Assembly (NCBI GenBank): GCA_009664345.1
Contig: CP043547.1
Location: forward strand, 2,818,709-2,882,708
Reading direction: 5' to 3'
Source: Planctomycetales bacterium 10988
Lineage (GTDB): Bacteria; Planctomycetota; Planctomycetia; Pirellulales; Pb10988
Length of the DNA: 64,000 bases
How positions within the stretch are numbered: position 1 is the first letter of the stretch; every line of letters begins with the position of its first letter. The notes below the pieces were generated by a model. The model searched no databases, was not told the origin of the DNA, and worked only from the letters and a program-made list of their open reading frames with translations. Of the stretch, positions 1 to 64,000 are shown in pieces. The position numbers and the translations under genes were made by a program.

Positions 1-2
1 CG

Positions 3-1214
3 GTTTCGGTAGCCTCGGCGGCGGCAATGGATTTGGGGGGAAATACAAATGTCGAAGCGAGTGCCTCTATTCTTTCAGACCGATTCGACGAAATGCCCTT
101 GATCGCAACCGGAATGGATGCAGGCAGCCCGGCGATGGTGCAAGTTTTCAGCATGTCCGGTAGTGAAGTCATGAGCTTTTACCCCTTCACCGAAAGTTTC
201 ACCGGTGGGGTTCGGGTGGCGACTGGCGATATCAACGGCGATGGAATTTTAGATATCGTGACTGCGGCAGGACCAGGCGGGGGGCCGCATGTGCAAGTCT
301 TTGACAGTCAAACGGGTGAACTCATCGAAGGTGGCCTGAATAATTTTTATGCTTACGATCCCCTGTTTACAGGCGGGGTTTTCGTCGCAGTCGGCGATGT
401 CAATGACGATGGCTTCGACGATATCATTACTTCCGCTGATGCCGGTGGCGGTCCGCATGTGAAGGTATTTAATGGACTCAGTGGCGAAGTATTCACTGAG
501 TTTTATGCCTACGATCCTAACTTTTTAGGGGGAGTGCGGATTGCCGCTGGTGATATCGATAACGATGGCAAAGCTGAAATCATCACTGGGGCTGGAGCCG
601 GAGGTGGTCCGCATGTGCGGGTCTTCGAGGGAATGACCGGCGAGCAGTTAACGGGTCCGGTGACGAACTTCTATGCTTATGCCCCGGATATTCTGACAGG
701 AATTTACGTCGCTAGTGGGGATGTTAACAACGATGGCTTCGCAGATATTATCACTTCGCCAGGAGCCGGTGGCGGTCCACACATCATGGTTTTCAGTTCG
801 CTCGATGGTTCGATCTTGCATAACTTTTATGCTTACGATCCTGACTTCTTGGGCGGCGTGCGAGTAGGAAGTGCTGATCTGAATCAAGATGGCTTTGCGG
901 AGATTCTGACGACTCCTGCTACATCAGATGGTTTACAGCCAAAAGCTTTTGATGGCATCGATCGTTCTGACCTGGCGGGTTTCTTGGCCGACGAGTCGGG
1001 GCACTTTATCACTGGCGGAATCAGCTTGATACCGATCGAAGACCCTATAGCGATGTCGAGCTTCTATGTAAGTGAAGAAGAGACACCGTCGGAGGACCCC
1101 CACTTCGAAAGTGTTTCCAAGAAAAAATCCTGGTTTGACGATACGGAAACCTTTTATCAATCCTCTGAAAAAATCGATCGACTTTTTAGTAGGCTAGGGA
1201 TTTGGTCGAGGTAA
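3..1214 (+). CDS. FG-GAP/VCBS-type repeat protein, 5' partial
   Basis: The reading frame is open to the left edge of the window (no stop between position 3 and the first ATG at 27), so this is most likely the C-terminal part of a larger protein. It holds about five repeats of roughly 65-70 residues, each with a GGV-x-VA-x-GD-x-N-x-DG-x-x-DI-I-T core followed by AGxGGGPHVxVF and a F-Y-AYDP-x-F linker. The D-x-N-x-D-G loops are typical calcium-binding loops of FG-GAP/integrin-alpha-like beta-propeller blades. Such proteins are usually secreted or surface-attached in Planctomycetes. After the last blade, around residue 300, comes a low-complexity polar tail ending in LGIWSR without an obvious sorting signal. 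A strong hairpin terminator follows. The substrate or ligand cannot be told from the sequence. Confidence 0.82.
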   Translation, partial: VSVASAAAMDLGGNTNVEASASILSDRFDEMPLIATGMDAGSPAMVQVFSMSGSEVMSFYPFTESFTGGVRVATGDINGDGILDIVTAAGPGGGPHVQVFDSQTGELIEGGLNNFYAYDPLFTGGVFVAVGDVNDDGFDDIITSADAGGGPHVKVFNGLSGEVFTEFYAYDPNFLGGVRIAAGDIDNDGKAEIITGAGAGGGPHVRVFEGMTGEQLTGPVTNFYAYAPDILTGIYVASGDVNNDGFADIITSPGAGGGPHIMVFSSLDGSILHNFYAYDPDFLGGVRVGSADLNQDGFAEILTTPATSDGLQPKAFDGIDRSDLAGFLADESGHFITGGISLIPIEDPIAMSSFYVSEEETPSEDPHFESVSKKKSWFDDTETFYQSSEKIDRLFSRLGIWSR

Positions 1215-1217
1215 ACT

Positions 1218-1231
1218 AAAAAGTACTTTTT
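1218..1231. repeat. AAAASYRSTTTT palindromic motif, copy GTAC
   Basis: Fully palindromic copy (A5-GTAC-T5), three bases after the stop codon of the FG-GAP gene and ahead of its terminator hairpin. Confidence 0.6.
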
Positions 1232-1246
1232 ATTAGTAAGAATCAC

Positions 1247-1280
1247 AAGAGATCGTGCGAGTTTCGTGCGGTCTCTTTTT
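1247..1280 (+). terminator. Rho-independent terminator of the FG-GAP gene
   Basis: Fourteen-base stem from 1247-1260 (AAGAGATCGTGCGA) pairing with 1264-1277 through Watson-Crick and three G-T pairs, a GTT loop, and a T-run running to 1280. Confidence 0.8.
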
Positions 1281-1395
1281 CGTGGATGGGCAATCAGTGG
1301 CTCTGGAGATCATGGGCCGAGGGCGATATAATTTTCACTTCGAAGTCAGAGCGTCTATGAGAAAATTCTAAAGAAGAGAAGAGGAGCGGTTTGCC

Positions 1396-2481
1396 ATGGA
1401 CCATGGATTTGCGATCATTGGATGCGGCATGATTGCCCGGTTTCATGCCAAAGCGATTGCCGATTTGCCCAACGCCCGGCTCGTTGCTTGTTATAGTCAG
1501 ACGAAAGCCTCGGCGGATCGCTTCGCAGAAGAAGTCGGATGCAAGGCGTATGGCGATCTCGACGAACTCTTGGCCGATCCCGACGTGACCATCGTTTCGA
1601 TTGGGACTCCGAGCGGGGCTCACATGGAACCGGCGGTGGCCGCTGCAAAAGCCGGGAAGCATGTCATTGTCGAAAAGCCGTTGGAAATCACCTTGGCTCG
1701 TTGCGATGCGATGATTGAAGCTTGCAAAGAAAACAATGTAAAACTCTCGACGATTTTTCCTTCGCGGTTCCATGCTTCCAGCAGGGAGATGAAAAGGGCG
1801 ATGGATCAAGGCCGCTTCGGTCGCGTGACCCTCGGCGATGCGATTGTGAAGTGGTATCGCTCGCAGGAGTATTATGACAGCGGGGCCTGGCGGGGAACGT
1901 GGGAACTCGACGGTGGCGGGGCCTTGATGAATCAAGCGATTCACAGCGTCGATCTATTGGCTTGGCTGATGGGGCCGGTCGATTCGATTCAAGCCTATTG
2001 CGGCTTGCTCGGCCATGAACGGATCGCCGTGGAAGACACCGCCGTGGCGACCTTGCGGTTTAAAAATGGAGCACTCGGCACCATCGAAGCGACGACGACG
2101 GCATACCCCGGCTATCTCAAACGGATTGAAATTCATGGTTCGCACGGGTCGGCGATCATGGAAGAAGAGGACCTGCTCAAGTGGGATTTTGCCGAAAAAG
2201 ATATCCACGACGAACGCATTCTCGAAGCGATGGCCAATCAAGAAAGTTCCGGTGGCGGGGCCAGCGATCCCTCCGCGATTGGCTATCATGGGCACTTGAT
2301 GCAGTTTGAAGATTTGTTGAGGGCGATTGAAGAGGACCGGGCTCCTGCCGTGGATGGCCCCGAAGGACGCCGTTCGGTGGAAATCATCCTCGCCATCTAT
2401 GCCGCCGCGGAAGCTCAAGCCGCCGTCTCTTTGCCCCTCGAAAAAGACCCCGACCTCGCCGCCCGCAAAAAGTCGGTATAA
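1396..2481 (+). CDS. Gfo/Idh/MocA family NAD(P)-dependent oxidoreductase
   Basis: A 361-residue protein with the two-domain layout of the Gfo/Idh/MocA family. An N-terminal Rossmann fold carries the dinucleotide motif IIGCGMIARFHAKAI at residues 6-20. The family's EKP motif (VIVEKPLEI) is near residue 94, and a C-terminal alpha/beta domain follows with the GGGALMNQAIHSVDLLAW segment that lines the substrate pocket (the family H-x-x-D pair). There is no signal peptide, so it is cytoplasmic, unlike the many Tat-exported homologues in Planctomycetes. A GAGGAG Shine-Dalgarno lies just upstream of the ATG. Substrates in the family are mostly sugars and inositols; this one cannot be assigned. It stands alone after the FG-GAP terminator and converges on the next two genes. 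Confidence 0.9.
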   Translation: MDHGFAIIGCGMIARFHAKAIADLPNARLVACYSQTKASADRFAEEVGCKAYGDLDELLADPDVTIVSIGTPSGAHMEPAVAAAKAGKHVIVEKPLEITLARCDAMIEACKENNVKLSTIFPSRFHASSREMKRAMDQGRFGRVTLGDAIVKWYRSQEYYDSGAWRGTWELDGGGALMNQAIHSVDLLAWLMGPVDSIQAYCGLLGHERIAVEDTAVATLRFKNGALGTIEATTTAYPGYLKRIEIHGSHGSAIMEEEDLLKWDFAEKDIHDERILEAMANQESSGGGASDPSAIGYHGHLMQFEDLLRAIEEDRAPAVDGPEGRRSVEIILAIYAAAEAQAAVSLPLEKDPDLAARKKSV

Positions 2482-2518
2482 GGTTGAATTTACTAATTGC
2501 AAAAAGCACTCTTTGAAT

Positions 2519-2932
2519 TTAGATATCACAACGAATATCTAGCACGTATCGCTTGATTGTTTTATCAAATTGAAGTCGAATTGGATTGACCTTCAGATCG
2601 CATTCCTCAGAAAGCCAACCTGCCGTTGCACAAGCAATTCCTTCTTTTTGGAAGTCTGGGAGCCGGAAATCAACATCATGCACTATAAAATATTTACCGC
2701 CAAGAATTTTCTTGGAAGGTGGATAGCGTTGCATAAATAGATCGATTCCTAACTCAATATATTTCCGTAGCATTGGTGAAACATGGTCGGATACGAAGCG
2801 AACGGTTGGAAATGGAGTAAATGCTTCGTGATCCTCTTCGAGAGAAGCCGTTAAATCAACAACAACTCCCCAGGAAGATTGAATGATTCTATAGCGATAA
2901 GTTCTTGGTTGCATTGTATGAAAAGAGTTCAT
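2519..2932 (-). CDS. Hypothetical protein, immunity-like accessory gene
   Basis: Not recognised. It is about 137 residues, cytoplasmic, with no signal peptide or membrane segment, and AT-rich compared with the neighbouring Gfo/Idh gene. Start chosen at the ATG at 2932 because GGAAAAG lies seven bases upstream; an in-frame GTG at 2947 would overlap the end region of the preceding gene. It lies a few bases downstream of the 2952-3521 gene and is almost certainly co-transcribed with it. Pairs of small AT-rich soluble genes like these are often orphan immunity genes of polymorphic toxins, but no toxin is visible here, so this is only a suggestion from context. Confidence 0.55.
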   Translation of the reverse strand: MNSFHTMQPRTYRYRIIQSSWGVVVDLTASLEEDHEAFTPFPTVRFVSDHVSPMLRKYIELGIDLFMQRYPPSKKILGGKYFIVHDVDFRLPDFQKEGIACATAGWLSEECDLKVNPIRLQFDKTIKRYVLDIRCDI

Positions 2933-2951
2933 AATTAGCTTTTCCACAAGT

Positions 2952-3521
2952 TTATCTCTGAAGCAAAGTTTCTATCCATCTCTTTAAATTCGGATGTTTT
3001 TTCTTCGCTTCTTTTATAATCGCCTTCGGGCTGTTTGTAATTTCGATGTTTAACTCCACTTTTAGCCATTCTCTGAAAGCTATTAGCTCAGGCGTCACGA
3101 TTGAAGGGCCGTCCCATTCTTCTTCGTGCGAGTATTGAATGTCGGATTGAAAATCATCACTGCCATATCCCAAACAACTTAAAAACTCGCATAGATTGTT
3201 GGCAATGATCGTGCTTCCTTGGCCTTCCGAAGATAAAAAGACAACAGGAACTCCAAGTAGGTTCGTTTCGGGATGTTGCCAGAGGGTAAAGAGGGAATTG
3301 TCGATTGTCATGCCAAAAGTTATCCATTGGCCGTCGACAGCTTTGTTATTAAGCCAAGCTTTTGACCATCTAGAACCATCATCTATCAATTCAAAATCTG
3401 AAAGAAAGGTTTGGTTCACATTGTAGAAATAGTGGCCAAACTTTAATAATTTATCAGGAACATTTTTATATTTTGATAGCTCTTTGCAAAACTCTTGATA
3501 GCCTACTTCTACTTCTCTCAA
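2952..3521 (-). CDS. Hypothetical protein, weakly SUKH/SMI1-like
   Basis: A 189-residue soluble protein. The central part (GVPVVFLSSEGQGSTIIANN followed by LCEFLSCLGYG) resembles the strand-turn-helix end of SUKH/SMI1-KNR4 superfamily immunity proteins, in which a small residue-rich turn precedes a helix with an 'eFL' pattern. The C-terminal 40 residues are lysine-rich helix. The resemblance is from memory of the family and is weak. The frame has no ATG near its 5' end; the most upstream possible start is a TTG at 3521 without a clear ribosome-binding site, so the start is uncertain and the gene may be truncated. It leads a two-gene unit with 2519-2932 and is AT-rich, which suggests acquired DNA. 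Confidence 0.55.
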   Translation of the reverse strand: MREVEVGYQEFCKELSKYKNVPDKLLKFGHYFYNVNQTFLSDFELIDDGSRWSKAWLNNKAVDGQWITFGMTIDNSLFTLWQHPETNLLGVPVVFLSSEGQGSTIIANNLCEFLSCLGYGSDDFQSDIQYSHEEEWDGPSIVTPELIAFREWLKVELNIEITNSPKAIIKEAKKKHPNLKRWIETLLQR

Positions 3522-3661
3522 ATTTTAGTAATACAATTCGCCTATACAAAATAATAAAACCACCGGGGAAGGAAGAAAAGAACTTTTTCTAGCTTCTCTT
3601 GGTGGGGATGAAAGTTTTTTGGGTTGAGCCGTTCAAAAGAAGAAGGTCTGGAAATAACAAA

Positions 3662-3704
3662 GGCAGCCTGACTGCAAAACCTTTCAGCTCGCAATCAGAC
3701 TGCC
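3662..3704 (-). terminator. Rho-independent terminator after prepilin-like gene
   Basis: GGCAGCCTGACTGC at 3662-3675 pairs with 3691-3704 (one G-T type mismatch in the stem). Read on the minus strand the stem is followed by TTTGTT, so it terminates the gene at 3750-4556. Confidence 0.7.
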
Positions 3705-3730
3705 CCTCTCCCTAATCTTTCCTATTTTTC

Positions 3731-3744
3731 AAAAACTACTTTTT
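3731..3744. repeat. AAAASYRSTTTT motif, copy CTAC
   Basis: A5-CTAC-T5 between the prepilin-like gene's stop codon (six bases away) and its terminator hairpin; on the minus strand it extends into TTTTTGAAA as other copies do. Confidence 0.6.
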
Positions 3745-3749
3745 ATAGT

Positions 3750-4556
3750 TTAGCCTTCTTCGTTTGAATGTTCATGGAAATGCTCGGTAAGGTGTCCAAC
3801 GTTGGTGGGACCATGATGTTCACTTCCGGCGGCTGTTTCGAAGTAAGCGGAGTACTCATCATGATCATCATCGTAGACGATCGAGAAGACGACTAAAAAT
3901 CGTTGGTAAGTGGTCGCAGGATTGAGTTCATCATTGGCGGCGAAGTGGACGGGAGATTCTTGGATCAGCTTGCCTGGTCCGACTCCGGTGCAGTTGGGAC
4001 CGACACCAAAGATAATATAACGAGTGTTGGCACTATTGTCGGTGAAAGTTCCGTCGGCTTCACGTACTAAATGGCGTTTCAGATTTAATTGGTTCCCTTC
4101 CAACAAATGTTCGGCCAAGTCCAATTCGAGAACGGACGAGTCGGTATCCAATGCACGAGAAACCGTCCCGTAAGGGGCATAGTCAAACGTATTGGTTGCA
4201 CCGGCGACGCCATCGACGAGATACCTCACGCCGATCTCAGCGAGGGCTTCAACTTCATCAGGATCGAGATCAACCTCCGCGGTTTGTGCGATCATTTCGT
4301 CTGAAAGTATGGTCGATTGAGCCTGTGCGTCATCCAGCATCGAATCGTAGGAATCGGGATAGCGAACATTCAATACATAAGAACGCATCCAGGCTTTATT
4401 CATTTCGGAAATAGTATCCGAACATTGAGCCAAATGGGTGCGGTACAGCAGATTCGGCATCACCTGAAGGGCCAAACCTGCCAAAATAACCAAGATCGAT
4501 AAGACGATGACTAGTTCCAATACGGTAAAACCAGCCCGCAATGTTCCCTTTTTCAT
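3750..4556 (-). CDS. Prepilin-like (type II secretion/type IV pilin-like) protein, copy A
   Basis: A 268-residue protein that begins with a class III signal: the short basic leader MKKGTLRAG is followed by FTVLELVIVLSILVILAGLALQ. The G|F cleavage site for prepilin peptidase, the F+1 and the E+5 are all present, so it should be assembled in the inner membrane as a pilin or pseudopilin. The rest is a globular domain with LAQCSDTISEMNKAW and a conserved GVGPNCTGVGPGKLIQESPVHFAAN region, ending in a histidine-rich tail (HHGPTNVGHLTEHFHEHSNEEG) that could bind metal. It lacks the DUF1559 layout common in Planctomycetes. It is a close paralogue of the gene at 4847-5656, with its own promoter and terminator. 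The role, secretion or adhesion, is not decidable here. Confidence 0.82.
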   Translation of the reverse strand: MKKGTLRAGFTVLELVIVLSILVILAGLALQVMPNLLYRTHLAQCSDTISEMNKAWMRSYVLNVRYPDSYDSMLDDAQAQSTILSDEMIAQTAEVDLDPDEVEALAEIGVRYLVDGVAGATNTFDYAPYGTVSRALDTDSSVLELDLAEHLLEGNQLNLKRHLVREADGTFTDNSANTRYIIFGVGPNCTGVGPGKLIQESPVHFAANDELNPATTYQRFLVVFSIVYDDDHDEYSAYFETAAGSEHHGPTNVGHLTEHFHEHSNEEG

Positions 4557-4631
4557 TCGATCGTTTCCTGTAGAAGCGTGTGAGTGTGTAAAAAATGAAG
4601 TCCGAGGGCCTCATAGAAACTACTTCTCACA

Positions 4632-4660
4632 AATCTATTTCAAGTGAAACAATGTTGCAA
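4632..4660 (-). promoter_or_regulatory. Sigma-70-like promoter of prepilin copy A
   Basis: On the minus strand: TTGCAA (4655-4660), 17-base spacer, TAGATT (4632-4637). The same TTGCAA box and a following GAGAAGT segment recur upstream of the paralogue, so this region was duplicated with the gene. No transcript data. Confidence 0.5.
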
Positions 4661-4846
4661 GTGGAAAAGCGTTGCGATGTGAGGATTTTGTTCGATTCGT
4701 CGTGGTTGCTTGCTCAGAATATAAAATCCCCGGAAGAAGTAAGAAAGAAAGGTACTTTGATGGTCAAAAGGCGATTCTTTCCAACCTCCCCCGGGGTGAT
4801 GGGAGTTGCACGCTAGTTTGAAGAGGATTTCCCCATTAGGCTAGTT

Positions 4847-5656
4847 TTAGCCATCGTTATTAGAACCTTCATGGAAATGTTCCAGATGGTGGCCGACGCT
4901 CGTTGGGCCATGATGATCATTTCCAGCGGCTGTTTCGAAGTAGGCAACATATTCATCATGATCATCATCGTAGACGATCGAGAAGATCACTAAAAATCGT
5001 TGATAGATGCTCGCAGGATTGAGTTCATCGTTGGCGGCGAAGTGAACGGGGGCTTCTTGGATCAGCTTGCCTGGTCCGACTCCGGTGCAGTTGGGACCGA
5101 TACCAAAGACGAAATAGCGGGTGTTGGCACTATTATCAGTGAAGGTACCATCGGCTTCACGAACCAAATGGCGTTTCAAGTTCAGTTCATTCCCATCCGC
5201 CAAGTGTTCGACCAAGTCCAATTCGAGTATTGGCGCGGTGTCAACCAACAAGCGAGAAGCCGTGCCATAAGGGGCATAGTCAAACGTATTCGATGCGTCG
5301 ACTGCACCATCGACGAGATACCGGATACCGATCGCTGCCAGGGCATCAACTTCACCCGCATTCAGGGTGGCAGCCGCTGTCTGGTCGATCAGATGATCTG
5401 AAAGAAGGTCCGCTGAGACAGCTTGTGTGTCATCCAGCAGCGAATCGTAGGCATCGGGATAGCGAACGTTTAGCACATAGGAACGATTCCAGGCTTTATT
5501 GATTTCGGCAATGGTATCTGAACATTGAGCCAAGTGGGTTCGTGCCAACAGATTCGGCATCACTTGCAGAACCAAGCCTGCCAGAATGACCAAGATCGAT
5601 AAGACGATCACTAATTCCAAAACCGTAAAACCAGCTCGAAGTTTTCCTTTGTTCAT
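4847..5656 (-). CDS. Prepilin-like protein, copy B (tandem paralogue)
   Basis: A 269-residue paralogue of the gene at 3750-4556, identical in most positions including the leader (MNKGKLRAG), the cleavage site with E+5, the CSDTI segment, the NCTGVGPGKLIQEAPVHFAAN block and the histidine-rich C-terminus. The ATG at 5656 was chosen, not the upstream in-frame ATG at 5788, because AAGGAAAC lies just before it and it gives a normal prepilin leader. The differences between copies A and B lie mostly in residues 65-120, the exposed part after the N-terminal helix. Two similar pilins with similar promoters could form a mixed filament or be alternative versions of one subunit. Confidence 0.82.
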   Translation of the reverse strand: MNKGKLRAGFTVLELVIVLSILVILAGLVLQVMPNLLARTHLAQCSDTIAEINKAWNRSYVLNVRYPDAYDSLLDDTQAVSADLLSDHLIDQTAAATLNAGEVDALAAIGIRYLVDGAVDASNTFDYAPYGTASRLLVDTAPILELDLVEHLADGNELNLKRHLVREADGTFTDNSANTRYFVFGIGPNCTGVGPGKLIQEAPVHFAANDELNPASIYQRFLVIFSIVYDDDHDEYVAYFETAAGNDHHGPTSVGHHLEHFHEGSNNDG

Positions 5657-5728
5657 CCGTTTGTTTCCTTGAGAAGCATGGGGGTCAATGTGGATTGAAT
5701 CGATTGCAATGGGGTGGCCACTTCTCAT

Positions 5729-5757
5729 AAGGTAGTCTATATGCAATTGAGTTGCAA
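5729..5757 (-). promoter_or_regulatory. Sigma-70-like promoter of prepilin copy B
   Basis: On the minus strand: TTGCAA (5752-5757), 17-base spacer, TACCTT (5729-5734), followed by the GAGAAGTGG segment shared with the copy A promoter. The -10 is weaker than in copy A. Confidence 0.4.
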
Positions 5758-6185
5758 GTGTAGATTTATTGCATTTCAATATTTTCATTCTCTGGTCTAA
5801 CTAATGGTTTTATCGTTCGCCAGCAAATCCTGCCTTCTCTCACTTCTAACTCATTTCTCATTCGAGACTTCCATTTCCCTTCTCGGTCACTCTCAGAGAG
5901 CAGTGAGTGTTGTTTAGACTAATCAAAAAGTAGAACCCAAAGTTTCGCTGTGACAAATGAGGGAAAGTTTTTTGTTCTCTCTGGGGATCTAATCCACGTT
6001 GCTGAACGTAAAGAAATAGTGAAAAGAAGGGGATTTTAAGAAGAATGAGTGAATGAAAAGTATTGATTCTATTTAATGATCGCTTGACCCTTTGGCGGAA
6101 GCGGAATATGCTTGGATGTTTATGAAATTTTGAAGATCTCTAGATGATCGTTTGATGAGATTGCCTTGTTTCGGCGAAGAATCGC
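5758..6185. other. Intergenic region without recognised content
   Basis: About 430 AT-rich bases between the divergent prepilin copy B and the DUF726 gene. No ORF with family resemblance and no clear hairpin was seen. It probably holds the promoter of the DUF726 gene. Confidence 0.4.
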
Positions 6186-7082
6186 ATGCTTTCCACACTT
6201 CACAAATTGAGTGCCAAAGAACAGCCGAGTTTCGAGCTGCTTTCTCCTGCTCAGGCAGGACACGAGGGGCGTGCGCTGCTGTTTGTGAACGGCTATCTCT
6301 CTGACAACATGGATTGCCGCGAGTGGGTGGAGTCCTTTCGCAAAGCCGGCTGGCAAGGAAATATTGTCGTTCTACGGTGGAAGTCGGGAGGCAGATTACG
6401 CCGTCATATTGGCAAAACGGTCCTGCAATCGCTTATTCTGAATGAACTGCTCTTTCGCGGCGTGGCCCATTTTTCGGGCATCGGCCCGGTGTGGGAATCG
6501 TATCGCATGTTGAATCTGCTTTATGCAGCTTCCGTGGCCTGGCATCTCGGAGTCGGAAGTGCCACCATTGCCGCGAGTGGATTGGTGCACTGGAAGAAAT
6601 GGAGCAAGTCCGCCAATCGCGAAGGCCGCCGTTTAGCTCGCTATTTCTGTCATGATTGGCAAGACGCCCGGCCAGAGTGGGCCGCACAGGAACTCCGCCT
6701 TGTGGGCTTTTCTCTTGGTTGTCAGGTGGTTTTTCGGGCTTTGCACGACATGGCTCAATTTCAAGCCTCCCAACCATCTCCACTCGAACACCTTCCTTGT
6801 CGGGTGGATCTCTACGGCGGGGCGGTTCGCCAATCGGAAGACTGGCAGACGGCCACCCAAGCGGTTTCCGGCACGATTCACAACTATTATTCCCGAACCG
6901 ATCAAGTCCTCGGCAAGATGTTCACCTGGGCTTCACAAGGCCCCTCGATTGGCCATCGTCCCCTTTTGCCCGCCGCTTCGAATACCCTTTCTTCGACAAA
7001 GATTCAGAACATCGATGTCACGCAATATGTCCCCAGCCATTTAGGTTATCAGAAGCGATTAACATTCGCGGAGATGGTTTGA
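6186..7082 (+). CDS. DUF726-like alpha/beta hydrolase fold protein
   Basis: A 298-residue protein with an alpha/beta-hydrolase pattern. An N-terminal strand LLFVNGYLSD (around residue 30) is followed by W-V-E-S-F and VVLRWKSGG. The nucleophile elbow LVGFSLGCQVVFRAL (near residue 178) has G-F-S-L-G as GxSxG. A later strand VDLYGGAV is followed by NYYSRTDQVLGKMF, which carries a candidate acidic residue, and a late GHRPL may supply the histidine. This order matches DUF726/TMCO4-type hydrolases, whose substrates are unknown. One hydrophobic helix near residues 100-125 may touch the membrane. The gene is followed by dispersed planctomycete-type repeats rather than by a co-directional partner in close spacing. 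Confidence 0.65.
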   Translation: MLSTLHKLSAKEQPSFELLSPAQAGHEGRALLFVNGYLSDNMDCREWVESFRKAGWQGNIVVLRWKSGGRLRRHIGKTVLQSLILNELLFRGVAHFSGIGPVWESYRMLNLLYAASVAWHLGVGSATIAASGLVHWKKWSKSANREGRRLARYFCHDWQDARPEWAAQELRLVGFSLGCQVVFRALHDMAQFQASQPSPLEHLPCRVDLYGGAVRQSEDWQTATQAVSGTIHNYYSRTDQVLGKMFTWASQGPSIGHRPLLPAASNTLSSTKIQNIDVTQYVPSHLGYQKRLTFAEMV

Positions 7083-7127
7083 GGGTGGGGAAGCCCGCTT
7101 TGGCGGGGTTTCATCGGCACCAAGGTG

Positions 7128-7164
7128 ACGAATCGTGTTCGGTTTTCAGTGTTCGGTGTTCGGT
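7128..7164. repeat. Dispersed GTGTTCGG repeat, copy 1
   Basis: A 37-base block built of GTGTTCGG and TTTTCAGT units. It matches 33578-33614 at 36 of 37 positions although the two lie 26 kb apart in unrelated intergenic spaces. Confidence 0.85.
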
Positions 7165-7279
7165 ACACGAAGTGAAAACCGTTTGGCTCCGCCTACCAAC
7201 ATCGCCTCTTTCATGCTTTTTATTGACAGATTTTTACAAAGGGTGATCTTTCACCTGTTCTGGATATTCACCCCGAGAG

Positions 7280-7310
7280 CCGAACACTGAAAACCGAACA
7301 CCGAACACGA
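7280..7310. repeat. Inverted copy of the GTGTTCGG repeat
   Basis: Reverse-complement version of the units found at 7128-7164, 115 bases away. The two could fold into a long stem in RNA read through this gap. Confidence 0.75.
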
Positions 7311-7454
7311 CCCGTTCCCCTTGTCTCCCCCGCAGCCCCGTCAAGGCCACATTTCCCCGCAATTCCCTTGACTTTAGGAGGAAAAGGAGAATATTAAAGG
7401 TAGATAAATATATGTAGCCCGGGGAGTGCCGGGGACCTGCCAAGGAGCTATTTG

Positions 7455-8366
7455 ATGCGCGAGAACGCTTCCGACGATTCCCAATCCCGGATTCTCATCA
7501 AAGAGAAGACGTTGTTGATCCGGCAACGTGATCTCGATCGGCGTACGAAAGAGCTATTGCGACTCGAACGTGAAATCCAACGGAGCCAAGGCCGACGAAG
7601 TGGCCCCGGTTTGGCATCGCGGTGGCAGGAATTAGAGCAACGCCTTTCGGATGCGACTCAACGCGAACACCGCCTTCAATCCAATCAACAACGGCTCGAA
7701 CAGCGGTTGAATGCACTCGAACAGGAACTCACCCGAGGCGAGCCCTCCCTACAGCGGCGTCTGGCGGCTTTGAAGAAGCAAGAAACGCTCTATCAAAGTG
7801 ATGTGGTGATGCTCGAAACCCGCCAGCAAGAGTGCGAACGCCGGGAAGCGAAGATCCTCGAACGCGAGGCGGAGCTTGTCAAGCAATCGAATCTCGCTGA
7901 GCGGGAAACAGAGCTTGAAGGTCTCATCGCCAAGAACCGGGGGCGTGAATTGGCCCTCGTCCGCCAAGCCGAGGAGTTGAAACAACGCGAGGAAGAGTGG
8001 CTGGAAAAGCTGGCCCATGAGGCCGCCGAGTCGGAAGGCTCACGAAAGGTGCAGGAAGAGCTTTCGCAAAAAGAAGCGGACATGAACGAACGCAGTGCCG
8101 CTTTGGACCGCCGGGAATCGGCCATCCGTCAGTTGGAGGAACAACTGCAAGCCAGCCAAAAATCGCTGCAATCCAAGCAAAAAGAACTCGACGAACTCCG
8201 CAAGCAGGTCGCCGCCGGTGGCGGAACGTCCATCATTCCCGACGACCTGCCTTCTTATCTTTCGGACATGTCCGTCTTGCGAGCCGATCAAATCAAACTT
8301 CAAGAACGCATGATGGCCGGCCTCAGTACTTCCACCGAAGACGTTAGCGCGAACGTGCTGTTTTAG
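7455..8366 (+). CDS. Long coiled-coil protein of unknown function
   Basis: A 303-residue hydrophilic protein, almost wholly alpha-helical heptad sequence rich in E, R, Q and L from about residue 15 to 255. It has repeated ERE and RRE patterns such as QECERREAKILEREAEL. A glycine-rich break (AAGGGTSIIPDDLPSYLSDM) precedes a short C-terminal helix. No signal peptide or membrane segment. The ATG at 7455 is preceded by AAGGAG seven bases upstream; an in-frame TTG directly before it is less likely. Such proteins act as scaffolds or cytoskeleton-like filaments, but no specific family is recognised. Confidence 0.7.
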   Translation: MRENASDDSQSRILIKEKTLLIRQRDLDRRTKELLRLEREIQRSQGRRSGPGLASRWQELEQRLSDATQREHRLQSNQQRLEQRLNALEQELTRGEPSLQRRLAALKKQETLYQSDVVMLETRQQECERREAKILEREAELVKQSNLAERETELEGLIAKNRGRELALVRQAEELKQREEEWLEKLAHEAAESEGSRKVQEELSQKEADMNERSAALDRRESAIRQLEEQLQASQKSLQSKQKELDELRKQVAAGGGTSIIPDDLPSYLSDMSVLRADQIKLQERMMAGLSTSTEDVSANVLF

Positions 8367-8369
8367 GGT

Positions 8370-8423
8370 GGGGAGTGGACAGTGGAGTGTGGGGAGAATG
8401 GGTGTGAAGACCTTCTCCCCTGG
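8370..8423. repeat. Left arm of imperfect inverted repeat around the DUF4303 gene
   Basis: A G-rich segment (GGGGAGTGG, GGGTGTGAAGA, CTTCTCCCCTGG) whose reverse complement recurs at 9111-9170 on the other side of the DUF4303 gene. Confidence 0.6.
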
Positions 8424-8452
8424 AGTTGCTAATGTGGGTTGGAAGAATAACT

Positions 8453-8476
8453 AAAAACCGCTTTTTGAAAGTTATG
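8453..8476. repeat. Direct repeat with AAAASYRSTTTT motif, copy CCGC
   Basis: A5-CCGC-T5 followed by GAAAGTTATG. The same layout, with GTGG in the centre, is at 9068-9091, so the two copies flank the DUF4303 gene in direct orientation. Confidence 0.7.
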
Positions 8477-8482
8477 GAAGGT

Positions 8483-9022
8483 TTATTCTTCCTGAAAGAG
8501 CTGATCGAAAGCTTGACAAAATTCTGCGTGCATCGCTTTGGTGTTTACCGCTTGCGAAAACTTTTTCATGGTGTCAATTTCGTCTCCATAGGGATCGCTA
8601 AATTGTAATCCCCAATAGAAATCCTCCACGCAGTTTTGTTTTTTATGGACTTCCGTCTCTTTAAGCTTCAACATTGTAGCGGTCATTTTTTGAAGTATTT
8701 TGTCATACCAATCTTCATATTTAATCGTCTTATCTCCGTCGTCAAAGATGTCATCGCTCCACTGGCAGAGAAACTCGCTAATTTCCTCAAAGTCATCCAT
8801 ATACTCCCATTCCCAAGCAAGATATTTAGTTGAAGGATTCAGGTTTTGCTTGATGTCGATGCTTTCTAAACTACTTGCAGAAGCTCCGATTGCCTGCCAG
8901 CCTGAAGCAGTATAAATGACAAAACCATAGAAATTTTCAGTAGGGGTAGCAGTCAATTTGTCAAATGCTTGTTTCAATGCTGGATAAAACATTGAATCAA
9001 ACTTCTCCCACTTATCTGACAT
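8483..9022 (-). CDS. DUF4303-like protein, possible immunity gene
   Basis: A 179-residue soluble acidic protein. NFYGFVIYTASGWQAIGASAS near residue 29 and the YLAWEWEYMDDFEEI segment near residue 67 match the pattern of DUF4303 proteins (an F-Y-x-F-x-x-Y strand, then a W-x-x-x-E-W-like block). DUF4303 members are often found as orphan immunity genes of polymorphic toxin systems; no toxin is present here. The gene is AT-rich against its GC-richer neighbours and is enclosed by direct repeats (8453-8476, 9068-9091) and an outer imperfect inverted repeat, so it looks inserted. It has no close co-directional partner. Confidence 0.6.
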   Translation of the reverse strand: MSDKWEKFDSMFYPALKQAFDKLTATPTENFYGFVIYTASGWQAIGASASSLESIDIKQNLNPSTKYLAWEWEYMDDFEEISEFLCQWSDDIFDDGDKTIKYEDWYDKILQKMTATMLKLKETEVHKKQNCVEDFYWGLQFSDPYGDEIDTMKKFSQAVNTKAMHAEFCQAFDQLFQEE

Positions 9023-9067
9023 TTTTAAAAACTCTGGAAATATTATAAAACGATCAGTCTTAATATC

Positions 9068-9091
9068 AAAAAGTGGTTTTTGAAAGTTATG
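9068..9091. repeat. Direct repeat with AAAASYRSTTTT motif, copy GTGG
   Basis: A5-GTGG-T5 followed by GAAAGTTATG, 46 bases upstream of the DUF4303 start codon; partner of 8453-8476. Confidence 0.7.
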
Positions 9092-9110
9092 TGTTCACAA
9101 GAAATGTGAA

Positions 9111-9170
9111 ACAGGGGAGAAAGCTTTCATCCCTTCTCCCCCTCACTCTTCACACCCCGCTCCCCACTCC
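9111..9170. repeat. Right arm of imperfect inverted repeat around the DUF4303 gene
   Basis: CAGGGGAGAA and CTTCACACCC blocks complementary to 8370-8423. It reaches to the stop codon of the next gene. Confidence 0.6.
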
Positions 9171-10579
9171 TAAGCCGCGTGGCTGAGGGAGCCGTTTGAT
9201 TTCATCGGCGATTCGACGGTCTTCGGATGTTGCTGGCCGTCTTGCTTTTGCCAATTCATCATCAGGAGCATTGCGAGCATCATCAGGGCGATGATCGTAT
9301 CCGGCTTGTAAGAGATGACGAGAATCGAAAGTTCCTTGCCCATCAGCCAGCGTTTCGAGGCGATGATCAACACGGTGAAGCTGATCAAGAGATAACGCCG
9401 GAGGACTTGTGGTTCGAGGGCGGTCATCTGTTGGCGGATCAACAAGAAAGCCATCGGCCACATCACGATCATGTGTTGCTTCCAGCACATCGGCGAAAGC
9501 AGGGCACAAAGAAGCGTCACGATCGCCCATTCCGGGGCCATTACATGGCGTGCCTTGCTGTCAGTTTTTTGTTCTTCCGAGTGCGGAAGTCGCCAAGCCG
9601 GGAGCCATTTCCAAGCTAATAGAGCGGCTAGTCCTAGCAAGAAAACTTTGATCAATGTCGAAGAGGTTTCTGGATCGAGGTCCGCAAATTGGACAAAACC
9701 GGGGTGTTCGAGGTGCAGGCGATGATCTTCGGGGAAGTGTTGAAAATAACGAGCCAGCGCCGGTTTAATGCCGAGATTACGCGGGTTCGGAGGTTCGACA
9801 CTGTTGAGGGCCGGGTCTTTGATGGCCATCTCTTTTTCCACACGACCGAACCATTGTTGATTCGCGGCGATCGTCTCTTCCCAACCAAGATGAAAGACCG
9901 GAGAAAGATTCAACACCACCACCCACACGCCCATCGCGGCAGCGGCTTTCCACTGTCTTTTCCAAATTAAAAACGGCAGAAAGAGCAAAGGGGTCGATTT
10001 ATAAACCGTCCCGAGGGCCAGCCAAAAACTTCCGCCAAACCATCGTCCTTGCCAGATCATCCAGCCGCCGATCGAGAGGGCACCGAGCAACAGAATCTGT
10101 AACCCGCATTCATCCAGGTCTCGCAACAGATAAGGGCTGAGCATCCCGGCAGCCGCCAAAGCTGCCACCAAGTTTTGCCGTGGTGTTGCGGGAAACCAGT
10201 CTTCGGCCAATTGGCTCCAAATACGGTAAACAACATATAGGCAGAGAGTCGCTCCAAAGAAGGAGAGCAACTCCGCCCAAGGGAAATTTTCAGGCAGCGC
10301 GGCCAAGAGCCCATTGATGACCATCCGGCCGGGCATATACCAATCGCCGAGGGTGCGATAGATTTCTTGATCTAAAAAGGCCTCGCCATATTGCATATGC
10401 ACGTCGAAGTCATTCGTCCGCAGAAAGACGCTCATGACGAGTTCGACAATGAGAACAATGACCAGCAACGCCAGGGCTCCACGCACCAAATGGTCATGAA
10501 GATACCAAGGTTGTTTTTTGGTTTCTGAGTTGGAAGTGTCAGAAGGTTCGTTCGAAGTGGTCTGCGGGGACTCAGTCAT
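9170..10579 (-). CDS. GT87-like (DUF2029) integral membrane glycosyltransferase
   Basis: A 469-residue polytopic protein. After a polar cytoplasmic N-terminus (residues 1-30) comes a first span (ALALLVIVLIVELVMSVFL). The loop that follows contains TNDFDVHMQYGEAFLDQEIYR, where the D-x-D pair is the expected acidic catalytic site of GT-C enzymes. About nine more hydrophobic spans follow, with YKSTPLLFLPFLIWKRQWKAAAAMG typical of the DUF2029/GT87 family (polyprenol-phosphate-mannose dependent mannosyltransferases). The gene lies 103 bases downstream of a polyprenyl-phosphate sugar transferase gene on the same strand. Together they may make and use a lipid-linked sugar for cell-envelope glycans. 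The family call rests on topology and these motifs. Confidence 0.65.
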   Translation of the reverse strand: MTESPQTTSNEPSDTSNSETKKQPWYLHDHLVRGALALLVIVLIVELVMSVFLRTNDFDVHMQYGEAFLDQEIYRTLGDWYMPGRMVINGLLAALPENFPWAELLSFFGATLCLYVVYRIWSQLAEDWFPATPRQNLVAALAAAGMLSPYLLRDLDECGLQILLLGALSIGGWMIWQGRWFGGSFWLALGTVYKSTPLLFLPFLIWKRQWKAAAAMGVWVVVLNLSPVFHLGWEETIAANQQWFGRVEKEMAIKDPALNSVEPPNPRNLGIKPALARYFQHFPEDHRLHLEHPGFVQFADLDPETSSTLIKVFLLGLAALLAWKWLPAWRLPHSEEQKTDSKARHVMAPEWAIVTLLCALLSPMCWKQHMIVMWPMAFLLIRQQMTALEPQVLRRYLLISFTVLIIASKRWLMGKELSILVISYKPDTIIALMMLAMLLMMNWQKQDGQQHPKTVESPMKSNGSLSHAA

Positions 10580-10682
10580 GGAATTCCATTTCCTTCCAGA
10601 GCCAATCGTAATGGATTGAGGTTATCAGGGTGAATATGAAGTGTTTCAAGCAAGCTGACCGCAGCCAGCCGGTCTTCCTGAC

Positions 10683-11714
10683 CTAGGCTGCTTTCGTTGG
10701 AGAGGCACGTTCGGCATCTCGTTGTGCTGTCCCATACGTAGGATGTCGAGAAATGTTCGTGGAAAATTCGCCGCGTTGGGGGGGATTGACTTCCTCTTCG
10801 ATGATCGCCAGCGGACGATGTTTCACTTGTTTATAAATTCTACCTAAATACTCACCGACAATCCCAAACATAAAGGCATTCATACCTAAACTGAAGAGAT
10901 TGAGGAAGACCAACGTGGCCCAACCGGCTGGCCATTGATGCCCAAAAAAGAAACGGCTCAGCAAATACCAGATCCCCAATAGGAACGCCGCCGCCGAAAG
11001 ACAAAGCCCTCCATAGGAAGAAAAGCGAAGCGGCAAGACCGATTGGCTCAAGATTCCATCCAGGGCAAGACTAAGCAGATCGGAGAACGAAAACTTACTT
11101 TCCCCTTGGTTTCGGTCGCGGCGTTCATATTCGACCGCGAGTTGTCGAAAGCCCAGCGTCGCAATCATGCCGCGAAGATAAGGTTGTAAGTCATCGATCT
11201 GCCGGAGTTCTTCAATCACCCTACGGTCAACGAGGCGGAAGTCGCCGGCATCCAAGGGAATCGGGTCTTCGCTGAGAAGATTGACCAAGCGATAAAAAGT
11301 CTTGCGGGCCATCGTGAGCCACCAAGCTTCACTTCCCCGCTTCACGCGAACGCCGTAGACAACGCGATACCCTTGTTCCCAATACCGCAGGAAGTCGGGA
11401 ATCAATTCCGGGGGGTCTTGAAGATCACAGTCTAGCTGCAAGACAGCATCGCCAGTGGCTGAGAGATAGCCAACAAGAATGGATCGTTGAAAGCCTACAT
11501 TTCGGGAAAAGCGGATTGCTCGAACGCGTTGATCGTTTGCGGCCAGGGCTTTGATTTTGTCGAGGGTTTGGTCGGAGCTGTGGTTATCGGTGAAAAGAAG
11601 CTCAAAAGTATATTGATCCGCCAGGGCTCCCATCACCTCGGTGACGGCATGATAGAGCGGTTCGATATTCGCTTGTTCGTTGAGAACGGGAACGACAATC
11701 GAGAGCTTGAACAT
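10683..11714 (-). CDS. GT2 polyprenyl-phosphate glycosyltransferase (GtrB/DPMS-like)
   Basis: A 343-residue protein with a GT-A fold of family GT2: SIVVPVLNEQANIEPLY at residues 5-21, the nucleotide-binding LLFTDNHSSDQT near residue 40, and the D-x-D-like metal site VLQLDCDLQDPPELI near residue 92. It continues with GYRVVYGVRVKRGSEAW and a R-D-R-N-Q-G-E-S-K-F-S segment usual in DPM1/GtrB enzymes. Two C-terminal membrane spans (about residues 230-285) anchor it, ending in the EYLGRIYKQVKHRP signature of this subfamily. It should transfer a sugar from a nucleotide to a polyprenyl phosphate on the cytoplasmic face. The downstream GT87-like gene is a plausible user of the product. Confidence 0.87.
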   Translation of the reverse strand: MFKLSIVVPVLNEQANIEPLYHAVTEVMGALADQYTFELLFTDNHSSDQTLDKIKALAANDQRVRAIRFSRNVGFQRSILVGYLSATGDAVLQLDCDLQDPPELIPDFLRYWEQGYRVVYGVRVKRGSEAWWLTMARKTFYRLVNLLSEDPIPLDAGDFRLVDRRVIEELRQIDDLQPYLRGMIATLGFRQLAVEYERRDRNQGESKFSFSDLLSLALDGILSQSVLPLRFSSYGGLCLSAAAFLLGIWYLLSRFFFGHQWPAGWATLVFLNLFSLGMNAFMFGIVGEYLGRIYKQVKHRPLAIIEEEVNPPQRGEFSTNISRHPTYGTAQRDAERASPTKAA

Positions 11715-11823
11715 CCTGTTCCCTTGCTTGGCCTAAAGTACGTCGGGTAGTTGCTGAGAAGGGGCAATCTACCCGATTTTAAAACTCTAGATCAAGGGAG
11801 ACTTTTTCAGATGCTGCTTTTAC

Positions 11824-13032
11824 TTAGCTCCGCAAGTCCGTCAATTGCGGGGGAGCCAAGGCATCCATGAAGACCGACATTTGCGGGGCATCTCGCATAA
11901 AATTAGGAGAAGGTTGAATCGAGAGCGGATAATCGCCCCACCATTCTCCCCCGGCCCAATAACAGGTATCGAGACCGGATTGCTTGGCCAATTGCAGAAA
12001 ACGATCCATCAATTTGATCCAGCGAGGATCAGATTGCGGCACGCCATATTCCCCGATAAATCCTTGCACATTGTTGCGTTCACACCAACGGCGGAAGGGG
12101 GCAAGCCGTCGCTCCGGCCGATCTTCGATCCGAGAAGTCCGATTGGCCTCGGAATCATACGAGAGTTGATACTTGCCGGAGAAATTGGAATCAAAATAGC
12201 AATGGGCTTCATAAACAACATTGTCCGCAGGGTCGTCGATCCAGGCCGATTGACCATTGAAGGCTTCCCAGCGATAAGAACTCGACCAGCCATCGCTAGA
12301 GATCACCACCCGAGTGCGTTGGTCGGCTCGCCGGATGGCATCAACGACAGTCTGGGAAATCTCATGCCAATTGCTACTTCCCAGATCGTGAGGCTCGTTC
12401 ATGATGCCGTATCCGACAATGGCGGGGTGACCCTTGAAGATTTTCGCCAAACCCTGCCAAACGCTTGCTAAATGATGCCGAGAAACGAGCACTTTGCCAT
12501 CCACGGGCTGATCAATAACGCATTCCTGAATTTGACCGCGATAAGCCATTTTGTAACGGGCATAGTTGTGCATATCGAGTACGACCGCACATCCTTCTCG
12601 CGATGCCCAATCCGCAAAGGTACGAATTCGGCTCAACTCTCCATAATCCAACTTACCCCCAACCGTTGGTTGGAGGCGCTCCCAGGAGAAAGGCAACCGA
12701 ATAAGGGAGAGGCCTTTATTGGAGAAATAATGCAAGGAAGATTGGCTATTGTAGGTAAAATCAATGCCAAAAGTTCCAGGATTTTGATTTGAGAAATCCG
12801 GCTTATGCGTGCCGAATTCAGGCCCAGCCAGATTGACGCCATGGCCCATTGGCCCTTTCGTCGGGACGTCGTGATCCATATTGCTCACAAAGGTCAACAT
12901 ATCATCGCGAAGCGGTGCGAGAGGAGGAGCAAGTAGAGATTGCTCACAACCGAGGCTCAGTCCCAGAGCGGGAAGGCTCGCAGCTCCAAGTGAGCGGCGT
13001 AAAAAGTTGCGTCGATTGAGTTGTGTGGACAT
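11824..13032 (-). CDS. Tat-exported glycoside hydrolase family 5-like cellulase
   Basis: About 402 residues. The ATG at 13032 is preferred over the one at 13056 because it gives a clean twin-arginine leader (RRNFLRRSLGAASLPALGLSLGC) preceded by a GAGGG box. The cysteine after the leader could also make it a lipoprotein. The mature part is a GH5 (beta/alpha)8 barrel: LSLIRLPFSWERLQP, VVLDMHNYARY, the acid/base motif YGIMNEPHDLG with its N-E-P, and the nucleophile motif GFIGEYGVPQSD. A W-A-G-G-E-W-W near the end lines the substrate cleft. Expected activity is endo-beta-1,4-glucanase or a related mannanase. Its divergent neighbour across the 1.5 kb gap is a cellulose-synthase-like gene, and synthases of this kind are often paired with such a glycosidase. 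Confidence 0.87.
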   Translation of the reverse strand: MSTQLNRRNFLRRSLGAASLPALGLSLGCEQSLLAPPLAPLRDDMLTFVSNMDHDVPTKGPMGHGVNLAGPEFGTHKPDFSNQNPGTFGIDFTYNSQSSLHYFSNKGLSLIRLPFSWERLQPTVGGKLDYGELSRIRTFADWASREGCAVVLDMHNYARYKMAYRGQIQECVIDQPVDGKVLVSRHHLASVWQGLAKIFKGHPAIVGYGIMNEPHDLGSSNWHEISQTVVDAIRRADQRTRVVISSDGWSSSYRWEAFNGQSAWIDDPADNVVYEAHCYFDSNFSGKYQLSYDSEANRTSRIEDRPERRLAPFRRWCERNNVQGFIGEYGVPQSDPRWIKLMDRFLQLAKQSGLDTCYWAGGEWWGDYPLSIQPSPNFMRDAPQMSVFMDALAPPQLTDLRS

Positions 13033-14577
13033 GGCTAAACCCTCAATGGAATCCATTATTTAGGATGGCCGTTGATCTGTTGCGAAAGAAAGGAACAACA
13101 GGGCCTTTAGTCTTCGAGGTAAAATTTTAAATGTTCAAGTACGTTACCTGCCAAACGATCTTCTTGAACTAGCCAAGCAAGCATCTATCCAAGAAACTCG
13201 CCTATGTATGGGAACGATCAATCCATTTCCCAGAAGAAAATAAAACAACAAATATCATAAAGTAGATCGACTAGGAACTCTCGATAGCTCAAAAAAAATA
13301 TAGAAAAGAGTTAAGAGCTATGAGGATACTATCTACACTTTATGTATATCTTAACTGTATTTTACAAGACCCTAAATTCAAATTTCCTTAAAACAATAAA
13401 AATTGATTAAAAGCGTAAGATTAGGGAAATTGGGTCTCATTTGAATAGCTAGGAGAATCGATACGTCACGATGAAGGTTCGAAAACCCCCCATATAGGAG
13501 ATGGACATATATTTAATCAGTCTCCCGGATCTTATCTCCAATTGCAAGAAAAATTTATATTTTTTCCCGTAAAACAGACTTGTTCATTTCGCGCTTGATA
13601 TAAGTTCAATTTTAATATTGAGTTAGAAATAGGATTGTCTGATGAAAAAATACGACTCTTTAAAAAAATATCTGCGAAATGGAGGAAGACTTCTCACTCC
13701 TATCGTTTAAGCAAAGAAGAGAATGGCAAGGTTGTTTTTCCTGGGAAAACTAAAGATTGTTGATCCGATTGATAAGAAATGAATAGGTCACATTTCCTCG
13801 ATCTGTTTGAGGAAACAGAAAAGTTATCAAAGAAACAGATATTTGATGTTGATTTTCCTAGGTGCCTGGGAGATAATGAGGACGATCCTCTTCAAAAAAG
13901 AGGGAATTACCCCTAAAAGATTCTCGATATCCTCTCCCTTATGGCTAGCATCGTTTTTCTCTATCCTTGAGTAACCTGCCGAAATCAACTCAAGCTAGAA
14001 GGAAAATAGCTAGGCATCAATTATTGAGAATCACATCAAGGGCTCTGGAAAGTTTCCCAGTACGGGGATAGATCACTCGCTGGCTTTCAATCCAATTTCC
14101 GCAACAAATCATGGTTAAATTCTAGTTTTTCATGGTTTTATGGAATGGGGAGAATAAAGCTGTTGATCTATTGAGGAAATATTTTTTAGAAGTCATTTTA
14201 CGAGTTCCCAGAATTAAGCTAGCCTTTGGCTGACGACTATCGCAACGACGGAAAACTGTTGGGGAAATAATCCAAGGGCAATATGGTTATTTCCTGAGGC
14301 AATGCGTAGTTGAACCTTTTTTTAGAAATTTTGGATTATGAGATCACTTGGCACATAATTAGCAATGTGTTTCGTGTGAATTAGGTGACTTTGTGTCCTT
14401 TACTATTTTTCTACAAAATTTCAGGTTGTGAAAGATTGCAGAAATAATACTCATAAAGGAATGACTAGGGCTGCCTGCAAGATCGTACCTTTTGACTTCA
14501 TGACCTCTCCCAAGTTCCAAATTTTCCTTATTCGCAGAGAAATTCGTACACCCGCCTATTTTGATCGGCACTTACCT
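13033..14577. other. 1.5 kb AT-rich region without convincing genes
   Basis: Lies between the divergent GH5-like gene and the cellulose-synthase-like gene. Stops are frequent in all frames. The only small frame with a ribosome-binding-like AGGA is a 22-codon peptide at 13642-13710. No tRNA, CRISPR or c-di-GMP riboswitch core was found. The length suggests a long regulatory leader or a decayed gene. The open frame of the next gene extends leftward to a GTG at 14428 without family resemblance. Confidence 0.5.
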
Positions 14578-16251
14578 ATGCAAAAACAAACCCGTCAATT
14601 TTTTATCCTATTGGCTTTGTTTAGCGCCGCCGTCTACTTGGTCTACCGGACCTTCTTCACGCTGAACTTGGTAACTTGGTACAGCAGCTTCGTATCCATT
14701 TCACTTTTGGCTGCTGAAATGTACGGCATCTTCCTGATGTCGCTCTATTTCTTTCAAGTCTGGGATACTGACGAACCGCCCCAACAGCCGATTCCAGAAG
14801 GAGTTAAGGTCGATGTCTACATTCCGACCTATAACGAAGACGAGCATCTCCTTCGTGGAACGATCGTCGCCGCCAAGGCGATGGATTTCCCGCACAAGAC
14901 GTATGTTTTGGATGATGGGAATCGAGAAAATATCAAAGCCCTCGCCGAAGAAATCGGCGTAGATTATATCGCCCGCGCGGACAACCTTCATGCGAAGGCC
15001 GGGAATCTCAATAATGCTTTGGATATTACCGAAGGCGAACTGATCGTGATCTTTGATGCGGATCACGTGGCGAAAAAGAACTTCATTACTCGGATTATTG
15101 GCTATTTCAACGACCCGAAAATGGCCTTCGTGCAGACTCCGCACTCGTTCTATAATTTCGATAACTTCCAAGCCACATTAAACTTCAAGAAAAATGAGTA
15201 CTGGGAAGAGGGACAGCTCTTCTACAATGTGGTCCAACCTGGCAAAAACCGTTGGAACGGGGTCTCCTTTTGTGGAAGTGCCGCCATGTTCCGCCGCTCC
15301 GCATTGGAGGAAGTTGGCTTAATTGCTACCGAAACGAACACGGAAGATATGCATACCGGGCTGCGTTTGCATGCCGCTGGATATAACTCTTTGTTCATTA
15401 ATGAACCCCTTATCATTGGTCAAGCAGCGACCGACGTGACCACTTTCAACTCACAACGTGTGCGTTGGGGGGAAGGAAACTTGAGTATTATGGCTCACGA
15501 CAATCCTCTGACCATCAGAGGACTGACGTTGCCACAACGGCTCTGTTACATGGGGTCCATGCTCAGCTGGACGACCGGGGTTCCGAAATTAGTTCTCTAT
15601 GTTACCCCGATTTTGATGCTCTTTACCGGAGTGGCTCCAGTACGGAAGTTCACCAGTACCCTCGGGGTCATTACCCTCTTTTACCTCTTCTCGACCTGGG
15701 GAGCTGTGAAGGCTGCTGGGAATGGCTATGGAAATATTTGGGCCATTGAAGTGACCGCGATGGCGAACTTCTGGACTCAAATCCGTTCCACTTGGCGTGC
15801 TTTGGTGAAGCGAGCCCAACAAAGTTTCGTGGTGACCTCGAAACGGGGGCGTCAATCCAACAGCTTGATCAAGCAGATCATGCCACACATCCTCCTGATT
15901 GTGGCGAGCCTCGCTGCAGTCTTTTGGGCCTTGATTCGTTACTTCTATGGATTTACCCATGATTTGCTCGGTTTGAGTATTGGTTCTGGTTTGGTCCTGG
16001 TCCATGTCTTGTTGGCCTTCGATGTGTTGCGTCGAAGTCTCAAAGGGCGTGACTTCCGGTTTTCCTACCGTCACCCCAGCGACACGGTCCACGTTCACTA
16101 TCGTGGGTTGAATATACTTGACACCGAAGAACCGCTTGTCGGGCAAGCCGCTGCGGTAGATATCAACGAATGTGGTTTGGGATTAACGGCCTTTGAAAAA
16201 ATTCCTTCCGGGACAAAGTTGGACCTCTTACTCCAAGGGGGGGGGAATTGA
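14578..16251 (+). CDS. Cellulose-synthase-like GT2 glycosyltransferase (BcsA-like), frame ends in a PilZ domain
   Basis: A membrane GT2 synthase. Two N-terminal spans precede the catalytic region with VDVYIPTYNED, YVLDDGNREN, the D-x-D site VIFDADHVAKKNF, the T-E-D motif (TNTEDMHTG) and the Q-x-x-R-W motif (SQRVRWGEG), all hallmarks of processive beta-glycan synthases such as BcsA. Four or more spans follow, then the start of a c-di-GMP-binding PilZ domain (RHPSDTVHVHYRGL, AAAVDINECGLGLTAFEKIPSG). The frame breaks off inside PilZ at nine consecutive G (16237-16245), and the rest of PilZ continues in the next frame. Skipping one G would join both into about 1,230 residues. Start uncertain: the ATG at 14578 directly precedes the first span, but the frame is open to a GTG at 14428. 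The sugar product is inferred, not shown. Confidence 0.85.
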   Translation: MQKQTRQFFILLALFSAAVYLVYRTFFTLNLVTWYSSFVSISLLAAEMYGIFLMSLYFFQVWDTDEPPQQPIPEGVKVDVYIPTYNEDEHLLRGTIVAAKAMDFPHKTYVLDDGNRENIKALAEEIGVDYIARADNLHAKAGNLNNALDITEGELIVIFDADHVAKKNFITRIIGYFNDPKMAFVQTPHSFYNFDNFQATLNFKKNEYWEEGQLFYNVVQPGKNRWNGVSFCGSAAMFRRSALEEVGLIATETNTEDMHTGLRLHAAGYNSLFINEPLIIGQAATDVTTFNSQRVRWGEGNLSIMAHDNPLTIRGLTLPQRLCYMGSMLSWTTGVPKLVLYVTPILMLFTGVAPVRKFTSTLGVITLFYLFSTWGAVKAAGNGYGNIWAIEVTAMANFWTQIRSTWRALVKRAQQSFVVTSKRGRQSNSLIKQIMPHILLIVASLAAVFWALIRYFYGFTHDLLGLSIGSGLVLVHVLLAFDVLRRSLKGRDFRFSYRHPSDTVHVHYRGLNILDTEEPLVGQAAAVDINECGLGLTAFEKIPSGTKLDLLLQGGGN

Positions 16252-18277
16252 GGTTTCTTGTAAGGGCGAAGTTCGTCACTGTACAGAAATCATCAATAAT
16301 TCCTTCGCCAAAAAGGGAGATGCCACCGCCTATCGAGTAGGGCTCAAGTTCGTCGAACTGACAGGAGAGCAACTGGCAGGCTTGTGGGAAATCTCCATCC
16401 AATATGCCGTGCAACGACAATATATGAAGTTCCGCGGCGACCGGATTGATAAAGTCAAAGGTGGCGTCATGAGCCTGCTTTGGCCTTTTCCTTCCAAAGC
16501 GGGTGGGCGTGGATATCACCTTCCGGTGCATCTGAAGCCTCACGACGAAGATGCGGAACCGGATTCCAAACTCGATTTGAATCATACTTTGCCCGATTCG
16601 GAAGAATTTATCGGGGTCGGAAGTGTGACGGAAAAAATCTCCTCGACCTCGATGCAAGCTCTGCTTTATGATCGTTGCCCCATTGGTCAAATGGTCGAGT
16701 TCATCCTGGGAACTCCTTTCGGAGAAGTCAAAGGGTTGGCTCGCGTGACTGGGCATCAAGATCGTTTGGTGGGTACTTTGCCTCTGGTCAATCATAAATT
16801 TGAGTTCGTCCGATTCCTCGGACCGACGCGTTCCCGCTTGAACTCGCTCCTAACGATGGGTGAGCAAAAGAAAATTATCGATTCTTTGGTTTACGTTCCG
16901 CTCAAACAACGTTGGCCTGTCATGCGACCGACGATGTTCGTCGTGGCACCAACGGTGGTCCTCTTGATCATCTTGACGGCGATGTTTCACTTCACGCACT
17001 ACGATGGCATTTTGTTAAATCAAATTGCCCGTGGAGACTTTGCCGCTTCCCCAGAAGACATGCAACGTATCGAACGCCTGGTGGAAACGAAATTGAATCA
17101 ACCCGGTGTCGGTGAAGAAGAGCTTTGCTTGCTCCGCGATGCCATGTTGAAAATCAATCGACCGAAGGAAGCCGCCGAACTCGTCAAACGCGTGACGGAG
17201 ATCGCCCCGGAAAATCTCGATATTCGTTTGGCTCATGCCAACAACTTGATGGACGCCGGTAAGTACGACGAGGCGGAAAAAGAATTTCAACATCTATTGG
17301 ATGAGTTCGAAAGCCGCTACGTGCGAGACGAAACGCGAGTCTTGGGTTATCTGAGTGCTGCCCGAAACAGTATCAAGCGAAATCAGCTCAATGAAGCCAT
17401 GGCCCGTTTTGGTCGGCTGATGGAAGTCGTGCCGGATAATGTCGAAGTTCGCATGGAATTCGCCCGCGTCTTGCTGGCAGCCCAAGAACCGGATCGAGCT
17501 TTGGATGTGCTGGAAGAAGCCGATCTGGATAGCCGAAGCCGTGAGTCCTTGGTCTTGATGGCGAATATTTATGCTGCGAAGAAAGATTTCCCGGCTGCCG
17601 AAAGTGTTTTGCAAGAAGCCTTGGCTATCGCACCGAACGATCCAGAAATTCGAACCATGGCCGCCGACATCGCCAGTTGGATGGGTAACTATGGCAAAGC
17701 CCTGGTCATGTATGAAGAGTTGTTGGAAAACAATCCTGATGATCTAGACCTTCAAATGAAATATGGTCTGACCTTGCTTTGGGATCGTAAGTATGCCGCT
17801 GCCATGGAGCAAATCACTCCCTTGGCAAGCATGACCGACAGCGAGAAATATGGGGAAAACCTGTGGATGGACTTCCTCAACGCCGCCGCTGGATCGCCGG
17901 TGCTGACGAGACCTGCGGAGAATTTACTGGCACGGATCGATCGTGAAGTGAAAACGGATTCCTTCAAGGATATTACCTTGATGACCCGCCTGGCGGATGC
18001 TTATATCAATCATGGGAATGCCTTCCGAGGTCGTCAACTACTGGAACGATCGCTTCGTTTGGATGAAAACAATGCGGAAGTTCGACTTCGCTTGGCGGAC
18101 ACCTTGCACAATATGGGACAGTTCGAGCTGGCGGATCGTCATTATCAATTGTTGATCGGGCGAGCGGGAGTCACACCAAAAAACTCCCCTGGGGCGATCG
18201 CATCGGGGGAGTCCCGAAGAAAGATTGAAGCCCTCTTTACCCGACTGAATCAACTCGAAAACATTCGTACTCAATAG
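16193..18277 (+). CDS. PilZ C-terminal part, membrane segment and TPR protein (second half of the BcsA-like gene)
   Basis: Up to 694 residues from an ATG at 16193 that overlaps the previous frame and has no ribosome-binding site. The first real homology is the end of a PilZ domain (GGIEVSCKGEVRH, YRVGLKFVELTGEQLAGLW) that completes the one broken off in the preceding frame. It probably does not start independently. Next comes a mixed region with a second PilZ-like patch, a membrane span near residue 245 (FVVAPTVVLLIILTAMFHF), and from residue 270 to the end a series of TPR-like 34-residue helix pairs (AGKYDEAEKEFQHLL, AAQEPDRALDVLEEADL, GNYGKALVMYEELL). In cellulose systems TPR repeats usually sit in the periplasmic partner BcsC; here they appear fused to the synthase side. 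A bidirectional terminator follows. Confidence 0.8.
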   Translation: MKKFLPGQSWTSYSKGGGIEVSCKGEVRHCTEIINNSFAKKGDATAYRVGLKFVELTGEQLAGLWEISIQYAVQRQYMKFRGDRIDKVKGGVMSLLWPFPSKAGGRGYHLPVHLKPHDEDAEPDSKLDLNHTLPDSEEFIGVGSVTEKISSTSMQALLYDRCPIGQMVEFILGTPFGEVKGLARVTGHQDRLVGTLPLVNHKFEFVRFLGPTRSRLNSLLTMGEQKKIIDSLVYVPLKQRWPVMRPTMFVVAPTVVLLIILTAMFHFTHYDGILLNQIARGDFAASPEDMQRIERLVETKLNQPGVGEEELCLLRDAMLKINRPKEAAELVKRVTEIAPENLDIRLAHANNLMDAGKYDEAEKEFQHLLDEFESRYVRDETRVLGYLSAARNSIKRNQLNEAMARFGRLMEVVPDNVEVRMEFARVLLAAQEPDRALDVLEEADLDSRSRESLVLMANIYAAKKDFPAAESVLQEALAIAPNDPEIRTMAADIASWMGNYGKALVMYEELLENNPDDLDLQMKYGLTLLWDRKYAAAMEQITPLASMTDSEKYGENLWMDFLNAAAGSPVLTRPAENLLARIDREVKTDSFKDITLMTRLADAYINHGNAFRGRQLLERSLRLDENNAEVRLRLADTLHNMGQFELADRHYQLLIGRAGVTPKNSPGAIASGESRRKIEALFTRLNQLENIRTQ
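16237..16245 (+). repeat. Homopolymeric G9 tract at the frame switch
   Basis: Nine G in a row inside the PilZ coding region. With nine, the upstream frame meets TGA at 16249-16251; with eight, both frames fuse without loss of domain sequence. It may be a phase-variable tract, a frameshift or slippage site, or a sequencing error. Confidence 0.85.
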
Positions 18278-18314
18278 AAGTTTTACTTCTTGAGAGAACG
18301 AAAATGAACAAACC

Positions 18315-18358
18315 AAAAAAGCCTTCCGGATCACTCACCCGGAAGGCTTTCTTTTTTT
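18315..18358. terminator. Bidirectional terminator between convergent genes
   Basis: A-run 18315-18320, perfect nine-base stem GCCTTCCGG / CCGGAAGGC, loop of nine, then TTTCTTTTTTT. It can serve the BcsA/TPR unit on the plus strand and the sulfatase on the minus strand. Confidence 0.9.
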
Positions 18359-18387
18359 CGGAATCAAGTAGAGAATTCTAAAAGCGC

Positions 18388-19830
18388 TTATTGCTTTTTC
18401 TTTGCTTGCCCTGCTGCCTTCTCTTCACGAACGGGAGTAGCAAAGGAAGTAGGAATCGCTTTCGAAAGGTGCTTTTTGATTTCGACGAATTCTTCTCGAC
18501 CCGCAAGATTTTCCCATTCGTGGGGGTCTTGAGAATGATCATAAAGTTCTTCGGAACCATCTGCATAGCGAATGTACCGCCACTTTCGATCACGCACTGC
18601 CACATTCCCTGGGCCATGGATCGTTACGGCCGGATGTTCCCAGGAGGCATTCGGCTCACGGACCAACGAGGCAAAACTTCGCCCATCGAGTGTCGTCTCA
18701 GGCTGTGGCAAGCCGCATAAATCCACCAGCGTCGGATAGAGATCGATTAACGTAACCGGCCCATCGCAGCGGCTGCCGGCATGCTTACCCTGGGGCAATC
18801 GGACCAATAGCGGCACATGCGTGGTCAATTCCCACAGGGCATATTTAGCAAAATGCTCCTTTTCTCCCAGATGAAAACCATGATCGCTGAAGACCACCAC
18901 GATCGTATTGTCGGCATGCGGGCCTTGATCGAGGGCGTTGATAAGCTTCCCAAACGTCTCATCCATGAAAGAAACCGAGGCAAAATACGCCTGCACGACG
19001 GGTTTCCATTGCTTGGCCTCTTGCAAGGCTTTCAGGCTCACCGGATAGGCTGCCCATTCGCGGGCAGTTTCGGAAAGGTCCGCGAGGTCATCTTCTTTCA
19101 CCGGTGGCATCGTGAGCGATTCGAGCGGATGCATGTCGAAAAAACGTTTCGGGGCTGTCCAAGGATTATGCGGTCGATAAATGCCATGGGCTAAAAAGAA
19201 AGGCATCTTCTTTGGAGTTTGCAAACGTTTGACCGAGATCGTGGCGTTCTGCACATCGGGAAAATCCTCATCGGCCCCACTCCAGGCCTGATAGTTAAAC
19301 AGTGGCGGCCGTTCAACGGAGTCGGGGATATATTTTTCGGTTGCCCGTGGGCCATAACCGCCGGCGATGTTTCGGCTATCGTTCCAATATTTTTTAAAAC
19401 CCGGTGGCGTCGAATGATAAACTTTCCCCGAGATCATGGTTCGATAGCCATTCTTTTGAAAATGCTCTGGCAAGCTCACAGCCTCACGAGCCGGCTGCGA
19501 AAGCTTGAAATGATCATTGTTCATGTAGACGCCGGACTTCCAGGGGGCGACCCCACTGATGATGGCGGTTCGGCTGGGATTGCAAATGGGAGCCGTGCAA
19601 TAAGCATGCGTGAAGGTCACCGCGGTTTCGGCAAATCGATCGAGATTCGGGGTCTTGATCCCAGGATGCCCCCGCAAAAGCCCTAGGTAATCGTTGAAGT
19701 CATCGATCGCTATAAAAAGTACATTTGGCTTTTCTTGCTTTTGAGCAGCATGTGTACCATTGCCAAAACTTGAAGCAAGCAACACTGCCAGTCCACCTAG
19801 CAGGCGAGCGAAGACCGATGTTCGGTTCAT
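18388..19830 (-). CDS. Secreted sulfatase, iduronate-2-sulfatase-like
   Basis: About 480 residues. The signal peptide MNRTSVFARLLGGLAVLLASSFGNGTHAA begins at the ATG at 19830; the frame is open to 19863 but only this start gives a normal export signal. The alkaline-phosphatase-like sulfatase fold shows metal ligands in NVLFIAIDDFNDY, the formylglycine motif CNPSR within APICNPSRTAIISG (the Cys becomes the catalytic formylglycine), SGKVYH, and the late FSDHGFHLGEKEHFAKYALWE block. The layout is that of the iduronate-2-sulfatase branch (S1_7-like). Acts on sulfated sugars outside the cytoplasm. An AAAASYRSTTTT motif sits where a ribosome-binding site would be. It lies downstream of a second sulfatase on the same strand. 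Confidence 0.92.
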   Translation of the reverse strand: MNRTSVFARLLGGLAVLLASSFGNGTHAAQKQEKPNVLFIAIDDFNDYLGLLRGHPGIKTPNLDRFAETAVTFTHAYCTAPICNPSRTAIISGVAPWKSGVYMNNDHFKLSQPAREAVSLPEHFQKNGYRTMISGKVYHSTPPGFKKYWNDSRNIAGGYGPRATEKYIPDSVERPPLFNYQAWSGADEDFPDVQNATISVKRLQTPKKMPFFLAHGIYRPHNPWTAPKRFFDMHPLESLTMPPVKEDDLADLSETAREWAAYPVSLKALQEAKQWKPVVQAYFASVSFMDETFGKLINALDQGPHADNTIVVVFSDHGFHLGEKEHFAKYALWELTTHVPLLVRLPQGKHAGSRCDGPVTLIDLYPTLVDLCGLPQPETTLDGRSFASLVREPNASWEHPAVTIHGPGNVAVRDRKWRYIRYADGSEELYDHSQDPHEWENLAGREEFVEIKKHLSKAIPTSFATPVREEKAAGQAKKKQ

Positions 19831-19833
19831 AGT

Positions 19834-19847
19834 AAAAAGTAGTTTTT
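19834..19847. repeat. AAAASYRSTTTT motif, copy GTAG, at the sulfatase start
   Basis: A5-GTAG-T5 only three bases upstream of the chosen ATG of the 18388-19830 sulfatase, occupying the Shine-Dalgarno position. Confidence 0.65.
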
Positions 19848-19868
19848 GAATTATCATAGACAAATCCT

Positions 19869-19881
19869 AAAAGTAGTTTTT
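19869..19881. repeat. AAAASYRSTTTT motif, copy GTAG, second of a pair
   Basis: A4-GTAG-T5, centred about 34 bases from the copy at 19834-19847, directly next to the T-run of the upstream sulfatase's terminator. Confidence 0.65.
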
Positions 19882-19883
19882 AT

Positions 19884-19926
19884 AAAAAGAGCAGACTTCC
19901 CATCAACTTTAGACGAGAAGTCTGCC
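19884..19926 (-). terminator. Terminator of the 19941-21575 sulfatase
   Basis: GCAGACTTC (19891-19899) pairs with GAAGTCTGC (19917-19925); on the minus strand the stem is followed by TCTTTTTATA. Confidence 0.75.
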
Positions 19927-19940
19927 TATCGAATGAAACG

Positions 19941-21575
19941 TCAATTCTGCTTTTTGTTTTTCTTCTTAGGTTTTTTCTTTCCAAAGAGTTCCGGCGAGGC
20001 AGGGAAAACATGGGTTCGTTCCGCCCAGGCATCGTAGAGAGCGGCCATCTGTTCGACACGTTCGGGATGTTGCTCGGCCAAGTCGTGCAACTCCGTCCGG
20101 TCGGCTTCCATATCATACAGTTCCCAAGGTTGATTGCGTAACGAAACGATTTTCCATTTGCCTTGGCGAACGGCACGATTCTCTTCATGGTTGAAGAAAA
20201 GTGGCTGTTCACGGTCTAAAGAGCTTCCTTCAAGGACCGGCCGCAAGCTGATCCCTTCCATCGGCTCAATGGCGTGGCCGTTCCATTCGGTCGGATATGC
20301 CGCTTCCGTGTAGTCGACCACGGTGGCCATGATGTCGATCAAGTGGCTGGGTTGATGGTTCCGCTGGCCGACTTGTTCCTTGGCGATTCCTTGCGGCCAA
20401 TGAGCGATGAGCGGCGTGGCGATTCCCCCTTCATGGACATAATGCTTGAACTTTCGAAAAGGCGTATTGTTAAGCGTTGCCCAGTTTTGACCGAGGAAAA
20501 CATTTGACTTCGGACCGCCGGGGTTCTTACCTTCGTATCGGCCATCGGGACCGGATTCGGCATTGCCCCCGTTGTCGCTGAGGAACAAAATCAAGGTATT
20601 GTTGAGTACGTTGCGGTCTTTCAGACCCTCGACAAGCGTTCCTACACTCTGATCCATCGTCGAGATCATCGCCGCATAAATCGACATGATATGGTCAAAG
20701 CGGTCGCGTTTCTCCTCGGGAACGTTTCGCCACATCGGAGTATTCTTTGGAACACGACTTTTGCCCCACTGATCCTCTAGCAAGCCGATTTCAAGTTGCT
20801 TTTGGTAACGCTGTTCCCGGAGGCGATTCCAGCCTGTCAGATACTTGCCGCGGAATTTGTCGATCTCTTCTTGAGGAGCCATCAAGGGAAAGTGCGGCGC
20901 GCAGTGAGCCAAATAGAGGAAGAAAGGTTTCTCTTCGTCCAGGGCTTCATCGATGAACTTCAGCCCCCATTCCGTCCAAAGATTCGTGCCATACCAGGGT
21001 GGATTGAAGGTCGGATCGTCGAGCGGTTTTTCTTCGCCATTAAGATAAAGTCTCGCGCCCCCTTTGCTTCCCCCTTGACTGGAAAAGAAAATCCCCCCGC
21101 GAGCGAGATTCAAACTTCGTGAAAACCCTCGGCTTTGCGGGGTGCAACCTCGATTGAAACCCAAGTGCCACTTACCGGTGATGGCAGTGAAGTAGCCTGC
21201 TTGTTGCAGAACCTCGGCCATCGTGACACTCGAGTCAGCGATCTTGGCTTGATAACCAGGATGACCAGGAACGGCCAAGCCGTCGAGGTGTCCCATACCT
21301 GCTTGATGCGGATAATGCCCGGTCAAAAGCGATGCCCGCGTCGGACTGCAACGCCCGGTATTATAAAACTGGGTGAAATGCACGCCGTTTTTCGCCAAAG
21401 CATCGAGATTCGGCGTCGGAATCTCACTGCCATAGCAGCCGATGTCCGAAAAGCCCATATCATCGACCAAGATGACAATCACATTAGGTCGGTCTTTGGC
21501 TTCTGTCGTCGCAACTAAATTTAGACAAAGGAGCGAGAGGCTCAAAGCGAAAAGCACTTTTGATATTCTATTCAT
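19941..21575 (-). CDS. Secreted arylsulfatase
   Basis: A 544-residue arylsulfatase A-type enzyme. A signal peptide (MNRISKVLFALSLSLLCLNLVATTEA) leads into NVIVILVDDMGFSDIGCYGSEI, which carries the first calcium ligands (DD). The formylglycine motif CSPTR in TGRCSPTRASLLTGHYPHQAG is canonical, and GKWHLG, LFLSDNGG and a C-terminal ALS-type domain follow. The tail is lysine-rich (KKKPKKKNKKQN). Hydrolyses sulfate esters in the periplasm or outside. Codons 6-9 carry an AAAASYRSTTTT motif, and another lies 29 bases before the start. The GH43-like gene is 48 bases upstream on the same strand, suggesting shared transcription. A hairpin terminator follows. Confidence 0.94.
   Translation of the reverse strand: MNRISKVLFALSLSLLCLNLVATTEAKDRPNVIVILVDDMGFSDIGCYGSEIPTPNLDALAKNGVHFTQFYNTGRCSPTRASLLTGHYPHQAGMGHLDGLAVPGHPGYQAKIADSSVTMAEVLQQAGYFTAITGKWHLGFNRGCTPQSRGFSRSLNLARGGIFFSSQGGSKGGARLYLNGEEKPLDDPTFNPPWYGTNLWTEWGLKFIDEALDEEKPFFLYLAHCAPHFPLMAPQEEIDKFRGKYLTGWNRLREQRYQKQLEIGLLEDQWGKSRVPKNTPMWRNVPEEKRDRFDHIMSIYAAMISTMDQSVGTLVEGLKDRNVLNNTLILFLSDNGGNAESGPDGRYEGKNPGGPKSNVFLGQNWATLNNTPFRKFKHYVHEGGIATPLIAHWPQGIAKEQVGQRNHQPSHLIDIMATVVDYTEAAYPTEWNGHAIEPMEGISLRPVLEGSSLDREQPLFFNHEENRAVRQGKWKIVSLRNQPWELYDMEADRTELHDLAEQHPERVEQMAALYDAWAERTHVFPASPELFGKKKPKKKNKKQN
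21550..21561. repeat. AAAASYRSTTTT motif, copy GCAC, in signal-peptide codons
   Basis: A4-GCAC-T4 inside codons 6-9 of the arylsulfatase signal peptide, encoding K-V-L-F on the minus strand. Confidence 0.6.
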
Positions 21576-21603
21576 ATTGCCATTGATTCCTTAGATTGAA
21601 TGC

Positions 21604-21617
21604 AAAAAACACTTTTT
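21604..21617. repeat. Near copy of the AAAASYRSTTTT motif (ACAC centre)
   Basis: A5-ACAC-T5, five bases past the GH43-like stop codon and about 55 bases from the copy at 21550-21561. The first centre position is A instead of G or C. Confidence 0.45.
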
Positions 21618-21622
21618 AATAA

Positions 21623-22819
21623 CTACCCGTTCGTGATCGGCTCGAAGGATTGGGCTTCATCGGGACCGGGAGAGGCATAGTCGGGATCCTTCGCCCGAAT
21701 GAAAATTTCGCCATTGTTCTGCACGTCAACATCGAGAGGGACAATGGTGACCCCTTGTTGATTGATGGTTTGAGCCGTTTCGCTCAGGTCTTTGCCTCGG
21801 GCTGCTTTGCGTGAAAGCGGCGGGATATTCCCATTGTAAAACGCGGTACACCACCAGCGACCGTTTTTATCTTGAAACGGCGTTCCATGACCGAGGAAGC
21901 GACCGGCGAACTTGCGAGGGCCATACGGTCCGGTGATTTTGTCCGCCGTGCAGTAGTAAAGATTGTAGGAACCTTGCCGCATTTGATCGGTCGACCAACC
22001 AGTTCCAAAGAGGACATACTTTCCTTCGATCTTGTAAATCAAACAGCCTTCGTGCCCCATCTTGCGGCCCGAGGGGCCGATGGAAGTAGGCTTCTTGGCG
22101 ACGGCGGATAAGTCCGCAGTGAGCGGGGCAATTTTAGTTGCCGCCCAAATCAACCAGACGGTGCCATCGTCGTCTTGAAAGAGCGAAGGGTCGTGACGCC
22201 GGGCAATCGAAGTCCCCAGCGGATGTTTGAAAGGCCCCTTGAGTTCCGCCCCTTCGGTCACGGCCAGATTGGCCCCTTTCACCGGAGCGGGACTCGTGTG
22301 GACCAGAACCCAACGGCCATCAATGAAATGAACTTCCGGGGCCCATAGCCGCCACTGGTCTTGCGGGACTTCGTCAAACGCTTGTGGCTGGGCCTCAAAC
22401 CAAACGCCATCCTTCAAGGTAAACGGCGTGCCGAGGCTCTCCCACTTGATCAAGTCGCGGCTTCGCCAAGCCTGCATCTTCCAGCCGACAATACTTTCAT
22501 CACCCAAGCCGGTATTATAAGGATCGCTTTGCTCGCGAGGTTCCTCCGGCAGCGGGGTCGTTCCTGTCAGATAATAAAAACCGTCCGGGCCCAAGGTTAT
22601 ATAAGGATCGCGAATCCAACCGGCTTTGATGAAGAGAGCACGTTTGTGTTGTTTCAGTCCTTTGGCGATCTTTTGAGGAGGCATCGCCTTAGCAGTCGCC
22701 GGAGGCTCAGCCGCAACAGAACTCTCGATCGGTAAAAAGAGACAAGCGGCAAAGAGGGCAAAACTTGTCAATAGTATTGGATGCCTTGAAGCAAGATTGG
22801 TGAGAAAAGTACGAATCAT
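21623..22819 (-). CDS. Secreted glycoside hydrolase family 43-like protein
   Basis: About 398 residues from the ATG at 22819 (an earlier in-frame start at 22879 is less likely). The signal sequence ILLTSFALFAACLFLPIESSVAA is followed by a five-bladed beta-propeller typical of clan GH-F. Visible GH43 hallmarks are WIRDPYITLGPDGFYYLTGT (the catalytic base Asp in R-D-P), W-R-S-R-D-L-I-K-W-E-S-L-G, LWAPEVHFIDGRWVLVHTSP (pKa-modulating residues follow) and GPFKHPLGTSIARRHDPSLFQDDDGTVWLIW. Members act on arabinose- or xylose-containing or galactan chains. It probably leads a unit with the arylsulfatase downstream, consistent with removal of side chains from a sulfated polysaccharide. Confidence 0.87.
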   Translation of the reverse strand: MIRTFLTNLASRHPILLTSFALFAACLFLPIESSVAAEPPATAKAMPPQKIAKGLKQHKRALFIKAGWIRDPYITLGPDGFYYLTGTTPLPEEPREQSDPYNTGLGDESIVGWKMQAWRSRDLIKWESLGTPFTLKDGVWFEAQPQAFDEVPQDQWRLWAPEVHFIDGRWVLVHTSPAPVKGANLAVTEGAELKGPFKHPLGTSIARRHDPSLFQDDDGTVWLIWAATKIAPLTADLSAVAKKPTSIGPSGRKMGHEGCLIYKIEGKYVLFGTGWSTDQMRQGSYNLYYCTADKITGPYGPRKFAGRFLGHGTPFQDKNGRWWCTAFYNGNIPPLSRKAARGKDLSETAQTINQQGVTIVPLDVDVQNNGEIFIRAKDPDYASPGPDEAQSFEPITNG

Positions 22820-23044
22820 GAGGGCCTTTCTTCGGTCAAACGAAAGCGGGGAAAGTAAGGAAGGCAAGCGATTGTGCAACCTTGCAGGATACCGGACTCG
22901 GCCTGGTGAGAACAGAGAACAGGGTTAGAAATTCCGCGAGTGGCGAATCTTTACCGGGGAGAACCGAGGGCTTATGGTGAAAGGTTCGCGTTTCGATCTG
23001 CCGCTTTTTGCTGATTTCCCCGAGTACCTGATTGTGTGGAACTT

Positions 23045-24463
23045 ATGAAAACTACTTTTCGCATCTCGCCCTGGTTACTGGTTTTACTATTTCTGCCTTT
23101 GTTGGGGATCTTGGGTTTCCAAATGCAGAACACTATTCCCAATACGCAATCGGCTTTGGTTGGTGATGGCGAGGCCGATGATACAGCCGCCTTGCAATCA
23201 TTGATCGATTCCGCCGAAGGAGCCATCGAACTGCCGCGAGGAATCTACCGGATCACAAAACCTCTACTCATTGACTTAGACCAGATCGGCGTGACGTCGC
23301 TTTCCGGTGGTGGCGTGGCGACGTTGAAGATGGATGGTCCCGGTCCGGCGATTCGCTTGCGAGGAACACATTTTAAATCAGCGGCCCCGCGAACTTTTGA
23401 AGAGAGAGTTTGGCAACGGCAGCGGATGCCGCTCATCGATGGCTTGGCGATTATCGGCGATCACCCCGAAGCTGACGGAATTGAAGCGGCCGGCACGATG
23501 CAACTCACGATGACCCGATTGCATATCAAAGGCGTACGGCACGGCATTCATTTGATTGAAAACAATCGGAACATCATTATCAGCGATTGCCATCTCTATG
23601 AAAATCAAGGCTGTGGGCTACTGTTGGATGACGTGAACTTGCATCAAATCAACGTCAATGGCTGTCATATTAGTTACAACGCCGGGGGTGGAATCGTTTC
23701 GCGAAAGGGAAATGTTCGCAACCTGCATATCACCGGATGTGACTTGGAAAGCAACATGAGCGACGCCACCGAGCCGACCGCGAATGTCTTGATCGATTGC
23801 CGCGAAAGTGAACACGGCACCGGAGAGGTCGCCATCACCGGATGCACGATTCAGCACAATAGCACTTCGCCGGACTCCGCGAACATTCGCATCATGGGGC
23901 AGACGCAGCTTGCAAAGACGCAGGCCTTCCAGCAAGAGGGGAATGTCACGATCACTGGGAATGTCTTCAGCGACGTGCGGGTGAATGTCCATCTGGACAA
24001 CTGCCGCGGCGTGACCTTGACCGGGAATACTTTTTGGATGGGTTACGAGCATGATCTCTTGATCGAAAACAGCTCGAACATCGTGATTGGCCCGAATAAT
24101 CTTGACCGCAATCCCCGCTATAACTACGGAACAACCCAAGATGCGAACAACGGCGTCCTCATACAGCATTGCGAAGATTGTACCATCCAAGGTCTGCATA
24201 TCACTCGAGTTTGGCGGAAGGAAGCGGCTTTGATTTTGCGAAATTGCCGTCGAATGCATCTTGCTAATTGTACGCTTCTCGACAATGACAACTGCGGTGT
24301 CTTGCTGGAAGGTGTCACGCAAAGCCGCATCGAGGGACTTTTTATTCGCGATGATCGGCCGGAGACAACTTCGGTTCCCTTCAAGATGATCGACAGTCAA
24401 CGCAACAAAATCGAGCGAGCATTGGAGGAAAGGATCGACCGATTAGAAGTGAAAAGCGACTGA
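23045..24463 (+). CDS. Exported right-handed parallel beta-helix protein
   Basis: A 472-residue protein with an N-terminal hydrophobic segment (WLLVLLFLPLLGILGF) that could be a signal peptide or membrane anchor. It is followed by DGEADDTAALQSLIDSA, the cap of pectate-lyase-3 type helices. The body is a right-handed beta-helix built from about 22-residue coils with N-x-x-I-T-G-C or I-x-x-N-x-F patterns (NLHITGCDLESN, VTITGNVFSD, VTLTGNTFWMG). The fold is shared by polysaccharide lyases and tail-spike-like proteins; no catalytic residues can be named. The ATG at 23045 overlaps an AAAASYRSTTTT motif in codons 2-5. It is divergent from the GH43-like gene, so both may share a control region. Confidence 0.8.
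   Translation: MKTTFRISPWLLVLLFLPLLGILGFQMQNTIPNTQSALVGDGEADDTAALQSLIDSAEGAIELPRGIYRITKPLLIDLDQIGVTSLSGGGVATLKMDGPGPAIRLRGTHFKSAAPRTFEERVWQRQRMPLIDGLAIIGDHPEADGIEAAGTMQLTMTRLHIKGVRHGIHLIENNRNIIISDCHLYENQGCGLLLDDVNLHQINVNGCHISYNAGGGIVSRKGNVRNLHITGCDLESNMSDATEPTANVLIDCRESEHGTGEVAITGCTIQHNSTSPDSANIRIMGQTQLAKTQAFQQEGNVTITGNVFSDVRVNVHLDNCRGVTLTGNTFWMGYEHDLLIENSSNIVIGPNNLDRNPRYNYGTTQDANNGVLIQHCEDCTIQGLHITRVWRKEAALILRNCRRMHLANCTLLDNDNCGVLLEGVTQSRIEGLFIRDDRPETTSVPFKMIDSQRNKIERALEERIDRLEVKSD
23048..23059. repeat. AAAASYRSTTTT motif, copy CTAC, in first codons
   Basis: A4-CTAC-T4 begins directly after the ATG of the beta-helix gene and encodes K-T-T-F. Confidence 0.6.
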
Positions 24464-24596
24464 CAAAATATCGGAAGAGAAATACGTATTTCCGGAATGC
24501 TTCCTGCTGTCACCTCCTTTAAACTAGTCCGTATCTGAGAGGGACAACTGTCCGGTTGCTGCCCCATTTCCTCTCATCTTTGGAAAGGAAAATCGA

Positions 24597-25361
24597 ATGT
24601 CGATCATTACAGACGCACACCGCCAGCAGTATGTGGATGAAGGGTATTTCATCGTCGAGAAGGCAATCTCGGACGAACACTTGCAAATTTTGCGGGAGTC
24701 CTGCGATTATCTCATCGACGTCATGCATCAAGAGATGGACCGGCAAGGGACCGATCATCTGCATATCAGCCATCGCGGCAAGCGGTATCACATTGCCAAA
24801 CAATACGAGCAAGCCCCGCGATTGAGCCAATATGTCTTTAGTGAATTGATGGCGGAGGTCTGCCGGGCGACGATCGGACCGGAGGCGTTTCTCTTTTACG
24901 ATCAATATGTCGCCAAGGCCGCCGAGCAGGGGATTTCCTTCTCCTGGCATCAAGACTCGGGCTATCTGGATTTTACCCACGATCCTTATGTTACCGTCTG
25001 GGCGGCGGTCGATGATATGACCGAAGAGAACGGCACCGCCTATGTTTTACCTTATTCGAAAGTCGGCATCCGCACCCGCGTGGAACATATTCGGCAGCCG
25101 GACACGGGCGATAAGGTCGGTTACTTCGGTTCGGAACTCGGCGTGCCGGGGATCGTGCCGGCGGGAAGCCTTATTGTTTTTAGCTCGTACACGTTTCATC
25201 GCAGTGGGGCAAATACGACCGACAAGATGCGGCGGGCCTATGTCACGCAATATTCCCCGCACCGCATTTATCGCCCTGGCACCGAGGATTTAATGCATCT
25301 CGGCGTTCCGTTTTTGCAAGGCGGAAAGATCGTCTCCCCCGTTTCTTCTTCCCCCCAGTGA
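24597..25361 (+). CDS. Phytanoyl-CoA dioxygenase (PhyH) family protein
   Basis: A 254-residue cytoplasmic Fe(II)/2-oxoglutarate oxygenase of the PhyH family. The iron-binding H-x-D is in [16 protein letters not shown] (near residue 118), the distal His is in [26 protein letters not shown] (near residue 203), and the later Arg binds 2-oxoglutarate. The N-terminal [19 protein letters not shown] is typical of the family. AAAGGAAAATCG precedes the start. Planctomycetes carry many such genes near sulfatases. The substrate is unknown; the next gene begins eight bases later, so the two are probably translated from one message. Confidence 0.9.
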
Positions 25362-25369
25362 GGCCAACC

Positions 25370-26299
25370 ATGCAACGCTCCCGACGCGATTTTCTGAAAC
25401 AAGGCACCCTCGCCACCGCGGCGATGTTGACTTCGAGCCGATGGCTCCAAGCGGCAAAAGCAAAAAGTGGTTTTGAGCTGAAGTATATTGTTGGCTCTTG
25501 CATGTATGGCACCACGAAGCTAAGCGAGATTCTGCCGGAAGTCCGCAAGACCGGGGCGACCGCCATTGACATTTGGCCCAAACGCCACGGCGATCAACGC
25601 GAACAACTCGAAGCGATGGGCGAAGAGGCCTTTGCTCAACTCTTGGCCGAACACGAGGTCCAACTTGGTTGCATCACGCAATACCCGCTGGGTCCGTTTG
25701 GCTTGCAAGAAGAAATGCAACTGGCCGAGCGATTCAACTGCCCGACCATGGTCACCGGAGGCAAAGGGGAAAGAGGCCTTTCGGGTACCGCTTTAAAGCA
25801 GGAAATTAAAAAATTCATCGAAAAGATGAAGCCGCACCTCGAAGTCGCTGAAGCCACTGGCGTCACGATCGCCATTGAAAATCATGGCAACTCCCTGGTG
25901 GAATCGCCGGATTCCTTGAAGTGGCTGGCGGAATTTCGTCCTTCGAAGAACTTGGGAATCGCCTTGGCCCCGTATCACTTGGAACAAGATAGCCGGTTCC
26001 TCGCCCAATTGATCCGCGACCTTGGAGATAGTATCGAGATGTTCTATGCCTGGGAACATGGCATGGGCTGCATGGAAAAACTCCCCAAAGAGCAGGAGCT
26101 TCTGCAAATGCCCGGCCGGGGAGAATTGGAATTCGGACCGCTGTTGGATGCCTTGGCGGAGATCAAATATTCAGGCTGGACGGAAATTTTCATGCATCCG
26201 GTTCCGCGTGGGATTCCGATTCTTGAACCGACCTCCGCAGTGACGGCTGAAATCAATCGGGCACGAAAGTACTTAGCGAGTTGTATGCCCAACGCTTAA
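25370..26299 (+). CDS. Tat-exported sugar phosphate isomerase/epimerase-like TIM-barrel protein
   Basis: A 309-residue protein starting at the ATG at 25370 (GAGG four bases before the spacer). The twin-arginine leader RRDFLKQGTLATAAML is followed by a xylose-isomerase-like TIM barrel: ATAIDIWPKRHGDQREQL, VQLGCITQYPLGPFG, VTIAIENHGNSLVESPDSL with the metal-ligand E, and WTEIFMHPVPRG with the late His. These fit the AP-endonuclease-2 superfamily of sugar isomerases. It sits between the dioxygenase and a sulfatase in one direction with short gaps. An AAAASYRSTTTT motif falls in the codons right after the leader. Substrate unknown. Confidence 0.85.
   Translation: MQRSRRDFLKQGTLATAAMLTSSRWLQAAKAKSGFELKYIVGSCMYGTTKLSEILPEVRKTGATAIDIWPKRHGDQREQLEAMGEEAFAQLLAEHEVQLGCITQYPLGPFGLQEEMQLAERFNCPTMVTGGKGERGLSGTALKQEIKKFIEKMKPHLEVAEATGVTIAIENHGNSLVESPDSLKWLAEFRPSKNLGIALAPYHLEQDSRFLAQLIRDLGDSIEMFYAWEHGMGCMEKLPKEQELLQMPGRGELEFGPLLDALAEIKYSGWTEIFMHPVPRGIPILEPTSAVTAEINRARKYLASCMPNA
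25462..25474. repeat. AAAASYRSTTTT motif, copy GTGG, after the Tat leader
   Basis: A5-GTGG-T4 in coding sequence about 93 bases from the start codon of the isomerase-like gene, encoding A-K-S-G-F-E. Confidence 0.55.
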
Positions 26300-26339
26300 C
26301 TTGCCTTCTTTCAAACTTTCCCAAGCTCAAGATCATGTC

Positions 26340-27761
26340 ATGCCTTCTCCAATCCTAAAAACACTTTTGGTATTCTGTGCGGTCCTCACTTTGGTTCCTT
26401 CTTCGCCAGCGAAGGAGCCAGAGGAGAGGCCGACGAATATTGTGTTGTTCTTGGCCGATGACCTGGGGTATGCGGACCTCGGCAGTTATGGGGCTGAGGG
26501 CTTTTCCACCCCGCACTTGGATCGTTTGGCGGAAAAGGGACTTCGTTTCACCGACTTTTATGTCGCGGCGGCGGTCTGTTCGGCATCGCGGGCGGCTCTG
26601 CTGACCGGGCGTTATCCACTTCGCACGAGTATCACCGGGGTCGTCAGTGCCAATCGCAAAGAAGGTATCCCGGCGGAGGAAATTCTCATCTCCGAGATGT
26701 TGAAAGAGCAAGGGTACGCCACCGGGATTTTTGGCAAGTGGCATCTTGGCAATGTGCCGAAGCTCTGGCCGGCGGCCAATGGCTTTGATGAATGGTTCGG
26801 CACCATCGGTTCGAATGATATGGGCAAAGGCCGTCCTTCACTGGAACAGCGGCGTCTCGGCAAGGCCGGTGTCGAACTGGTCGATCAAGATCAGGTCGTC
26901 GAAATCAATCCCGATCAACGACTCTTGACCAAGCGGTATACCGATCGAGCGATTGACTTCATCAAGCGAAATCAAGACGATCCGTTCTTCGTTTATATTC
27001 CATTTAATATGCCGCATACGCCGCTTTTTGCCAGCAAGGACTTCCGCAACTCCAGCGAACGGGGATTGTATGGCGATGTGGTCCAAGAGATCGATGCCTC
27101 CGTCGGTCGCGTGGTGCAAACGTTGGAAACGTTGAAGCTCGACAAAAACACGCTCGTTCTCTTTACTTCGGATAACGGGCCTTGGCTGATCTTTGGCGAT
27201 CATGGCGGCTCCGCGGCTCCGCTGAGTGGGGGCAAGAAGCAAACTCTCGAAGGCGGAATGCGGGTCGCTTGTGTAGCTTATTGGCCGGGGAAGATTCCCG
27301 CAGGTTCGGTTGTTTCGGAACTGGTGACTTCCATGGACTTTCTGCCGACGATCGCCAACCTCGCCGGGGCACCGCTTCCCAAGAAGCAACTCGATGGCGA
27401 CGATCTCACCGAACTTCTCTTTCATCCGAAGTCCGAATCGCCATTCGGCGCGGATCGAGAGCTTCCCCGCTACTTGCTCTATTATTGGGACGAGGAATTG
27501 CAGGCCATTCGGGTGGGAGATTGGAAACTCCGGCTGGCTCATATTGATACCCAAGCCCCGGACCCAGACAAGATCGGAAACGGCGGCATTCGTGGGGAAA
27601 TTCATCTTGAGGAGCGTTCGCTAGCCCTCTTTAATTTGGTGGAAGACCCCGCCGAGCGAAAGAATCTCGCCGAAGAATATCCGGAGATCGTTGAATCCCT
27701 CCAAAATTTCTTGACTCAACTACGGTCAGAGGGGCGACTTCCGCAAAATCTGCATCGATAA
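26340..27761 (+). CDS. Secreted arylsulfatase
   Basis: A 473-residue sulfatase. The ATG at 26340 gives a signal peptide (MPSPILKTLLVFCAVLTLVP); the frame is open to a TTG at 26301. The catalytic motif is CSASR in AAVCSASRAALLTGRYP, a permitted C-x-A/P-x-R version for formylglycine formation. NIVLFLADDLGYADLGSYG supplies calcium ligands, GKWHLGN and LFTSDNGPW follow, and the C-terminal part ends in the ALFNLVEDPAERKNLAEEYPE segment of arylsulfatase A-like enzymes. It is 40 bases downstream of the isomerase-like gene. A variant of the AAAASYRSTTTT motif sits in codons 6-9. Confidence 0.94.
   Translation: MPSPILKTLLVFCAVLTLVPSSPAKEPEERPTNIVLFLADDLGYADLGSYGAEGFSTPHLDRLAEKGLRFTDFYVAAAVCSASRAALLTGRYPLRTSITGVVSANRKEGIPAEEILISEMLKEQGYATGIFGKWHLGNVPKLWPAANGFDEWFGTIGSNDMGKGRPSLEQRRLGKAGVELVDQDQVVEINPDQRLLTKRYTDRAIDFIKRNQDDPFFVYIPFNMPHTPLFASKDFRNSSERGLYGDVVQEIDASVGRVVQTLETLKLDKNTLVLFTSDNGPWLIFGDHGGSAAPLSGGKKQTLEGGMRVACVAYWPGKIPAGSVVSELVTSMDFLPTIANLAGAPLPKKQLDGDDLTELLFHPKSESPFGADRELPRYLLYYWDEELQAIRVGDWKLRLAHIDTQAPDPDKIGNGGIRGEIHLEERSLALFNLVEDPAERKNLAEEYPEIVESLQNFLTQLRSEGRLPQNLHR
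26357..26368. repeat. Near copy of the AAAASYRSTTTT motif (ACAC centre) in signal-peptide codons
   Basis: A4-ACAC-T4, encoding K-T-L-L of the sulfatase leader. It shares the ACAC centre with 21604-21617. Confidence 0.45.
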
Positions 27762-27871
27762 AAATCAGTCGATTCAACATATCAATGAACTTGAATGTGA
27801 AATCAAACGAGATATAATATAGCTGAATCTTTGCAGATGTTTCCCTAACTTCCCCGAGATGAATCAAGAAG

Positions 27872-30490
27872 ATGAATCACCTTCAACGCGTTTTTTCGTT
27901 CGCTGCTGCGCTGTGCGTCAGCTTTCTTATGGCGAACAATCCGGCTTGGGCCGAACGCCCGACGGTTTCGATGCCGCTTTCGCAAAAGCTGTTCTTCGAG
28001 AATCACTGCGTGCATTGTCACAATGAGGACTATCCCGGGGGCGAGGTCCGTCTCGATAATATCGCTTTCTCGATCGATACGATTGCCAAGGCGGAACTCT
28101 GGCAAAAAGTTCTCAATGCCTTGAACTCTGGGGAAATGCCACCAGAGGGAGAAGCGGAACCTTCCGACCAAGAAAAGACGGAGTTCCTCGATTATCTCTC
28201 GAATACGATGGTGACGGCTCGGGCGAAGCTCAGCGATCAAGGCGGCGTCATCACCATGCGTCGGCTCAATCGTCGGGAATATGCCAACACCATCAAAGAG
28301 CTGTTGGGCGTCGAGGTCGATGTCACCGGTTTGCCAAGTGACGAAGGTTCCGGCACCTTCGACACGGTGGGAAGTTCGCTCTTTTTCTCTAGTGATCAAT
28401 TCGAACAATATCTCGAAGTTGCCCAAGTCGCCCTCGATCGAGCGACTGTCGAAGGAGAGAAACCGAAGTTTTACAAAGTCCACACCGAGGCGGAAATTCA
28501 GGCGAACCGTTGGGTGAAGAAGCAGTTACGGGAACGACTATTAAAGGATTACAAAGCCGCTCGGTCTTGGATGGCTCAGAAAGAATTACCGCCGAAAGCC
28601 TTTGGTTTGCTCGACGAAAACGATGTCAAATTCCGTCTCCGCCGTTGGGAAGAAGAAGGCCCGATGCACGGGCAATATCTCGCCTTGCCGCATTCGGATA
28701 CCGGGGCCTATCTGACGATCTACAGTCCTTATAAAGAGCATAAAGTCAGTATCTACCCTAAAATTCCCAACGGGAAATATCGCATTCGTCTGCAAGTTGC
28801 CCGTGTCGAAGATGCCCCGCTCGATCAAAGTTTTGTCGAAGCGGGTTACTCTTCCAACGGTGGGAAGACCTTCAATATCATCGAAAGTTTCCAAGTGACC
28901 GGAACTTTCAAGAAGCCACAGATTGTGGAACTCACGGTCGAGGTTACCAGCAAAGACGATCGCACGATCAGCTTCCGCCAAAAACAACAGAATAATAAAT
29001 CGGCCTTCTTTGAATATTACCGCGATGAAGTGCGGCGAAATGGTGTCGGTCCCGACCCTTATATTTGGATCGACTGGACCGAGTGGGAAGGGCCCGTCCT
29101 TGAACAATGGCCCCCAATGACGCATCAGAATCTCTTCTTCCGAGGGAAAAAAGCGAAGTTCACCGACGATTATGCCAAGGATATCATTGCTCGATTCGCC
29201 GAACGGGCCTTCCGGGGGCAAGAGCCAACCGAGGCCTATCTCGATCGCCTGTTCTCCTTATATCAAAGTCAAAAGAAACTCGGTGCGGATTTTCATGAAG
29301 CGGTGAAGTTGCCTCTTTCGGTGATTCTCGCGTCGCCTAGTTTCCTCTATTTAGTCGAACCGATTGAGGAATTTGCCGACTACGATCAACAGCCGGAAAC
29401 CGTAGCCGGTGTAAATTCGGAAGGGCAAAAGAATCCCACTCGAGAACTTTCCTCGATTGAATTGGCGAATCGGCTTTCTTATTTCCTCTGGAGTAGCCCG
29501 CCGGATGCCGAACTTCTGGACTTGGCGAAAACCGGTCAACTGAACGATCCGGTTATTTTGAGTGAGCAAGTCGATCGCATGCTCTTCGATCCGAAATCGA
29601 AAGAGTTCATCGAGGGCTTTTTCAAGCAATGGCTGCACATGGAACGACTGGAGTTCTTTCAATTCAATCCCGATTTGTATTGGAAGTTCGACGATACGAT
29701 GAAAAATGCCGCCCGCGAGGAGGTTTTCCAAACGGTTGATCTGTTGATCAAAGACGATCTGAGCGTCGGGAACCTTTTGAAGGCGGATTTCGTAGTGATT
29801 AATAACCTGCTGGCGGATTTCTACGGATTAGAGCAAGCGAAGGAAAATACCTTCCGCAAGGTTCAAGTCCCGCCCGATTCGCCCCGTGGAGGACTGTTAG
29901 GCATGGCGGCGATTTTGGCCATGGGCTCCGATGGGGAACGAACCTCTCCGGTGGAACGCGGGGCCTTTGTCTTGCGAAAGATGTTGCATGATCCTCCGCC
30001 ACCCGCCCCGCCGAATGTTCCGCAATTGAATCGACTTGCCGGGCAATTGCATTCCTCGCGAACGCTCCTTTCTGCCCATCAGGAAGAAGCTCAATGTGCC
30101 CAGTGCCACCGCAAAATTGACCCGATTGGTTTTGGCTTGGAAAACTTCAACGCTGTCGGTCAGTGGCGAGAGACGGAAACCGCCGAACTCCGCCGAGGTC
30201 GCCGCGTGGTTCGCAAGAAGGAATTTGATATCGATCCTTCAGGAACACTGCCCAATGGCACCAAGTTTGATGATTATTTTGAAATGCGAGAGGCCATCGC
30301 TCAAGAAACGGACGCCTTCACCCGAGGGCTGGTCGAGGCACTCTTGGAATATAGCTTAGGTCGCCCGTTCGGTTTTTCCGATGAAGAGTTAGCCGAACAA
30401 CTGGTCGCCGATGCCCAAAGTAACGAATATGGTTTCCGCTCGCTGATCCATTCGATCGTGCGGACGGAAGCCTTCCAGTTGAAGAAATAA
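27872..30490 (+). CDS. Planctomycete cytochrome c / DUF1587-DUF1595-DUF1592-DUF1588-DUF1585 protein
   Basis: An 872-residue exported protein. The signal peptide ends near residue 28 and is followed by a c-type heme site CVHCH (residues 46-50, PSCyt domain). Next come DUF1587 (MRRLNRREYANTIKELLGV, near 128), a beta-rich carbohydrate-binding-like middle, and DUF1595 (IARFAERAFRGQEPTEAYLDRL). DUF1592 (SSIELANRLSYFLWSSPPDAEL) and DUF1588 (RGGLLGMAAILAMGSDGERT) follow, then DUF1585 with a second heme-type motif CAQCH (742-746) and DPIGFGLENFNAVGQWRE. Such proteins are thought to be exported redox proteins linked to the partner DUF1552 protein, which follows 56 bases downstream. The electron donor and acceptor are unknown. 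Confidence 0.93.
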   Translation: MNHLQRVFSFAAALCVSFLMANNPAWAERPTVSMPLSQKLFFENHCVHCHNEDYPGGEVRLDNIAFSIDTIAKAELWQKVLNALNSGEMPPEGEAEPSDQEKTEFLDYLSNTMVTARAKLSDQGGVITMRRLNRREYANTIKELLGVEVDVTGLPSDEGSGTFDTVGSSLFFSSDQFEQYLEVAQVALDRATVEGEKPKFYKVHTEAEIQANRWVKKQLRERLLKDYKAARSWMAQKELPPKAFGLLDENDVKFRLRRWEEEGPMHGQYLALPHSDTGAYLTIYSPYKEHKVSIYPKIPNGKYRIRLQVARVEDAPLDQSFVEAGYSSNGGKTFNIIESFQVTGTFKKPQIVELTVEVTSKDDRTISFRQKQQNNKSAFFEYYRDEVRRNGVGPDPYIWIDWTEWEGPVLEQWPPMTHQNLFFRGKKAKFTDDYAKDIIARFAERAFRGQEPTEAYLDRLFSLYQSQKKLGADFHEAVKLPLSVILASPSFLYLVEPIEEFADYDQQPETVAGVNSEGQKNPTRELSSIELANRLSYFLWSSPPDAELLDLAKTGQLNDPVILSEQVDRMLFDPKSKEFIEGFFKQWLHMERLEFFQFNPDLYWKFDDTMKNAAREEVFQTVDLLIKDDLSVGNLLKADFVVINNLLADFYGLEQAKENTFRKVQVPPDSPRGGLLGMAAILAMGSDGERTSPVERGAFVLRKMLHDPPPPAPPNVPQLNRLAGQLHSSRTLLSAHQEEAQCAQCHRKIDPIGFGLENFNAVGQWRETETAELRRGRRVVRKKEFDIDPSGTLPNGTKFDDYFEMREAIAQETDAFTRGLVEALLEYSLGRPFGFSDEELAEQLVADAQSNEYGFRSLIHSIVRTEAFQLKK

Positions 30491-30546
30491 GCTTAAAGTA
30501 ACTCGGTTCGCACACACGTTTCACCCCTTTTCCATCAAAGCATTCT

Positions 30547-31857
30547 ATGAAAAAGAAACCTATGATGCCTTCGCGACGTGGCTTTCTCCGGGCCGCCGGA
30601 ACCGTCGTTGCTTTACCCTTGTTGGAATCCTTGGGCATGCACCGCACGGCCGCGGCTGCCTTGGCCCCGGTGGCGGCTCGTCCCAAGCGGATGATCTTCC
30701 TGAGCTTCGGCTGGGGGGTTACGAGAGAAAGTTGGTTCCCCAAGCGAGGCGAAGTCGGTGAAAATTACACCTTGCCACTTGGCCTCAAACCGCTCGAACG
30801 CCACAAACAAGACCTAACGATTATTCAGGGCCTTGCTAATACTTTCAGCAATGAAGCCCACTGGGGAAGTACCTTCTATCTCACTGGAGCCAATCGTTAC
30901 GCCGAGCCTGGCCAGAATTTCTCCAATAGTATCTCCGCTGATCAGGTCGCCGCCCAAGTCTTTGGACAAAATACGCGATTCACTTCGTTGCAATTGAGCT
31001 GTAGAAAAGCTGAAGATTCCGGGCACGGTCCGGGACTTTCGCTCTCTTGGGATGGGCGCGGGAAGCCGATGGCCGGGATGGAAAATCCGGTTCAGCTTTA
31101 TCACAAGCTCTTTTCAGAAACGAAGACCCCGCTCGAAGAACGCCAAGCGATGCTCGATCAAAAGAAGAGCGTGCTGGATACGGTGTTGGCCGATGCGAAA
31201 GGTGTCAAGCGTGGGTTGAACTATCGCGATACGCAAAAACTGGACGAATACTATCAATCGATTCGTGATATCGAAGTCCGATTGAGCAAAGAAGAGCAGT
31301 GGCTCACCGTTCCTAAGAAACAACCTTCCAAGCCGGTCAAGCTCCCCAATGGCGAACTTGAAGGCTACGAAGAAATCAAACTGATGTACGATCTGATGGT
31401 GGCCGCGCTGGAAACGGATGCTACCCGCGTGCTGACTTACCGCCAGCCGGTGGATACGCTGCTGCAAAGCATCGGCACGAACATGACGGCTCACAACATG
31501 AGCCATTATTCGCCCGGCCCGCGGATGGATGTTTCCCAAGCCCGTGACGAAAATCAATCGAAGCTGTTGGCCCATCTCTTGGATCGTCTCAAGGCAATTA
31601 AGGAACCTGATGGCAGCAGCCTCTACGATCACACGGCGATTTCGTACGGGAGTAACATCAACTCCTTGCATTACCTCAGCAACTGTCCCACAGTTCTCAC
31701 CGGGGGCGGGGCCGGCATTAACCATGGCCGTCATCTGGTCATGAAGGAAGAAAAAACGCCGCTCTGTAACCTGTGGCTCAGCATGTTGCAAGGCGTCGGC
31801 CTACCCGTTCAGTCGCACGGCGACAGCACCGGAATCATTCCTGAGCTGTTTGCCTAA
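30547..31857 (+). CDS. Tat-exported DUF1552 protein
   Basis: A 436-residue protein with a twin-arginine leader (SRRGFLRAAGTVVALPLLESLG) and the DUF1552 body: RPKRMIFLSFGWGVTRESWFPKRGE, LTIIQGLANTFSNEAHWGSTFYLTG, a central coiled helix region, THNMSHYSPGP-type metal-site segment (ACNM replaced by HNMSHYSPGPRMD), and DHTAISYGSNINSLHYLSNCPTVLTGGG. DUF1552 is related to the DUF1501/alkaline-phosphatase superfamily. The family has no assigned reaction. It follows the DUF1592 protein in the invariant order seen across Planctomycetes, so the two form a functional pair. Confidence 0.93.
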   Translation: MKKKPMMPSRRGFLRAAGTVVALPLLESLGMHRTAAAALAPVAARPKRMIFLSFGWGVTRESWFPKRGEVGENYTLPLGLKPLERHKQDLTIIQGLANTFSNEAHWGSTFYLTGANRYAEPGQNFSNSISADQVAAQVFGQNTRFTSLQLSCRKAEDSGHGPGLSLSWDGRGKPMAGMENPVQLYHKLFSETKTPLEERQAMLDQKKSVLDTVLADAKGVKRGLNYRDTQKLDEYYQSIRDIEVRLSKEEQWLTVPKKQPSKPVKLPNGELEGYEEIKLMYDLMVAALETDATRVLTYRQPVDTLLQSIGTNMTAHNMSHYSPGPRMDVSQARDENQSKLLAHLLDRLKAIKEPDGSSLYDHTAISYGSNINSLHYLSNCPTVLTGGGAGINHGRHLVMKEEKTPLCNLWLSMLQGVGLPVQSHGDSTGIIPELFA

Positions 31858-32001
31858 GCTGTTTATTTGTCAGCCGAACAGCAGTACGGTAAAATCAAAA
31901 CCCCTTGCTTTCGAGAAGGTTTTCTCTCGGATCGAGGGGTTTCTTTATTGAATCTCAACCTAAGCAAGATTTGTTTTTCCCTCCTAAGAAAGTATTTCCT
32001 C

Positions 32002-33546
32002 ATGCAGTATCCTCCTTCGAATGGCCGGGCGGCGAGCGCTTGGCTTCTTCCTTTCAAAACATGTTTAACGCTCAGCGCCATACTCGCAGGTGTTTTTCTA
32101 TTTTCTGAAAAGGCCGCTGCGGACGATCGCCCGAACTTTATCCTCTTTATTGCGGATGATGTCAGTTGGAATGACCTCAGTTGTTACGGCAGCCCGAACG
32201 CCCGCACGCCGGAAATCGACGCAATCGCCGCGAATGGAATGCAGTTTGAAGAGGCCTATCTGACCGCGAGCAGTTGCAGCCCGAGTCGTTCGAGCATCAT
32301 CACCGGGCGTTATCCGCATAACAATGGGGAAGCCGCCGAACTGCACCGCCCGATTTCTGCCCACATTCCCGCGTTTCCAGGTGTCTTGCGAGACAAAGGT
32401 TATTACACCGCGTTGGCCGGAAAAGATCACATGACTTGGAAGAAGCCGGAATCCAAGCGAAATGTTCCGACCGAACCGTTTGTGAAAAAGTACGGCACCT
32501 CGGTCCCTGGCAACAACGGTGGCGAAGGCTATTGGCTGGACGCTTTGCATGATTGTCCCAAGGATCAACCCTTCTTCCTGTGGCTTGCATCGACCGATGC
32601 CCACCGCGATTGGGGAGCCGAGCTGCAATGGGATGAAGAAGAATATGGCCCCCGCTGCGAACCCGGCGATGTCGACGTTCCGCCTTACTTGGTCGATACG
32701 TTGTGGACGCGAATTGACTTGGCCTGTTATTACAATGAAGTCCGGCGTTTTGATCACTTCGTCGGCAAGACGGTCAAGGAACTCGAAAAGATGAACCTGG
32801 CGGACAATACGTATTTGATCATTTTGGCCGACAATGGGCGACCGTTTCCTCGGGCCAAGACCCGCCTTCACGACAGCGGAATGAAGACCTATTTCATCAT
32901 GGCCGGGCCGAAAGTGCAATCCGGTTCAAAGACCTCTGCTTTAACCAGTGTCATCGACATTGCCCCAACGGTGATGGAACTGGCCGGAGTCAAAGAGCCG
33001 AAAACCTTGCAAGGCCGCAGCCTTTTGCCAGTGCTCCAAGACCCAAGCCAATCGATTCGCCCCTTGGCTTTCTCCGAACATAACTGGCATGACTACGAAG
33101 CCCATGGGCGTTCGGTCCGCGATGGGCGTTATCTGTTGATTCGCAACTTCCGCCCCAACCTCGCTTGGCAAGGCCCCGCCGATTCGGTCCGTTCGGTCTC
33201 TTTCCGCGATCTGGTGGAAGCCAGCTTGAACCGCCGTAAAAAGCTGACACTTGCCCAAAAGGATGTCCTTTTGGCCCCGCGTCCGGAAGTCGAACTTTAT
33301 GACACTTCCAATGACCCTTATCAAACCGACAACTTGGCCGGTTCCGCGGAGTTCGCGGATATCGAACAACGCTTAACCCAGGCCCTCGATCATTGGATGG
33401 AAGCCACCGACGATTCCGTTCCCGAGGTCGTTTCCCCCGATCAATTCGACCGCGAAACGGGCAATCGGATTTCACCTCGTGTTGATTACGTCGATCCTCC
33501 AGGTGCCGATCGAGATGCGGATCGGAATAATAGCGAAGGCCTGTAA
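32002..33546 (+). CDS. Secreted sulfatase, heparan N-sulfatase-like
   Basis: A 514-residue sulfatase. The ATG at 32002 yields the export signal WLLPFKTCLTLSAILAGVFLFS; an open frame continues upstream to 31867 but overlaps the spacing after the DUF1552 gene and lacks a leader. The catalytic motif is CSPSR within ASSCSPSRSSIITGRYPHN. NFILFIADDVSWNDLSCYG provides calcium ligands, and AGKDHMTWKKPE and LADNGRPFPRAKTRLHDSGMKT give the sulfamidase-type pattern (heparan N-sulfatase/S1_8 branch). Probable substrate is a sulfated or sulfamated polysaccharide. It ends the co-directional run begun at 24597. The gap to the metalloprotease terminator holds a dispersed repeat and an AAAASYRSTTTT copy. Confidence 0.9.
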   Translation: MQYPPSNGRAASAWLLPFKTCLTLSAILAGVFLFSEKAAADDRPNFILFIADDVSWNDLSCYGSPNARTPEIDAIAANGMQFEEAYLTASSCSPSRSSIITGRYPHNNGEAAELHRPISAHIPAFPGVLRDKGYYTALAGKDHMTWKKPESKRNVPTEPFVKKYGTSVPGNNGGEGYWLDALHDCPKDQPFFLWLASTDAHRDWGAELQWDEEEYGPRCEPGDVDVPPYLVDTLWTRIDLACYYNEVRRFDHFVGKTVKELEKMNLADNTYLIILADNGRPFPRAKTRLHDSGMKTYFIMAGPKVQSGSKTSALTSVIDIAPTVMELAGVKEPKTLQGRSLLPVLQDPSQSIRPLAFSEHNWHDYEAHGRSVRDGRYLLIRNFRPNLAWQGPADSVRSVSFRDLVEASLNRRKKLTLAQKDVLLAPRPEVELYDTSNDPYQTDNLAGSAEFADIEQRLTQALDHWMEATDDSVPEVVSPDQFDRETGNRISPRVDYVDPPGADRDADRNNSEGL

Positions 33547-33577
33547 ATTAATGGAGATAGATCGTTAAAGAAGTGTT

Positions 33578-33614
33578 ACGAATCGTGTTGGGTTTTCAGT
33601 GTTCGGTGTTCGGT
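33578..33614. repeat. Dispersed GTGTTCGG repeat, copy 2
   Basis: Matches 7128-7164 at 36 of 37 positions; located 32 bases past the sulfatase stop codon. Confidence 0.85.
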
Positions 33615-33649
33615 GGCTTGAGGTGAATATCGAATCGAAGGTGAATGCG

Positions 33650-33662
33650 AAAACTGCTTTTT
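33650..33662. repeat. AAAASYRSTTTT motif, copy CTGC
   Basis: A4-CTGC-T5 between the dispersed repeat and the bidirectional terminator, about 100 bases past the sulfatase stop codon. Confidence 0.6.
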
Positions 33663-33683
33663 ACATTTTCAGTTTAAATAAAT

Positions 33684-33717
33684 AAAGCCTAGGGGAAGTG
33701 AATCCTCTAGGCTTTTT
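33684..33717. terminator. Bidirectional terminator between sulfatase and metalloprotease
   Basis: AAAGCCTAGGGG pairs with CCTCTAGGCTTT (one G-T pair), loop of eight, T-run on the plus side and, by symmetry, on the minus side. Serves both convergent genes. Confidence 0.85.
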
Positions 33718-33749
33718 ATTTGTCAGGTTTTAAAATTTAAACACTTTAA

Positions 33750-36425
33750 CTACGGGGCCGAAAGTGTCAGACGGGCGTTTAACACTTTGTCGATCCGTTG
33801 AAGAGATTCCATCAAGTGGGCTTTGGTGTAAGTATCCAACTTGATAGACTTTTCACCTCGACCTTTTCCGGCGAGCAGTTGCTTGATTTCGCCTTGCAAC
33901 GTTACCAATTCATAATAAGCAACGGTTTGACAATCTTGCGGGGAAGAAGTTCGTCCCAAAGCAAGGTTGGAAAGTCGCTTTAAATAGGAACGTTGCAAGT
34001 TACGACGGAGCGAGCTGATGGCCGGTTGACGATTCGTGTATTCGCCTTCTTCCAGGTTCGTGACTTCGCTGAAGATCGCATCGGTCAGACGTTCCAATAG
34101 TTCCGCGGACGTCAAAACATCTTGATCGCCAGGGACTTTAAGCTCCGAATCATGCAATCGTTCCAAGGTCAAGGAAGAGAGCAATTGGCTCAAGATCCGA
34201 TCTTGCCAAAGCAGAATATATTCATGCACCGGATAATCGGTGCGGGCCGGATCGCTCATGCCCCAGTGGCTCCACTTAGTGATTGCCAGATAGTTATAGA
34301 GTTCCGGCGGAAATTCAAAAGGCTTGTCGTTGAAGACTTTTTCTTCCAGTAAGGCGAGCGATTCGCGTTGCTTTTCGGCTTCGACCACGACGAACGGCGG
34401 TCTGGCCTCGGGGTCCCCTTTGTGATCGCGGTGAACATAAAGACCGCCGACATAGCGAGAAGCGAAGAACATCGAACGCCCGTAAATGCTCAACAACATC
34501 CCGAAAGCACGGCGGGCCTTTTGGTAACCTTCGCCATCATCGACGACTTGTTCCAGCAAATTGGGCCAGATTTCATCGACGAGCGAGGCTTGTTGCTTGG
34601 CATAGTTCAGAGGGTCTTTTCCCAGATCGAAGCGATTGCTGAGCGGATCGGGATCGATGCCCCGGGTATCTTCATCGGTCGCATAATCGAGACCTTCGGC
34701 GGCACCCTTGGAAGCGATTTCGCGGAGGGCTTCTTCTTCATCGGAGGTGCTGCCGGCCAGCGGTTTGTAACCATATTCAATCGCCCAGTAGTCATAAGGG
34801 CCGATCGTTTCGGTGTAGTAATCGCCTTGCTCTTGGCCTTTAGGAACGATGTTGGTTGGGTTGTAATCCATCACGCTGGCGACCATCCCTTTTTCATCGG
34901 TAATTTCGGGATTGTTGGCTTCATTCAGCGTAAGCATCGTGCTGGCTTTGAAGTTATGACGAAGACCCAAGGTGTGACCGACTTCGTGCATCGTGACTTC
35001 TTTCAGCCCTTGCAAGATCATTCGTTCGAGCATCGGTTTGGAAGCCGCCAGCCCGTGACGAGCGGCCAACACGGTCGAGCCGAACGCCGCTTGCGAGGCG
35101 AATCCGTGCGACAGATGGCATTGGCAATCCGCCCAATGACGCATCGTGGGGGACATGCTTTCGCGTTCTTTTTGATATCCGGCCAAGTCGAGGGCCCCGC
35201 CAGTCATGCGAGCGATCGACTCCGGCGTGAGGGTTTCGTATTCGACTTTCCAGAAATTGACAAAATCGGCGTCGAAGATAATGTCCGCATCGAGGATTTC
35301 CCCGGTATAAGGATTCACGCGGCTCGGCCCCATCGCGAAGCCGGCCCCGGCGGTGATCCAGCGGAAGGTATTGTAATTGACATCTTCCGGCATCCAGGTA
35401 TCGCGTTCAGATTGTTGGCGAACCTCAATCGCATCCAGGAAGCCAACCTTTTCAAAGGCCCTGTTCCATTCCAAAATCCCTTCGCGGATGGCGGAACGAT
35501 ATTTATAAGGAATCGTTTTTTCCATCCAGAAGATAATCGGCTTGGCCGGAGGCGAGAGATCGGCGGAAGCATCGGCCTTCTTCAGATTCCAACGATTGAC
35601 ATAACGGATGAATCGATCTTCGCCTTCGGGTTTGGAAAAATCTTTGACCGCTGTCAGGAAATAGCCAACGCGGGGATCGGCCAATCGCGGTTGGTAGCCA
35701 TTGTTGGGAAGTCGGCTGATCGAGTAATGGACATCGACCGACAAACCGCGGCTATCCGGCACCGTATCGAAGTTCGTACTACCGCTAGAAGCATAGGTCG
35801 CCGAGACCCGGATTTCGACATTGTTATCAAAACCTTTGAGATCGGCCCAAGTCGATTTGCTGCTAGAGAAAACAAATCCCGGCAGAACGCGGGAGATTTG
35901 CGGCAAGTCGCTCATGAAGACATTCGTCACATCAACAATGACCGTGCCACCGGGGCCAGTGGTGTGAATCGGCAGGTTATAGAGAACACTGTCCGAATAG
36001 GCCTTATCGACGGCGTCGGCTTCGGGCGAACCTTGATCGGCTCGGAAGCGGGTATTGCGACGAATGAGGTGAATGTTTTCGTCATCGACCTTTTCAAAAC
36101 GCCACAGCCAGTCATCCCCGAAACCCCAGCTCATTCCGCCAAGCAGGCTGCGTTCCCCGATTCCGCGGGCAATCGAAAGGAGGACCAAAAAATCTTGATT
36201 GAGTTGGCTTTTGCTAATTTCGAAGTAGAGTTTGGACTTTTTCTTGTGAAGTTTGATCACCCCGTCGGTGACTTCGGTGTCCTTGGAAAATTCACTGTAT
36301 TCCACATCTTCCGCGTGGACGGGAGTGATCGAAACCCCTCCGAGCCAACAAACGGCGAGGACACAACTTCCTAGCAACCAGGCAACCGGTCGCCTTTGAA
36401 CAAATCGATGGTGTGCAATCATCAT
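33750..36425 (-). CDS. Exported zinc-dependent metalloprotease (DUF5117/DUF4953-like)
   Basis: An 891-residue secreted protein. A signal peptide (RRPVAWLLGSCVLAVCWLGGVSITPVHA) precedes an N-terminal DUF5117-like domain (KLYFEISKSQLNQDFLVLLSIARGIG). The zinc-binding site is HEVGHTLGLRHNFKAS around residue 480, an extended H-E-x-x-H-x-x-G-x-x-H of the metzincin type, followed by VMDYNP as the Met-turn. A DUF4953-like C-terminal region follows (EQGDYYTETIGPYDYWAIEYGYKP). The upstream AGGGAAG box fits the double-ATG start. Expected to cleave proteins in the periplasm or outside. A long antisense open frame here is a shadow of codon bias. Confidence 0.88.
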   Translation of the reverse strand: MMIAHHRFVQRRPVAWLLGSCVLAVCWLGGVSITPVHAEDVEYSEFSKDTEVTDGVIKLHKKKSKLYFEISKSQLNQDFLVLLSIARGIGERSLLGGMSWGFGDDWLWRFEKVDDENIHLIRRNTRFRADQGSPEADAVDKAYSDSVLYNLPIHTTGPGGTVIVDVTNVFMSDLPQISRVLPGFVFSSSKSTWADLKGFDNNVEIRVSATYASSGSTNFDTVPDSRGLSVDVHYSISRLPNNGYQPRLADPRVGYFLTAVKDFSKPEGEDRFIRYVNRWNLKKADASADLSPPAKPIIFWMEKTIPYKYRSAIREGILEWNRAFEKVGFLDAIEVRQQSERDTWMPEDVNYNTFRWITAGAGFAMGPSRVNPYTGEILDADIIFDADFVNFWKVEYETLTPESIARMTGGALDLAGYQKERESMSPTMRHWADCQCHLSHGFASQAAFGSTVLAARHGLAASKPMLERMILQGLKEVTMHEVGHTLGLRHNFKASTMLTLNEANNPEITDEKGMVASVMDYNPTNIVPKGQEQGDYYTETIGPYDYWAIEYGYKPLAGSTSDEEEALREIASKGAAEGLDYATDEDTRGIDPDPLSNRFDLGKDPLNYAKQQASLVDEIWPNLLEQVVDDGEGYQKARRAFGMLLSIYGRSMFFASRYVGGLYVHRDHKGDPEARPPFVVVEAEKQRESLALLEEKVFNDKPFEFPPELYNYLAITKWSHWGMSDPARTDYPVHEYILLWQDRILSQLLSSLTLERLHDSELKVPGDQDVLTSAELLERLTDAIFSEVTNLEEGEYTNRQPAISSLRRNLQRSYLKRLSNLALGRTSSPQDCQTVAYYELVTLQGEIKQLLAGKGRGEKSIKLDTYTKAHLMESLQRIDKVLNARLTLSAP

Positions 36426-36768
36426 CTTCCCTGGGTGTTATTCATGCGAATAAAAAGTAAGAGAAAGGAAAGCAACGAACCCCGCCATTGCAGGATGCAA
36501 GGTCTTGGAGCCTTTGAAATGGCTCGAGCCATCCCGGCTGGTTCGCTGAAAACTAATACAGTCATTACGAAAGTTTAGCTTTTCCTATTGTGACATGCGT
36601 GAAGAGTTAAGAAAATGTTCTCATGGAAAAACTTTCTCATTTCCTCCTGAAAACGTGTTGGTGGAGAATTTCCTTTGTTTTCATCGCGTTCAAGGAGAAG
36701 TTGCCTCGGCGGCGAAAATCTTGTACGCCGATTTTTCTTCTTGTCTTCGCACGGAAAGTCCTTTGAAT

Positions 36769-37806
36769 ATGGCGAAGCTTCCTCCACCAACGTCGGTTCT
36801 TGCGGCCTATCGAAAGGTTTTTTCGCAGGGAGAAATAACCAAGATCGACGATTTAGCCGGAGCAGGGGGCTTTAGTGGGGCGGCGTTGTGGCGGATTTCT
36901 GTTCAGGAAAATCGCTTTTGTCTGCGGAGATGGCCAAAGGAGAATCCGACCTATGAACGGCTGCTGTGGATTCATGGAGTGATACAAATCACCTCGGTTG
37001 AATTTCCCAACCGTTTGGCGGTTCCTCATTTAACTAGTGACGGCGAAAGTTTCCTTCGTTTCGATGGTTCTTATTGGGAACTTACTCCTTGGCTTCCGGG
37101 CGAGGCAAATTTTTTTCAACATCCCTCAGAGGCCAAGCTTGCCTCAGCCATGACAGGGTTGGCACAATTTCATTTGGCTTCCGCGAAGATTCTCCCTTCT
37201 TCTACTTCGCGAGTTCCCAAAAATGTCGCTTCTCGATGTGGGCTCATGCGATGGTGGCTCGATGGAGGACTTGATCGGCTGTCGGAAAGTCTGTCTTCTC
37301 TCTCCTCCCGAGCTTGGCCGGAAGGAAAGCATCATGCCGAACTTCGCTTGAAAAAGGTAAGAAGTTTGCTCTTGCAGCAACTTAATAAGAGTGAATCCCT
37401 TCGACAACCTGTGCCGATTCTCCCTTGTTTCCGCGATTTGTGGCATGATCATTTGCTGTTCGAAGGAGATCAGTTGAGCGGGATTGTGGATTATGGGGCA
37501 ATGGATGTGGAGTCCGTGGCGAGCGATCTTTCGCGGCTGTTGGGAAGCTTGTTGGAAGATGACTATTCTCGCTGGCGGGAAGCCTTGGCCTGTTATGAAT
37601 CGACTCGTCCCCTGAACGGTGCCGAACGCCGCTTACTTTGTTTCTATGATGAAACATCTGTTTTGATGAGTGGCCTGCAATGGCTGCAGTGGATTTTTCT
37701 TGAAGGACGAACTTTTGCCGAGATGGCTCCTATCGAGGAACGCCTCCAAACGAACTGGCGGAGAATTCAGCATTTGGCCAACCGATCGCAGCATCCTCCT
37801 CTTTGA
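36769..37806 (+). CDS. Phosphotransferase (APH/ChoK superfamily) protein
   Basis: A 345-residue cytoplasmic kinase-fold protein. Nucleotide-binding lobe: a GGFSGAALWRISVQENRFCLRRWPKE pattern (glycine-rich loop and the lysine/arginine strand). The catalytic loop is CFRDLWHDHLLFEGDQLSGIVDYGAM, with H-D-H-L-L in place of the usual H-G-D-L-x-x-x-N, followed by the D of IVDYG as the metal-binding DFG-like aspartate. The catalytic Asp therefore shows as W-H-D-H. Substrate unknown; aminoglycoside resistance should not be assumed. Start taken at the ATG at 36769; the frame is open to 36595 but the added sequence is not family-like. Confidence 0.75.
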   Translation: MAKLPPPTSVLAAYRKVFSQGEITKIDDLAGAGGFSGAALWRISVQENRFCLRRWPKENPTYERLLWIHGVIQITSVEFPNRLAVPHLTSDGESFLRFDGSYWELTPWLPGEANFFQHPSEAKLASAMTGLAQFHLASAKILPSSTSRVPKNVASRCGLMRWWLDGGLDRLSESLSSLSSRAWPEGKHHAELRLKKVRSLLLQQLNKSESLRQPVPILPCFRDLWHDHLLFEGDQLSGIVDYGAMDVESVASDLSRLLGSLLEDDYSRWREALACYESTRPLNGAERRLLCFYDETSVLMSGLQWLQWIFLEGRTFAEMAPIEERLQTNWRRIQHLANRSQHPPL

Positions 37807-38083
37807 ATGGGCAGAAAAATCGGAAGAAAAAGGGCAGTTGTGAGTTAGCTCACAGAACCGATCGGGCTTTTCTACGAAGATAAAGGGTACAAGGACGAGC
37901 CTTGCCCAAGCCTGATTCGCGTTGACCCTGGAGAGGCTTTGGCTCTAGAATAGGTATGTTCGTAACGATTATTCCTGTTGATGAGTGATCCTTGAACGTC
38001 CTTCTGGAAAAATATATTCACTTCGAAACAATCTTCATTCGGTGCAGGCCGGGGGAAGTAGCTTTTTAGAGGAGGCGGTCTCT

Positions 38084-40825
38084 ATGACTCCGCTTTTGCG
38101 TTGGCATCTTCGCCTTGGTTTGATGCTTGGTTGCCTGGGGTTGTGGCTTTGTCAGCCGGCAACGGCTCAATTGAAGTTCAGCTTGGACCCGTTTAATCCA
38201 GTCGATACGCAATCGCCGACGGGAGATGCAGGTCCAGCGGCCAAAGATGAAAACCCCGTGACTGTGGAAACGGGCCTCAGTCAAACACCGCAAGGTCAGC
38301 CCTATCTTTATGTTACGGCAAAGATCGCGGATGGCTATTATATTTATTCCATCACGCAGCCCGCTGGCGGACCGATTCCGACGAACATTACAATCGAGGC
38401 TCCTGAAGGTTTTCAGGTCGGAGATTTCGTCGCCCTGCAAGAGCCGAAACTCGCTCCGGCCACCAGCTTTGGTCTCCCTCCGGTCGAAAAACATTACAAA
38501 TCCATCACCTGGGAAGCACCCATCCAAGGGGCGACCGCTGGCGATTTGGAAGGCCAAACGATTTCAGGATCGATTCGTTATCAAGCCTGTTCGGATTCGA
38601 GCTGTCTCTTGCCACAAAACAAACCGTTCGAAGCCGCTTGGGTTTCTGAACCGCCGGAATCGGTGGCCAAGCTCGTCTCTGCCAAGTTGGAAGATTCTGC
38701 CCAAAAGCCGAACGCCCAAGAAACTGCTCCGGCGGAAATGAAACCGGAAAAGCCTGAAGAGCCGCAAACCGCCGATGCTTCCGAACCCCCGCCATCGAAG
38801 GCTCAAGAAGGGGAGTTCCAAGCGGAATTCGCGGCGAATGTAAAAATCTTCGGCTCGGTTTCTCCTGGGCAAGTCGCTCCCGGCGAGACGGTGACGTTGA
38901 CTTTGCGAGGCGTTCCGAACGTTGACGCTAAGTACCACCTTTATGCCTTGTCGAACGAACCGAATCGCTCCATCGGGGCTCAGCCGACCTTGATCACCTT
39001 TACCGAAACTCCCGATTGGAAGGCCGAACCGACCGAAGCCGATAAGCCGGTAGTTTCGATTCCGTCCGAAGCTTTTGACGAACCGCTCAAGGTCTACGAA
39101 GGCGAAGTTCATTGGACAACGACCTTCCAAGTGCCTCAAGATGCCAAGCCCGGCGAATACACCATCGCGGGGTTGTTGGGTTATCAAGCTTGTAGTGATG
39201 TCTCTTGCGATCGCCCGTCGGGAGCCTCCTTCGCCACGGAAGTCCAAGTCACCGAACAAACCGAAGCCGGTTCCAAGGCTGTCCGCTTTTCGGAAGTTTC
39301 CTATCGCAATGTTGTCTCGGTGGTCGATTCGAAAGCGGAAGAAACTTCCCCCACTGCGGCGGAAGTACCTTCGCTCGCTGAAAATGCCGGGGCAGCCTCC
39401 AAAGAACCGCAGCTCAGCACCGAAGAAGCCCTGGCTAGTGGCACCTTCCAACTGGCCGAAGATTCCTTTCAAAACCCCCTCTGGCAAGTCCTCCTCTGGG
39501 CGTTTTTGGGAGGATTGATTCTCAATGCAATGCCTTGCGTCTTCCCGGTCATCGGGTTGAAATTGCTTTCCTTTGTCGAACAATCCGGGCAAAGCCGCGG
39601 CAAAGCCTTTGGGTTGAACCTCGTTTATTCCCTGGGAATGCTGAGCGTCTTTTGGATTTTGGCAACGGCCGCCCTCGTGCTGAATCTCAAAACCTGGGGC
39701 CAACAGTTTCAATATAGTGGCTTCACGATCACCATGGCCTCGGTCGTTTTTGCGATGGGGCTGAGTTTCCTCGGCGTCTGGGAAATCCCGATTCCTGGCT
39801 TTGCCATGAGCAAAACGGCCTCGCAAGCTGCCAGCCAAGAAGGGGCCTCCGGGGCATTTTTCAAAGGGATTGTCACCACGCTCTTGGCCACGCCGTGCAG
39901 TGGTCCGCTGCTCGGAGTCGCGTTCCTCTTCGCTCTGAAAGAACCCGGGGCGATGACGTATTTGATTTTCACCTTCATCGGTCTGGGGATGGCCAGCCCG
40001 TATCTAATCATGGGTGCCTTTCCGGAATTGCTCCGCTTCATGCCCAAACCAGGGGCCTGGATGGAGACCTTCAAGCAACTGATGGGTTTCGTCTTGATGG
40101 GCACGGTCGTTTATCTAATGACCTTGATTCCTTTCAACATGCTGGTGCCGACGGCAGGTCTGCTCTGCGGAATCGGCCTGGCATGCTGGATTTTGGGACG
40201 TACGCCTTCTTATGCCGAGACGCAGCAAAAAGTCCGTGCCTGGGCGATGAGTTTGGCGAGTATCTGCTTGGCCGTTGCCGTTTGTTATGGGGTGCTTGCC
40301 CCTTATGCGGAGAGCCAACTGGAACGCAATCGCAATCGTTGGGTGATGCAGGCCTTGCAAGAGACCGATTCCGGCAGCGTGCAGCTTGCCTCGAAGCAAG
40401 ACGATTCCGATCACCACCTGCCTTGGCAACCTTTTAGCCGTTCGCAATTGAATCAACTTCTGCAAGAAGAACAGACTGTGATGGTCGATTTCACCGCCGA
40501 TTGGTGCCCGACTTGCAAGACCCTGGAACATCTCGTTTTGAATACTTCCCCAGTGAAATCGAAAGTCGAGGAACTCGGCGTTGTGCCGATGATCGCCGAC
40601 CTGACCGAGCCTTCGCCGGAGATTCAATCAATGCTTGAGGATTTGCAAAGCAACTCGATTCCGGTCTTGGCCATCTTTCCGGCCTCGGACCCGCTCAAGC
40701 CGATTATCTTGCGAGATGCCTACACGCAGGCGACGTTACTTGAAAAGCTAGAAGCAGCAGGGCCTTCGAAGGATGCCGCCGCTGCCCGCACCGCGATGCG
40801 TGAAGAAATGACCGAATCGCAATAG
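38084..40825 (+). CDS. dsbD: DsbD-family protein-disulfide reductase (thiol:disulfide interchange)
   Basis: About 913 residues from the ATG at 38084, which has a strong GAGGAGG box; the earlier in-frame ATG at 37985 has none. A signal peptide (LGLMLGCLGLWLCQPATA) is followed by two DsbC/D-alpha-like N-terminal domains, each with a CSDxSC pattern (ACSDSSCLLP and ACSDVSCDRP), where E. coli DsbD has one. The membrane domain has eight or so spans and the N-A-M-P-C-V-F-P-V-I-G-L-K motif (Cys near residue 485) plus TPCSGPLLG. A C-terminal thioredoxin domain carries DWCPTCK (Cys 808 and 811). It moves electrons from cytoplasmic thioredoxin to periplasmic proteins, for cytochrome c maturation or metal resistance. 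The doubled N-terminal domain is unusual. Confidence 0.92.
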   Translation: MTPLLRWHLRLGLMLGCLGLWLCQPATAQLKFSLDPFNPVDTQSPTGDAGPAAKDENPVTVETGLSQTPQGQPYLYVTAKIADGYYIYSITQPAGGPIPTNITIEAPEGFQVGDFVALQEPKLAPATSFGLPPVEKHYKSITWEAPIQGATAGDLEGQTISGSIRYQACSDSSCLLPQNKPFEAAWVSEPPESVAKLVSAKLEDSAQKPNAQETAPAEMKPEKPEEPQTADASEPPPSKAQEGEFQAEFAANVKIFGSVSPGQVAPGETVTLTLRGVPNVDAKYHLYALSNEPNRSIGAQPTLITFTETPDWKAEPTEADKPVVSIPSEAFDEPLKVYEGEVHWTTTFQVPQDAKPGEYTIAGLLGYQACSDVSCDRPSGASFATEVQVTEQTEAGSKAVRFSEVSYRNVVSVVDSKAEETSPTAAEVPSLAENAGAASKEPQLSTEEALASGTFQLAEDSFQNPLWQVLLWAFLGGLILNAMPCVFPVIGLKLLSFVEQSGQSRGKAFGLNLVYSLGMLSVFWILATAALVLNLKTWGQQFQYSGFTITMASVVFAMGLSFLGVWEIPIPGFAMSKTASQAASQEGASGAFFKGIVTTLLATPCSGPLLGVAFLFALKEPGAMTYLIFTFIGLGMASPYLIMGAFPELLRFMPKPGAWMETFKQLMGFVLMGTVVYLMTLIPFNMLVPTAGLLCGIGLACWILGRTPSYAETQQKVRAWAMSLASICLAVAVCYGVLAPYAESQLERNRNRWVMQALQETDSGSVQLASKQDDSDHHLPWQPFSRSQLNQLLQEEQTVMVDFTADWCPTCKTLEHLVLNTSPVKSKVEELGVVPMIADLTEPSPEIQSMLEDLQSNSIPVLAIFPASDPLKPIILRDAYTQATLLEKLEAAGPSKDAAAARTAMREEMTESQ

Positions 40826-40867
40826 GTTTCGATTTGATAAAACTCTGAAGTACGAAGAGGCCCGCGC

Positions 40868-41935
40868 TCAGGCATCCTTCCACTGGACGCCGCGTGGGCC
40901 TTCTTCAGCTTCGCCCAGCAGCCAATTTTCCACACCCATTTCGGTGAGCTGCTGGCGAATACTTTCGGCATAATAAGGGCTGACGATCATCACCAAGCCG
41001 ATGCCGCAATTGAAGACCTTTTCCATTTCATCTTGGTCGATATTGCCGCACTGTTGAATCCAATCGAATACCGGCGGAATCGTCCAACTTGCTTTGTCGA
41101 GGGTCAATTGAATATTGTCGGGCAGAATCCGTTCGATATTCTCCGCCAACCCGCCTCCGGTAATATGGGCGATGCCGTGGATGACGTTTTTTACCTGATA
41201 ATGATGAAAGATACGCCGCAATGGTTGGGCATAAATCCGTGTCGGTGTCATCAAAATTTCCCCGACCGTTTGCCCCAGTTCGGGCACTTCTTGATCGACG
41301 GAAAGCCTTGCCATTTCGAAGACCGCTTGCCGAATCAGGCTATAGCCGTTGGAATGAAAACCGCTGGAAGCCAGCCCAATCACCTGGTCGCCGGGAGCGA
41401 TGTTCTTGCCATCAATGAGGCGTTTTCGCTCGACGACGCCGACACAAAAGCCGGCCATATCGTAATCTTCCGCCTGATAAACACCCGGCAATATCGCCGT
41501 TTCCCCGCCCAATAACGCACAATCGCTCTCCAGACAGCCTTGTGAAATGCCTGCCACGAGGTCCTCAATCAGCTCTGGATTGTCTTTCGGCAGTGCCAAA
41601 TAATCGAGGAAAAAGAGCGGTTCCGCCCCGCAGCACAGGGCGTCATTGATACACATCGCCACCAAATCGATGCCGACCGTGCGATGAATCCCCGTTAACG
41701 CGGCGACTTTGAGCTTCGTTCCGACCCCATCGGTACAACTGACCAACACCGGGTCTTGATAATTTCGGGCAAAAAGCGGACTGTTGAAATCGAGCCGGAA
41801 CAGTCCCGCAAAGCCCCCTTCCAGCGGCATCACACGTGGAGAATGCGTGCGACGCAAATGCCGCCCGATCCGCCCCATCGCCTCTTGGTAGACTTCCAAA
41901 TCAACGCCCGACTGTTTGTAAGTCGCTTTCTTCAT
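40868..41935 (-). CDS. purM: Phosphoribosylformylglycinamidine cyclo-ligase (AIR synthetase)
   Basis: A 355-residue enzyme of de novo purine synthesis that closes FGAM to AIR with ATP. Diagnostic segments are YQEAMGRIGRHLRRTHSP at the N-terminus, FARNYQDPVLVSCTDGVGTKLKVA, GIDLVAMCINDALCCGAEPLFFLDYLA (the ATP-grasp-like PurM signature), LLGGETAILPGVYQAEDYDMAGFCVGVVER, GLASSGFHSNGYSLIR and ITGGGLAENIERILPDNI. The length is normal for bacterial PurM. Cytoplasmic. It converges on the DsbD gene with a 42-base gap and has no purine neighbours here. Confidence 0.95.
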   Translation of the reverse strand: MKKATYKQSGVDLEVYQEAMGRIGRHLRRTHSPRVMPLEGGFAGLFRLDFNSPLFARNYQDPVLVSCTDGVGTKLKVAALTGIHRTVGIDLVAMCINDALCCGAEPLFFLDYLALPKDNPELIEDLVAGISQGCLESDCALLGGETAILPGVYQAEDYDMAGFCVGVVERKRLIDGKNIAPGDQVIGLASSGFHSNGYSLIRQAVFEMARLSVDQEVPELGQTVGEILMTPTRIYAQPLRRIFHHYQVKNVIHGIAHITGGGLAENIERILPDNIQLTLDKASWTIPPVFDWIQQCGNIDQDEMEKVFNCGIGLVMIVSPYYAESIRQQLTEMGVENWLLGEAEEGPRGVQWKDA

Positions 41936-42219
41936 TCAATTTAGCTCAATCTTTTTTAGGGCGTATTGCTTGGCCACTGCTGGCAAAGATGCTTGATTCA
42001 GGCACCGATTTTAGTTTGCGGAGCGGGAAACTGTCAACGCACTGCCTTCGCTGGAATCCTGTCTTCGCGAAGAAAATCCGAAAAAAACTCGAAAAAATTG
42101 GCATGTCTTCGCAAGACGAATCCGCCTAAAATTAGAATTGGCAATAGTACTGTCATGATCTTATCAGTCAGGCCAATATTGGCAGTCATTTTCTCGGGCT
42201 TTCAACAGGATGAAACATC

Positions 42220-43467
42220 ATGCAGGCACCAACGGAACGCATGCCCTTTCGAGAAACCGTCGAGGTCAGCGGCCATGTGATTGATAGCTTGATCTTGCCG
42301 AAGATTCTTGATGCGATCACCAGCCGAGCGGGATCGTTTATCATTCAGGAATTTACCGTTGGACAAAATCGGACCGATCCCAGCTATGTTTTGCTGGAAG
42401 TTTTGGCCGAAACGCCAGAGAAGTTAGCGGATATTTTAGAGCAAATCAGCGATCACGGGGCCGTGCCGATCTCCGCTCAGGATTGCAATCTGGAAGTTGC
42501 TGACTTGGCAGGATGTTTTCCGGAAGGGTTTTACAGCACGACGCATCATCATTGTGAAGTTCGCCTCGATGGCCATTGGTTCGAGGTCGATCGACCGGAA
42601 ATGGATTGCGGAATCAAAGTCGATCCCGGGGAAAAGACCGCCATTTGCATTCCGATGGTTGAGGTAAAGCCGGGCGATCAGATCATCGTCGGCCATGCCG
42701 GAGTCCGTGTCTTTCCCGAGGCCCGCGATCAGAAGCGGCGGCTTTTTGAATTTATGGGAAGTGAAGTTTCTACCGAAAAGCCCAAAGGGGTCGCCTTCCG
42801 CGAGGTCGCCATGGAGATGCTCCGGGCGAAAGAGGCAGGCAAAGAAGTCCTCCTCGTCGGCGGTCCGGCGATTGTACACACGGGAAGCGGCGATCATTTA
42901 AATAGTCTCATTCGCGGCGGCTATATTCATCGCCTATTTGCCGGAAACGCTTTGGCGACGCACGACATTGAACAAGCCCTCTTTGGAACAAGTCTCGGGG
43001 TCAATTTAAATGAAGGGATTTCTACCGAAGGCGGCCACGAACATCACCTTCGAGCCATCAATCGCATCCGCCGTGTGGGTGGAATTAAACAAGCCGTTGA
43101 AGAAGGCCTGTTAACACAAGGCATTATGTATGAATGTGTCATCAACAATGTTCCGTATTTATTAGCGGGAAGTATTCGTGATGATGGGCCGCTCCCGGAA
43201 GTCATTACTGACACTTTGGAAGCTCAAAAGCAAATGCGGGAGCAAGTACAAAATGTCGGGTTCGCCTTGATGATCGCGACAACTTTACATTCCATTGCTG
43301 TAGGAAATTTACTGCCGGGAACGACGAAAGTTGTTTGTGTTGATATTAACCCTTCCACGGTGATTAAACTTTCGGATCGAGGAAGTATACAAACAGTCGG
43401 ACTTGTCACCGATGTCGAACCGTTCTTACGTTCTCTTGTGCAAGAGTTAAAACAACTGACAAGTTAA
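42220..43467 (+). CDS. Archaeal-type ornithine cyclodeaminase (LOR/SDH, TIGR00300 family)
   Basis: A 415-residue protein of the LOR/SDH bifunctional-enzyme-conserved family, whose characterised members convert ornithine to proline and ammonia. Visible: VSGHVIDSLILPKILDAI (the N-terminal LOR/SDH strand), VADLAGCFPEGFYSTTHHHCEVRLDG, VLLVGGPAIVHTGSGDHLNSLIRGGYIHRLFAGNALATHDIE (the Rossmann-like cofactor region), STEGGHEHHLRAINRIRRVGG and AVGNLLPGTTKVVCVDINPSTVIKL. In cyanobacterial AgrE this domain is the C-terminal half of a fused enzyme; here it stands as a gene 95 bases before a gene for the N-terminal half. AGGATG lies upstream of the start. Confidence 0.85.
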   Translation: MQAPTERMPFRETVEVSGHVIDSLILPKILDAITSRAGSFIIQEFTVGQNRTDPSYVLLEVLAETPEKLADILEQISDHGAVPISAQDCNLEVADLAGCFPEGFYSTTHHHCEVRLDGHWFEVDRPEMDCGIKVDPGEKTAICIPMVEVKPGDQIIVGHAGVRVFPEARDQKRRLFEFMGSEVSTEKPKGVAFREVAMEMLRAKEAGKEVLLVGGPAIVHTGSGDHLNSLIRGGYIHRLFAGNALATHDIEQALFGTSLGVNLNEGISTEGGHEHHLRAINRIRRVGGIKQAVEEGLLTQGIMYECVINNVPYLLAGSIRDDGPLPEVITDTLEAQKQMREQVQNVGFALMIATTLHSIAVGNLLPGTTKVVCVDINPSTVIKLSDRGSIQTVGLVTDVEPFLRSLVQELKQLTS

Positions 43468-43562
43468 TTAAGTTATAAATAGAATTATTTTGTAAAATTT
43501 TATTGAATAGGTTTTATTCATTTCATCTCTTTTCACCTTTTCATTTCTCTAGGGAGCTTACG

Positions 43563-44417
43563 ATGAATGAACCACGTATTTTAATGTGTCCGCCGGATTT
43601 TTATGGGATTGAATATGAAATCAATCCTTGGATGGATCGCCGCCGACAAGCGGATCGTCTCAAGGCAATCGACCAATGGACACAGCTTAAAACTATTTTA
43701 ACCGAGGCCGGCGCGAAGATTGAATTGTTAACTCCCCAGGCAGGGCTTCCCGATTTGGTGTTTACTGCCAATAGTGCGATTATTTATAAGGACGAAGCGA
43801 TTCTTGCCCGGTTCCGCCATCCTGAAAGACAAAAGGAAGTACCTGTCAATCAAGCTTGGTTCCAAAAAGCGGGTTTTGTATTGAAGGAACTCCCTGAAGC
43901 CTTCGCCGTAGAAGGAGCAGGCGACGCGCTCTTTTGTGGCGAAACGCTTTTTGCTGGCTATCGGATGCGAAGTGATGCCTTGGGCCATCAACAAATTGGC
44001 CGCGATTTAATGGTGCAGGTGTTACCGCTCGAATTGATCGATCCATATTACTATCATTTGGATACTTGTTTCTGTCCTTTACAACCTGGGGTAGCGATTT
44101 ACTATCCAGGGGCTTTTGATGAGTATGGACAATCTACTTTAAAACATTGGGTTCCAACTTTAATCCCTGTAGAAAAAGAAGAGGCCGAACGCTTCGCCTG
44201 CAATGCCGTTGTTGTTGACAAAACGGTGGTTACCAATGAAGGGTGTCCGAAACTTCATCAACAACTTCAACAACTTGGCTACAACCCGATCGCAACGCCA
44301 CTTGATGAATTTACCAAAGCCGGGGGCAGCGCGAAGTGTTTAACTCTCCGCCTTGATGGTGAAGAAGCCGCCGGGTGGAAATATGCATCGGGTGAAAGTA
44401 CAAAGAGGATAGCGTGA
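43563..44417 (+). CDS. Arginine dihydrolase-like guanidino-modifying enzyme (AgrE/ArgZ N-terminal type)
   Basis: A 284-residue amidinotransferase/dihydrolase-fold protein from the ATG at 43563 (AGGGAG box); a longer start at 43503 has none. The opening LMCPPDFYGIEYEINPWMD is characteristic of the ArgZ/AgrE arginine dihydrolase family and of related dimethylargininases. Catalytic elements: LVFTANSAIIYKDEAILARFRHPER, the E-G-A-G-D pocket, the His of YYYHLDTCFCPLQPG, and the nucleophile Cys in GGSAKCLTLRL near residue 260. Arginine dihydrolase makes ornithine, ammonia and CO2 from arginine. With the preceding ornithine cyclodeaminase it would turn arginine into proline, as in the fused cyanobacterial enzyme. 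A simple deiminase activity cannot be excluded. Confidence 0.82.
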   Translation: MNEPRILMCPPDFYGIEYEINPWMDRRRQADRLKAIDQWTQLKTILTEAGAKIELLTPQAGLPDLVFTANSAIIYKDEAILARFRHPERQKEVPVNQAWFQKAGFVLKELPEAFAVEGAGDALFCGETLFAGYRMRSDALGHQQIGRDLMVQVLPLELIDPYYYHLDTCFCPLQPGVAIYYPGAFDEYGQSTLKHWVPTLIPVEKEEAERFACNAVVVDKTVVTNEGCPKLHQQLQQLGYNPIATPLDEFTKAGGSAKCLTLRLDGEEAAGWKYASGESTKRIA

Positions 44418-44922
44418 GGAAGGGGCGAGAAGTTAGGGACGAGGGGCGAGAGTTTTTAGGGAAATAGAGAAGAGGGTGTAGGGAAGAGAATGTTTCGATC
44501 GATAGAGCATGAGATTCAAAAAGCAGTCGAATCTCATTTTTTGGATCTATCGGGATTAAATATAGAGCAATATCCAGAGGAGATGTTTTCAACGTTTGAG
44601 AACTTGCGATCGATCAATCTTCAAGACAATAACTTGTCAGAGATCCCTGACTGGGTCTTTAATAATAAAGGTTTGATTGAACTTTCTCTTTGTGGCAATA
44701 ACATTGAAAAACTTTCTTCAGAAATTGGTACCTTTCAATCTTTACAATTTCTTGGGTTAACTGAGAACCAATTGCTCGCAATCCCTGAAGAAATTTCTCT
44801 TCTTCGTAATTTGGAAACGCTCTACCTTGATTCTAATCGATTAAGAACCTGTGGTCAAAACTGATCTTTGCGAATTTCTCGGAATGTGGAGAATGACCTT
44901 TTTTTCCACGGAGGGGACTCGC

Positions 44923-45701
44923 ATGGCTGGCAGACTTTTGACAGATGAACTATGGACGGAGATCGGACCACTCTTTCCGACCTATCGACGTTCTCACAAG
45001 GGCGGACGGCCTCCGGTGGACAACCGCACGGTCTTCACCTGCGTGCTCTTTCTGTGCAAGACCGGCATCGGCTGGCGAGAGCTTCCCACCGAACTGGGGG
45101 CCAGCGAGAAGACGGTCCGTCGGCGGCTCAACGAATGGAAGGCCCTCGGACTGTTCGAGGCGATCGCTCATCGACTGCTCACCCGACTCCGGGCTGCCGG
45201 AGGCCTCGATCTGGCCGAAGTGCTGATCGACGGCGGGCTCGTCAAAGCCCCTTGCGGAGGCGAAAATGCGGCCCCAACCCGACCGACCGAGGCCGCAGTG
45301 GCAGCAAACTGAATGTCATGACCGACTTCCAAGGCGTCCCGCTGGCGGTGCAGGTCTCGGCGGCGAATGAACATGATCTCGGCTTCTTGTTGCCTCTTTC
45401 GCTTGGGCAGTTTCCTCGTCTCGGTGGCGTGGCAGGTCGACCGCCCACCAAGCCCAAACGGGTTCGGGCGGATGCCGGTTACACCTCTGGGGCGTTGTTG
45501 AATTTGCTGGAAGGCTGTGGCATCGAAGCAGAAATACCACAACGCGGCCAAGCATCGGAGACCGGCCTGGGGCGACAACGCTGGCCGGTGGAACGGACGA
45601 TTTCGTGGCTGAAACAGCATCGCCGCGTCGGCACCCGCCGGGAACGCCGAGCCTCGATGTACGAAGTTTTTGTCACCCTCGCCTGTGCGATGATCACCTA
45701 G
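44923..45701 (+). CDS. IS5-family DDE transposase, two frames joined by a -1 shift
   Basis: Starts at the ATG at 44923 with a GGAGGGG box. The first frame has the IS5 N-terminal domain (LTDELWTEIGPLFP, GGRPPVDNRTVFTCVLFLCKTGIGWRELP, LIDGGLVKAPCGG with the first catalytic Asp) and ends at 45312. The second frame gives CGPNPTDRGRSGSKLNVMTD, the second Asp in VRADAGYTSG and the Glu in RWPVERTISWLKQHRRV. The best-aligned switch is a -1 slip at GAAAA near 45261-45265. Programmed -1 frameshifting is known in several IS5 subgroups; a one-base deletion is the alternative. All three DDE residues are present if the frames are joined. Confidence 0.88.
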
Positions 45702-45710
45702 AAACAACTC

Positions 45711-45723
45711 AAAAAGCAGTTTT
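45711..45723. repeat. AAAASYRSTTTT motif, copy GCAG, at the IS right end
   Basis: A5-GCAG-T4 overlapping the inner edge of the right terminal inverted repeat. The left end lacks the motif, so the match here may be coincidental or an IS binding site. Confidence 0.4.
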
Positions 45724-45873
45724 GACCACAGGCTCTAAGTCTTTCCAATCAGACCGCGCCCAACCAGGGATCGCTGCCGACTCCGTGGTGTTTTCAAAGG
45801 GGTTGATATTGTCAGAATTGTTCATATTCAACTTTCAGTTAAGTTAATCTGAATTAGAAATGATGATCCAATC

Positions 45874-46035
45874 TCACATCCCAAACAACACCCCTAACAG
45901 AGCAGTCATGAAGGCACCGAAGAGAAGTAGAAATACGGTCAACTTGGAGGAGAGATTACCGACATCATTGTCAGCCTCGTTTGATTCTTGCGGAGGTTCA
46001 AATGGATTAGAGCCCGCTTTGGTCTGCCTTATCAT
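45874..46035 (-). CDS. Small single-span membrane protein with NPFEPP motif (53 aa)
   Basis: Not recognised. 53 residues: a short polar N-terminus with SNPFEPPQESNEADNDVG and one C-terminal membrane span (LTVFLLLFGAFMTALLGVLFG). N-P-(F/Y)-x-P-P near the N-terminus is frequent in planctomycete membrane proteins. It is the last member of the minus-strand cluster that runs from 48016, 73 bases behind its neighbour. The identical NPFEPP plus single-span plan appears in the gene at 46595-46753, and NPFDPP in 46109-46543. Confidence 0.6.
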   Translation of the reverse strand: MIRQTKAGSNPFEPPQESNEADNDVGNLSSKLTVFLLLFGAFMTALLGVLFGM

Positions 46036-46108
46036 TCTATTGTCCTATTGTCCTCTTCTTCTTAAATCTGACATGAGGGTTATTCCGTCCGGTTGTTGAA
46101 CGACGAAC

Positions 46109-46543
46109 TCAACGTCTACTATCCACGAACTCCACGTCTGAAGGTTCGTAACCAAACTCATCAAGCACACTGTTAAAATCTGGCACCCAAGGATAAGAAA
46201 GCAGATTTTTACTCTGGCTAAAATTTATGATGAGAGTCTGCTTTTCTTTATTTTCACGGACTCTTCGGATAGAGACAAAACGCTCCATAATGCCCGGTTG
46301 GTCTCTCAACCATTGAATTAGCTGATCGTCATTCTCAGGCAATTGTGTAAAACGAGCTTCAACCTGAAAGCCAAAAGGAATTTGAACTACCAATGGAAAT
46401 AGAATCAAGGATGGGCCCAAGAAAAGCATGACAACCGTAACGATTTGAATTAACAATAGCCTCTTGGTTCCAGGTTGTAATAAACGCTGCTTCTTTTCAA
46501 TAGGCTTGGTAGGCGGATCGAAAGGGTTTTGTTGTTCGCTCAT
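46109..46543 (-). CDS. Membrane protein with a conserved extracytoplasmic domain, paralogue 4
   Basis: About 144 residues starting at the ATG at 46543, which gives MSEQQNPFDPPTKPIEKK like the neighbouring small proteins; the open frame extends 17 codons upstream into the stop of the 46595-46753 gene. One hydrophobic segment (VVMLFLGPSLILFPLVV, about residues 37-54) and then the family domain: VEARFTQLPENDDQLIQWL, QPGIMERFVSIRRVR, LIINFSQSKN, and the C-terminal block SVLDEFGYEPSDVEFVDSRR. It is clearly homologous to 47180-47581 and 47588-48016 and more distantly to 46755-47144. No function is known to me. Confidence 0.7.
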   Translation of the reverse strand: MSEQQNPFDPPTKPIEKKQRLLQPGTKRLLLIQIVTVVMLFLGPSLILFPLVVQIPFGFQVEARFTQLPENDDQLIQWLRDQPGIMERFVSIRRVRENKEKQTLIINFSQSKNLLSYPWVPDFNSVLDEFGYEPSDVEFVDSRR

Positions 46544-46594
46544 GTTGAATGTCCATTGCTCACGCAATTTATTTAAAACAATCCTTCGCTTCAT

Positions 46595-46753
46595 TTACTG
46601 ATAGAAATAAAGGAGAAAATAATAGATTACCGCCCCGAGTAGTATTAAAAGAACAATCGACTTTGACAAGTAATTTCCGTTTTCATCAATCGGCTCAATG
46701 GATGCTCGTGGTGGTTCAAATGGATTAAAATTGTCCTTCTCTGGTTTACTCAT
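46595..46753 (-). CDS. Small single-span membrane protein with NPFEPP motif (52 aa)
   Basis: 52 residues: NFNPFEPPRASIEPIDENGN then a span SIVLLILLGAVIYYFLLYF. Starts one base after the stop of the 46755-47144 gene, and its stop TAA is directly followed by the ATG of the longest open frame of the next gene (effective start at 46543). It is therefore part of one translational unit. Function unknown. Confidence 0.65.
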   Translation of the reverse strand: MSKPEKDNFNPFEPPRASIEPIDENGNYLSKSIVLLILLGAVIYYFLLYFYQ

Positions 46754-46754
46754 T

Positions 46755-47144
46755 TTATTTCACGATCCCTGCTGATGCAGGATAATCAAATCCCTTTCCA
46801 ACGGGAGAATAGCCAAATTCTTTTAGTCGGGCATTTACATCCGGAAACCCCGGATAACCAAAGATGTTTCCACTCCAACCGAACTCAAGACGAATGCTCA
46901 TCACATCAGGATCGCCCTTCTCATTCCGATAGAGATCGACTCGATGCACAACAGGTTGTTCCATCAACCAACTCTTAAACCGCTGATCATCCTGAGGAAC
47001 AACCGTGAAAGTTCCAACCCGAGTAGAGAGCAAAGAAAGTGGTGCATTCCAAAGCCAAAACGCAATGGCAAGGATTAGTAACATGGCTAACCCAAGGCAA
47101 ACAAAAAACAAACGGCGTTGTACATCAGGGTGATAGGACTGCAC
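46755..47144 (-). CDS. Membrane protein, divergent paralogue 3 of the cluster
   Basis: 129 residues from a GTG start at 47144 preceded by AGGT. Span LFFVCLGLAMLLILAIAFWLW at about residues 12-32, then a domain with the same outline as its neighbours but weaker identity: FTVVPQDDQRFKSWLMEQPVV, DLYRNEKGDPDVMSIRLEFGW, and FPDVNARLKEFGYSPVGKGFDYP in place of the SVLDEFGYEPSDV block. The single membrane span points to a small N-terminal cytoplasmic part and an external domain. Confidence 0.65.
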   Translation of the reverse strand: MQSYHPDVQRRLFFVCLGLAMLLILAIAFWLWNAPLSLLSTRVGTFTVVPQDDQRFKSWLMEQPVVHRVDLYRNEKGDPDVMSIRLEFGWSGNIFGYPGFPDVNARLKEFGYSPVGKGFDYPASAGIVK

Positions 47145-47179
47145 TTTTTAATACCTACTTAATAATGCTGACGGGCGGC

Positions 47180-47581
47180 CTAACGATCGCTATCAACAAA
47201 AACCACATCCGATGGTTTGTAACCAAACTCATCAAGCACGCTCTCAAGTTCTGGAAAATGAACATTGCCAGCAATACTTCTCAATTGCATAAACGTTACT
47301 ACAAGCTTGGTTGACTTTGGATTGACACGATTACTTCGTTTCACACTGACCGTATGCGAAATCACATGGGGTTGTTCTTGAATCCAGACGATCAATTGAT
47401 CATCTGTCGTTGGCAAAATTGTAAATTCTGCCTCCACTTGGTAAACCGCAGAAGCAAAAGGAGTTGTCATCACTACGCCAGTTACATAACTTACAAAACC
47501 TAAACAAACCAGAGCAAATAGAATTAAGACGGCTCTTGATTTGGATAGGCAATTCTTATTTACAATGCCTTCAGCTGTCAT
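47180..47581 (-). CDS. Membrane protein with the conserved extracytoplasmic domain, paralogue 2
   Basis: 133 residues, AGGTGA ribosome-binding site. Span AVLILFALVCLGFVSYVTGVVM near residues 17-38, then VEAEFTILPTTDDQLIVWIQEQPHVISHTVSVKR, TKLVVTFMQLR and ESVLDEFGYKPSDVVFVDSDR. The length and spacing of the conserved blocks match 47588-48016, which ends only a few bases upstream on the same strand. AT-rich. Confidence 0.7.
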   Translation of the reverse strand: MTAEGIVNKNCLSKSRAVLILFALVCLGFVSYVTGVVMTTPFASAVYQVEAEFTILPTTDDQLIVWIQEQPHVISHTVSVKRSNRVNPKSTKLVVTFMQLRSIAGNVHFPELESVLDEFGYKPSDVVFVDSDR

Positions 47582-47587
47582 ACAGCT

Positions 47588-48016
47588 TCACCTATAACTC
47601 TTAACAAACTTTGCATCGGAAGGTTCATATCCAAACTCATCGAGAACACTGCTAATATCTGGATTGCTAGGCTTTGCCATAGAATTCTTCATTTGAATAT
47701 AGAACACAACAACCTTTGTCGTTTCTGGAATGTCTCCTTCTTCACGCCTCACGCTTACTGTACTTGATGCAACAGAGGGGCTTTCCATTAACCACTCCAG
47801 TAGTTGCTTGTCTGTTTCAGGTAAAGTGGTAAATTCTGCTTCAAGTTTATAACCTACGGAAGTTAAAGGAGTTATTAACACATACCACATTCCATAGCCA
47901 AGAATGCCTAATCCAAATAGTTTCAAGACAAGCAAAGCGATGATTGATTTAGAGAATCGCTTATTAGTTTCAGATTTCCCAGTTGTCCCACCGGAATCAA
48001 TCAATTCATTATTCAT
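47588..48016 (-). CDS. Membrane protein with the conserved extracytoplasmic domain, paralogue 1
   Basis: 142 residues, first gene of the minus-strand cluster, AAGG upstream of the ATG. Span IIALLVLKLFGLGILGYGMWYVLI at about residues 25-48, then LEAEFTTLPETDKQLLEWLMESPSVASSTVSVRRE, TKVVVFYIQMKN and SSVLDEFGYEPSDAKFVKSYR. The four paralogues share F-T-x-L-P-x-x-D-x-Q-L-x-x-W and the D-E-F-G-Y terminal block. I do not recognise the domain. A weak hit by function-free DUFs is possible. Confidence 0.7.
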   Translation of the reverse strand: MNNELIDSGGTTGKSETNKRFSKSIIALLVLKLFGLGILGYGMWYVLITPLTSVGYKLEAEFTTLPETDKQLLEWLMESPSVASSTVSVRREEGDIPETTKVVVFYIQMKNSMAKPSNPDISSVLDEFGYEPSDAKFVKSYR

Positions 48017-48263
48017 ACAATAACCTTCATCAAACGCTTATACGTTCTTTCCAATCTTCCCAGTTTGACAAATAGCAAAATAATTTGCAAGAAAAAGCTG
48101 GAGTGGAAAACTTGATGGGTAATGAAGATTGCTGAATTTTTGTCGAGAGAGAAATAGAAAAATGCCGAAAGATATGATTGCGAACTTTTCTTGAACAGCC
48201 GATAACGATCATTAGGCATCGATGATCGGCTTCCTTTTCTTCCCTGATCCGAAGAGGCTCGCC

Positions 48264-48920
48264 GTGAGTTTCGTGAAGACGATGCAACGGATTTTGTTTG
48301 GTGACAAATCTTCCAAACAAACTGACACAGCAAATCCCCCCACTTCTCAACCAGTCATTTCTAAGAAGAAACCCAAGGCTCGAATCGCGCCGAGTTCACT
48401 CGATGCAACCTTGTTAACAGCAATCCGAAGTCATCAAGTTTCGACTATTTTAGAAATAGGGCTTGGCGACGGAAAACGGGCGGGCGATCTTATTCAAACA
48501 GCGCAAACAACACAAAATAGTGAAAAAGTTTCCTATATAGGAATCGATCCGTTTGATATGCGATCCAGCGAACAACCGCCGCTAAAGCTGATAAAAGTCT
48601 ATCAAGCCTTGCGGCCAACGGGTGCGAAAGTGCAACTCGTCCCCGGCGATTTACTTTCTGCGATTACAAATGTGGCCAATCAACTTCCTCCGATTGATTT
48701 GTTGTTAATTAGTGCGGATCAACAAACCCCGCAGCTTGAAGAAGCTTGGCTGTTCTTCCCACGCTTCCTTGCCCCTGAAGCTCAGATTTTATTGGAAGTC
48801 CGGTCATCACCATCGGTAGAATCTGACAAAAAACAACAAACAACTTGGAAAAAGCTTACGGTAGAAGAAATTAATCAACTTGCCGAAGTCGCCTGGAAAT
48901 ATCGCCGGAAAGCAGCTTAA
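48264..48920 (+). CDS. SAM-dependent methyltransferase-like protein
   Basis: About 218 residues from a GTG at 48264 with GAAGAGG seven bases upstream; an ATG at 48222 is an alternative longer start without a box. A Rossmann pattern TILEIGLGDGKRAGDLI (glycine-rich SAM loop) and KVSYIGIDPFD (acidic ribose-binding residue) identify the class I methyltransferase fold, followed by VQLVPGDLLSAI and PIDLLLISADQ. The N-terminal 50 residues are Lys-rich and probably disordered. No catalytic N/DPPY motif is seen, so the substrate is open. Converges with the next gene, with 10 bases between. Confidence 0.65.
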   Translation: MSFVKTMQRILFGDKSSKQTDTANPPTSQPVISKKKPKARIAPSSLDATLLTAIRSHQVSTILEIGLGDGKRAGDLIQTAQTTQNSEKVSYIGIDPFDMRSSEQPPLKLIKVYQALRPTGAKVQLVPGDLLSAITNVANQLPPIDLLLISADQQTPQLEEAWLFFPRFLAPEAQILLEVRSSPSVESDKKQQTTWKKLTVEEINQLAEVAWKYRRKAA

Positions 48921-48930
48921 TCAATAGAAA

Positions 48931-49896
48931 TTATTCTTTAAGGTCTTTAGCTTCTTTAGGCACAGAAAAATGAAGTTGTACTTTGTCATGCATTGAATAA
49001 AGTCGAAAGCTGTCATCTTCCTCAACCACAATCCCGCTTGATTGATTCTCTTCCAAGATGGGATTATGGGCATACTTTGTCCAATGTATTAAATCTTCTG
49101 ACACGGCGATATTTGTATTCCATTCTCGCCAATCAGCATAACCCGAGCCGTGATAATAAGCATAATACTTACCTTGATAGAAAAGTATTTGGTTTAAAGC
49201 GACTGCATATTTGTCATATGGTTCGGGACCGCATTTTAAAACAGGATCATCTTGGTAATTCGTAAACACTTTTAAGCCTTTAGAAGTCGCCAGCCAAACC
49301 CCTTGATCCATCCTTTCATAAAACAAATACCAAGTCCCTTCTGCATACCAAACCGTCGGCGTTCCACGTGGCCCTTTGGAAATCGGTTCACCGGAAGTTT
49401 GTCGAATATCGAGCGGTCCTTGCGGCTGCCAATCGACTCCATCCTTCGAAGTTAAATAGTGGGCGATATCCGCTTTCCCCTCGGCAAACATATAGTAAAG
49501 ATCACCCTGCTTCATAACCATCATATCTTCAATCCAGAGGTTCGGCAGAATGGGATTTTCAGGGTGCCGCTGCCAATGAACTCCATCTATACTCGTTGCA
49601 TAGCCTAACTTTCGCAAGGCTTCAGGCTCATCGCGATAGCCGGTGTACCACATCCGATAGAGTCCATTTTCTTTCAGAATCCAACCTCGCTCACGGATCT
49701 TTTGATCCCAAGCATTTTCTTCCGTGGCTTGAGTTGTAGAGCTTCTTCCAGTAAAAATAGGATTCTTCGCATAGGGTTGAAAAGTCGTCAACTCAGCGGG
49801 AAAAGAGAGTTCACCTTTTTGTGCATTCACAGTTTGCACTTCTATAAACATAGAACAACCGACAATCAATAGAATTTGACAGTAGCGTTTCAACAT
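48931..49896 (-). CDS. Secreted glycosidase-like five-bladed beta-propeller protein
   Basis: A 321-residue protein with a signal peptide (MLKRYCQILLIVGCSMFIEVQTVNA). Repeated blades of the GH43/GH130 kind: GLYRMWYTGYRDEPEALRKLGYATSIDGVHWQRHPENPIL, DLYYMFAEGKADIAHYLTSKDGVDWQ, TWYLFYERMDQGVWLATSKGLKVFTNYQDDPVL, KYYAYYHGSGYADWREWNTNIAVSEDLIHWTKYAHNPIL. The alternating 'W/Y-Y-x-G ... S-x-D-G-V-x-W' pattern is that of glycan-binding propellers. Whether the active-site acids are intact cannot be judged; a GH130-like phosphorylase is less likely for a secreted form. Not linked to the other glycosidases by position. Confidence 0.75.
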   Translation of the reverse strand: MLKRYCQILLIVGCSMFIEVQTVNAQKGELSFPAELTTFQPYAKNPIFTGRSSTTQATEENAWDQKIRERGWILKENGLYRMWYTGYRDEPEALRKLGYATSIDGVHWQRHPENPILPNLWIEDMMVMKQGDLYYMFAEGKADIAHYLTSKDGVDWQPQGPLDIRQTSGEPISKGPRGTPTVWYAEGTWYLFYERMDQGVWLATSKGLKVFTNYQDDPVLKCGPEPYDKYAVALNQILFYQGKYYAYYHGSGYADWREWNTNIAVSEDLIHWTKYAHNPILEENQSSGIVVEEDDSFRLYSMHDKVQLHFSVPKEAKDLKE

Positions 49897-49945
49897 ATAT
49901 TTTCACTTCCGACGATTAAACATTTTAAATGAAAGACGAGGTCCA

Positions 49946-50341
49946 ATGATGTCCACTTTGCCCCTGAAGCGGATTCATCATATTTCTTTACAAGTGAAAG
50001 ATGTCACCATCACTCAAGCTTTTTATGAAGACGTCTTTGGATTTAAGTCGATGCCACGACCGCCGTTTGATTTTCCGGGAGCTTGGCTTGAGAACTATGG
50101 AATTCATATCCATCTCATTGGCGGACAAGCTCCTGATCTTTCTCCAGAGGAAATTTCTTCTCGCGGTGATCATATCGCTTTTCATACAGAAGACCCGGAC
50201 GCTATTGAAGAGGTTTTAAAGGAACATGACATTCCTTACCGAATCAATATTCAATCCGGCACAAAATTAAAGCAAATTTTCTTTCACGATCCAGATGGAC
50301 ATACTCTAGAAATTGCTTCCTATTCTCAAGTTCCCGAGTAA
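49946..50341 (+). CDS. Glyoxalase/VOC superfamily protein
   Basis: A 131-residue single VOC domain pair: IHHISLQVKDVTITQAFYEDVFGFKSMPRPPFDFPGAWL, IHIHLIGGQ, HIAFHTEDPDAIEEVLKEHDIPYRI and IFFHDPDGHTLEIASY. The metal-ligand pattern H...E is partly kept (first H of HHISL, the terminal E of LEIA). Cytoplasmic. GAGG lies before the ATG-ATG start. The reaction of these small enzymes is not predictable from sequence. Confidence 0.85.
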   Translation: MMSTLPLKRIHHISLQVKDVTITQAFYEDVFGFKSMPRPPFDFPGAWLENYGIHIHLIGGQAPDLSPEEISSRGDHIAFHTEDPDAIEEVLKEHDIPYRINIQSGTKLKQIFFHDPDGHTLEIASYSQVPE

Positions 50342-50371
50342 TTTTTTTATTGTATTTACCATTAAATAAAT

Positions 50372-51607
50372 TTATAGCGATAACGGTTCATTGGCAAGTT
50401 GACGTTCATGTTGGGTTTGTCTGTACATATCGTGAATGAGTTGAATATCACAAGGACGTTGTTGAACTTTTCGCCGGGCAAACATGCGGGCTTGAGTCGC
50501 AATGGCGACATCGGGAGATTGCTCGGTCGCTTGTCCAAACGATCGGGCATAGTTAGTAAAGCTGGGGACATTGGTAGTGATAAATCCATAAAGCATACTA
50601 CAGGAACCGATCACTTTTCCCGTAAAAATGCTCGTATTGACGGCAGTTTTTGCATAATCGCCGACAATGCACCCAACAAATTGCATCCCGGTCGCAACCT
50701 TTTCCCCACAATATTCCATATTTACTTCGCCGTAGGTATTTTTTAAATCACTGTTACAAGTGCCTGCACCTAGGTTGATCCAACTTCCTAAATAACTATG
50801 ACCTAAAAAGCCATGATGTTGTTTATTGGTATAGGGTTCAATAATGGAAGCTTCGACCTCGCCACCGATTTTTGTTGTATGCCCCAGCGAGACACCATCT
50901 TTAATTGCGGAGTGTTCAATTACCCTCGCTTTCGGGCCTAGATAAGCGGGGCCTGTTAAATAACTATAGGGTCCAATCTTCGCCTCTTGATCTAACAAAA
51001 TAGGACCGTCAGTCGTGTCAGTAACACAATATTCCCCAAGAGTTGCCCCTTCGGCAGCATACACACCGGAGGCAATTTCTACATAGTGTTGATGCTTTAA
51101 ACGATCTTCCAAATTTTCTAACATGATCGTTTGATGATGGCGGATAATGTCATGGGGATAATGAAATAGAGCAAGGTCCGCTTCATAAACAGGAGCTTTT
51201 AAATTTTGTAAATAACGATCGATCGCTTCTGTATTTAATTGACGGGCTTCGGGCGGTTGATCGGCAGGAATAAAAGCGGCGGCAATTCGAGTTCCAAGGC
51301 GAATGATGCCCGGCTTTCCTTGTTCAGCAAAGGCTTGTAAATGTTTAAGCGTTGTTACGGAAGGAACCAAAGCTGCATTAACTAACAATAAAGGTTCGGA
51401 AAGATTTAACGAACTGCTGGGCTGCGGAAAGTCGGAAGCGACGATTGTTTTTAAATAGGGTCGGACTACATAACAACAAGGAACTTTCCAAGAGACAATT
51501 AAATCAATCAACCGATAGCCGCCACAGGTGATTGCAAAAGCGGGGCGTCCGATGGTCGCGGGATGAAGTCGGCAAACTTGCTCATCTTCGAACAAGACAA
51601 TATTCAT
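50372..51607 (-). CDS. Putative sugar nucleotidyltransferase, GlmU-like with left-handed beta-helix
   Basis: About 411 residues from the ATG at 51607 (GAGAGGA upstream; the frame is open to 51664). N-terminal domain: MNIVLFEDEQVCRLHPATIGRPAFAITCGGYRLIDLI resembles the GlmU-like nucleotidyltransferase group of Bacteroidetes and Planctomycetes. The C-terminal half has left-handed hexapeptide repeats (YLGPKARVIEHSAIKDGVSLGHTTKIGGEVEASII, GFLGHSYLGSWINLGAGTCNSDLKN), close to the GlmU HLGYVGDSYIG block. It probably couples a nucleotidyl transfer to an acyl- or acetyltransferase step on a sugar. Exact donor unknown. Confidence 0.72.
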   Translation of the reverse strand: MNIVLFEDEQVCRLHPATIGRPAFAITCGGYRLIDLIVSWKVPCCYVVRPYLKTIVASDFPQPSSSLNLSEPLLLVNAALVPSVTTLKHLQAFAEQGKPGIIRLGTRIAAAFIPADQPPEARQLNTEAIDRYLQNLKAPVYEADLALFHYPHDIIRHHQTIMLENLEDRLKHQHYVEIASGVYAAEGATLGEYCVTDTTDGPILLDQEAKIGPYSYLTGPAYLGPKARVIEHSAIKDGVSLGHTTKIGGEVEASIIEPYTNKQHHGFLGHSYLGSWINLGAGTCNSDLKNTYGEVNMEYCGEKVATGMQFVGCIVGDYAKTAVNTSIFTGKVIGSCSMLYGFITTNVPSFTNYARSFGQATEQSPDVAIATQARMFARRKVQQRPCDIQLIHDMYRQTQHERQLANEPLSL

Positions 51608-51776
51608 AGCTATCCTCTCGGCGACTGCGAAGGCATACATTGACGATTCGCATTCGTTTGACATTTGATTATTTTTATGACTCGGAAAGTCCCCTAATAT
51701 CGTATGGGATCTTGGCCAAGGCGAAAACTATGTGTCTCAGAATCGATAGGTTTTCAAGAGATGGAAAGGAAGCTCG

Positions 51777-52550
51777 TTGGACGATCAACTAGAAATCGAT
51801 CGATTGCGAAGACACGATTTTATCCGCACCCTCTGGTTTGAAGAAACGGTCGGCTCGACCAATACGGAGCTGCGGGAGCGAATCGGCCGGGATCGTTGGC
51901 ACCCTCCTATTTTGATGCTTACTGAAAAGCAAACTGCTGGAAGAGGCCGGGGCAATCACCGATGGTGGGCCGGTCCGGGGAGTTTGGCCTTTAGTGTCTT
52001 GATCAATGGCTCTCAGTGGAACTGGCCGGAGGGTCGGCAACTTCCGATTTCTCTAGCCGTCGGAGTCGCCATGGTGGAAGCGATACAATCTTTCTTGCCA
52101 AATCTTCCTGTTGGACTGCATTGGCCCAATGATCTTTATATAGAAGGCCAAAAGATCGGGGGGATTTTGATTGAGGGACTTCCCAAAAACCGTTGGATTT
52201 TAGGGATCGGGGTAAATATTAACAATTCGCAACAATGGGCACCACTTGAACTTAGGAACCGCCTGACTTCTCTGATCGATCTGAAGGGGAAGAAGATCGA
52301 CCGCACCGAAATCCTTGAAAAAGCCTTGGATGGCTTGGCGGAAATCCTCCCTGGCCTGTCCTCTCTTTCATCGAATTGGTCAGAGAAATTTGATCTTTAC
52401 TGTTCGCAAAAAGGCGAAATGTTGCAGGTGTTTCAAGGAGAAAAGATCATCCGAGGGATTTGTGAGGGGATTGCCGCAGACGGGGGGTTGCGATTAATGA
52501 CGGAACATGGCCAACAAACCGTTTATACGGGAAGCCTACGATCCGACTGA
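51777..52550 (+). CDS. birA: Biotin--[acetyl-CoA-carboxylase] ligase
   Basis: A 257-residue biotin protein ligase without the DNA-binding HTH domain of E. coli BirA. Motifs: TVGSTNTELRERI, the biotin loop GRGNHRWWAGPGSLAFSVLI, LHWPNDLYIEGQKIGGILIEG with the catalytic lysine strand, and GVNINNSQQW. The start is a TTG at 51777, supported by AAAGGAAG five bases upstream; an ATG at 51761 is in another frame. The C-terminal SH3-like domain is present (GEMLQVFQGEKIIRGICEGI). It activates biotin with ATP and attaches it to carboxylases. No carboxylase gene is near. Confidence 0.92.
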   Translation: MDDQLEIDRLRRHDFIRTLWFEETVGSTNTELRERIGRDRWHPPILMLTEKQTAGRGRGNHRWWAGPGSLAFSVLINGSQWNWPEGRQLPISLAVGVAMVEAIQSFLPNLPVGLHWPNDLYIEGQKIGGILIEGLPKNRWILGIGVNINNSQQWAPLELRNRLTSLIDLKGKKIDRTEILEKALDGLAEILPGLSSLSSNWSEKFDLYCSQKGEMLQVFQGEKIIRGICEGIAADGGLRLMTEHGQQTVYTGSLRSD

Positions 52551-52581
52551 AGTCCTTATAAAATCAACATTTAGAACAAAT

Positions 52582-53535
52582 CTATTTCGGGACGAGCTTT
52601 CCTTCAATTTGATGAGAACTCTCCCATTGGGAGGCAAGCCCGGCAATTGAGCGGTATTTTTGCATCGGGGCCCATTTTCCAGGAAGAACAAAATCGAGGC
52701 TCTCTACCTGAAACGGCCAAGGATCAACATGAAAGGCAGCCTTCCAAGGGTCTTTCGTTGAGATCGGTGTGAACGTAACTTCTTTCCCTGCTGGAGGTTC
52801 GAACGTTTCTGGCTCATCTCGCTCACGCATACAAAGCCAAAGGCTCAGCCAATCATAAAAGCGAAGCTGTTGCAACCCGATCCACAATCTGTCCCCTGCT
52901 CCCTTCTGAACGGACTCCTGAGCAAAGGCGATTTGCCGCCAGAGTTGCTCTTTTAAAAACCCTACCATTTGGCTCGCGACCGCCATATCGTGAGCAGTGC
53001 CATTTGTCAGGTTGCTCGGCAATGCCCCGGCAAATTCTAAGAGCCATTCACGCTGGGCCTGCAAGCTGATTTTGACGGAATTGACCGCTTTCCGTTGTTG
53101 CAGTAAAAGACGTTGCGTCGAGGGCGACCACAAATTCTCAACCAGAGTTGCCAACCAAGGGGTTTTAACAAAACGCTCGGAATTTGCCAGGAGCCAGCAA
53201 AAATGAGCACTGACGACATAGCCGGCAATGGGGTGAAACGTGGCGGAGATTTCAATCGAATGCCGCCAGATAATCAACATCGAAGTTAGTGGGACTTCGG
53301 TGAAATCATACGGTGCCCCCGATTCAACACAAATCCCGGGAACCCGGTCCCACTCGTGCCAGCCATCATCATGATGGGTGATCGCTTGGAGAATATGAGG
53401 GAATTCTTCCCATCGCCCTGGAGAAGCCGGCTTCCAGGCAGTTGCCAATTTGCCTGACAATTCGGCATGGTCTGACTGACAAATGAGGAACCACCCTGGC
53501 CGATTTGGGGCCACAGAAAGATCGCGCCGTATCAT
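52582..53535 (-). CDS. DUF3891 family protein
   Basis: A 317-residue soluble protein matching the DUF3891 pattern: GWFLICQSDHAELSGKLATAW at residues 14-34, ITHHDDGWHEWDRVPGI with its conserved H-H-D-x-G-W near residue 54, and SIEISATFHPIAGYVVSAHFCWLL. The histidines and aspartates suggest an HD-like metal site, but the family has no assigned reaction. Stands between birA (convergent, 31 bases) and an exported protein gene on the same strand. Confidence 0.8.
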   Translation of the reverse strand: MIRRDLSVAPNRPGWFLICQSDHAELSGKLATAWKPASPGRWEEFPHILQAITHHDDGWHEWDRVPGICVESGAPYDFTEVPLTSMLIIWRHSIEISATFHPIAGYVVSAHFCWLLANSERFVKTPWLATLVENLWSPSTQRLLLQQRKAVNSVKISLQAQREWLLEFAGALPSNLTNGTAHDMAVASQMVGFLKEQLWRQIAFAQESVQKGAGDRLWIGLQQLRFYDWLSLWLCMRERDEPETFEPPAGKEVTFTPISTKDPWKAAFHVDPWPFQVESLDFVLPGKWAPMQKYRSIAGLASQWESSHQIEGKLVPK

Positions 53536-53707
53536 TAAAACCCCAAATTTACGTCAGGTTGAGAACTTTTTACAAAAAGAGAAGGAGATGAGGAAACAAT
53601 TATTTTACGCTTTGTCCTGATTTAGGACGAGGAGGAAAATATTCTTTTCTCGAAATTGTGAAACGGTTCACAACATGAGACAGTCTTTCATTCGTCTCAA
53701 TTTGAGA

Positions 53708-55189
53708 TTACTTCGACATTTTATCCGTCTGCTTTTGGGCCGATTCGGGGCGATCTTCTTCGGCTTCAGCAGGCGTTGGAGCATTCTCTTCATCTGGAAT
53801 CGCTTCGAGATAACGGAAGCTGCTGACAATTTCGTAATCGATTGATTTTAAAGATTCGACGAGGGCTTCTTCGGTCGTAAAGGTAAACACCGCTTGGCGT
53901 TCGTTCACATTGACCAAATAGTAAATCCAGCGAATCGGGAGGTTCGAAGCTGTTCCGGCAACCTCCAGCCGCAAGATATTATAATCGACCTCGTGGGGAA
54001 CTTGCCCAGCATCGATGAACTTTTCGAACTGATCACCAAGTACCTGTTGGACTTGCTTTTGGAAGTTTTTCATCGTCGGCTCAGGGGCATCCTCCCCTAC
54101 CTTGGCCGCACGAATATTACATTGAGCCATCAAATCGCCTCGACGAACCAACCGCAAAACGACATTTTGACTGTCATTCTCCAGCAGATACCAGTCGCGG
54201 GGATGGAAGAAAAAGTACTGCCCTGGTTGCTCATAGACAAGCATCGTCACAGCGGGATGCGGATCGGTTTGAACGCCTTCCAGCCGTTTGTCGTTGAGGT
54301 AATCGCTTTTATCAATAGGGCTTAGGGCGATTCGTAAGCGAGCAACCACTTCCAAACCCGGAGCGACATGGCCGATAGAACGCTTTTCCCGAATGACAAG
54401 ACCGAAGTGTTTGATACGCTTGGATTTAAGATCGAAATGGCACTTGGATTCGATTTCCATTTCTGTCGCCACCCCGCCGATGGCCGCATCGATGACTCCT
54501 TGGGAATCGACGATCGCTTCGCTCTCTGATACTTCTGTCAAAGTGCTTTTCACATCGCTTTGGCTAACCGCATCTAGACTCAACACAGCCCCCCAGGAAT
54601 CTGCGGGAGCTTGCCACGAATCGCCAATTTTTTGGGATTCTTCTGGAAGTAAAGTGTAGAGGGCCATAGTGTTACAAGGAACTTCCAATAGGTCTAATTC
54701 GTCACGTGTCAAAGGGCCTTGGGGACTGAACAAGACCGGCTTTCCCTCCACGGAACGGTCGGAAACGATCAAGCGGCGATCTTCCCGCAAGAATGGAATC
54801 ACTCGGCCTGTGCCGACTTTGATCGTCGCATCCGGGTCTTGATAGTATCGAATCGTTCGCTGCCCGCCGACTTGATGGGGGTCTCCCAATTGCCATTGTT
54901 CTTCATAGTTCAGATTCGCCACCACGCTCATATCGATGGGATCAATAGAACGATTCTTCATATCCGCGAGTTTCAGCTTTCCCCCAACCTCCAACATCAA
55001 TTTGACTCGGGTGGTCTCCTGAGGTTGGATCGAGACTTGAAAAGAATAGCTCTCCTCAGACGCAACTTCTTTTTCTTGTTCACTTTGTGCTTGCAAGGAG
55101 CTACTTAGGAAGAGAGCCGAAATTCCGACGATGACAGCCAACGATCGCAGAGGGGCCAAAGGGAAAGCGATAAAACTCGAAAAGCTCAC
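53708..55189 (-). CDS. Exported hypothetical protein
   Basis: About 493 residues. The GTG at 55189 is preferred over the ATG at 55222 because AAGGAGG stands eight bases before it. It gives a signal peptide (IAFPLAPLRSLAVIVGISALFLSSSLQA). The body is beta-rich (VKLMLEVGGKLKLADM, RTIRYYQDPDATIKVGTGRVIPFL, ...) with a later domain GQYFFFHPRDWYLLENDSQNVVLRL and WIYYLVNVNERQAVFTFTTEE, ending in an acidic proline/glutamate-rich tail. I do not recognise a family. It lies on the minus strand opposite the sigma factor that follows at 56212. Confidence 0.7.
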   Translation of the reverse strand: MSFSSFIAFPLAPLRSLAVIVGISALFLSSSLQAQSEQEKEVASEESYSFQVSIQPQETTRVKLMLEVGGKLKLADMKNRSIDPIDMSVVANLNYEEQWQLGDPHQVGGQRTIRYYQDPDATIKVGTGRVIPFLREDRRLIVSDRSVEGKPVLFSPQGPLTRDELDLLEVPCNTMALYTLLPEESQKIGDSWQAPADSWGAVLSLDAVSQSDVKSTLTEVSESEAIVDSQGVIDAAIGGVATEMEIESKCHFDLKSKRIKHFGLVIREKRSIGHVAPGLEVVARLRIALSPIDKSDYLNDKRLEGVQTDPHPAVTMLVYEQPGQYFFFHPRDWYLLENDSQNVVLRLVRRGDLMAQCNIRAAKVGEDAPEPTMKNFQKQVQQVLGDQFEKFIDAGQVPHEVDYNILRLEVAGTASNLPIRWIYYLVNVNERQAVFTFTTEEALVESLKSIDYEIVSSFRYLEAIPDEENAPTPAEAEEDRPESAQKQTDKMSK

Positions 55190-56211
55190 AAGAATATCCT
55201 CCTTGGGGGTGGCAATTTCCATTCGGAATTCGTTTTTGAAGTCTAGGGACTATTGAAAGGCTCGCACAATGACCATGATGCCTTTCTAGGGTTGAAAAAG
55301 TCCAAAGAAAGGCGATTCATTCGCTCAGAGTGCGTTGATTTTTTCTCAGTGCTAAAGTGTAGCAAAGTTGTCACAAAGGGGCGACGCCGGATTTTTGGGA
55401 TTTAAGGCGAGCAATTGTCCCAAAATGAGAAAAGATCGGCAAAGAATCTTATTGATAGCGCTATCGAAGTGACTTCATTGAGGAATAGTATACAAATTTA
55501 CACTTTTCCTTCTTGACTTCCGACTTGTTTTCGACGATAACTAAAGTACAACCCGAACCTTTTCCCGACGATTTTTCACTTACAAAAGGATACTTGGCAA
55601 GGTTTTTGCAATGATCTGGTAGTTAACGACGAGTGACGAACAGCGAGCACTTTTTTCTCTATGAGTCTGTTAGGATGCACAGCAAGTCCTTGAGAGCTCA
55701 AGTATCTTGCCCTGGTTTCTCAACCATCAAAAACGACTTGCCTAGGGAATTAGCACGCTGCATCAGAAAAAGGCACTCATCGCTTTCTACCTTATCTCCA
55801 TCACATTTTTTCTTCATTTTTTGTTCTTTTTTCTATCTTTTGTTCAAGTTGTTGTCTGATTCCGAGAATTTTCTGGAGAAAGGCGAACTTTTGACAATCC
55901 AAAGTCCACTTTTAAACGTAGACAAAAGTGAGGCATTGCCTCCTTACGTGAAAAGCTATGCCGTGTGGTTTTGTAAATCTTGATGAACTCTCACCGGGAT
56001 GACGTGACAAGGAGCCATAAACTGGCTCCCTACAGAACGATGCGACAAGCACCCGTCTTGTCTGGGATTAGACAAGGCAGAGGATGGCGGGCAGGAATTG
56101 GGAGCCCATCACAACCATCCAACCATATAGACGACGAAAGCGAGCAACGCGACTTCGGTCGCAAGGATGGATTGCCCTCTTTCGCCGCGTAAGCTGAAGA
56201 GAGGATTTGCG
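55190..56211. other. 1 kb intergenic region with palindrome and leader hairpins
   Basis: Divergent control region between the exported protein and the sigma factor. It holds a perfect palindrome GATAGCGCTATC (55454-55465), and two hairpins near the sigma factor: GGAGCC/GGCTCC (56011-56029) and CTTGTCT/AGACAAG (56057-56076). The 55633-55983 open frame has no resemblance and is rejected. Confidence 0.5.
55454..55465. promoter_or_regulatory. Perfect 12-base palindrome, possible operator
   Basis: GATAGCGCTATC, extended by near-symmetric TT..AA flanks, in the divergent promoter region. A regulator site is possible but unproven. Confidence 0.3.
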
Positions 56212-57876
56212 ATGCACGCCGATTACCATAGCCAGATTTTGCGGCAATTGCGTGATCAGCAGGTACGTTACGCTCCTCGTGAAAAAAAACTCGAGCAAGC
56301 TAGCCGAGCAGAAAAACTTCTGCATGAAATAGAACCGACTCGTACCTACCCTTACGAACTGCTGTGCGAAAAGATTACCGAATTCCGACCCGATTCGAAT
56401 CCGGGGATGACCGTGCGTGGTGAGGATGCTCAACACGATTTGCGGTTGTTTGTGGAAGATGTCACCGACTCCGCCGACTTGGAAAGTGATGCCGTAGGCC
56501 AAAACGTCTTTACTGTCGAAGACTTAAGTAAAATGTTCAATGTCTCGACAAAGACGATTTCTCGCTGGCGTCAACAAGGCTTAGTCAGTTGGCGACTCGT
56601 GTTTGATGGCCGGAAGCGAGTGGGCTTTTTGCAAAGTTCGGTTGATCGCTTTGTTGCCGGCAATAAAGACCGCGTTCAACGAGGACGCCGGTTTAGCCAA
56701 CTCAATGAAGAAGAAAAAGAAGAAATCTTTTACCGTGCCCGACGATTGGCCCAAGCTGGCGGTTGCCCCGCCGAGATCACCAAGCGTTTGGCCAAACGTA
56801 TGAATCGAAGTATTGAAACCATTCGTTATACTTTGAAACAATTCGACCAACAGAATCCTGAAGTGGCCATCTTCCCTCATAAAACTGGGCCGCTGACGGA
56901 TGAACGAAAAGCCTACATTTACCAACAATATCGTCGGAAGGTCTCTGTCGATGATTTAGCCCGGCAGTATTGCCGAACAAAAACGAGTATTTATCGCATC
57001 GTCAATGAAATGCGAGCGAAGGACCTTTTCCAACTTCCTTTGGATTACATTCCAAGTGAAGATTTTGAAAATTCGGAGCTTGAAGAAACGATCCTCGGCC
57101 CCCTTCCCGTCAATGAAGGAACCCCACGTAAAGCGAAACGTCCCAGTGGTTTACCGCCGTATTTGGCTAGCTTGTATGAGATTCCGCTCTTGACGAGAGA
57201 GCAAGAAGTTCACCTTTTCCGGAAGATGAATTTCTTGAAATATCGAGCCAGCCAAGCCCGTGAAAAGCTCAATCCACAACGTCCAAAACGGGCCTTGATG
57301 GATCAAATCGAAGCCGATTACCGCGGGGCGGTCGCCGTCAAGAACAAGATCATTCGTTCCAATTTACGCTTGGTGGTTTCGATCGCCAAACGCCATGTTG
57401 GCAACAATGACAATTTCTTCGAATTGGTGAGTGATGGAAATATGTCGTTGATTCGTGCTGCGGAAAAATTTGATTACACCCGCGGCAATAAGTTCAGCAC
57501 GTATGGAACTTGGGCGATTATGAAAAACTTCGCTCGGAGCATTCCGGATGAACAGAAGCAACGCACCCGTTTCCGCACCAGTAACGAGGAAATGTTCGAT
57601 AGCACGGTCGATACCCGAAGCGATCAACTCGAATTGGAAGCGGCTCAAAATCGCCGTGAACACGAGGTGAATCGCATCCTCGGCGTCCTCGATGAACGCG
57701 AGCAAAAGATCATCATCAGCCGTTTTGGACTGAATCATGATCAAGAACCGCTCACGCTCAAAGAAGTCGGCCAACAGATGGGGGTCACCAAAGAACGTGT
57801 CCGTCAAATCGAAGCGCGGGCTCTCAACAAGCTGCGAAAAGCGGCTCAACACGAAAAGATTGAACTTCCCGGCTAA
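56212..57876 (+). CDS. Sigma-70 family RNA polymerase sigma factor with N-terminal HTH domains
   Basis: 554 residues from the ATG at 56212 (GAGAGGATTTGCG upstream; the frame is open to 56167). Residues 99-150 form a MerR/excisionase-like HTH (FTVEDLSKMFNVSTKTISRWRQQGL). Two more helical segments of HTH type lie at 165-210 and 230-270. Region 1.2-like LPPYLASLYEIPLLTREQE is at 314-332. Region 2 follows with NLRLVVSIAKRHVG, the core-binding and -10 element at 384-450 (DGNMSLIRAAEKFDYTRGNKFSTYGTWAIMKNFARSI), and region 4 at 485-545 (EREQKIIISRFGL, KEVGQQMGVTKERVRQIEARALNKLR). Region 3 is minimal. The conserved -35 and -10 contacts fit a group 1/2-type factor. It precedes the ribosomal-protein block and ends in a good terminator. 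Confidence 0.88.
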   Translation: MHADYHSQILRQLRDQQVRYAPREKKLEQASRAEKLLHEIEPTRTYPYELLCEKITEFRPDSNPGMTVRGEDAQHDLRLFVEDVTDSADLESDAVGQNVFTVEDLSKMFNVSTKTISRWRQQGLVSWRLVFDGRKRVGFLQSSVDRFVAGNKDRVQRGRRFSQLNEEEKEEIFYRARRLAQAGGCPAEITKRLAKRMNRSIETIRYTLKQFDQQNPEVAIFPHKTGPLTDERKAYIYQQYRRKVSVDDLARQYCRTKTSIYRIVNEMRAKDLFQLPLDYIPSEDFENSELEETILGPLPVNEGTPRKAKRPSGLPPYLASLYEIPLLTREQEVHLFRKMNFLKYRASQAREKLNPQRPKRALMDQIEADYRGAVAVKNKIIRSNLRLVVSIAKRHVGNNDNFFELVSDGNMSLIRAAEKFDYTRGNKFSTYGTWAIMKNFARSIPDEQKQRTRFRTSNEEMFDSTVDTRSDQLELEAAQNRREHEVNRILGVLDEREQKIIISRFGLNHDQEPLTLKEVGQQMGVTKERVRQIEARALNKLRKAAQHEKIELPG

Positions 57877-57922
57877 GTCCGGTTGCATTTCTGCGATAAC
57901 TTAGTACATTCGTTCTCTTACT

Positions 57923-57965
57923 CCCCAGGTTTGATTGATCTTCAAGCCTGGGGATTTCTTTTTTT
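57923..57965 (+). terminator. Terminator of the sigma factor gene
   Basis: CCCCAGGTTTGA pairs with TCAAGCCTGGGG (one G-T pair), then ATTTCTTTTTTT ending near 57965. Confidence 0.9.
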
Positions 57966-58076
57966 GAAAGATCGAAACTTGCCCTAAAAAGCGAGTCCCC
58001 ATGCGAACCTCTTTGCGAGGAAGCCTCTCTTTTCTAGAGAAATCCAGGGGAAACCAACTTTCAAACAAAGATGATC

Positions 58077-58104
58077 TTGCAGCCTGGCAAAGCTTTGTTA
58101 TATT
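58077..58104 (+). promoter_or_regulatory. Promoter upstream of the tRNA-tuf block
   Basis: TTGCAG at 58077-58082, 16-base spacer, TATATT at 58099-58104, about 28 bases before the first tRNA. A further TTGCAG followed 17 bases later by TTAAAT lies between the first and second tRNA genes. Confidence 0.5.
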
Positions 58105-58132
58105 TATGGATTCTCTGAGTTTTCAAGCTTAG

Positions 58133-58205
58133 GCTAGTGTAGCTCAATTGGCAGAGCAGCTGATTTGTAATCAGCAGGTTATGGGTTCAAGTCCCTTCAC
58201 TAGCT
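58133..58205 (+). tRNA. trnT: tRNA-Thr (TGT)
   Basis: 73 bases. Acceptor GCTAGTG/CACTAGC, anticodon loop TTTGTAA with TGT, stem GCTGA/TCAGC, T-arm TTCAAGT. No CCA encoded. Confidence 0.93.
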
Positions 58206-58482
58206 CTGACCGAACCTTCCAAACCTTTGGAAGACACGTGGGATTCCCTCAAAGTACGTCGTGATCAAGCTGTTACTTTTGGGGATCTAGGCAAATTTTA
58301 TCAGCCCCAACTTCAGTCACGTTAAGAAGAAGCGATAAATTTAACGGTTTTTCTTAAAAAAGGGCTTGGAGTGCGGTTGCAGAAATGGCCTAGAATGCTT
58401 TAAATACGTGAACCATCTGAAGGGCGTAGTTTTCGTTCTTTGCGGTTCCTAACAGCGTGAGTTGTTAGCGGCGACATAATTA

Positions 58483-58564
58483 GGGGGGTTACCCGAGCGG
58501 TCAAAGGGGCCAGACTGTAAATCTGGTGGCACAGCCTTCACAGGTTCGAATCCTGTACCCCCCA
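58483..58564 (+). tRNA. trnY: tRNA-Tyr (GTA)
   Basis: 82 bases with the long variable arm of type II tRNAs. Acceptor GGGGGGT/ACCCCCC, anticodon loop CTGTAAA with GTA. First of two 58.4-58.7 kb tRNA genes after tRNA-Thr. Confidence 0.93.
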
Positions 58565-58628
58565 CTGGCGAACTTTTTCGCCTTGCGACCTGTCTGAGCC
58601 ATCAACCGTTCAGACATCCACAACATGA

Positions 58629-58699
58629 GCGGGTGTAGCTCAATGGTAGAGCCATAGCCTTCCAAGCTAAAGACGAGGGTTCGATTCCCTTCACCCGCT
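58629..58699 (+). tRNA. trnG: tRNA-Gly (TCC)
   Basis: 71 bases. Acceptor GCGGGTG/CACCCGC, D-arm GCTC/GAGC, anticodon loop CTTCCAA with TCC. The first anticodon-stem pair is A-A, a mismatch, while the other four pair. Confidence 0.9.
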
Positions 58700-58923
58700 C
58701 CTGCCTACTTCCTTGCAGGTTTACTCCTGTAAACTTCGCCGGGAAGCGTGAAGCCTTACCGTCAAGCTTTCCGGTCGTCCTAGGTTTCCGGGAATCGGGA
58801 AGGTGATCAGGTGAGAGGTTTCTTGAGAATGACTCAAGAAGAAATGCTTCTCGTTTGTGACCTTTCTTTTGAATACAACTTGTTCAGGAGAAAAACTGCA
58901 ACGATAAGCGACAACAAAGATAA

Positions 58924-58996
<73 letters not shown>

Positions 58997-59086
58997 CTTT
59001 CGCCTTAGGTACTCAACATCGTGTTTTTTCCGTCCTAGGGCTTCGAAAGTGTTACTAATGAATAGGCAACTGAGGTAGGAGCGAGA

Positions 59087-60286
59087 ATGGCCAAGGCATC
59101 TTTCGAGCGTACAAAACCGCACTTAAATGTCGGAACAATCGGTCACATTGACCATGGGAAAACGACTCTGACCGGGGCCCTCTTGGCCGTTCAAGGCGCC
59201 AAGGGATTGGCTGAGTTTAAGTCGTATGCGGATATCGCCAAAGGGGGTACCGTTCGTGACCAAACCAAAACGGTTACGATTCACGTCTCCCACGTCGAAT
59301 ATTCGACCGAAAACCGTCACTATGCCCACATTGACTGCCCGGGTCACGCGGACTTTATCAAAAACATGATCACCGGGGCTGCCCAAATGGATGGAGCGAT
59401 TTTGGTCGTCTCCGCCGCGGATGGCCCGATGCCGCAAACCCGTGAGCATATCCTCTTGGCTCGCCAAGTGGGTGTCCCTTACATCGTCGTCTTCATGAAC
59501 AAAGTCGACTTGGTCGATGATGAAGAACTTCTGGAACTCGTTGAAATGGAATTGCGTGAACTGCTTTCCGATCACGGTTTCCCCGGCGACGATCTCCCGA
59601 TCATTCGTGGTTCGGCCAAGGGAGCTTACGATGCACCTAGTGATCCGGAAGCCCGCAAATGCATCGAAGAACTTCTGGATAACGTCGACTCTTATGTCGC
59701 TGAACCAGAACGTGAAATCGACAAGCCCTTCCTGATGGCCATCGAAGACGTCTTCTCGATTGAAGGTCGTGGAACGGTCGCCACTGGTCGTGTCGAACGC
59801 GGTCGAATCCGTGTCGGGGAAGAAGTCGAGATCATTGGGTTCACCGATGCCGCCCGTAAAACGGTCTGCACCGGGGTTGAAATGTTCAACAAAAGTCTCG
59901 ATGAAGGCATCGCCGGCGACAACGTAGGTTGTCTCCTTCGTGGTGTCCGTCGTGATGACATCGAACGCGGTCAAGTTTTGGCCAAACCCGGTAGCATCAC
60001 CCCGCATACCGAATTCGAAGCCGAAGTTTATGTCTTGGCCAAAGACGAAGGTGGCCGACATACTCCGTTCTTCAGCGGCTATCGTCCTCAATTCTATTTC
60101 CGTACGACCGACGTCACCGGAAATGCTTCCTTGATGGATGGTGCCGAAATGTGCATGCCTGGTGATAACGCCAAGCTGAAAGTCGAACTGATCAGCCCGA
60201 TCGCCATGGATGAAGGGGTTCGCTTCGCCATCCGTGAAGGTGGGAAAACGGTCGGTTCCGGCGTTGTTACCAAAATCTTGAAATAA
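59087..60286 (+). CDS. tuf: Translation elongation factor Tu
   Basis: 399 residues. G1 [10 protein letters not shown]3 DCPGHAD, G4 NKVD and G5 S-A-K in GSAKGAY are all present. Domain 2 begins near [20 protein letters not shown], and domain 3 carries [27 protein letters not shown]. It delivers aminoacyl-tRNA to the ribosome A site with GTP. Gene order tRNA-Thr, Tyr, Gly, Thr, tuf is the bacterial thrU-tufB arrangement. A hairpin terminator follows directly. Confidence 0.97.
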
Positions 60287-60307
60287 CGTCGCAACATAAA
60301 CTTAAAG

Positions 60308-60353
60308 CAAGAAAGCGGGAAAACGACTCTTCGTCCAACGCTTTCTTGTTTTT
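60308..60353 (+). terminator. Terminator after tuf
   Basis: CAAGAAAGCG pairs with CGCTTTCTTG across a 21-base loop, then TTTTTC. Confidence 0.8.
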
Positions 60354-60365
60354 CATAATCCGAAT

Positions 60366-60438
60366 AGGGGCGTAGCTCAATTGGCAGAGCGCTGGTCTCC
60401 AAAACCAGAGGTTGAGAGTTCGATTCCCTCCGCCCCTG
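60366..60438 (+). tRNA. trnW: tRNA-Trp (CCA)
   Basis: 73 bases. Acceptor AGGGGCG/CGCCCCT, anticodon loop CTCCAAA with CCA, stem CTGGT/ACCAG. Placed between tuf and secE as in many bacteria. Confidence 0.94.
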
Positions 60439-60452
60439 CCAGTCATGATCCG

Positions 60453-60495
60453 ACGAGAGACCCTCTTTTTTTAGGGTCTCTCGGCGGTTTTTTTT
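60453..60495 (+). terminator. Terminator after tRNA-Trp
   Basis: GAGAGACCCT pairs with AGGGTCTCTC around a T-rich loop, then GGCGG and a nine-base T-run. Confidence 0.85.
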
Positions 60496-60722
60496 CTTCA
60501 AGTGGTTGAACAAAGAGATTCAATCGGTTATCTTGCGTGCTTACCTTTTTTCGACTTGGTCTGTCCCCTTTGCTATTTTAGGGAAAAAGCCTAAGCAACC
60601 TAAGGAAAAAAGGACCTCGCAACCCAGATGGGGTCTCGTTTTGAATGTCGTAGATTCTCCTTGGATCAAGGCGAATCCGTTTACCGAAGTTCCTGGTTTC
60701 CTGGGTAGCAAGGATTGATGCC

Positions 60723-61157
60723 ATGGCGAAACAAAAAGCTATGACCTCCGGAAGTTTCGTTCGCGAACTTTTCACGGCCGATATTTATAAACGAAGCCAA
60801 GGGCGGATCGTTCGCCAAGTAACTGCGGTTGCTCTGTGGGTCACTGCACTGCTCGGATGCTATCAGCTTTATTTGAACCTCGTCGGGATCGAAGCTTGGC
60901 AACGCTATCTCATCAGTGGTGGGTTGCTGGCCGTTTCTACCTGGGTCATCTTTCGCGTCGTTTGCTATCCGAAATTCGCCGACTTCCTCATCGCCACCGA
61001 AGCCGAAATGAACAAGGTTTCTTGGCCCAGTCGCGCGGAATTGATTCGAGGTTCCGTTGTCGTGTTGGTCACGGTCTTCCTGTTGGCCGCGGTTTTGTTC
61101 CTTTATGATTTATTCTGGAACTGGCTGCTTACCCTCCTCGGGGTCTTGGCGAAATAA
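60723..61157 (+). CDS. secE: Preprotein translocase subunit SecE
   Basis: 144 residues, longer than the minimal 60-70 residue SecE. Three hydrophobic stretches: ALWVTALLGCYQLYLNLVG, YLISGGLLAVSTWVIFRVV and the C-terminal RGSVVVLVTVFLLAAVLFLYDLFWNWLL. The amphipathic SecE core EAEMNKVSWPSRAELIRGS is at residues 94-112, with the W-P-S/T motif. Precedes nusG as in most bacteria. The 60.5-60.7 kb open frame upstream is rejected as a gene. Confidence 0.93.
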   Translation: MAKQKAMTSGSFVRELFTADIYKRSQGRIVRQVTAVALWVTALLGCYQLYLNLVGIEAWQRYLISGGLLAVSTWVIFRVVCYPKFADFLIATEAEMNKVSWPSRAELIRGSVVVLVTVFLLAAVLFLYDLFWNWLLTLLGVLAK

Positions 61158-61265
61158 CAAGCCAAAGAGCAACAATCTCTTCCTTGCGACCCATCGCAAT
61201 TGGAGATTGCTCCTTCCTTTGAAGCCCCTCTCGTTGGAATTCGTTTGTTGTAGAAGGTCGTCGTC

Positions 61266-62159
61266 GTGTCAAATCCGGATGAAACCAAGCCTGAATCCGA
61301 TGCTGTGGAAGAACGTGAACTGCTGGACCAAGACGCAACCTCTGATGAAGAGGATTCTGCGGATGAAGCTCCTGTAGTTGAGACGGATTCTCCGGAAACA
61401 CCACCCTCGCAAAGCCTGGGGGTAACTGGTTCCTTGGCGGATGTCACGCCTCCCGAACCTCCTCCAGCGGAAGAGCCCGCTACCGAAGAGTCTCCCGAAG
61501 GAGAAGCCGGCGAAGCAAGCGACGAAGAAGCTACCGAGGGAGAAGAAAGCGAAGAAGCCGCTCCGCTGAGTGCCTCTGAACTCGTCGCTTCGGTGAAAAA
61601 AACACAAGAGGAAGAAGAGGAATCCGGCTTCAACTGGTATATCCTCAAAGTCCAAAGCAACCGCGAAAACAGTGTTCGCGATGCTCTATTAAAGCGAGTG
61701 AAAATTCACGGGCTGGAAGAATTCTTCGGGGATATCATCGTCCCTGTGGAAAGCGTCACCGAGTTTAGTAAGAACGGGAAGAAACGAACGGTCAAGCGAA
61801 AGCTTTATCCTGGCTATATTGTCGTCAACATGGAAATCAACGATGACACGTGGTTCCTTGTTCGCGAAACGCCGGGCATTGGCGACTTCACCGGAGCAGG
61901 CGGAAAACCTGTCCCGATGCGTCCTCAAGAAATTGACCGAATTCTTCACACACAACGGCCTGACGATGTACAGCGGCCTGCTGTGAAATTTAATTTTGAT
62001 GCCGGGAGCCGGGTCAAGATTATTGATGGAACCTTCCAAAATTTCGAAGGCGATGTGGAAAGTATTGATGAAACGACCGGCCGCGTGACCGTGGTCATTA
62101 CGATTTTCAATCGGTCAACCCCGGTCGAGTTGGAACATTGGCAACTAGAAACGCTCTAA
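61266..62159 (+). CDS. nusG: Transcription termination/antitermination factor NusG with a long acidic N-terminus
   Basis: 297 residues from a GTG, against about 180 usual. The first ~115 residues are an acidic, Pro/Glu/Ser-rich, presumably disordered extension (EDSADEAPVVETD, EEPATEESPEGEAGEA). The NGN domain starts near residue 118 (GFNWYILKVQSNRENSVRDAL) with FGDIIVPVESVTEF, KRKLYPGYIVVNME and FTGAGGKPVPM. The KOW domain is at the end (GSRVKIIDGTFQNFEGDVESID, ending ELEHWQLETL). Binds RNA polymerase and Rho or S10. Next gene is rplK, the usual partner order. Confidence 0.95.
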   Translation: MSNPDETKPESDAVEERELLDQDATSDEEDSADEAPVVETDSPETPPSQSLGVTGSLADVTPPEPPPAEEPATEESPEGEAGEASDEEATEGEESEEAAPLSASELVASVKKTQEEEEESGFNWYILKVQSNRENSVRDALLKRVKIHGLEEFFGDIIVPVESVTEFSKNGKKRTVKRKLYPGYIVVNMEINDDTWFLVRETPGIGDFTGAGGKPVPMRPQEIDRILHTQRPDDVQRPAVKFNFDAGSRVKIIDGTFQNFEGDVESIDETTGRVTVVITIFNRSTPVELEHWQLETL

Positions 62160-62287
62160 GCATCTTCACTCTATTAGATAAGTGCAATCCGCTGGAGTCC
62201 TTCTCGCTTCCCTGCCTGACCTTGTTCCCGCTTCGGTTTGGTTCACTGCCTCAACCCCTTCATTGTGCAACTTGAGATTAAGTAACG

Positions 62288-62713
62288 ATGGCTAAACAAT
62301 TTGTCGCTTCTGTAAAATTTGAAATCCCCGGTGGGCAGGCCACTCCGGCTCCTCCGGTGGGTACCAACTTAGGTAAGCACGGGATTAACCTTGCTGGATT
62401 CGTACAACAATTCAACGATCGTACCCGAGAAGCCAATGGAATGCCGATTCCGGTGGTTGTCTCGATCTTCAACGATCGTAGCTTTGAATTTGTCACCAAA
62501 AGCCCCCCGGCCGCGGCCCTCTTGAAGAAGGCTGCCAAAATCGCCAAAGGCTCCGGCGTGCCCAACCGTGACAAAGTCGGAAAAGTCACGCAAGCGGACC
62601 TCGAAGAGATTGTCAAAATGAAAATGGACGATCTCAACGCCCGCGACGTCGAACATGCCAAGCGCATGATTGCCGGCACCGCCCGCAGTATGGGGCTGGT
62701 TGTCGAAGGATAG
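62288..62713 (+). CDS. rplK: 50S ribosomal protein L11
   Basis: 141 residues, normal length. N-terminal [33 protein letters not shown] with the proline-rich P-P-V-G-x-x-[27 protein letters not shown] and a C-terminal domain ending [23 protein letters not shown]. Binds 23S rRNA at the GTPase centre. Followed by a terminator-like hairpin before rplA. Confidence 0.97.
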
Positions 62714-62726
62714 TTCGCTATCCAAC

Positions 62727-62791
62727 CGAGGAAGCTTTTCAAAACTTCCTCGCTACGGAAAACAGTTGTGGACTTGTCTTCAACTGTTTTT
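62727..62791 (+). promoter_or_regulatory. Two hairpins between rplK and rplA, second terminator-like
   Basis: First hairpin: GAGGAAG/CTTCCTC (62728-62751). Second: AAAACAGTTG/CAACTGTTTT ending in T5 (62759-62791), of terminator type but with an AT-rich stem, possibly a partial terminator or attenuator that lowers rplA relative to rplK. Confidence 0.5.
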
Positions 62792-62861
62792 GCCGTTGGG
62801 AGAGTACCCGTCGGAGGGACTCGTTCGCACCAAGGTATCGATTAAGAAAGTATGTTTGTCC

Positions 62862-63545
62862 ATGCCAAAAAGATCAAAACGTTTTCGGAAGATGGAGGAG
62901 ATGCTCCAAGAAAAAGAGCTCCCTCTTGCTGTTCCGGAAGCTGTCAGTCTGCTCAAAGCTTGGGATACCACCAAGTTTGATCAGACCGTGGAACTCAGCT
63001 TCCGTTTGGGGATTGATCCCCGCCAAGCCGATCAGATGGTCCGTGGTTCGGTAGTCTTGCCGAATGGGATTGGAAAGAGTCTTCGCGTGGTTGTCTTCGC
63101 CAAAGGCGACAAAGCTACCGAAGCCCAAGAAGCCGGAGCCGATGAAGTTGGCGCTGAAGAATTGCAACAAAAAATCAAGGACGGCTGGCTCGACTTTGAT
63201 GTCTGTATTGCAACACCGGATATGATGGCCCTCGTCAGTCCGCTCGGTCGAACGCTTGGTCCGCGGGGCTTGATGCCGAATCCGCGTGCCGGGACGCTCA
63301 CCATGGAAGTCGCCAAAGTCGTCGGGGAATACAAATCCGGGAAGGTAGAATTTCGGAATAACAAAGAAGGCGTCCTGCATGGGATCGTCGGCAAGATGAG
63401 CTTTGATGAACAAAAGCTGGTTGAAAATGTCGAAGCCTTCATCAAGCACATTCAAAGCTTGAAGCCAAACAGTTTGAAAGGCCACTATTTCCGTAGCGTC
63501 TACCTGACAGCCACGATGGCCCCCGGGATTCAAATCTCGGCCTAA
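62862..63545 (+). CDS. rplA: 50S ribosomal protein L1
   Basis: 227 residues. The ATG at 62862 is used; the frame is open to 62670 inside rplK but that part is not ribosomal. Signatures: [52 protein letters not shown]-like [32 protein letters not shown], and [24 protein letters not shown]. Binds 23S rRNA L1 stalk and, in many bacteria, its own mRNA. Confidence 0.96.
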
Positions 63546-63666
63546 TTCCAGGTCGTTGAAAACATCCCGTACAAATTCAATTAGAAAATTCTTATCCCTC
63601 CTTTGTTTTAGGGAAATTGGTCTCTAAGACATTTGGCCCGCCTCTGAGGAGCGGTTGGTTAGCGTT

Positions 63667-64000
63667 ATGAGTAAATATGTAAAAGGTCTCATCATTGACC
63701 ACTTCCGGGACCGTCTCCAAGACGTGGAAAACGCCCTGGTGGTGAATGTGTCTGGGATCGATGCCAATGTCAATAACGAATTGCGGCATCGGTTACGCGA
63801 AAAACAGATCGAACTGTTGGTCATTAAAAATAGTCTGGCACGTAAGGCATTCAAAGAAACGCCTCTTTTCCCCTCCGTCGATGGCCTGACCGGCCCTTCG
63901 GCACTAGTCTGGGGTGGTGAAGATATCGTTTCGGTTGCCAAAGAAATCACGAAGATTGCCGAAGACGACCATTTCAAACCGTTTGAAATTCGTGGTGGTG
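63667..64000 (+). CDS. rplJ: 50S ribosomal protein L10, 3' partial
   Basis: The first 111 codons of L10: YVKGLIIDHFRDRLQDVENALVVNVSGIDANVNNELRHRLREKQIELLVIKNSLARKAFKE, then PSALVWGGEDIVSVAKEITKIAED. The window ends before the C-terminal helix that binds L7/L12. The 121-base space after rplA would be the usual place of an L10 leader; a CCGC/GCGG stem is seen but not enough to annotate one. Confidence 0.94.
   Translation, partial: MSKYVKGLIIDHFRDRLQDVENALVVNVSGIDANVNNELRHRLREKQIELLVIKNSLARKAFKETPLFPSVDGLTGPSALVWGGEDIVSVAKEITKIAEDDHFKPFEIRGG

What the first reader, a model, noticed from the sequence alone, without database searches (positions are those of the whole stretch)
1218..33662. A dispersed palindromic motif AAAASYRSTTTT marks gene starts and ends of secreted-protein genes
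Exact matches to A4-[GC][CT][AG][GC]-T4 found by reading: 1219, 3732, 8454, 9069, 19835, 19869, 21550, 23048, 25463, 33650 and 45712. Two near copies have an ACAC centre (21605, 26357) and there are degenerate forms at 2501 and 18380. On a simple random model an A4-N4-T4 frame occurs about once per window, and one in sixteen centres would fit SYRS, so more than ten exact hits is a large excess. Several copies extend asymmetrically to TTTTTGAAA. Copies lie at three kinds of place: just past stop codons (1218, 3731, 8453, 21604), at start codons or in the first signal-peptide codons (19834, 21550, 23048, 26357), and doubled between the sulfatase genes (19834/19869, 21550/21604). Ten of eleven exact copies are in the first 34 kb. 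It may be an operator for a regulator of the secreted-enzyme island, or a highly iterated genome palindrome. I do not know a described match.
Basis: partly seen in the sequence, partly recalled or inferred. Interest (0 to 1): 0.78.

Follow-up and report, generated by a model that had tools for sequence, protein, structure and literature searches.

The report
Thousandfold DNA palindrome marking gene ends
This bacterium's chromosome carries roughly a thousand copies of one short symmetric DNA motif, found at this density in no other genome searched, that looks like the landing site of an unknown paired protein and lies most densely just behind genes, so it may mark where genes end.

Summary
The motif is real. 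It is not an island operator: the 6.65-Mb chromosome holds 791 copies against 20 for the reversed pattern. No other genome searched (441 of the phylum) comes near this excess; a stricter 16-mer gives 255 here, at most 5 in 395 others of the order.

The site is a 26-bp dyad with independently varying halves, no hairpin covariation and no significant strand bias. Close pairs favour 25-26 bp spacing (22 of 39). Density peaks 10-20 bp past stop codons (3.65/kb): 0.66/kb in convergent gaps, 0.06 in divergent gaps, 0.05 in coding DNA; 40% of copies are nevertheless coding. Four coding copies checked arose without insertion of a motif-sized piece.

Best reading: sites of an unidentified, cooperative, dimeric DNA-binding protein marking transcription-unit ends. 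Function is inferred. The main rival is an uptake-sequence-like signal, since Neisseria uptake sequences share the placement profile. I did not find the binder.

The parts
1212..1237 (.). dyad site, centre 10 bp past the stop of gene 27-1214(+)
   Evidence: core exact; matrix 28.6 bits
2495..2520 (.). degenerate site, centre about 26 bp past the stop of gene 1396-2481(+)
   Evidence: matrix 25.0 bits
3725..3750 (.). dyad site in a convergent gap, centre 12 bp past the stop of gene 3750-4556(-)
8447..8472 (.). dyad site in the convergent gap between 8366(+) and 8483(-)
9062..9087 (.). dyad site in a tandem gap, centre about 95 bp past the stop of 9170-10579(-)
   Evidence: 29.2 bits
18373..18398 (.). 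degenerate site overlapping the stop of sulfatase 18388-19863(-)
   Evidence: matrix 19.7 bits
18458..18483 (.). weaker degenerate site inside the same sulfatase gene
   Evidence: matrix 18.7 bits
19708..19733 (.). weaker degenerate site inside the same sulfatase gene
   Evidence: matrix 15.9 bits
19828..19853 (.). dyad site near the start of sulfatase 18388-19863(-), start codon uncertain; 34 bp from the next copy
19862..19887 (.). dyad site just beyond the terminator-like hairpin 19926-19890 that follows the stop of sulfatase 19941-21575(-)
21543..21568 (.). dyad site in the first codons (signal-peptide-like) of sulfatase 19941-21575(-)
21598..21623 (.). ACAC-centre site, centre 12 bp past the stop of the GH43 gene 21623-22879(-)
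   Evidence: 20.2 bits
23041..23066 (.). dyad site in the first codons of the beta-helix protein gene 23036-24463(+); the only window copy my caller put in a divergent gap
25456..25481 (.). dyad site inside the TIM-barrel isomerase-like gene 25358-26299(+)
26350..26375 (.). ACAC-centre site in the signal-peptide-like start of sulfatase 26301-27761(+)
   Evidence: 18.3 bits
33643..33668 (.). dyad site in the convergent gap between 33546(+) and 33750(-)
43858..43883 (.). weaker degenerate site inside ORF 43503-44417(+)
   Evidence: matrix 17.7 bits
45705..45730 (.). site inside the right terminal inverted repeat of an IS5-like element (about 44844-45737); other copies of this end carry it too

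Best explanation
AAAASYRSTTTT is the core of a 26-bp two-fold symmetric binding site, about aaWtNYAAAAA-SYRS-TTTTTRNaWtt, for one dimeric DNA-binding protein of this lineage. Roughly a thousand sites dot the chromosome. Neighbouring dimers pack side by side every 25-26 bp, so one footprint is about one site, and they probably bind cooperatively. Arrays of 2-4 sites sit directly behind stop codons, often between convergent genes. Shown: symmetry, independent halves, spacing rule, 3'-end placement, restriction to this genome among those searched, and, for four coding copies in two genes, no motif-sized insertion. Inferred: that a protein binds, that it is a dimer, and that its job is to mark or insulate transcription-unit ends (holding back read-through or opposing polymerase, or anchoring DNA where positive supercoils gather) and so to organise the nucleoid. 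The binder is unidentified.
For: 791 copies vs 20 reversed control; 19-fold preference for SYRS over other centres. Logo of 174 non-duplicate copies: A/T 92% at +-10.5 (one helical turn from the dyad), Y 92% at -7.5, A 63% at -6.5, little beyond 13 bp. At no variable position are arms complementary more often than chance; they are less often so at +-1.5 (p=0.0005) and +-6.5 (p=0.0075), a weak half going with a strong half; the four core A/T pairs are fixed by the search pattern and so untested. Asymmetric centres show no significant orientation bias (tandem 20:12, coding 14:18). Of 39 exact pairs 13-43 bp apart, 18 are at 25 and 4 at 26 bp; control 0; P about 3e-15 for 18 at one spacing. Matrix sites agree (13 and 5). 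Density past stops falls from 3.65/kb at 10-20 bp to 0.17/kb at 200-300 bp; upstream of divergent starts 0-0.35/kb. Convergent 0.66, tandem 0.39, divergent 0.06, coding 0.05 per kb. Of 17 fetched loci with a 25/26-bp array, 10 lie in convergent gaps (two of them against 16S rRNA), 6 in tandem gaps, 1 in an IS3-like remnant. Genes with a 3' copy (109 of 1015) have higher codon score (p=0.02) and GC3 (p=9e-6).
Against: No binder found; no expression or binding data. 74 of 184 sampled copies are in coding DNA with no obvious link to transcript ends. Part of the placement is composition: A4-nonSYRS-T4 words have nearly the same profile (39.7% coding, 11.6% convergent, 6.8% divergent of 146). Half of them (75) are themselves high-scoring variants of the site; for the remaining 71 the convergent:divergent split is 5:7 against 22:5 for the motif (p=0.02), but against all 146 the difference is not significant (17:10, p=0.22). 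Copies coexist with intrinsic terminators: convergent 20 of 43 gene ends with a site vs 74 of 161 without (p=1); tandem 14 of 75 vs 145 of 564 (p=0.20). Neither 23S-5S end has a site in about 1.1 kb. Intragenic copies are denser in genes of lower codon score (11.6 and 17.0 per 100 kb in the two lowest quintiles, 4.9 in the highest; direct comparison of scores p=0.06), as tolerance alone would predict. Uptake sequences have the same placement profile.
Confidence: 0.5

Rival explanations
1. An uptake-type signal: the motif accumulates because DNA carrying it is preferentially taken up and recombined, as with Neisseria DUS or Haemophilus USS; 3' ends are where it does least harm.
For: Roughly a thousand copies, lineage-specific, and a placement profile like N. 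meningitidis uptake sequences: tail-to-tail 375 copies in 268 regions, head-to-head 104 in 270, intragenic 635 of 1874 (PMC1852404 Table 4, passages), against 22 of 153 convergent gaps with a copy, 5 of 145 divergent gaps, and 40% coding here.
Against: Known DUS/USS are asymmetric; this is a dyad with independent halves and a 25-26-bp packing rule. DUS often form terminator hairpins; here 9 of 49 copies overlap a predicted hairpin. Density is lower (one per 8.4 kb). Coding copies are denser in genes of lower codon score. Uptake itself was not testable here.
Confidence: 0.15
2. A sequence-specific roadblock terminator (stoperator-like): a bound dimer stops RNA polymerase at gene ends.
For: Peak just past stops and in convergent gaps; arrays behind stops; mycobacteriophage stoperators are a precedent (PMC9283540, passages).
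Against: No complementarity with intrinsic terminators; intragenic copies would be harmful; stoperators are asymmetric and oriented with transcription, this is neither.
Confidence: 0.15
3. A selfish or repair-generated short repeat (REP- or MITE-like) spreading by insertion.
For: Arrays inside three IS3-like remnants share a place in orfB, one copy lacking exactly 26 bp; the motif lies in an IS5-like terminal repeat present at six other sampled places.
Against: Outside those elements and a few duplicated loci, matches between the flanks of 184 copies are short, up to about 75 bp; four coding copies checked lack a motif-sized insertion; 40% coding is unlike REPs (REP comparison recalled).
Confidence: 0.07
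4. RNA hairpin or intrinsic terminator element.
For: Palindrome just past stops.
Against: No compensatory excess at any variable position and no significant strand bias; many copies in coding DNA.
Confidence: 0.03
5. Operator of a regulator of the sulfatase/secreted-enzyme island.
For: Local density in the first 34 kb of the window; 5' copies favour secretion-like genes.
Against: Genome-wide, promoter-poor, no secretion bias at 3' copies.
Confidence: 0.02

Closest known systems
DNA uptake sequences (Neisseria DUS, Pasteurellaceae USS; PMC1852404, passages)
   Same: Lineage-specific, about 10^3 copies, enriched tail-to-tail, poor head-to-head, a third or more intragenic
   Different: Asymmetric, often in terminator hairpins; no 25-bp packing rule seen in the passages
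Spaced 3'-end motifs reported in Bradyrhizobium and Polaromonas (PMC5217627, passages)
   Same: Genome-specific spaced motifs near 3' ends; in Polaromonas 125 copies, 101 intergenic, 34 between convergent genes
   Different: Other sequences and spacers (22-23 bp between the halves); the Polaromonas one has fewer copies; proposed there as termination-related
Noc-binding sequences / parS (ParB-Noc family; PMC7383237, passages)
   Same: Short DNA sites of a dimeric protein; Noc sites dispersed over the chromosome (dispersal recalled)
   Different: Tens of sites (recalled), different sequence. This genome has one ParB whose aligned HTH lacks Noc's Q and R at the two base-reading positions
HIP1 of cyanobacteria (PMC4390886, abstract start in the listing)
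   Same: Highly iterated palindrome with lineage-specific abundance
   Different: 8-mer linked there to methyltransferases; no gene-end placement or array rule known to me (recalled)
GapR (PMC8360656, passages)
   Same: Accumulates downstream of transcribed genes and between convergent genes
   Different: Reads positive supercoiling, not a fixed dyad; I did not search this genome for GapR
Stoperators of cluster A mycobacteriophages (PMC9283540, passages)
   Same: Repressor sites in short intergenic spaces
   Different: 13-bp asymmetric sites bound by a monomer, more than twenty per phage, oriented with transcription
REP/BIME elements (recalled)
   Same: Short palindromes at 3' ends
   Different: Form hairpins and are extragenic; this shows no arm covariation and is 40% coding

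Membership tests
Highly iterated palindrome (HIP-like) | Large genome-wide excess of a palindromic word | tested here: met
   791 vs 20 control
Highly iterated palindrome (HIP-like) | Link to a DNA methyltransferase | not tested
   none
DNA uptake sequence | Asymmetric core | tested here: not met
   symmetric site, no significant strand bias
DNA uptake sequence | Tail-to-tail enriched placement and about 10^3 copies | tested here: met
   compared
DNA uptake sequence | Stimulates uptake | not testable with these tools
   needs a transformation assay
RNA hairpin / intrinsic terminator | Compensatory changes in the stem | tested here: not met
   (variable positions only)
parS/Noc sites bound by ParB family | A ParB-family protein whose site is this motif | tested here: inconclusive
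   one ParB; HTH resembles parS binders; two near-parS 14 kb apart; no canonical parS in the 30 kb held around parB
Lrp/AsnC-type nucleoid protein sites | AsnC-family protein encoded | tested here: not met
   0 matches in the own genome, control rings in 11 of 14
REP/MITE element | Arises by insertion | tested here: inconclusive
   four coding copies in two genes without a motif-sized insertion; but an array sits inside orfB of IS3-like remnants
Stoperator | Site orientation follows transcription | tested here: not met

The most novel reading that the evidence does not exclude
A bacterial chromosome-wide boundary system: a lineage-specific dimer coats arrays of 25-bp sites at gene ends, working like an insulator that separates neighbouring transcription units and loops or anchors the nucleoid, with new sites evolving even inside conserved coding sequence.
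Probability: 0.25. Interest if true: 0.9.

Novelty: new variant of a known kind. Interest (0 to 1): 0.62.

Why it matters
A DNA site with roughly a thousand chromosomal copies appears to have arisen in one planctomycete lineage. If a protein binds it, this is a natural experiment in how a nucleoid or boundary system evolves, and arrays placed right behind stop codons make bacterial transcription-unit insulation directly testable. If instead it is an uptake signal, it would be the first palindromic one known to me and would imply natural transformation in this group. The motif alone is enough bait to find the protein.

Tried and rejected
Secreted-island operator: not supported. Hairpin or terminator element: not supported. 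Substitute for intrinsic terminators: no relation found. ParB as binder: judged unlikely, not excluded. The own genome has no parS at <=1 mismatch of the 16-mer, while 5 of the 9 relatives in that call do; no canonical parS lies in the 30 kb held around parB, while 5 of 7 relatives' parB loci have one. That first suggested a switched ParB, but two GTTTCCCGTGAAAC sites lie 14 kb apart at 5.31 Mb and the HTH looks canonical. A four-site group at 879567-879697, about 5.6 kb upstream of parA, is therefore probably coincidence. Lrp/AsnC: absent. Phage origin: the one spaced pair found in viral contigs is in 28% GC DNA and looks like chance. Similar iterated palindromes in two other genomes of the order (about 200 kb each): none of like strength. 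Origin-terminus gradient: none clear; GC skew too weak to place the origin. An autoregulated binder gene beside dense arrays: none recognised among the 30 proteins scanned. Eight divergent-gap copies at matrix >=14 in the sample were not followed to gene products. Literature: the searches listed no paper that I recognise as describing this motif; most subscription papers are not held.

Limits: gene calls are from my own codon-score caller, which tends to trim signal peptides, so 5' distances are less reliable than 3' ones. Positional statistics rest on 80 stretches of 20 kb plus the window (1.664 Mb, 25% of the genome). Matrix and spacing counts include a few duplicated loci (16S pair, IS copies); class counts were repeated without duplicates (177 of 184). 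The matrix was trained on exact copies of the same sample.
Full report
Observation. The two ACAC-centre copies and both degenerate copies are also real. The window lies in a single-contig genome of 6,649,480 bases. The best homologues of one of its proteins are in MAGs labelled Pirellulales or other Planctomycetota, and no row of the same genus or family appears. Genome-wide there are 791 copies; the reversed pattern, of the same composition, has 20. In 1.664 Mb of this genome (80 stretches of 20 kb plus the window) there are 184 copies with SYRS centres and 146 with the other 240 centres, a 19-fold difference per centre; the reversed control has 5.

Distribution among genomes. With the 12-mer I searched 56 other genomes of the order (0-20 copies, controls 0-36) and 391 others of the phylum, six of them the same (maximum 96, where the control has 126; the largest excess I see is 25 vs 4 in G068): 441 distinct other genomes by handle. 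With YAAAAASYRSTTTTTR the own genome has 255 (control 1) and 395 other genomes of the order have 0-5. In the 80 contigs (1.32 Mb) two places reach 14 bits on the matrix. Two genomes of the order, about 200 kb each, show no comparable iterated palindrome of another sequence.

Anatomy. The logo of 174 non-duplicate copies extends to about 13 bp on either side of the dyad, with a sharp A/T preference at 10.5 bp, one helical turn out, a pyrimidine at -7.5 and A at -6.5. That logo pools both strands; copies oriented with the upstream gene show the same positions conserved on both flanks (113 gene-site pairs). At no variable position are the arms complementary more often than chance; at 1.5 and 6.5 bp from the dyad they are significantly less so, as expected if total affinity is what is kept. 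The four core A/T pairs are fixed by the search and say nothing. This speaks against a hairpin and for a two-fold symmetric protein. Orientation of asymmetric centres to the gene is not significantly biased. Pairs of exact copies 13-43 bp apart number 39 (control 0): 18 at 25 bp, 4 at 26 bp, two closer (18 and 20 bp), 15 scattered from 31 to 43 bp. Three loci are triples with 25-26-bp steps. A site every 25-26 bp fits a footprint of one whole site with neighbours touching. The matrix finds 265 sites at 16 bits against 4 for the reversed matrix in the sample, which extrapolates to roughly a thousand per genome.

Placement. With a home-made gene caller (1124 genes, 80% coding), the 184 copies fall 74 in coding DNA, 75 in tandem gaps, 22 in convergent, 5 in divergent gaps and 8 at stretch ends. 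Per kb, after removing duplicates: convergent 0.66, tandem 0.39, divergent 0.06, coding 0.05; convergent versus divergent p=3e-8. Controls are mixed. T4N4A4 words lean the other way (about 5 convergent, 13 divergent of 120; p=5e-4). A4-nonSYRS-T4 words lean the same way (11.6% convergent, 6.8% divergent of 146); half of them are high-scoring variants of the site, the other 71 split 5 convergent to 7 divergent (p=0.02 against the motif), and all 146 together do not differ significantly (17:10, p=0.22). So base composition explains part of the preference for gaps. Measured from the stop codon in contiguous non-coding DNA the density is 1.72, 3.65, 2.04, 1.63, 1.42, 1.17, 0.58, 0.39, 0.17 per kb from 0-10 to 200-300 bp. 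Among 17 fetched loci with a 25/26-bp array, 8 are in gaps between convergent protein genes, 2 between a gene and a 16S rRNA gene read towards it, 6 in tandem gaps and 1 in an IS3-like remnant; in 15 of the 16 outside the IS the nearest core lies within about 35 bp of a stop. These loci were chosen because they hold pairs. Copies lie on either side of predicted terminator hairpins (18 before, 22 beyond, 9 overlapping of 49) and are independent of terminators. A 16S rRNA gene (L210) has a pair 234-270 bp beyond its 3' end, past a terminator-like hairpin read by eye; L209 shares this 2.4-kb stretch at 99.96% identity, so the two are one event. Neither of the two 23S-5S units has a site in the 1.1 kb held behind it. 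Genes with a 3' copy have a higher codon score (p=0.02) and GC3 (p=9e-6); intragenic copies are denser in genes of lower codon score.

Origin of copies. In the Pnkp-like gene (L093; three copies, two inside the alignment shown) one copy encodes KNHFW where PDB 4drf has KNHIW, without a gap, and the other lies in a stretch aligned without a gap at the copy. In the amidohydrolase (L225) the two copies lie beside gaps of at most two residues. These four copies therefore did not come by inserting a motif-sized piece; the KNHFW one looks like a substitution. Mobile elements are the exception. An IS5-like element (window about 44844-45737) carries a copy in its right terminal repeat, present at six other sampled places. 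Three IS3-like remnants share an array of 3-4 units in orfB, one copy lacking exactly 26 bp; that about 40 bp of orfB were replaced is inferred from recalled IS3 sequences.

Mechanism. Shown: symmetry, spacing, placement, restriction to this genome. Inferred from these: a dimer, side-by-side packing, and a role at transcription-unit ends. The placement resembles where GapR reports positive supercoiling, downstream of transcribed genes and between convergent ones (PMC8360656, passages), and resembles Neisseria uptake sequences (PMC1852404, passages with Table 4). The uptake reading is the rival I could not exclude; the dyad and the 25-26-bp rule speak against it. Genome-specific spaced motifs near 3' ends have been listed in other bacteria (PMC5217627, passages), with other sequences. 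AsnC/Lrp proteins are absent. The single ParB looks like a parS-binder by alignment (base-reading positions from PMC7383237, passages), with possible parS at 5.31 Mb. I did not find the binder.

Verdict. A real, strong, lineage-specific system of roughly a thousand symmetric DNA sites, wrongly tied to the sulfatase island but rightly suspected as a highly iterated palindrome. The literature searches made listed no description of it that I recognise.

Noticed in passing
44844-45737: IS5-like element (DDE_Tnp_1) whose right terminal inverted repeat holds an exact copy of the motif; the left repeat does not; six other sampled places share this end
   Followed up: partly
L223:4473-5382, L228, L229: Three IS3-like remnants share a 3-4-unit array of the motif inside orfB, one lacking exactly one 26-bp unit
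   Followed up: partly
L257 (parAB, 885-887 kb) and L273/L274 (5.31 Mb): No canonical parS near parAB, unlike 5 of 7 relatives' parB loci; two GTTTCCCGTGAAAC sites 14 kb apart, far from parAB, may be the real parS
   Followed up: partly
L215:4791-6122: XendoU endoribonuclease gene with a weak lamin-tail-like match, with motif sites upstream, inside and downstream
   Followed up: no
L093:3013-5184: Bacterial Pnkp-like (RNA repair) gene with three motif copies inside it
   Followed up: partly
genome 0-0.6 Mb versus 0.66-1.1 Mb: Motif density differs several-fold between large chromosome regions, unexplained
   Followed up: no
L220:4093-6399: TPR-repeat protein gene with four intragenic copies in an otherwise motif-poor region
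   Followed up: no

What the first reader, a model, noticed from the sequence alone, without database searches (positions are those of the whole stretch)
16193..16300. G9 tract splits a cellulose-synthase-like PilZ domain; candidate phase-variable switch
The upstream frame stops in the PilZ domain at TGA (16249-16251) right after nine G; the next frame continues the same PilZ domain. A change from nine to eight G gives one long synthase-PilZ-TPR protein. The sequence around the tract is otherwise consistent with a single continuous gene. The possible readings are on/off phase variation of matrix production, ribosomal or transcriptional slippage, or a sequencing error in a homopolymer.
Basis: partly seen in the sequence, partly recalled or inferred. 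Interest (0 to 1): 0.7.

Follow-up and report, generated by a model that had tools for sequence, protein, structure and literature searches.

The report
Cellulose-synthase-like gene split at G9 tract
A planctomycete gene for a cellulose-synthase-like enzyme is cut in two in this genome record by one surplus G in a run of nine; it is one unbroken gene in all 19 relatives checked, so this is probably a chance one-base change or a miscounted base rather than an evolved on/off switch.

Summary
G9 lies at 16237-16245; the upstream frame stops at TGA 16249-16251 inside a PilZ domain, and the next frame (open 16187-18277) continues the same protein. Relatives show that this is one gene: 19 of 19 homologous loci that span the site are uninterrupted, and none has a G run there. 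The rest of the pathway looks intact: a GH5 cellulase sits beside the gene, as in 7 of 7 relatives examined, and a homologue of the relatives' TPR partner is whole elsewhere in the genome. The break is therefore recent, reversible or false. Nothing found here speaks for an evolved switch. Coding G/C runs of 8 or more are about seven-fold rarer than synonymous shuffling predicts, no short (2-6 nt) SSRs were found in 2.06 Mb, MutS and MutL are intact, and the tract is private to this genome. No other frame break at a run of 7 or more lacking its own start codon was found in 2.06 Mb (scan recall about 64%). A genuine sporadic slip and a consensus error at a G run are nearly equally likely; reads are needed to choose. 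Phase variation in the strict sense is possible but unsupported.

The parts
14578..16251 (+). 5' part of a cellulose-synthase-like gene: GT2 catalytic domain with DADH, TED and QRVRW motifs, membrane segments, first part of PilZ with RFSYR...DINECG; ends early at TGA 16249-16251 (open frame begins at 14389; start codon not certain)
16237..16245 (+). G9 tract at the frame break; one of four G/C runs of 9 or more in the 6.65-Mb genome
16187..18277 (+). open frame holding the rest of the same protein: second half of PilZ, linker, membrane segment and TPR repeats up to the natural stop
11824..13056 (-). GH5 cellulase with a signal-like N-terminus, divergent neighbour of the synthase; an orthologue sits beside the synthase in all 7 relatives examined

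Best explanation
This is one cellulose-synthase-like gene (GT2 synthase, PilZ c-di-GMP-type sensor, membrane segment, TPR tail) that is out of frame in the record because a run of G holds one base too many. The broken state is a singleton: either a recent sporadic replication slip in the sequenced clone (about 45%) or a consensus error in one of the longest G runs of the genome (about 40%). If the nine G are real, translation stops in the middle of the PilZ beta-barrel. The catalytic domain would be made without a complete PilZ domain or TPR tail, and matrix synthesis would probably be lost or deregulated in that clone until a reverse slip. Shown: single ancestral gene, exact position of the break, intact surroundings. 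Inferred: loss of function, and that no dedicated switching mechanism exists.
For: All 19 spanning homologues are continuous (open frames 1169-1265 codons where complete) and none has a G run at the site. The PilZ match of a relative spans residues 519-626, with the junction at about 581. Both halves keep strong coding scores and no second defect. The GH5 neighbour is kept and a homologue of the relatives' TPR partner is whole at G000:C1:4675786-4678980, so the pathway is not decaying. Runs of 8 or more G/C in coding sequence are 6 against about 46 expected. A survey of 1,106 genomes expects BLAST-validated singleton frame transitions to be sequencing errors rather than genuine indels (PMC3711429).
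Against: Tracts of this length do slip at high rates, and surface glycosyltransferases are typical phase-variable genes, so a functional switch cannot be excluded. The record shows few errors elsewhere: no other break at a run of 7 or more without its own start codon in 2.06 Mb, and 26 of the other 32 long G/C runs lie inside one uninterrupted coding frame, which weakens the error reading.
Confidence: 0.8

Rival explanations
1. Evolved phase variation: slipped-strand mispairing in the G tract switches the long synthase on (eight G) and off (nine G) at high frequency, and the switching is under selection.
For: Tract inside the coding sequence at a position where length decides the frame; surface-polysaccharide function; no other lesion in the gene. 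Precedent at shorter tracts: the seven-base poly-G tract of M. tuberculosis glpK (PMC11898584).
Against: Tract absent from all 19 relatives; coding runs of this kind depleted about seven-fold; three other runs of 9-10 lie in whole housekeeping-type genes; no short SSR loci of units 2-6 in 2.06 Mb; MutS and MutL intact.
Confidence: 0.12
2. Consensus or assembly error: the chromosome has eight G and a whole gene.
For: Longest class of G run in the genome; gene otherwise perfect and conserved; singleton break. One further apparent frame break in a giant ORF without a start codon (L122:7334) shows the record is not free of such sites.
Against: Very few homopolymer-linked breaks in 2.06 Mb at about 64% recall; the other three runs of 9 or more are in frame.
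Confidence: 0.4
3. Transcriptional slippage or ribosomal +1 frameshifting on the tract restores part of the full-length product.
For: A G9 run is a plausible slip site; [quoted passage not shown]
Against: Requires +1 (or -2) movement, not the common -1; neither tract nor frame transition is conserved in relatives; no conserved stimulator could be tested.
Confidence: 0.05
4. Two separate genes, synthase and TPR protein, with the second translated from its own start or by coupling.
For: Both frames are long and overlap by 65 nt.
Against: The split falls inside one PilZ domain; only a TTG lies near the start of the second frame; 19 of 19 relatives have one frame.
Confidence: 0.02

Closest known systems
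BcsA/CelA bacterial cellulose synthase (TIGR03030)
   Same: GT2 core with DADH, TED and QRVRW motifs, membrane segments, C-terminal PilZ with RxxxR...DxNxxG; GH5 cellulase neighbour
   Different: 400.7 bits against a curated cut-off of 699.1; extra membrane segment and TPR tail fused behind PilZ, as in its planctomycete relatives; product polymer unknown
Poly-G slipped-strand phase variation (Neisseria lgt genes, M. tuberculosis glpK)
   Same: homopolymer of G inside a gene whose length decides the frame
   Different: no length variation shown, no conserved tract, and no family of short-repeat contingency loci in this genome's sampled third
Singleton frame transitions catalogued by GeneTack (PMC3711429)
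   Same: single frame break validated by homologues, not shared by relatives
   Different: nothing of note

Membership tests
Slipped-strand phase-variable (contingency) locus | repeat tract whose unit change shifts a reading frame | tested here: met
   G9 at 16237-16245; frames +1 apart
Slipped-strand phase-variable (contingency) locus | length variation among cells or strains | not testable with these tools
   no reads and no genome of the same genus or family held
Slipped-strand phase-variable (contingency) locus | tract kept in related genomes | tested here: not met
   0 of 19 spanning homologues has a G run there; all belong to other families or more distant groups
Slipped-strand phase-variable (contingency) locus | long repeat tracts in excess of expectation in the genome | tested here: not met
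   6 coding runs of 8 or more against about 46 expected; no SSR of units 2-6
BcsA/CelA cellulose synthase | GT2 catalytic motifs | tested here: met
BcsA/CelA cellulose synthase | score above the curated equivalog cut-off of TIGR03030 | tested here: not met
   400.7 bits against 699.1; the unbroken relative also only 399.4
BcsA/CelA cellulose synthase | PilZ domain behind the synthase core | tested here: met
   Pfam PilZ in the unbroken relative L087, residues 519-626; the window's halves each fall below detection; motif RFSYR...DINECG present
Programmed ribosomal frameshift or transcriptional realignment | frame transition conserved in homologues | tested here: not met
   19 of 19 in one frame

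The most novel reading that the evidence does not exclude
A planctomycete switches a PilZ-containing cellulose-like matrix synthase on and off by slippage in a G8/G9 tract, with the off form leaving a catalytic domain cut free of its c-di-GMP sensor and TPR tail.
Probability: 0.12. Interest if true: 0.5.

Novelty: already known. Interest (0 to 1): 0.2.

Why it matters
If the tract varies in living cells it would be a simple matrix switch in a phylum for which the few literature searches made here found no reported example (a narrow search of open-access papers). If not, the gene should be annotated as one synthase with a frame defect, not as two genes, and the organism should not be called matrix-negative on this record alone.

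Tried and rejected
Two-gene reading: rejected by 19 unbroken homologues. Old pseudogene: not supported (no second lesion, GH5 kept next door, a TPR-partner homologue whole elsewhere). Mismatch-repair loss as a cause of tract instability: MutS (887 codons) and MutL (673 codons) open frames are intact. A second synthase copy that would make this one dispensable: none; the only other own-genome match is weak, 25% identity over 164 residues. A sister species with the same tract: none found in whole genomes or genome contigs. Promoter or terminator between the halves: matches no more frequent than in shuffles. Internal restart: no ATG or GTG of the second frame near the tract.

Full report
Observation. 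The nine G at 16237-16245, the stop at 16249-16251 and the continuation in the next frame are as described. The upstream frame is open from 14389 and the downstream frame from 16187 to 18277. The downstream frame is +1 relative to the upstream one, so a run shorter by one base, or longer by two, would join them. A hexamer coding score trained on this genome, without any knowledge of the tract, puts the frame switch at 16240.

What the gene is. The upstream part matches GT2 and cellulose synthase families and TIGR03030 CelA at 400.7 bits, below its curated cut-off of 699.1. It carries the DADH, TED and QRVRW motifs and the PilZ signature RFSYR...DINECG. The downstream part holds the rest of PilZ, a membrane segment and TPR repeats. 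In the unbroken relative L087 the Pfam PilZ match runs from residue 519 to 626 and the window's junction falls at about residue 581. A GH5 cellulase lies next to the gene here and in all seven relatives examined. In several relatives a large TPR protein lies on the other side; it is absent from this neighbourhood, but a homologue with a whole frame is present at G000:C1:4675786-4678980.

One ancestral gene. A search of 396 genomes of the order found homologues in eight other genomes, and a scan of genome contigs gave ten more loci, titled Planctomycetota or uncultured bacterium. Nineteen loci span the site: eight complete frames in seven genomes (L087-L094), one cut by a contig end (L096) and ten from genome contigs. 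All nineteen are uninterrupted, none has a G run there, and with X at the junction the window aligns gap-free for 41-43 residues before and 16-76 after it. The second frame is therefore not a separate gene.

Is the tract special? The 6.65-Mb genome holds 33 runs of eight or more G or C: 29 of eight, three of nine and one of ten. Nine of the eights are copies of one repeated element. Of the other 32 runs, 26 lie inside a single open frame with a coding score above 0.2 per codon and six lie outside such a frame; no other run shows two strong same-strand frames meeting at it. The other runs of nine and ten lie in frames that read as a sodium:alanine symporter-like protein, an aminotransferase-like protein and an NqrF-like protein (names from my reading of the sequence, not searched). 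In 1.53 Mb of coding sequence, runs of eight or more are 6 against about 46 from synonymous shuffling, and G runs of nine or more are 1 against 9.7. The genome thus avoids such runs. No tandem repeats of units 2-6 passed the thresholds in 2.06 Mb. MutS and MutL are intact.

How clean is the record? In 2.06 Mb, 91 same-strand frame hand-overs were found, most with an ATG or GTG start of the second gene, as in ordinary neighbouring genes. The window is the only one at a run of seven or more that lacks such a start; one A7 case (L230) has an ATG 11 bases on. A control in which one base was added to runs of five or more found 67 of 105. One other suspicious break, in a giant ORF pair, has only a run of five C at the likely junction (L122:7334). 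Homopolymer errors are thus rare in this record but cannot be excluded at one site in the longest class of runs.

Judgement. The state seen is a singleton break with no shared tract. The GeneTack survey expects BLAST-validated singletons to be sequencing errors rather than genuine indels (PMC3711429). A real sporadic slip is about as likely here because the record is otherwise clean; I put the two at about 45% and 40%. Evolved phase variation has the right anatomy but no positive evidence (12%). Precedents for functional tracts of similar or smaller length exist, such as the seven-base poly-G tract of M. tuberculosis glpK (PMC11898584), so the read-level test is worth making. Slippage that rescues expression would need +1 movement and is not supported by conservation (5%). 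The figures are my judgement, not computed, and the real-indel and phase-variation readings overlap.

Limits. No genome of the same genus or family is held, so neither tract polymorphism nor selection on the gene could be measured. Raw reads were not available. Only about a third of the genome could be scanned for frame breaks.

Noticed in passing
L122:7334 (G000:C1 about 1707334): Two giant same-strand open frames (2504 and 2079 codons, both possibly cut by the segment ends) meet with a 190-nt overlap and no start codon for the second; the likely junction is at a run of five C. Probably one giant coiled-coil-like gene with a frame break, real or an error.
   Followed up: partly
L124:13733, L131:6994, L168:8177, L169:3628, L226:17842: Perfect heptanucleotide tandem repeats of 28, 17, 8, 23 and 5 copies (TATTCCC, GGTTTCA, CCGAACA, GGGTTCA, GTGTTCG), mostly between genes or at gene ends. 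Seven-base units could act as length-variable elements.
   Followed up: partly
L193:1255 and 11128, L200:3841, L203:5652, L225:8458, L227:8966; C8 copies in L078, L084, L085, L102, L105, L106, L110, L115, L116: A repeated element with two overlapping frames (177 and about 321-350 codons, 94-nt overlap, no ATG/GTG for the second), which looks like an insertion sequence with orfA/orfB frameshifting; its second frame appears to carry the recurrent C8 run.
   Followed up: partly
window 13057-14388: About 1.3 kb without a convincing gene between the GH5 cellulase and the synthase, longer than in the relatives examined.
   Followed up: no
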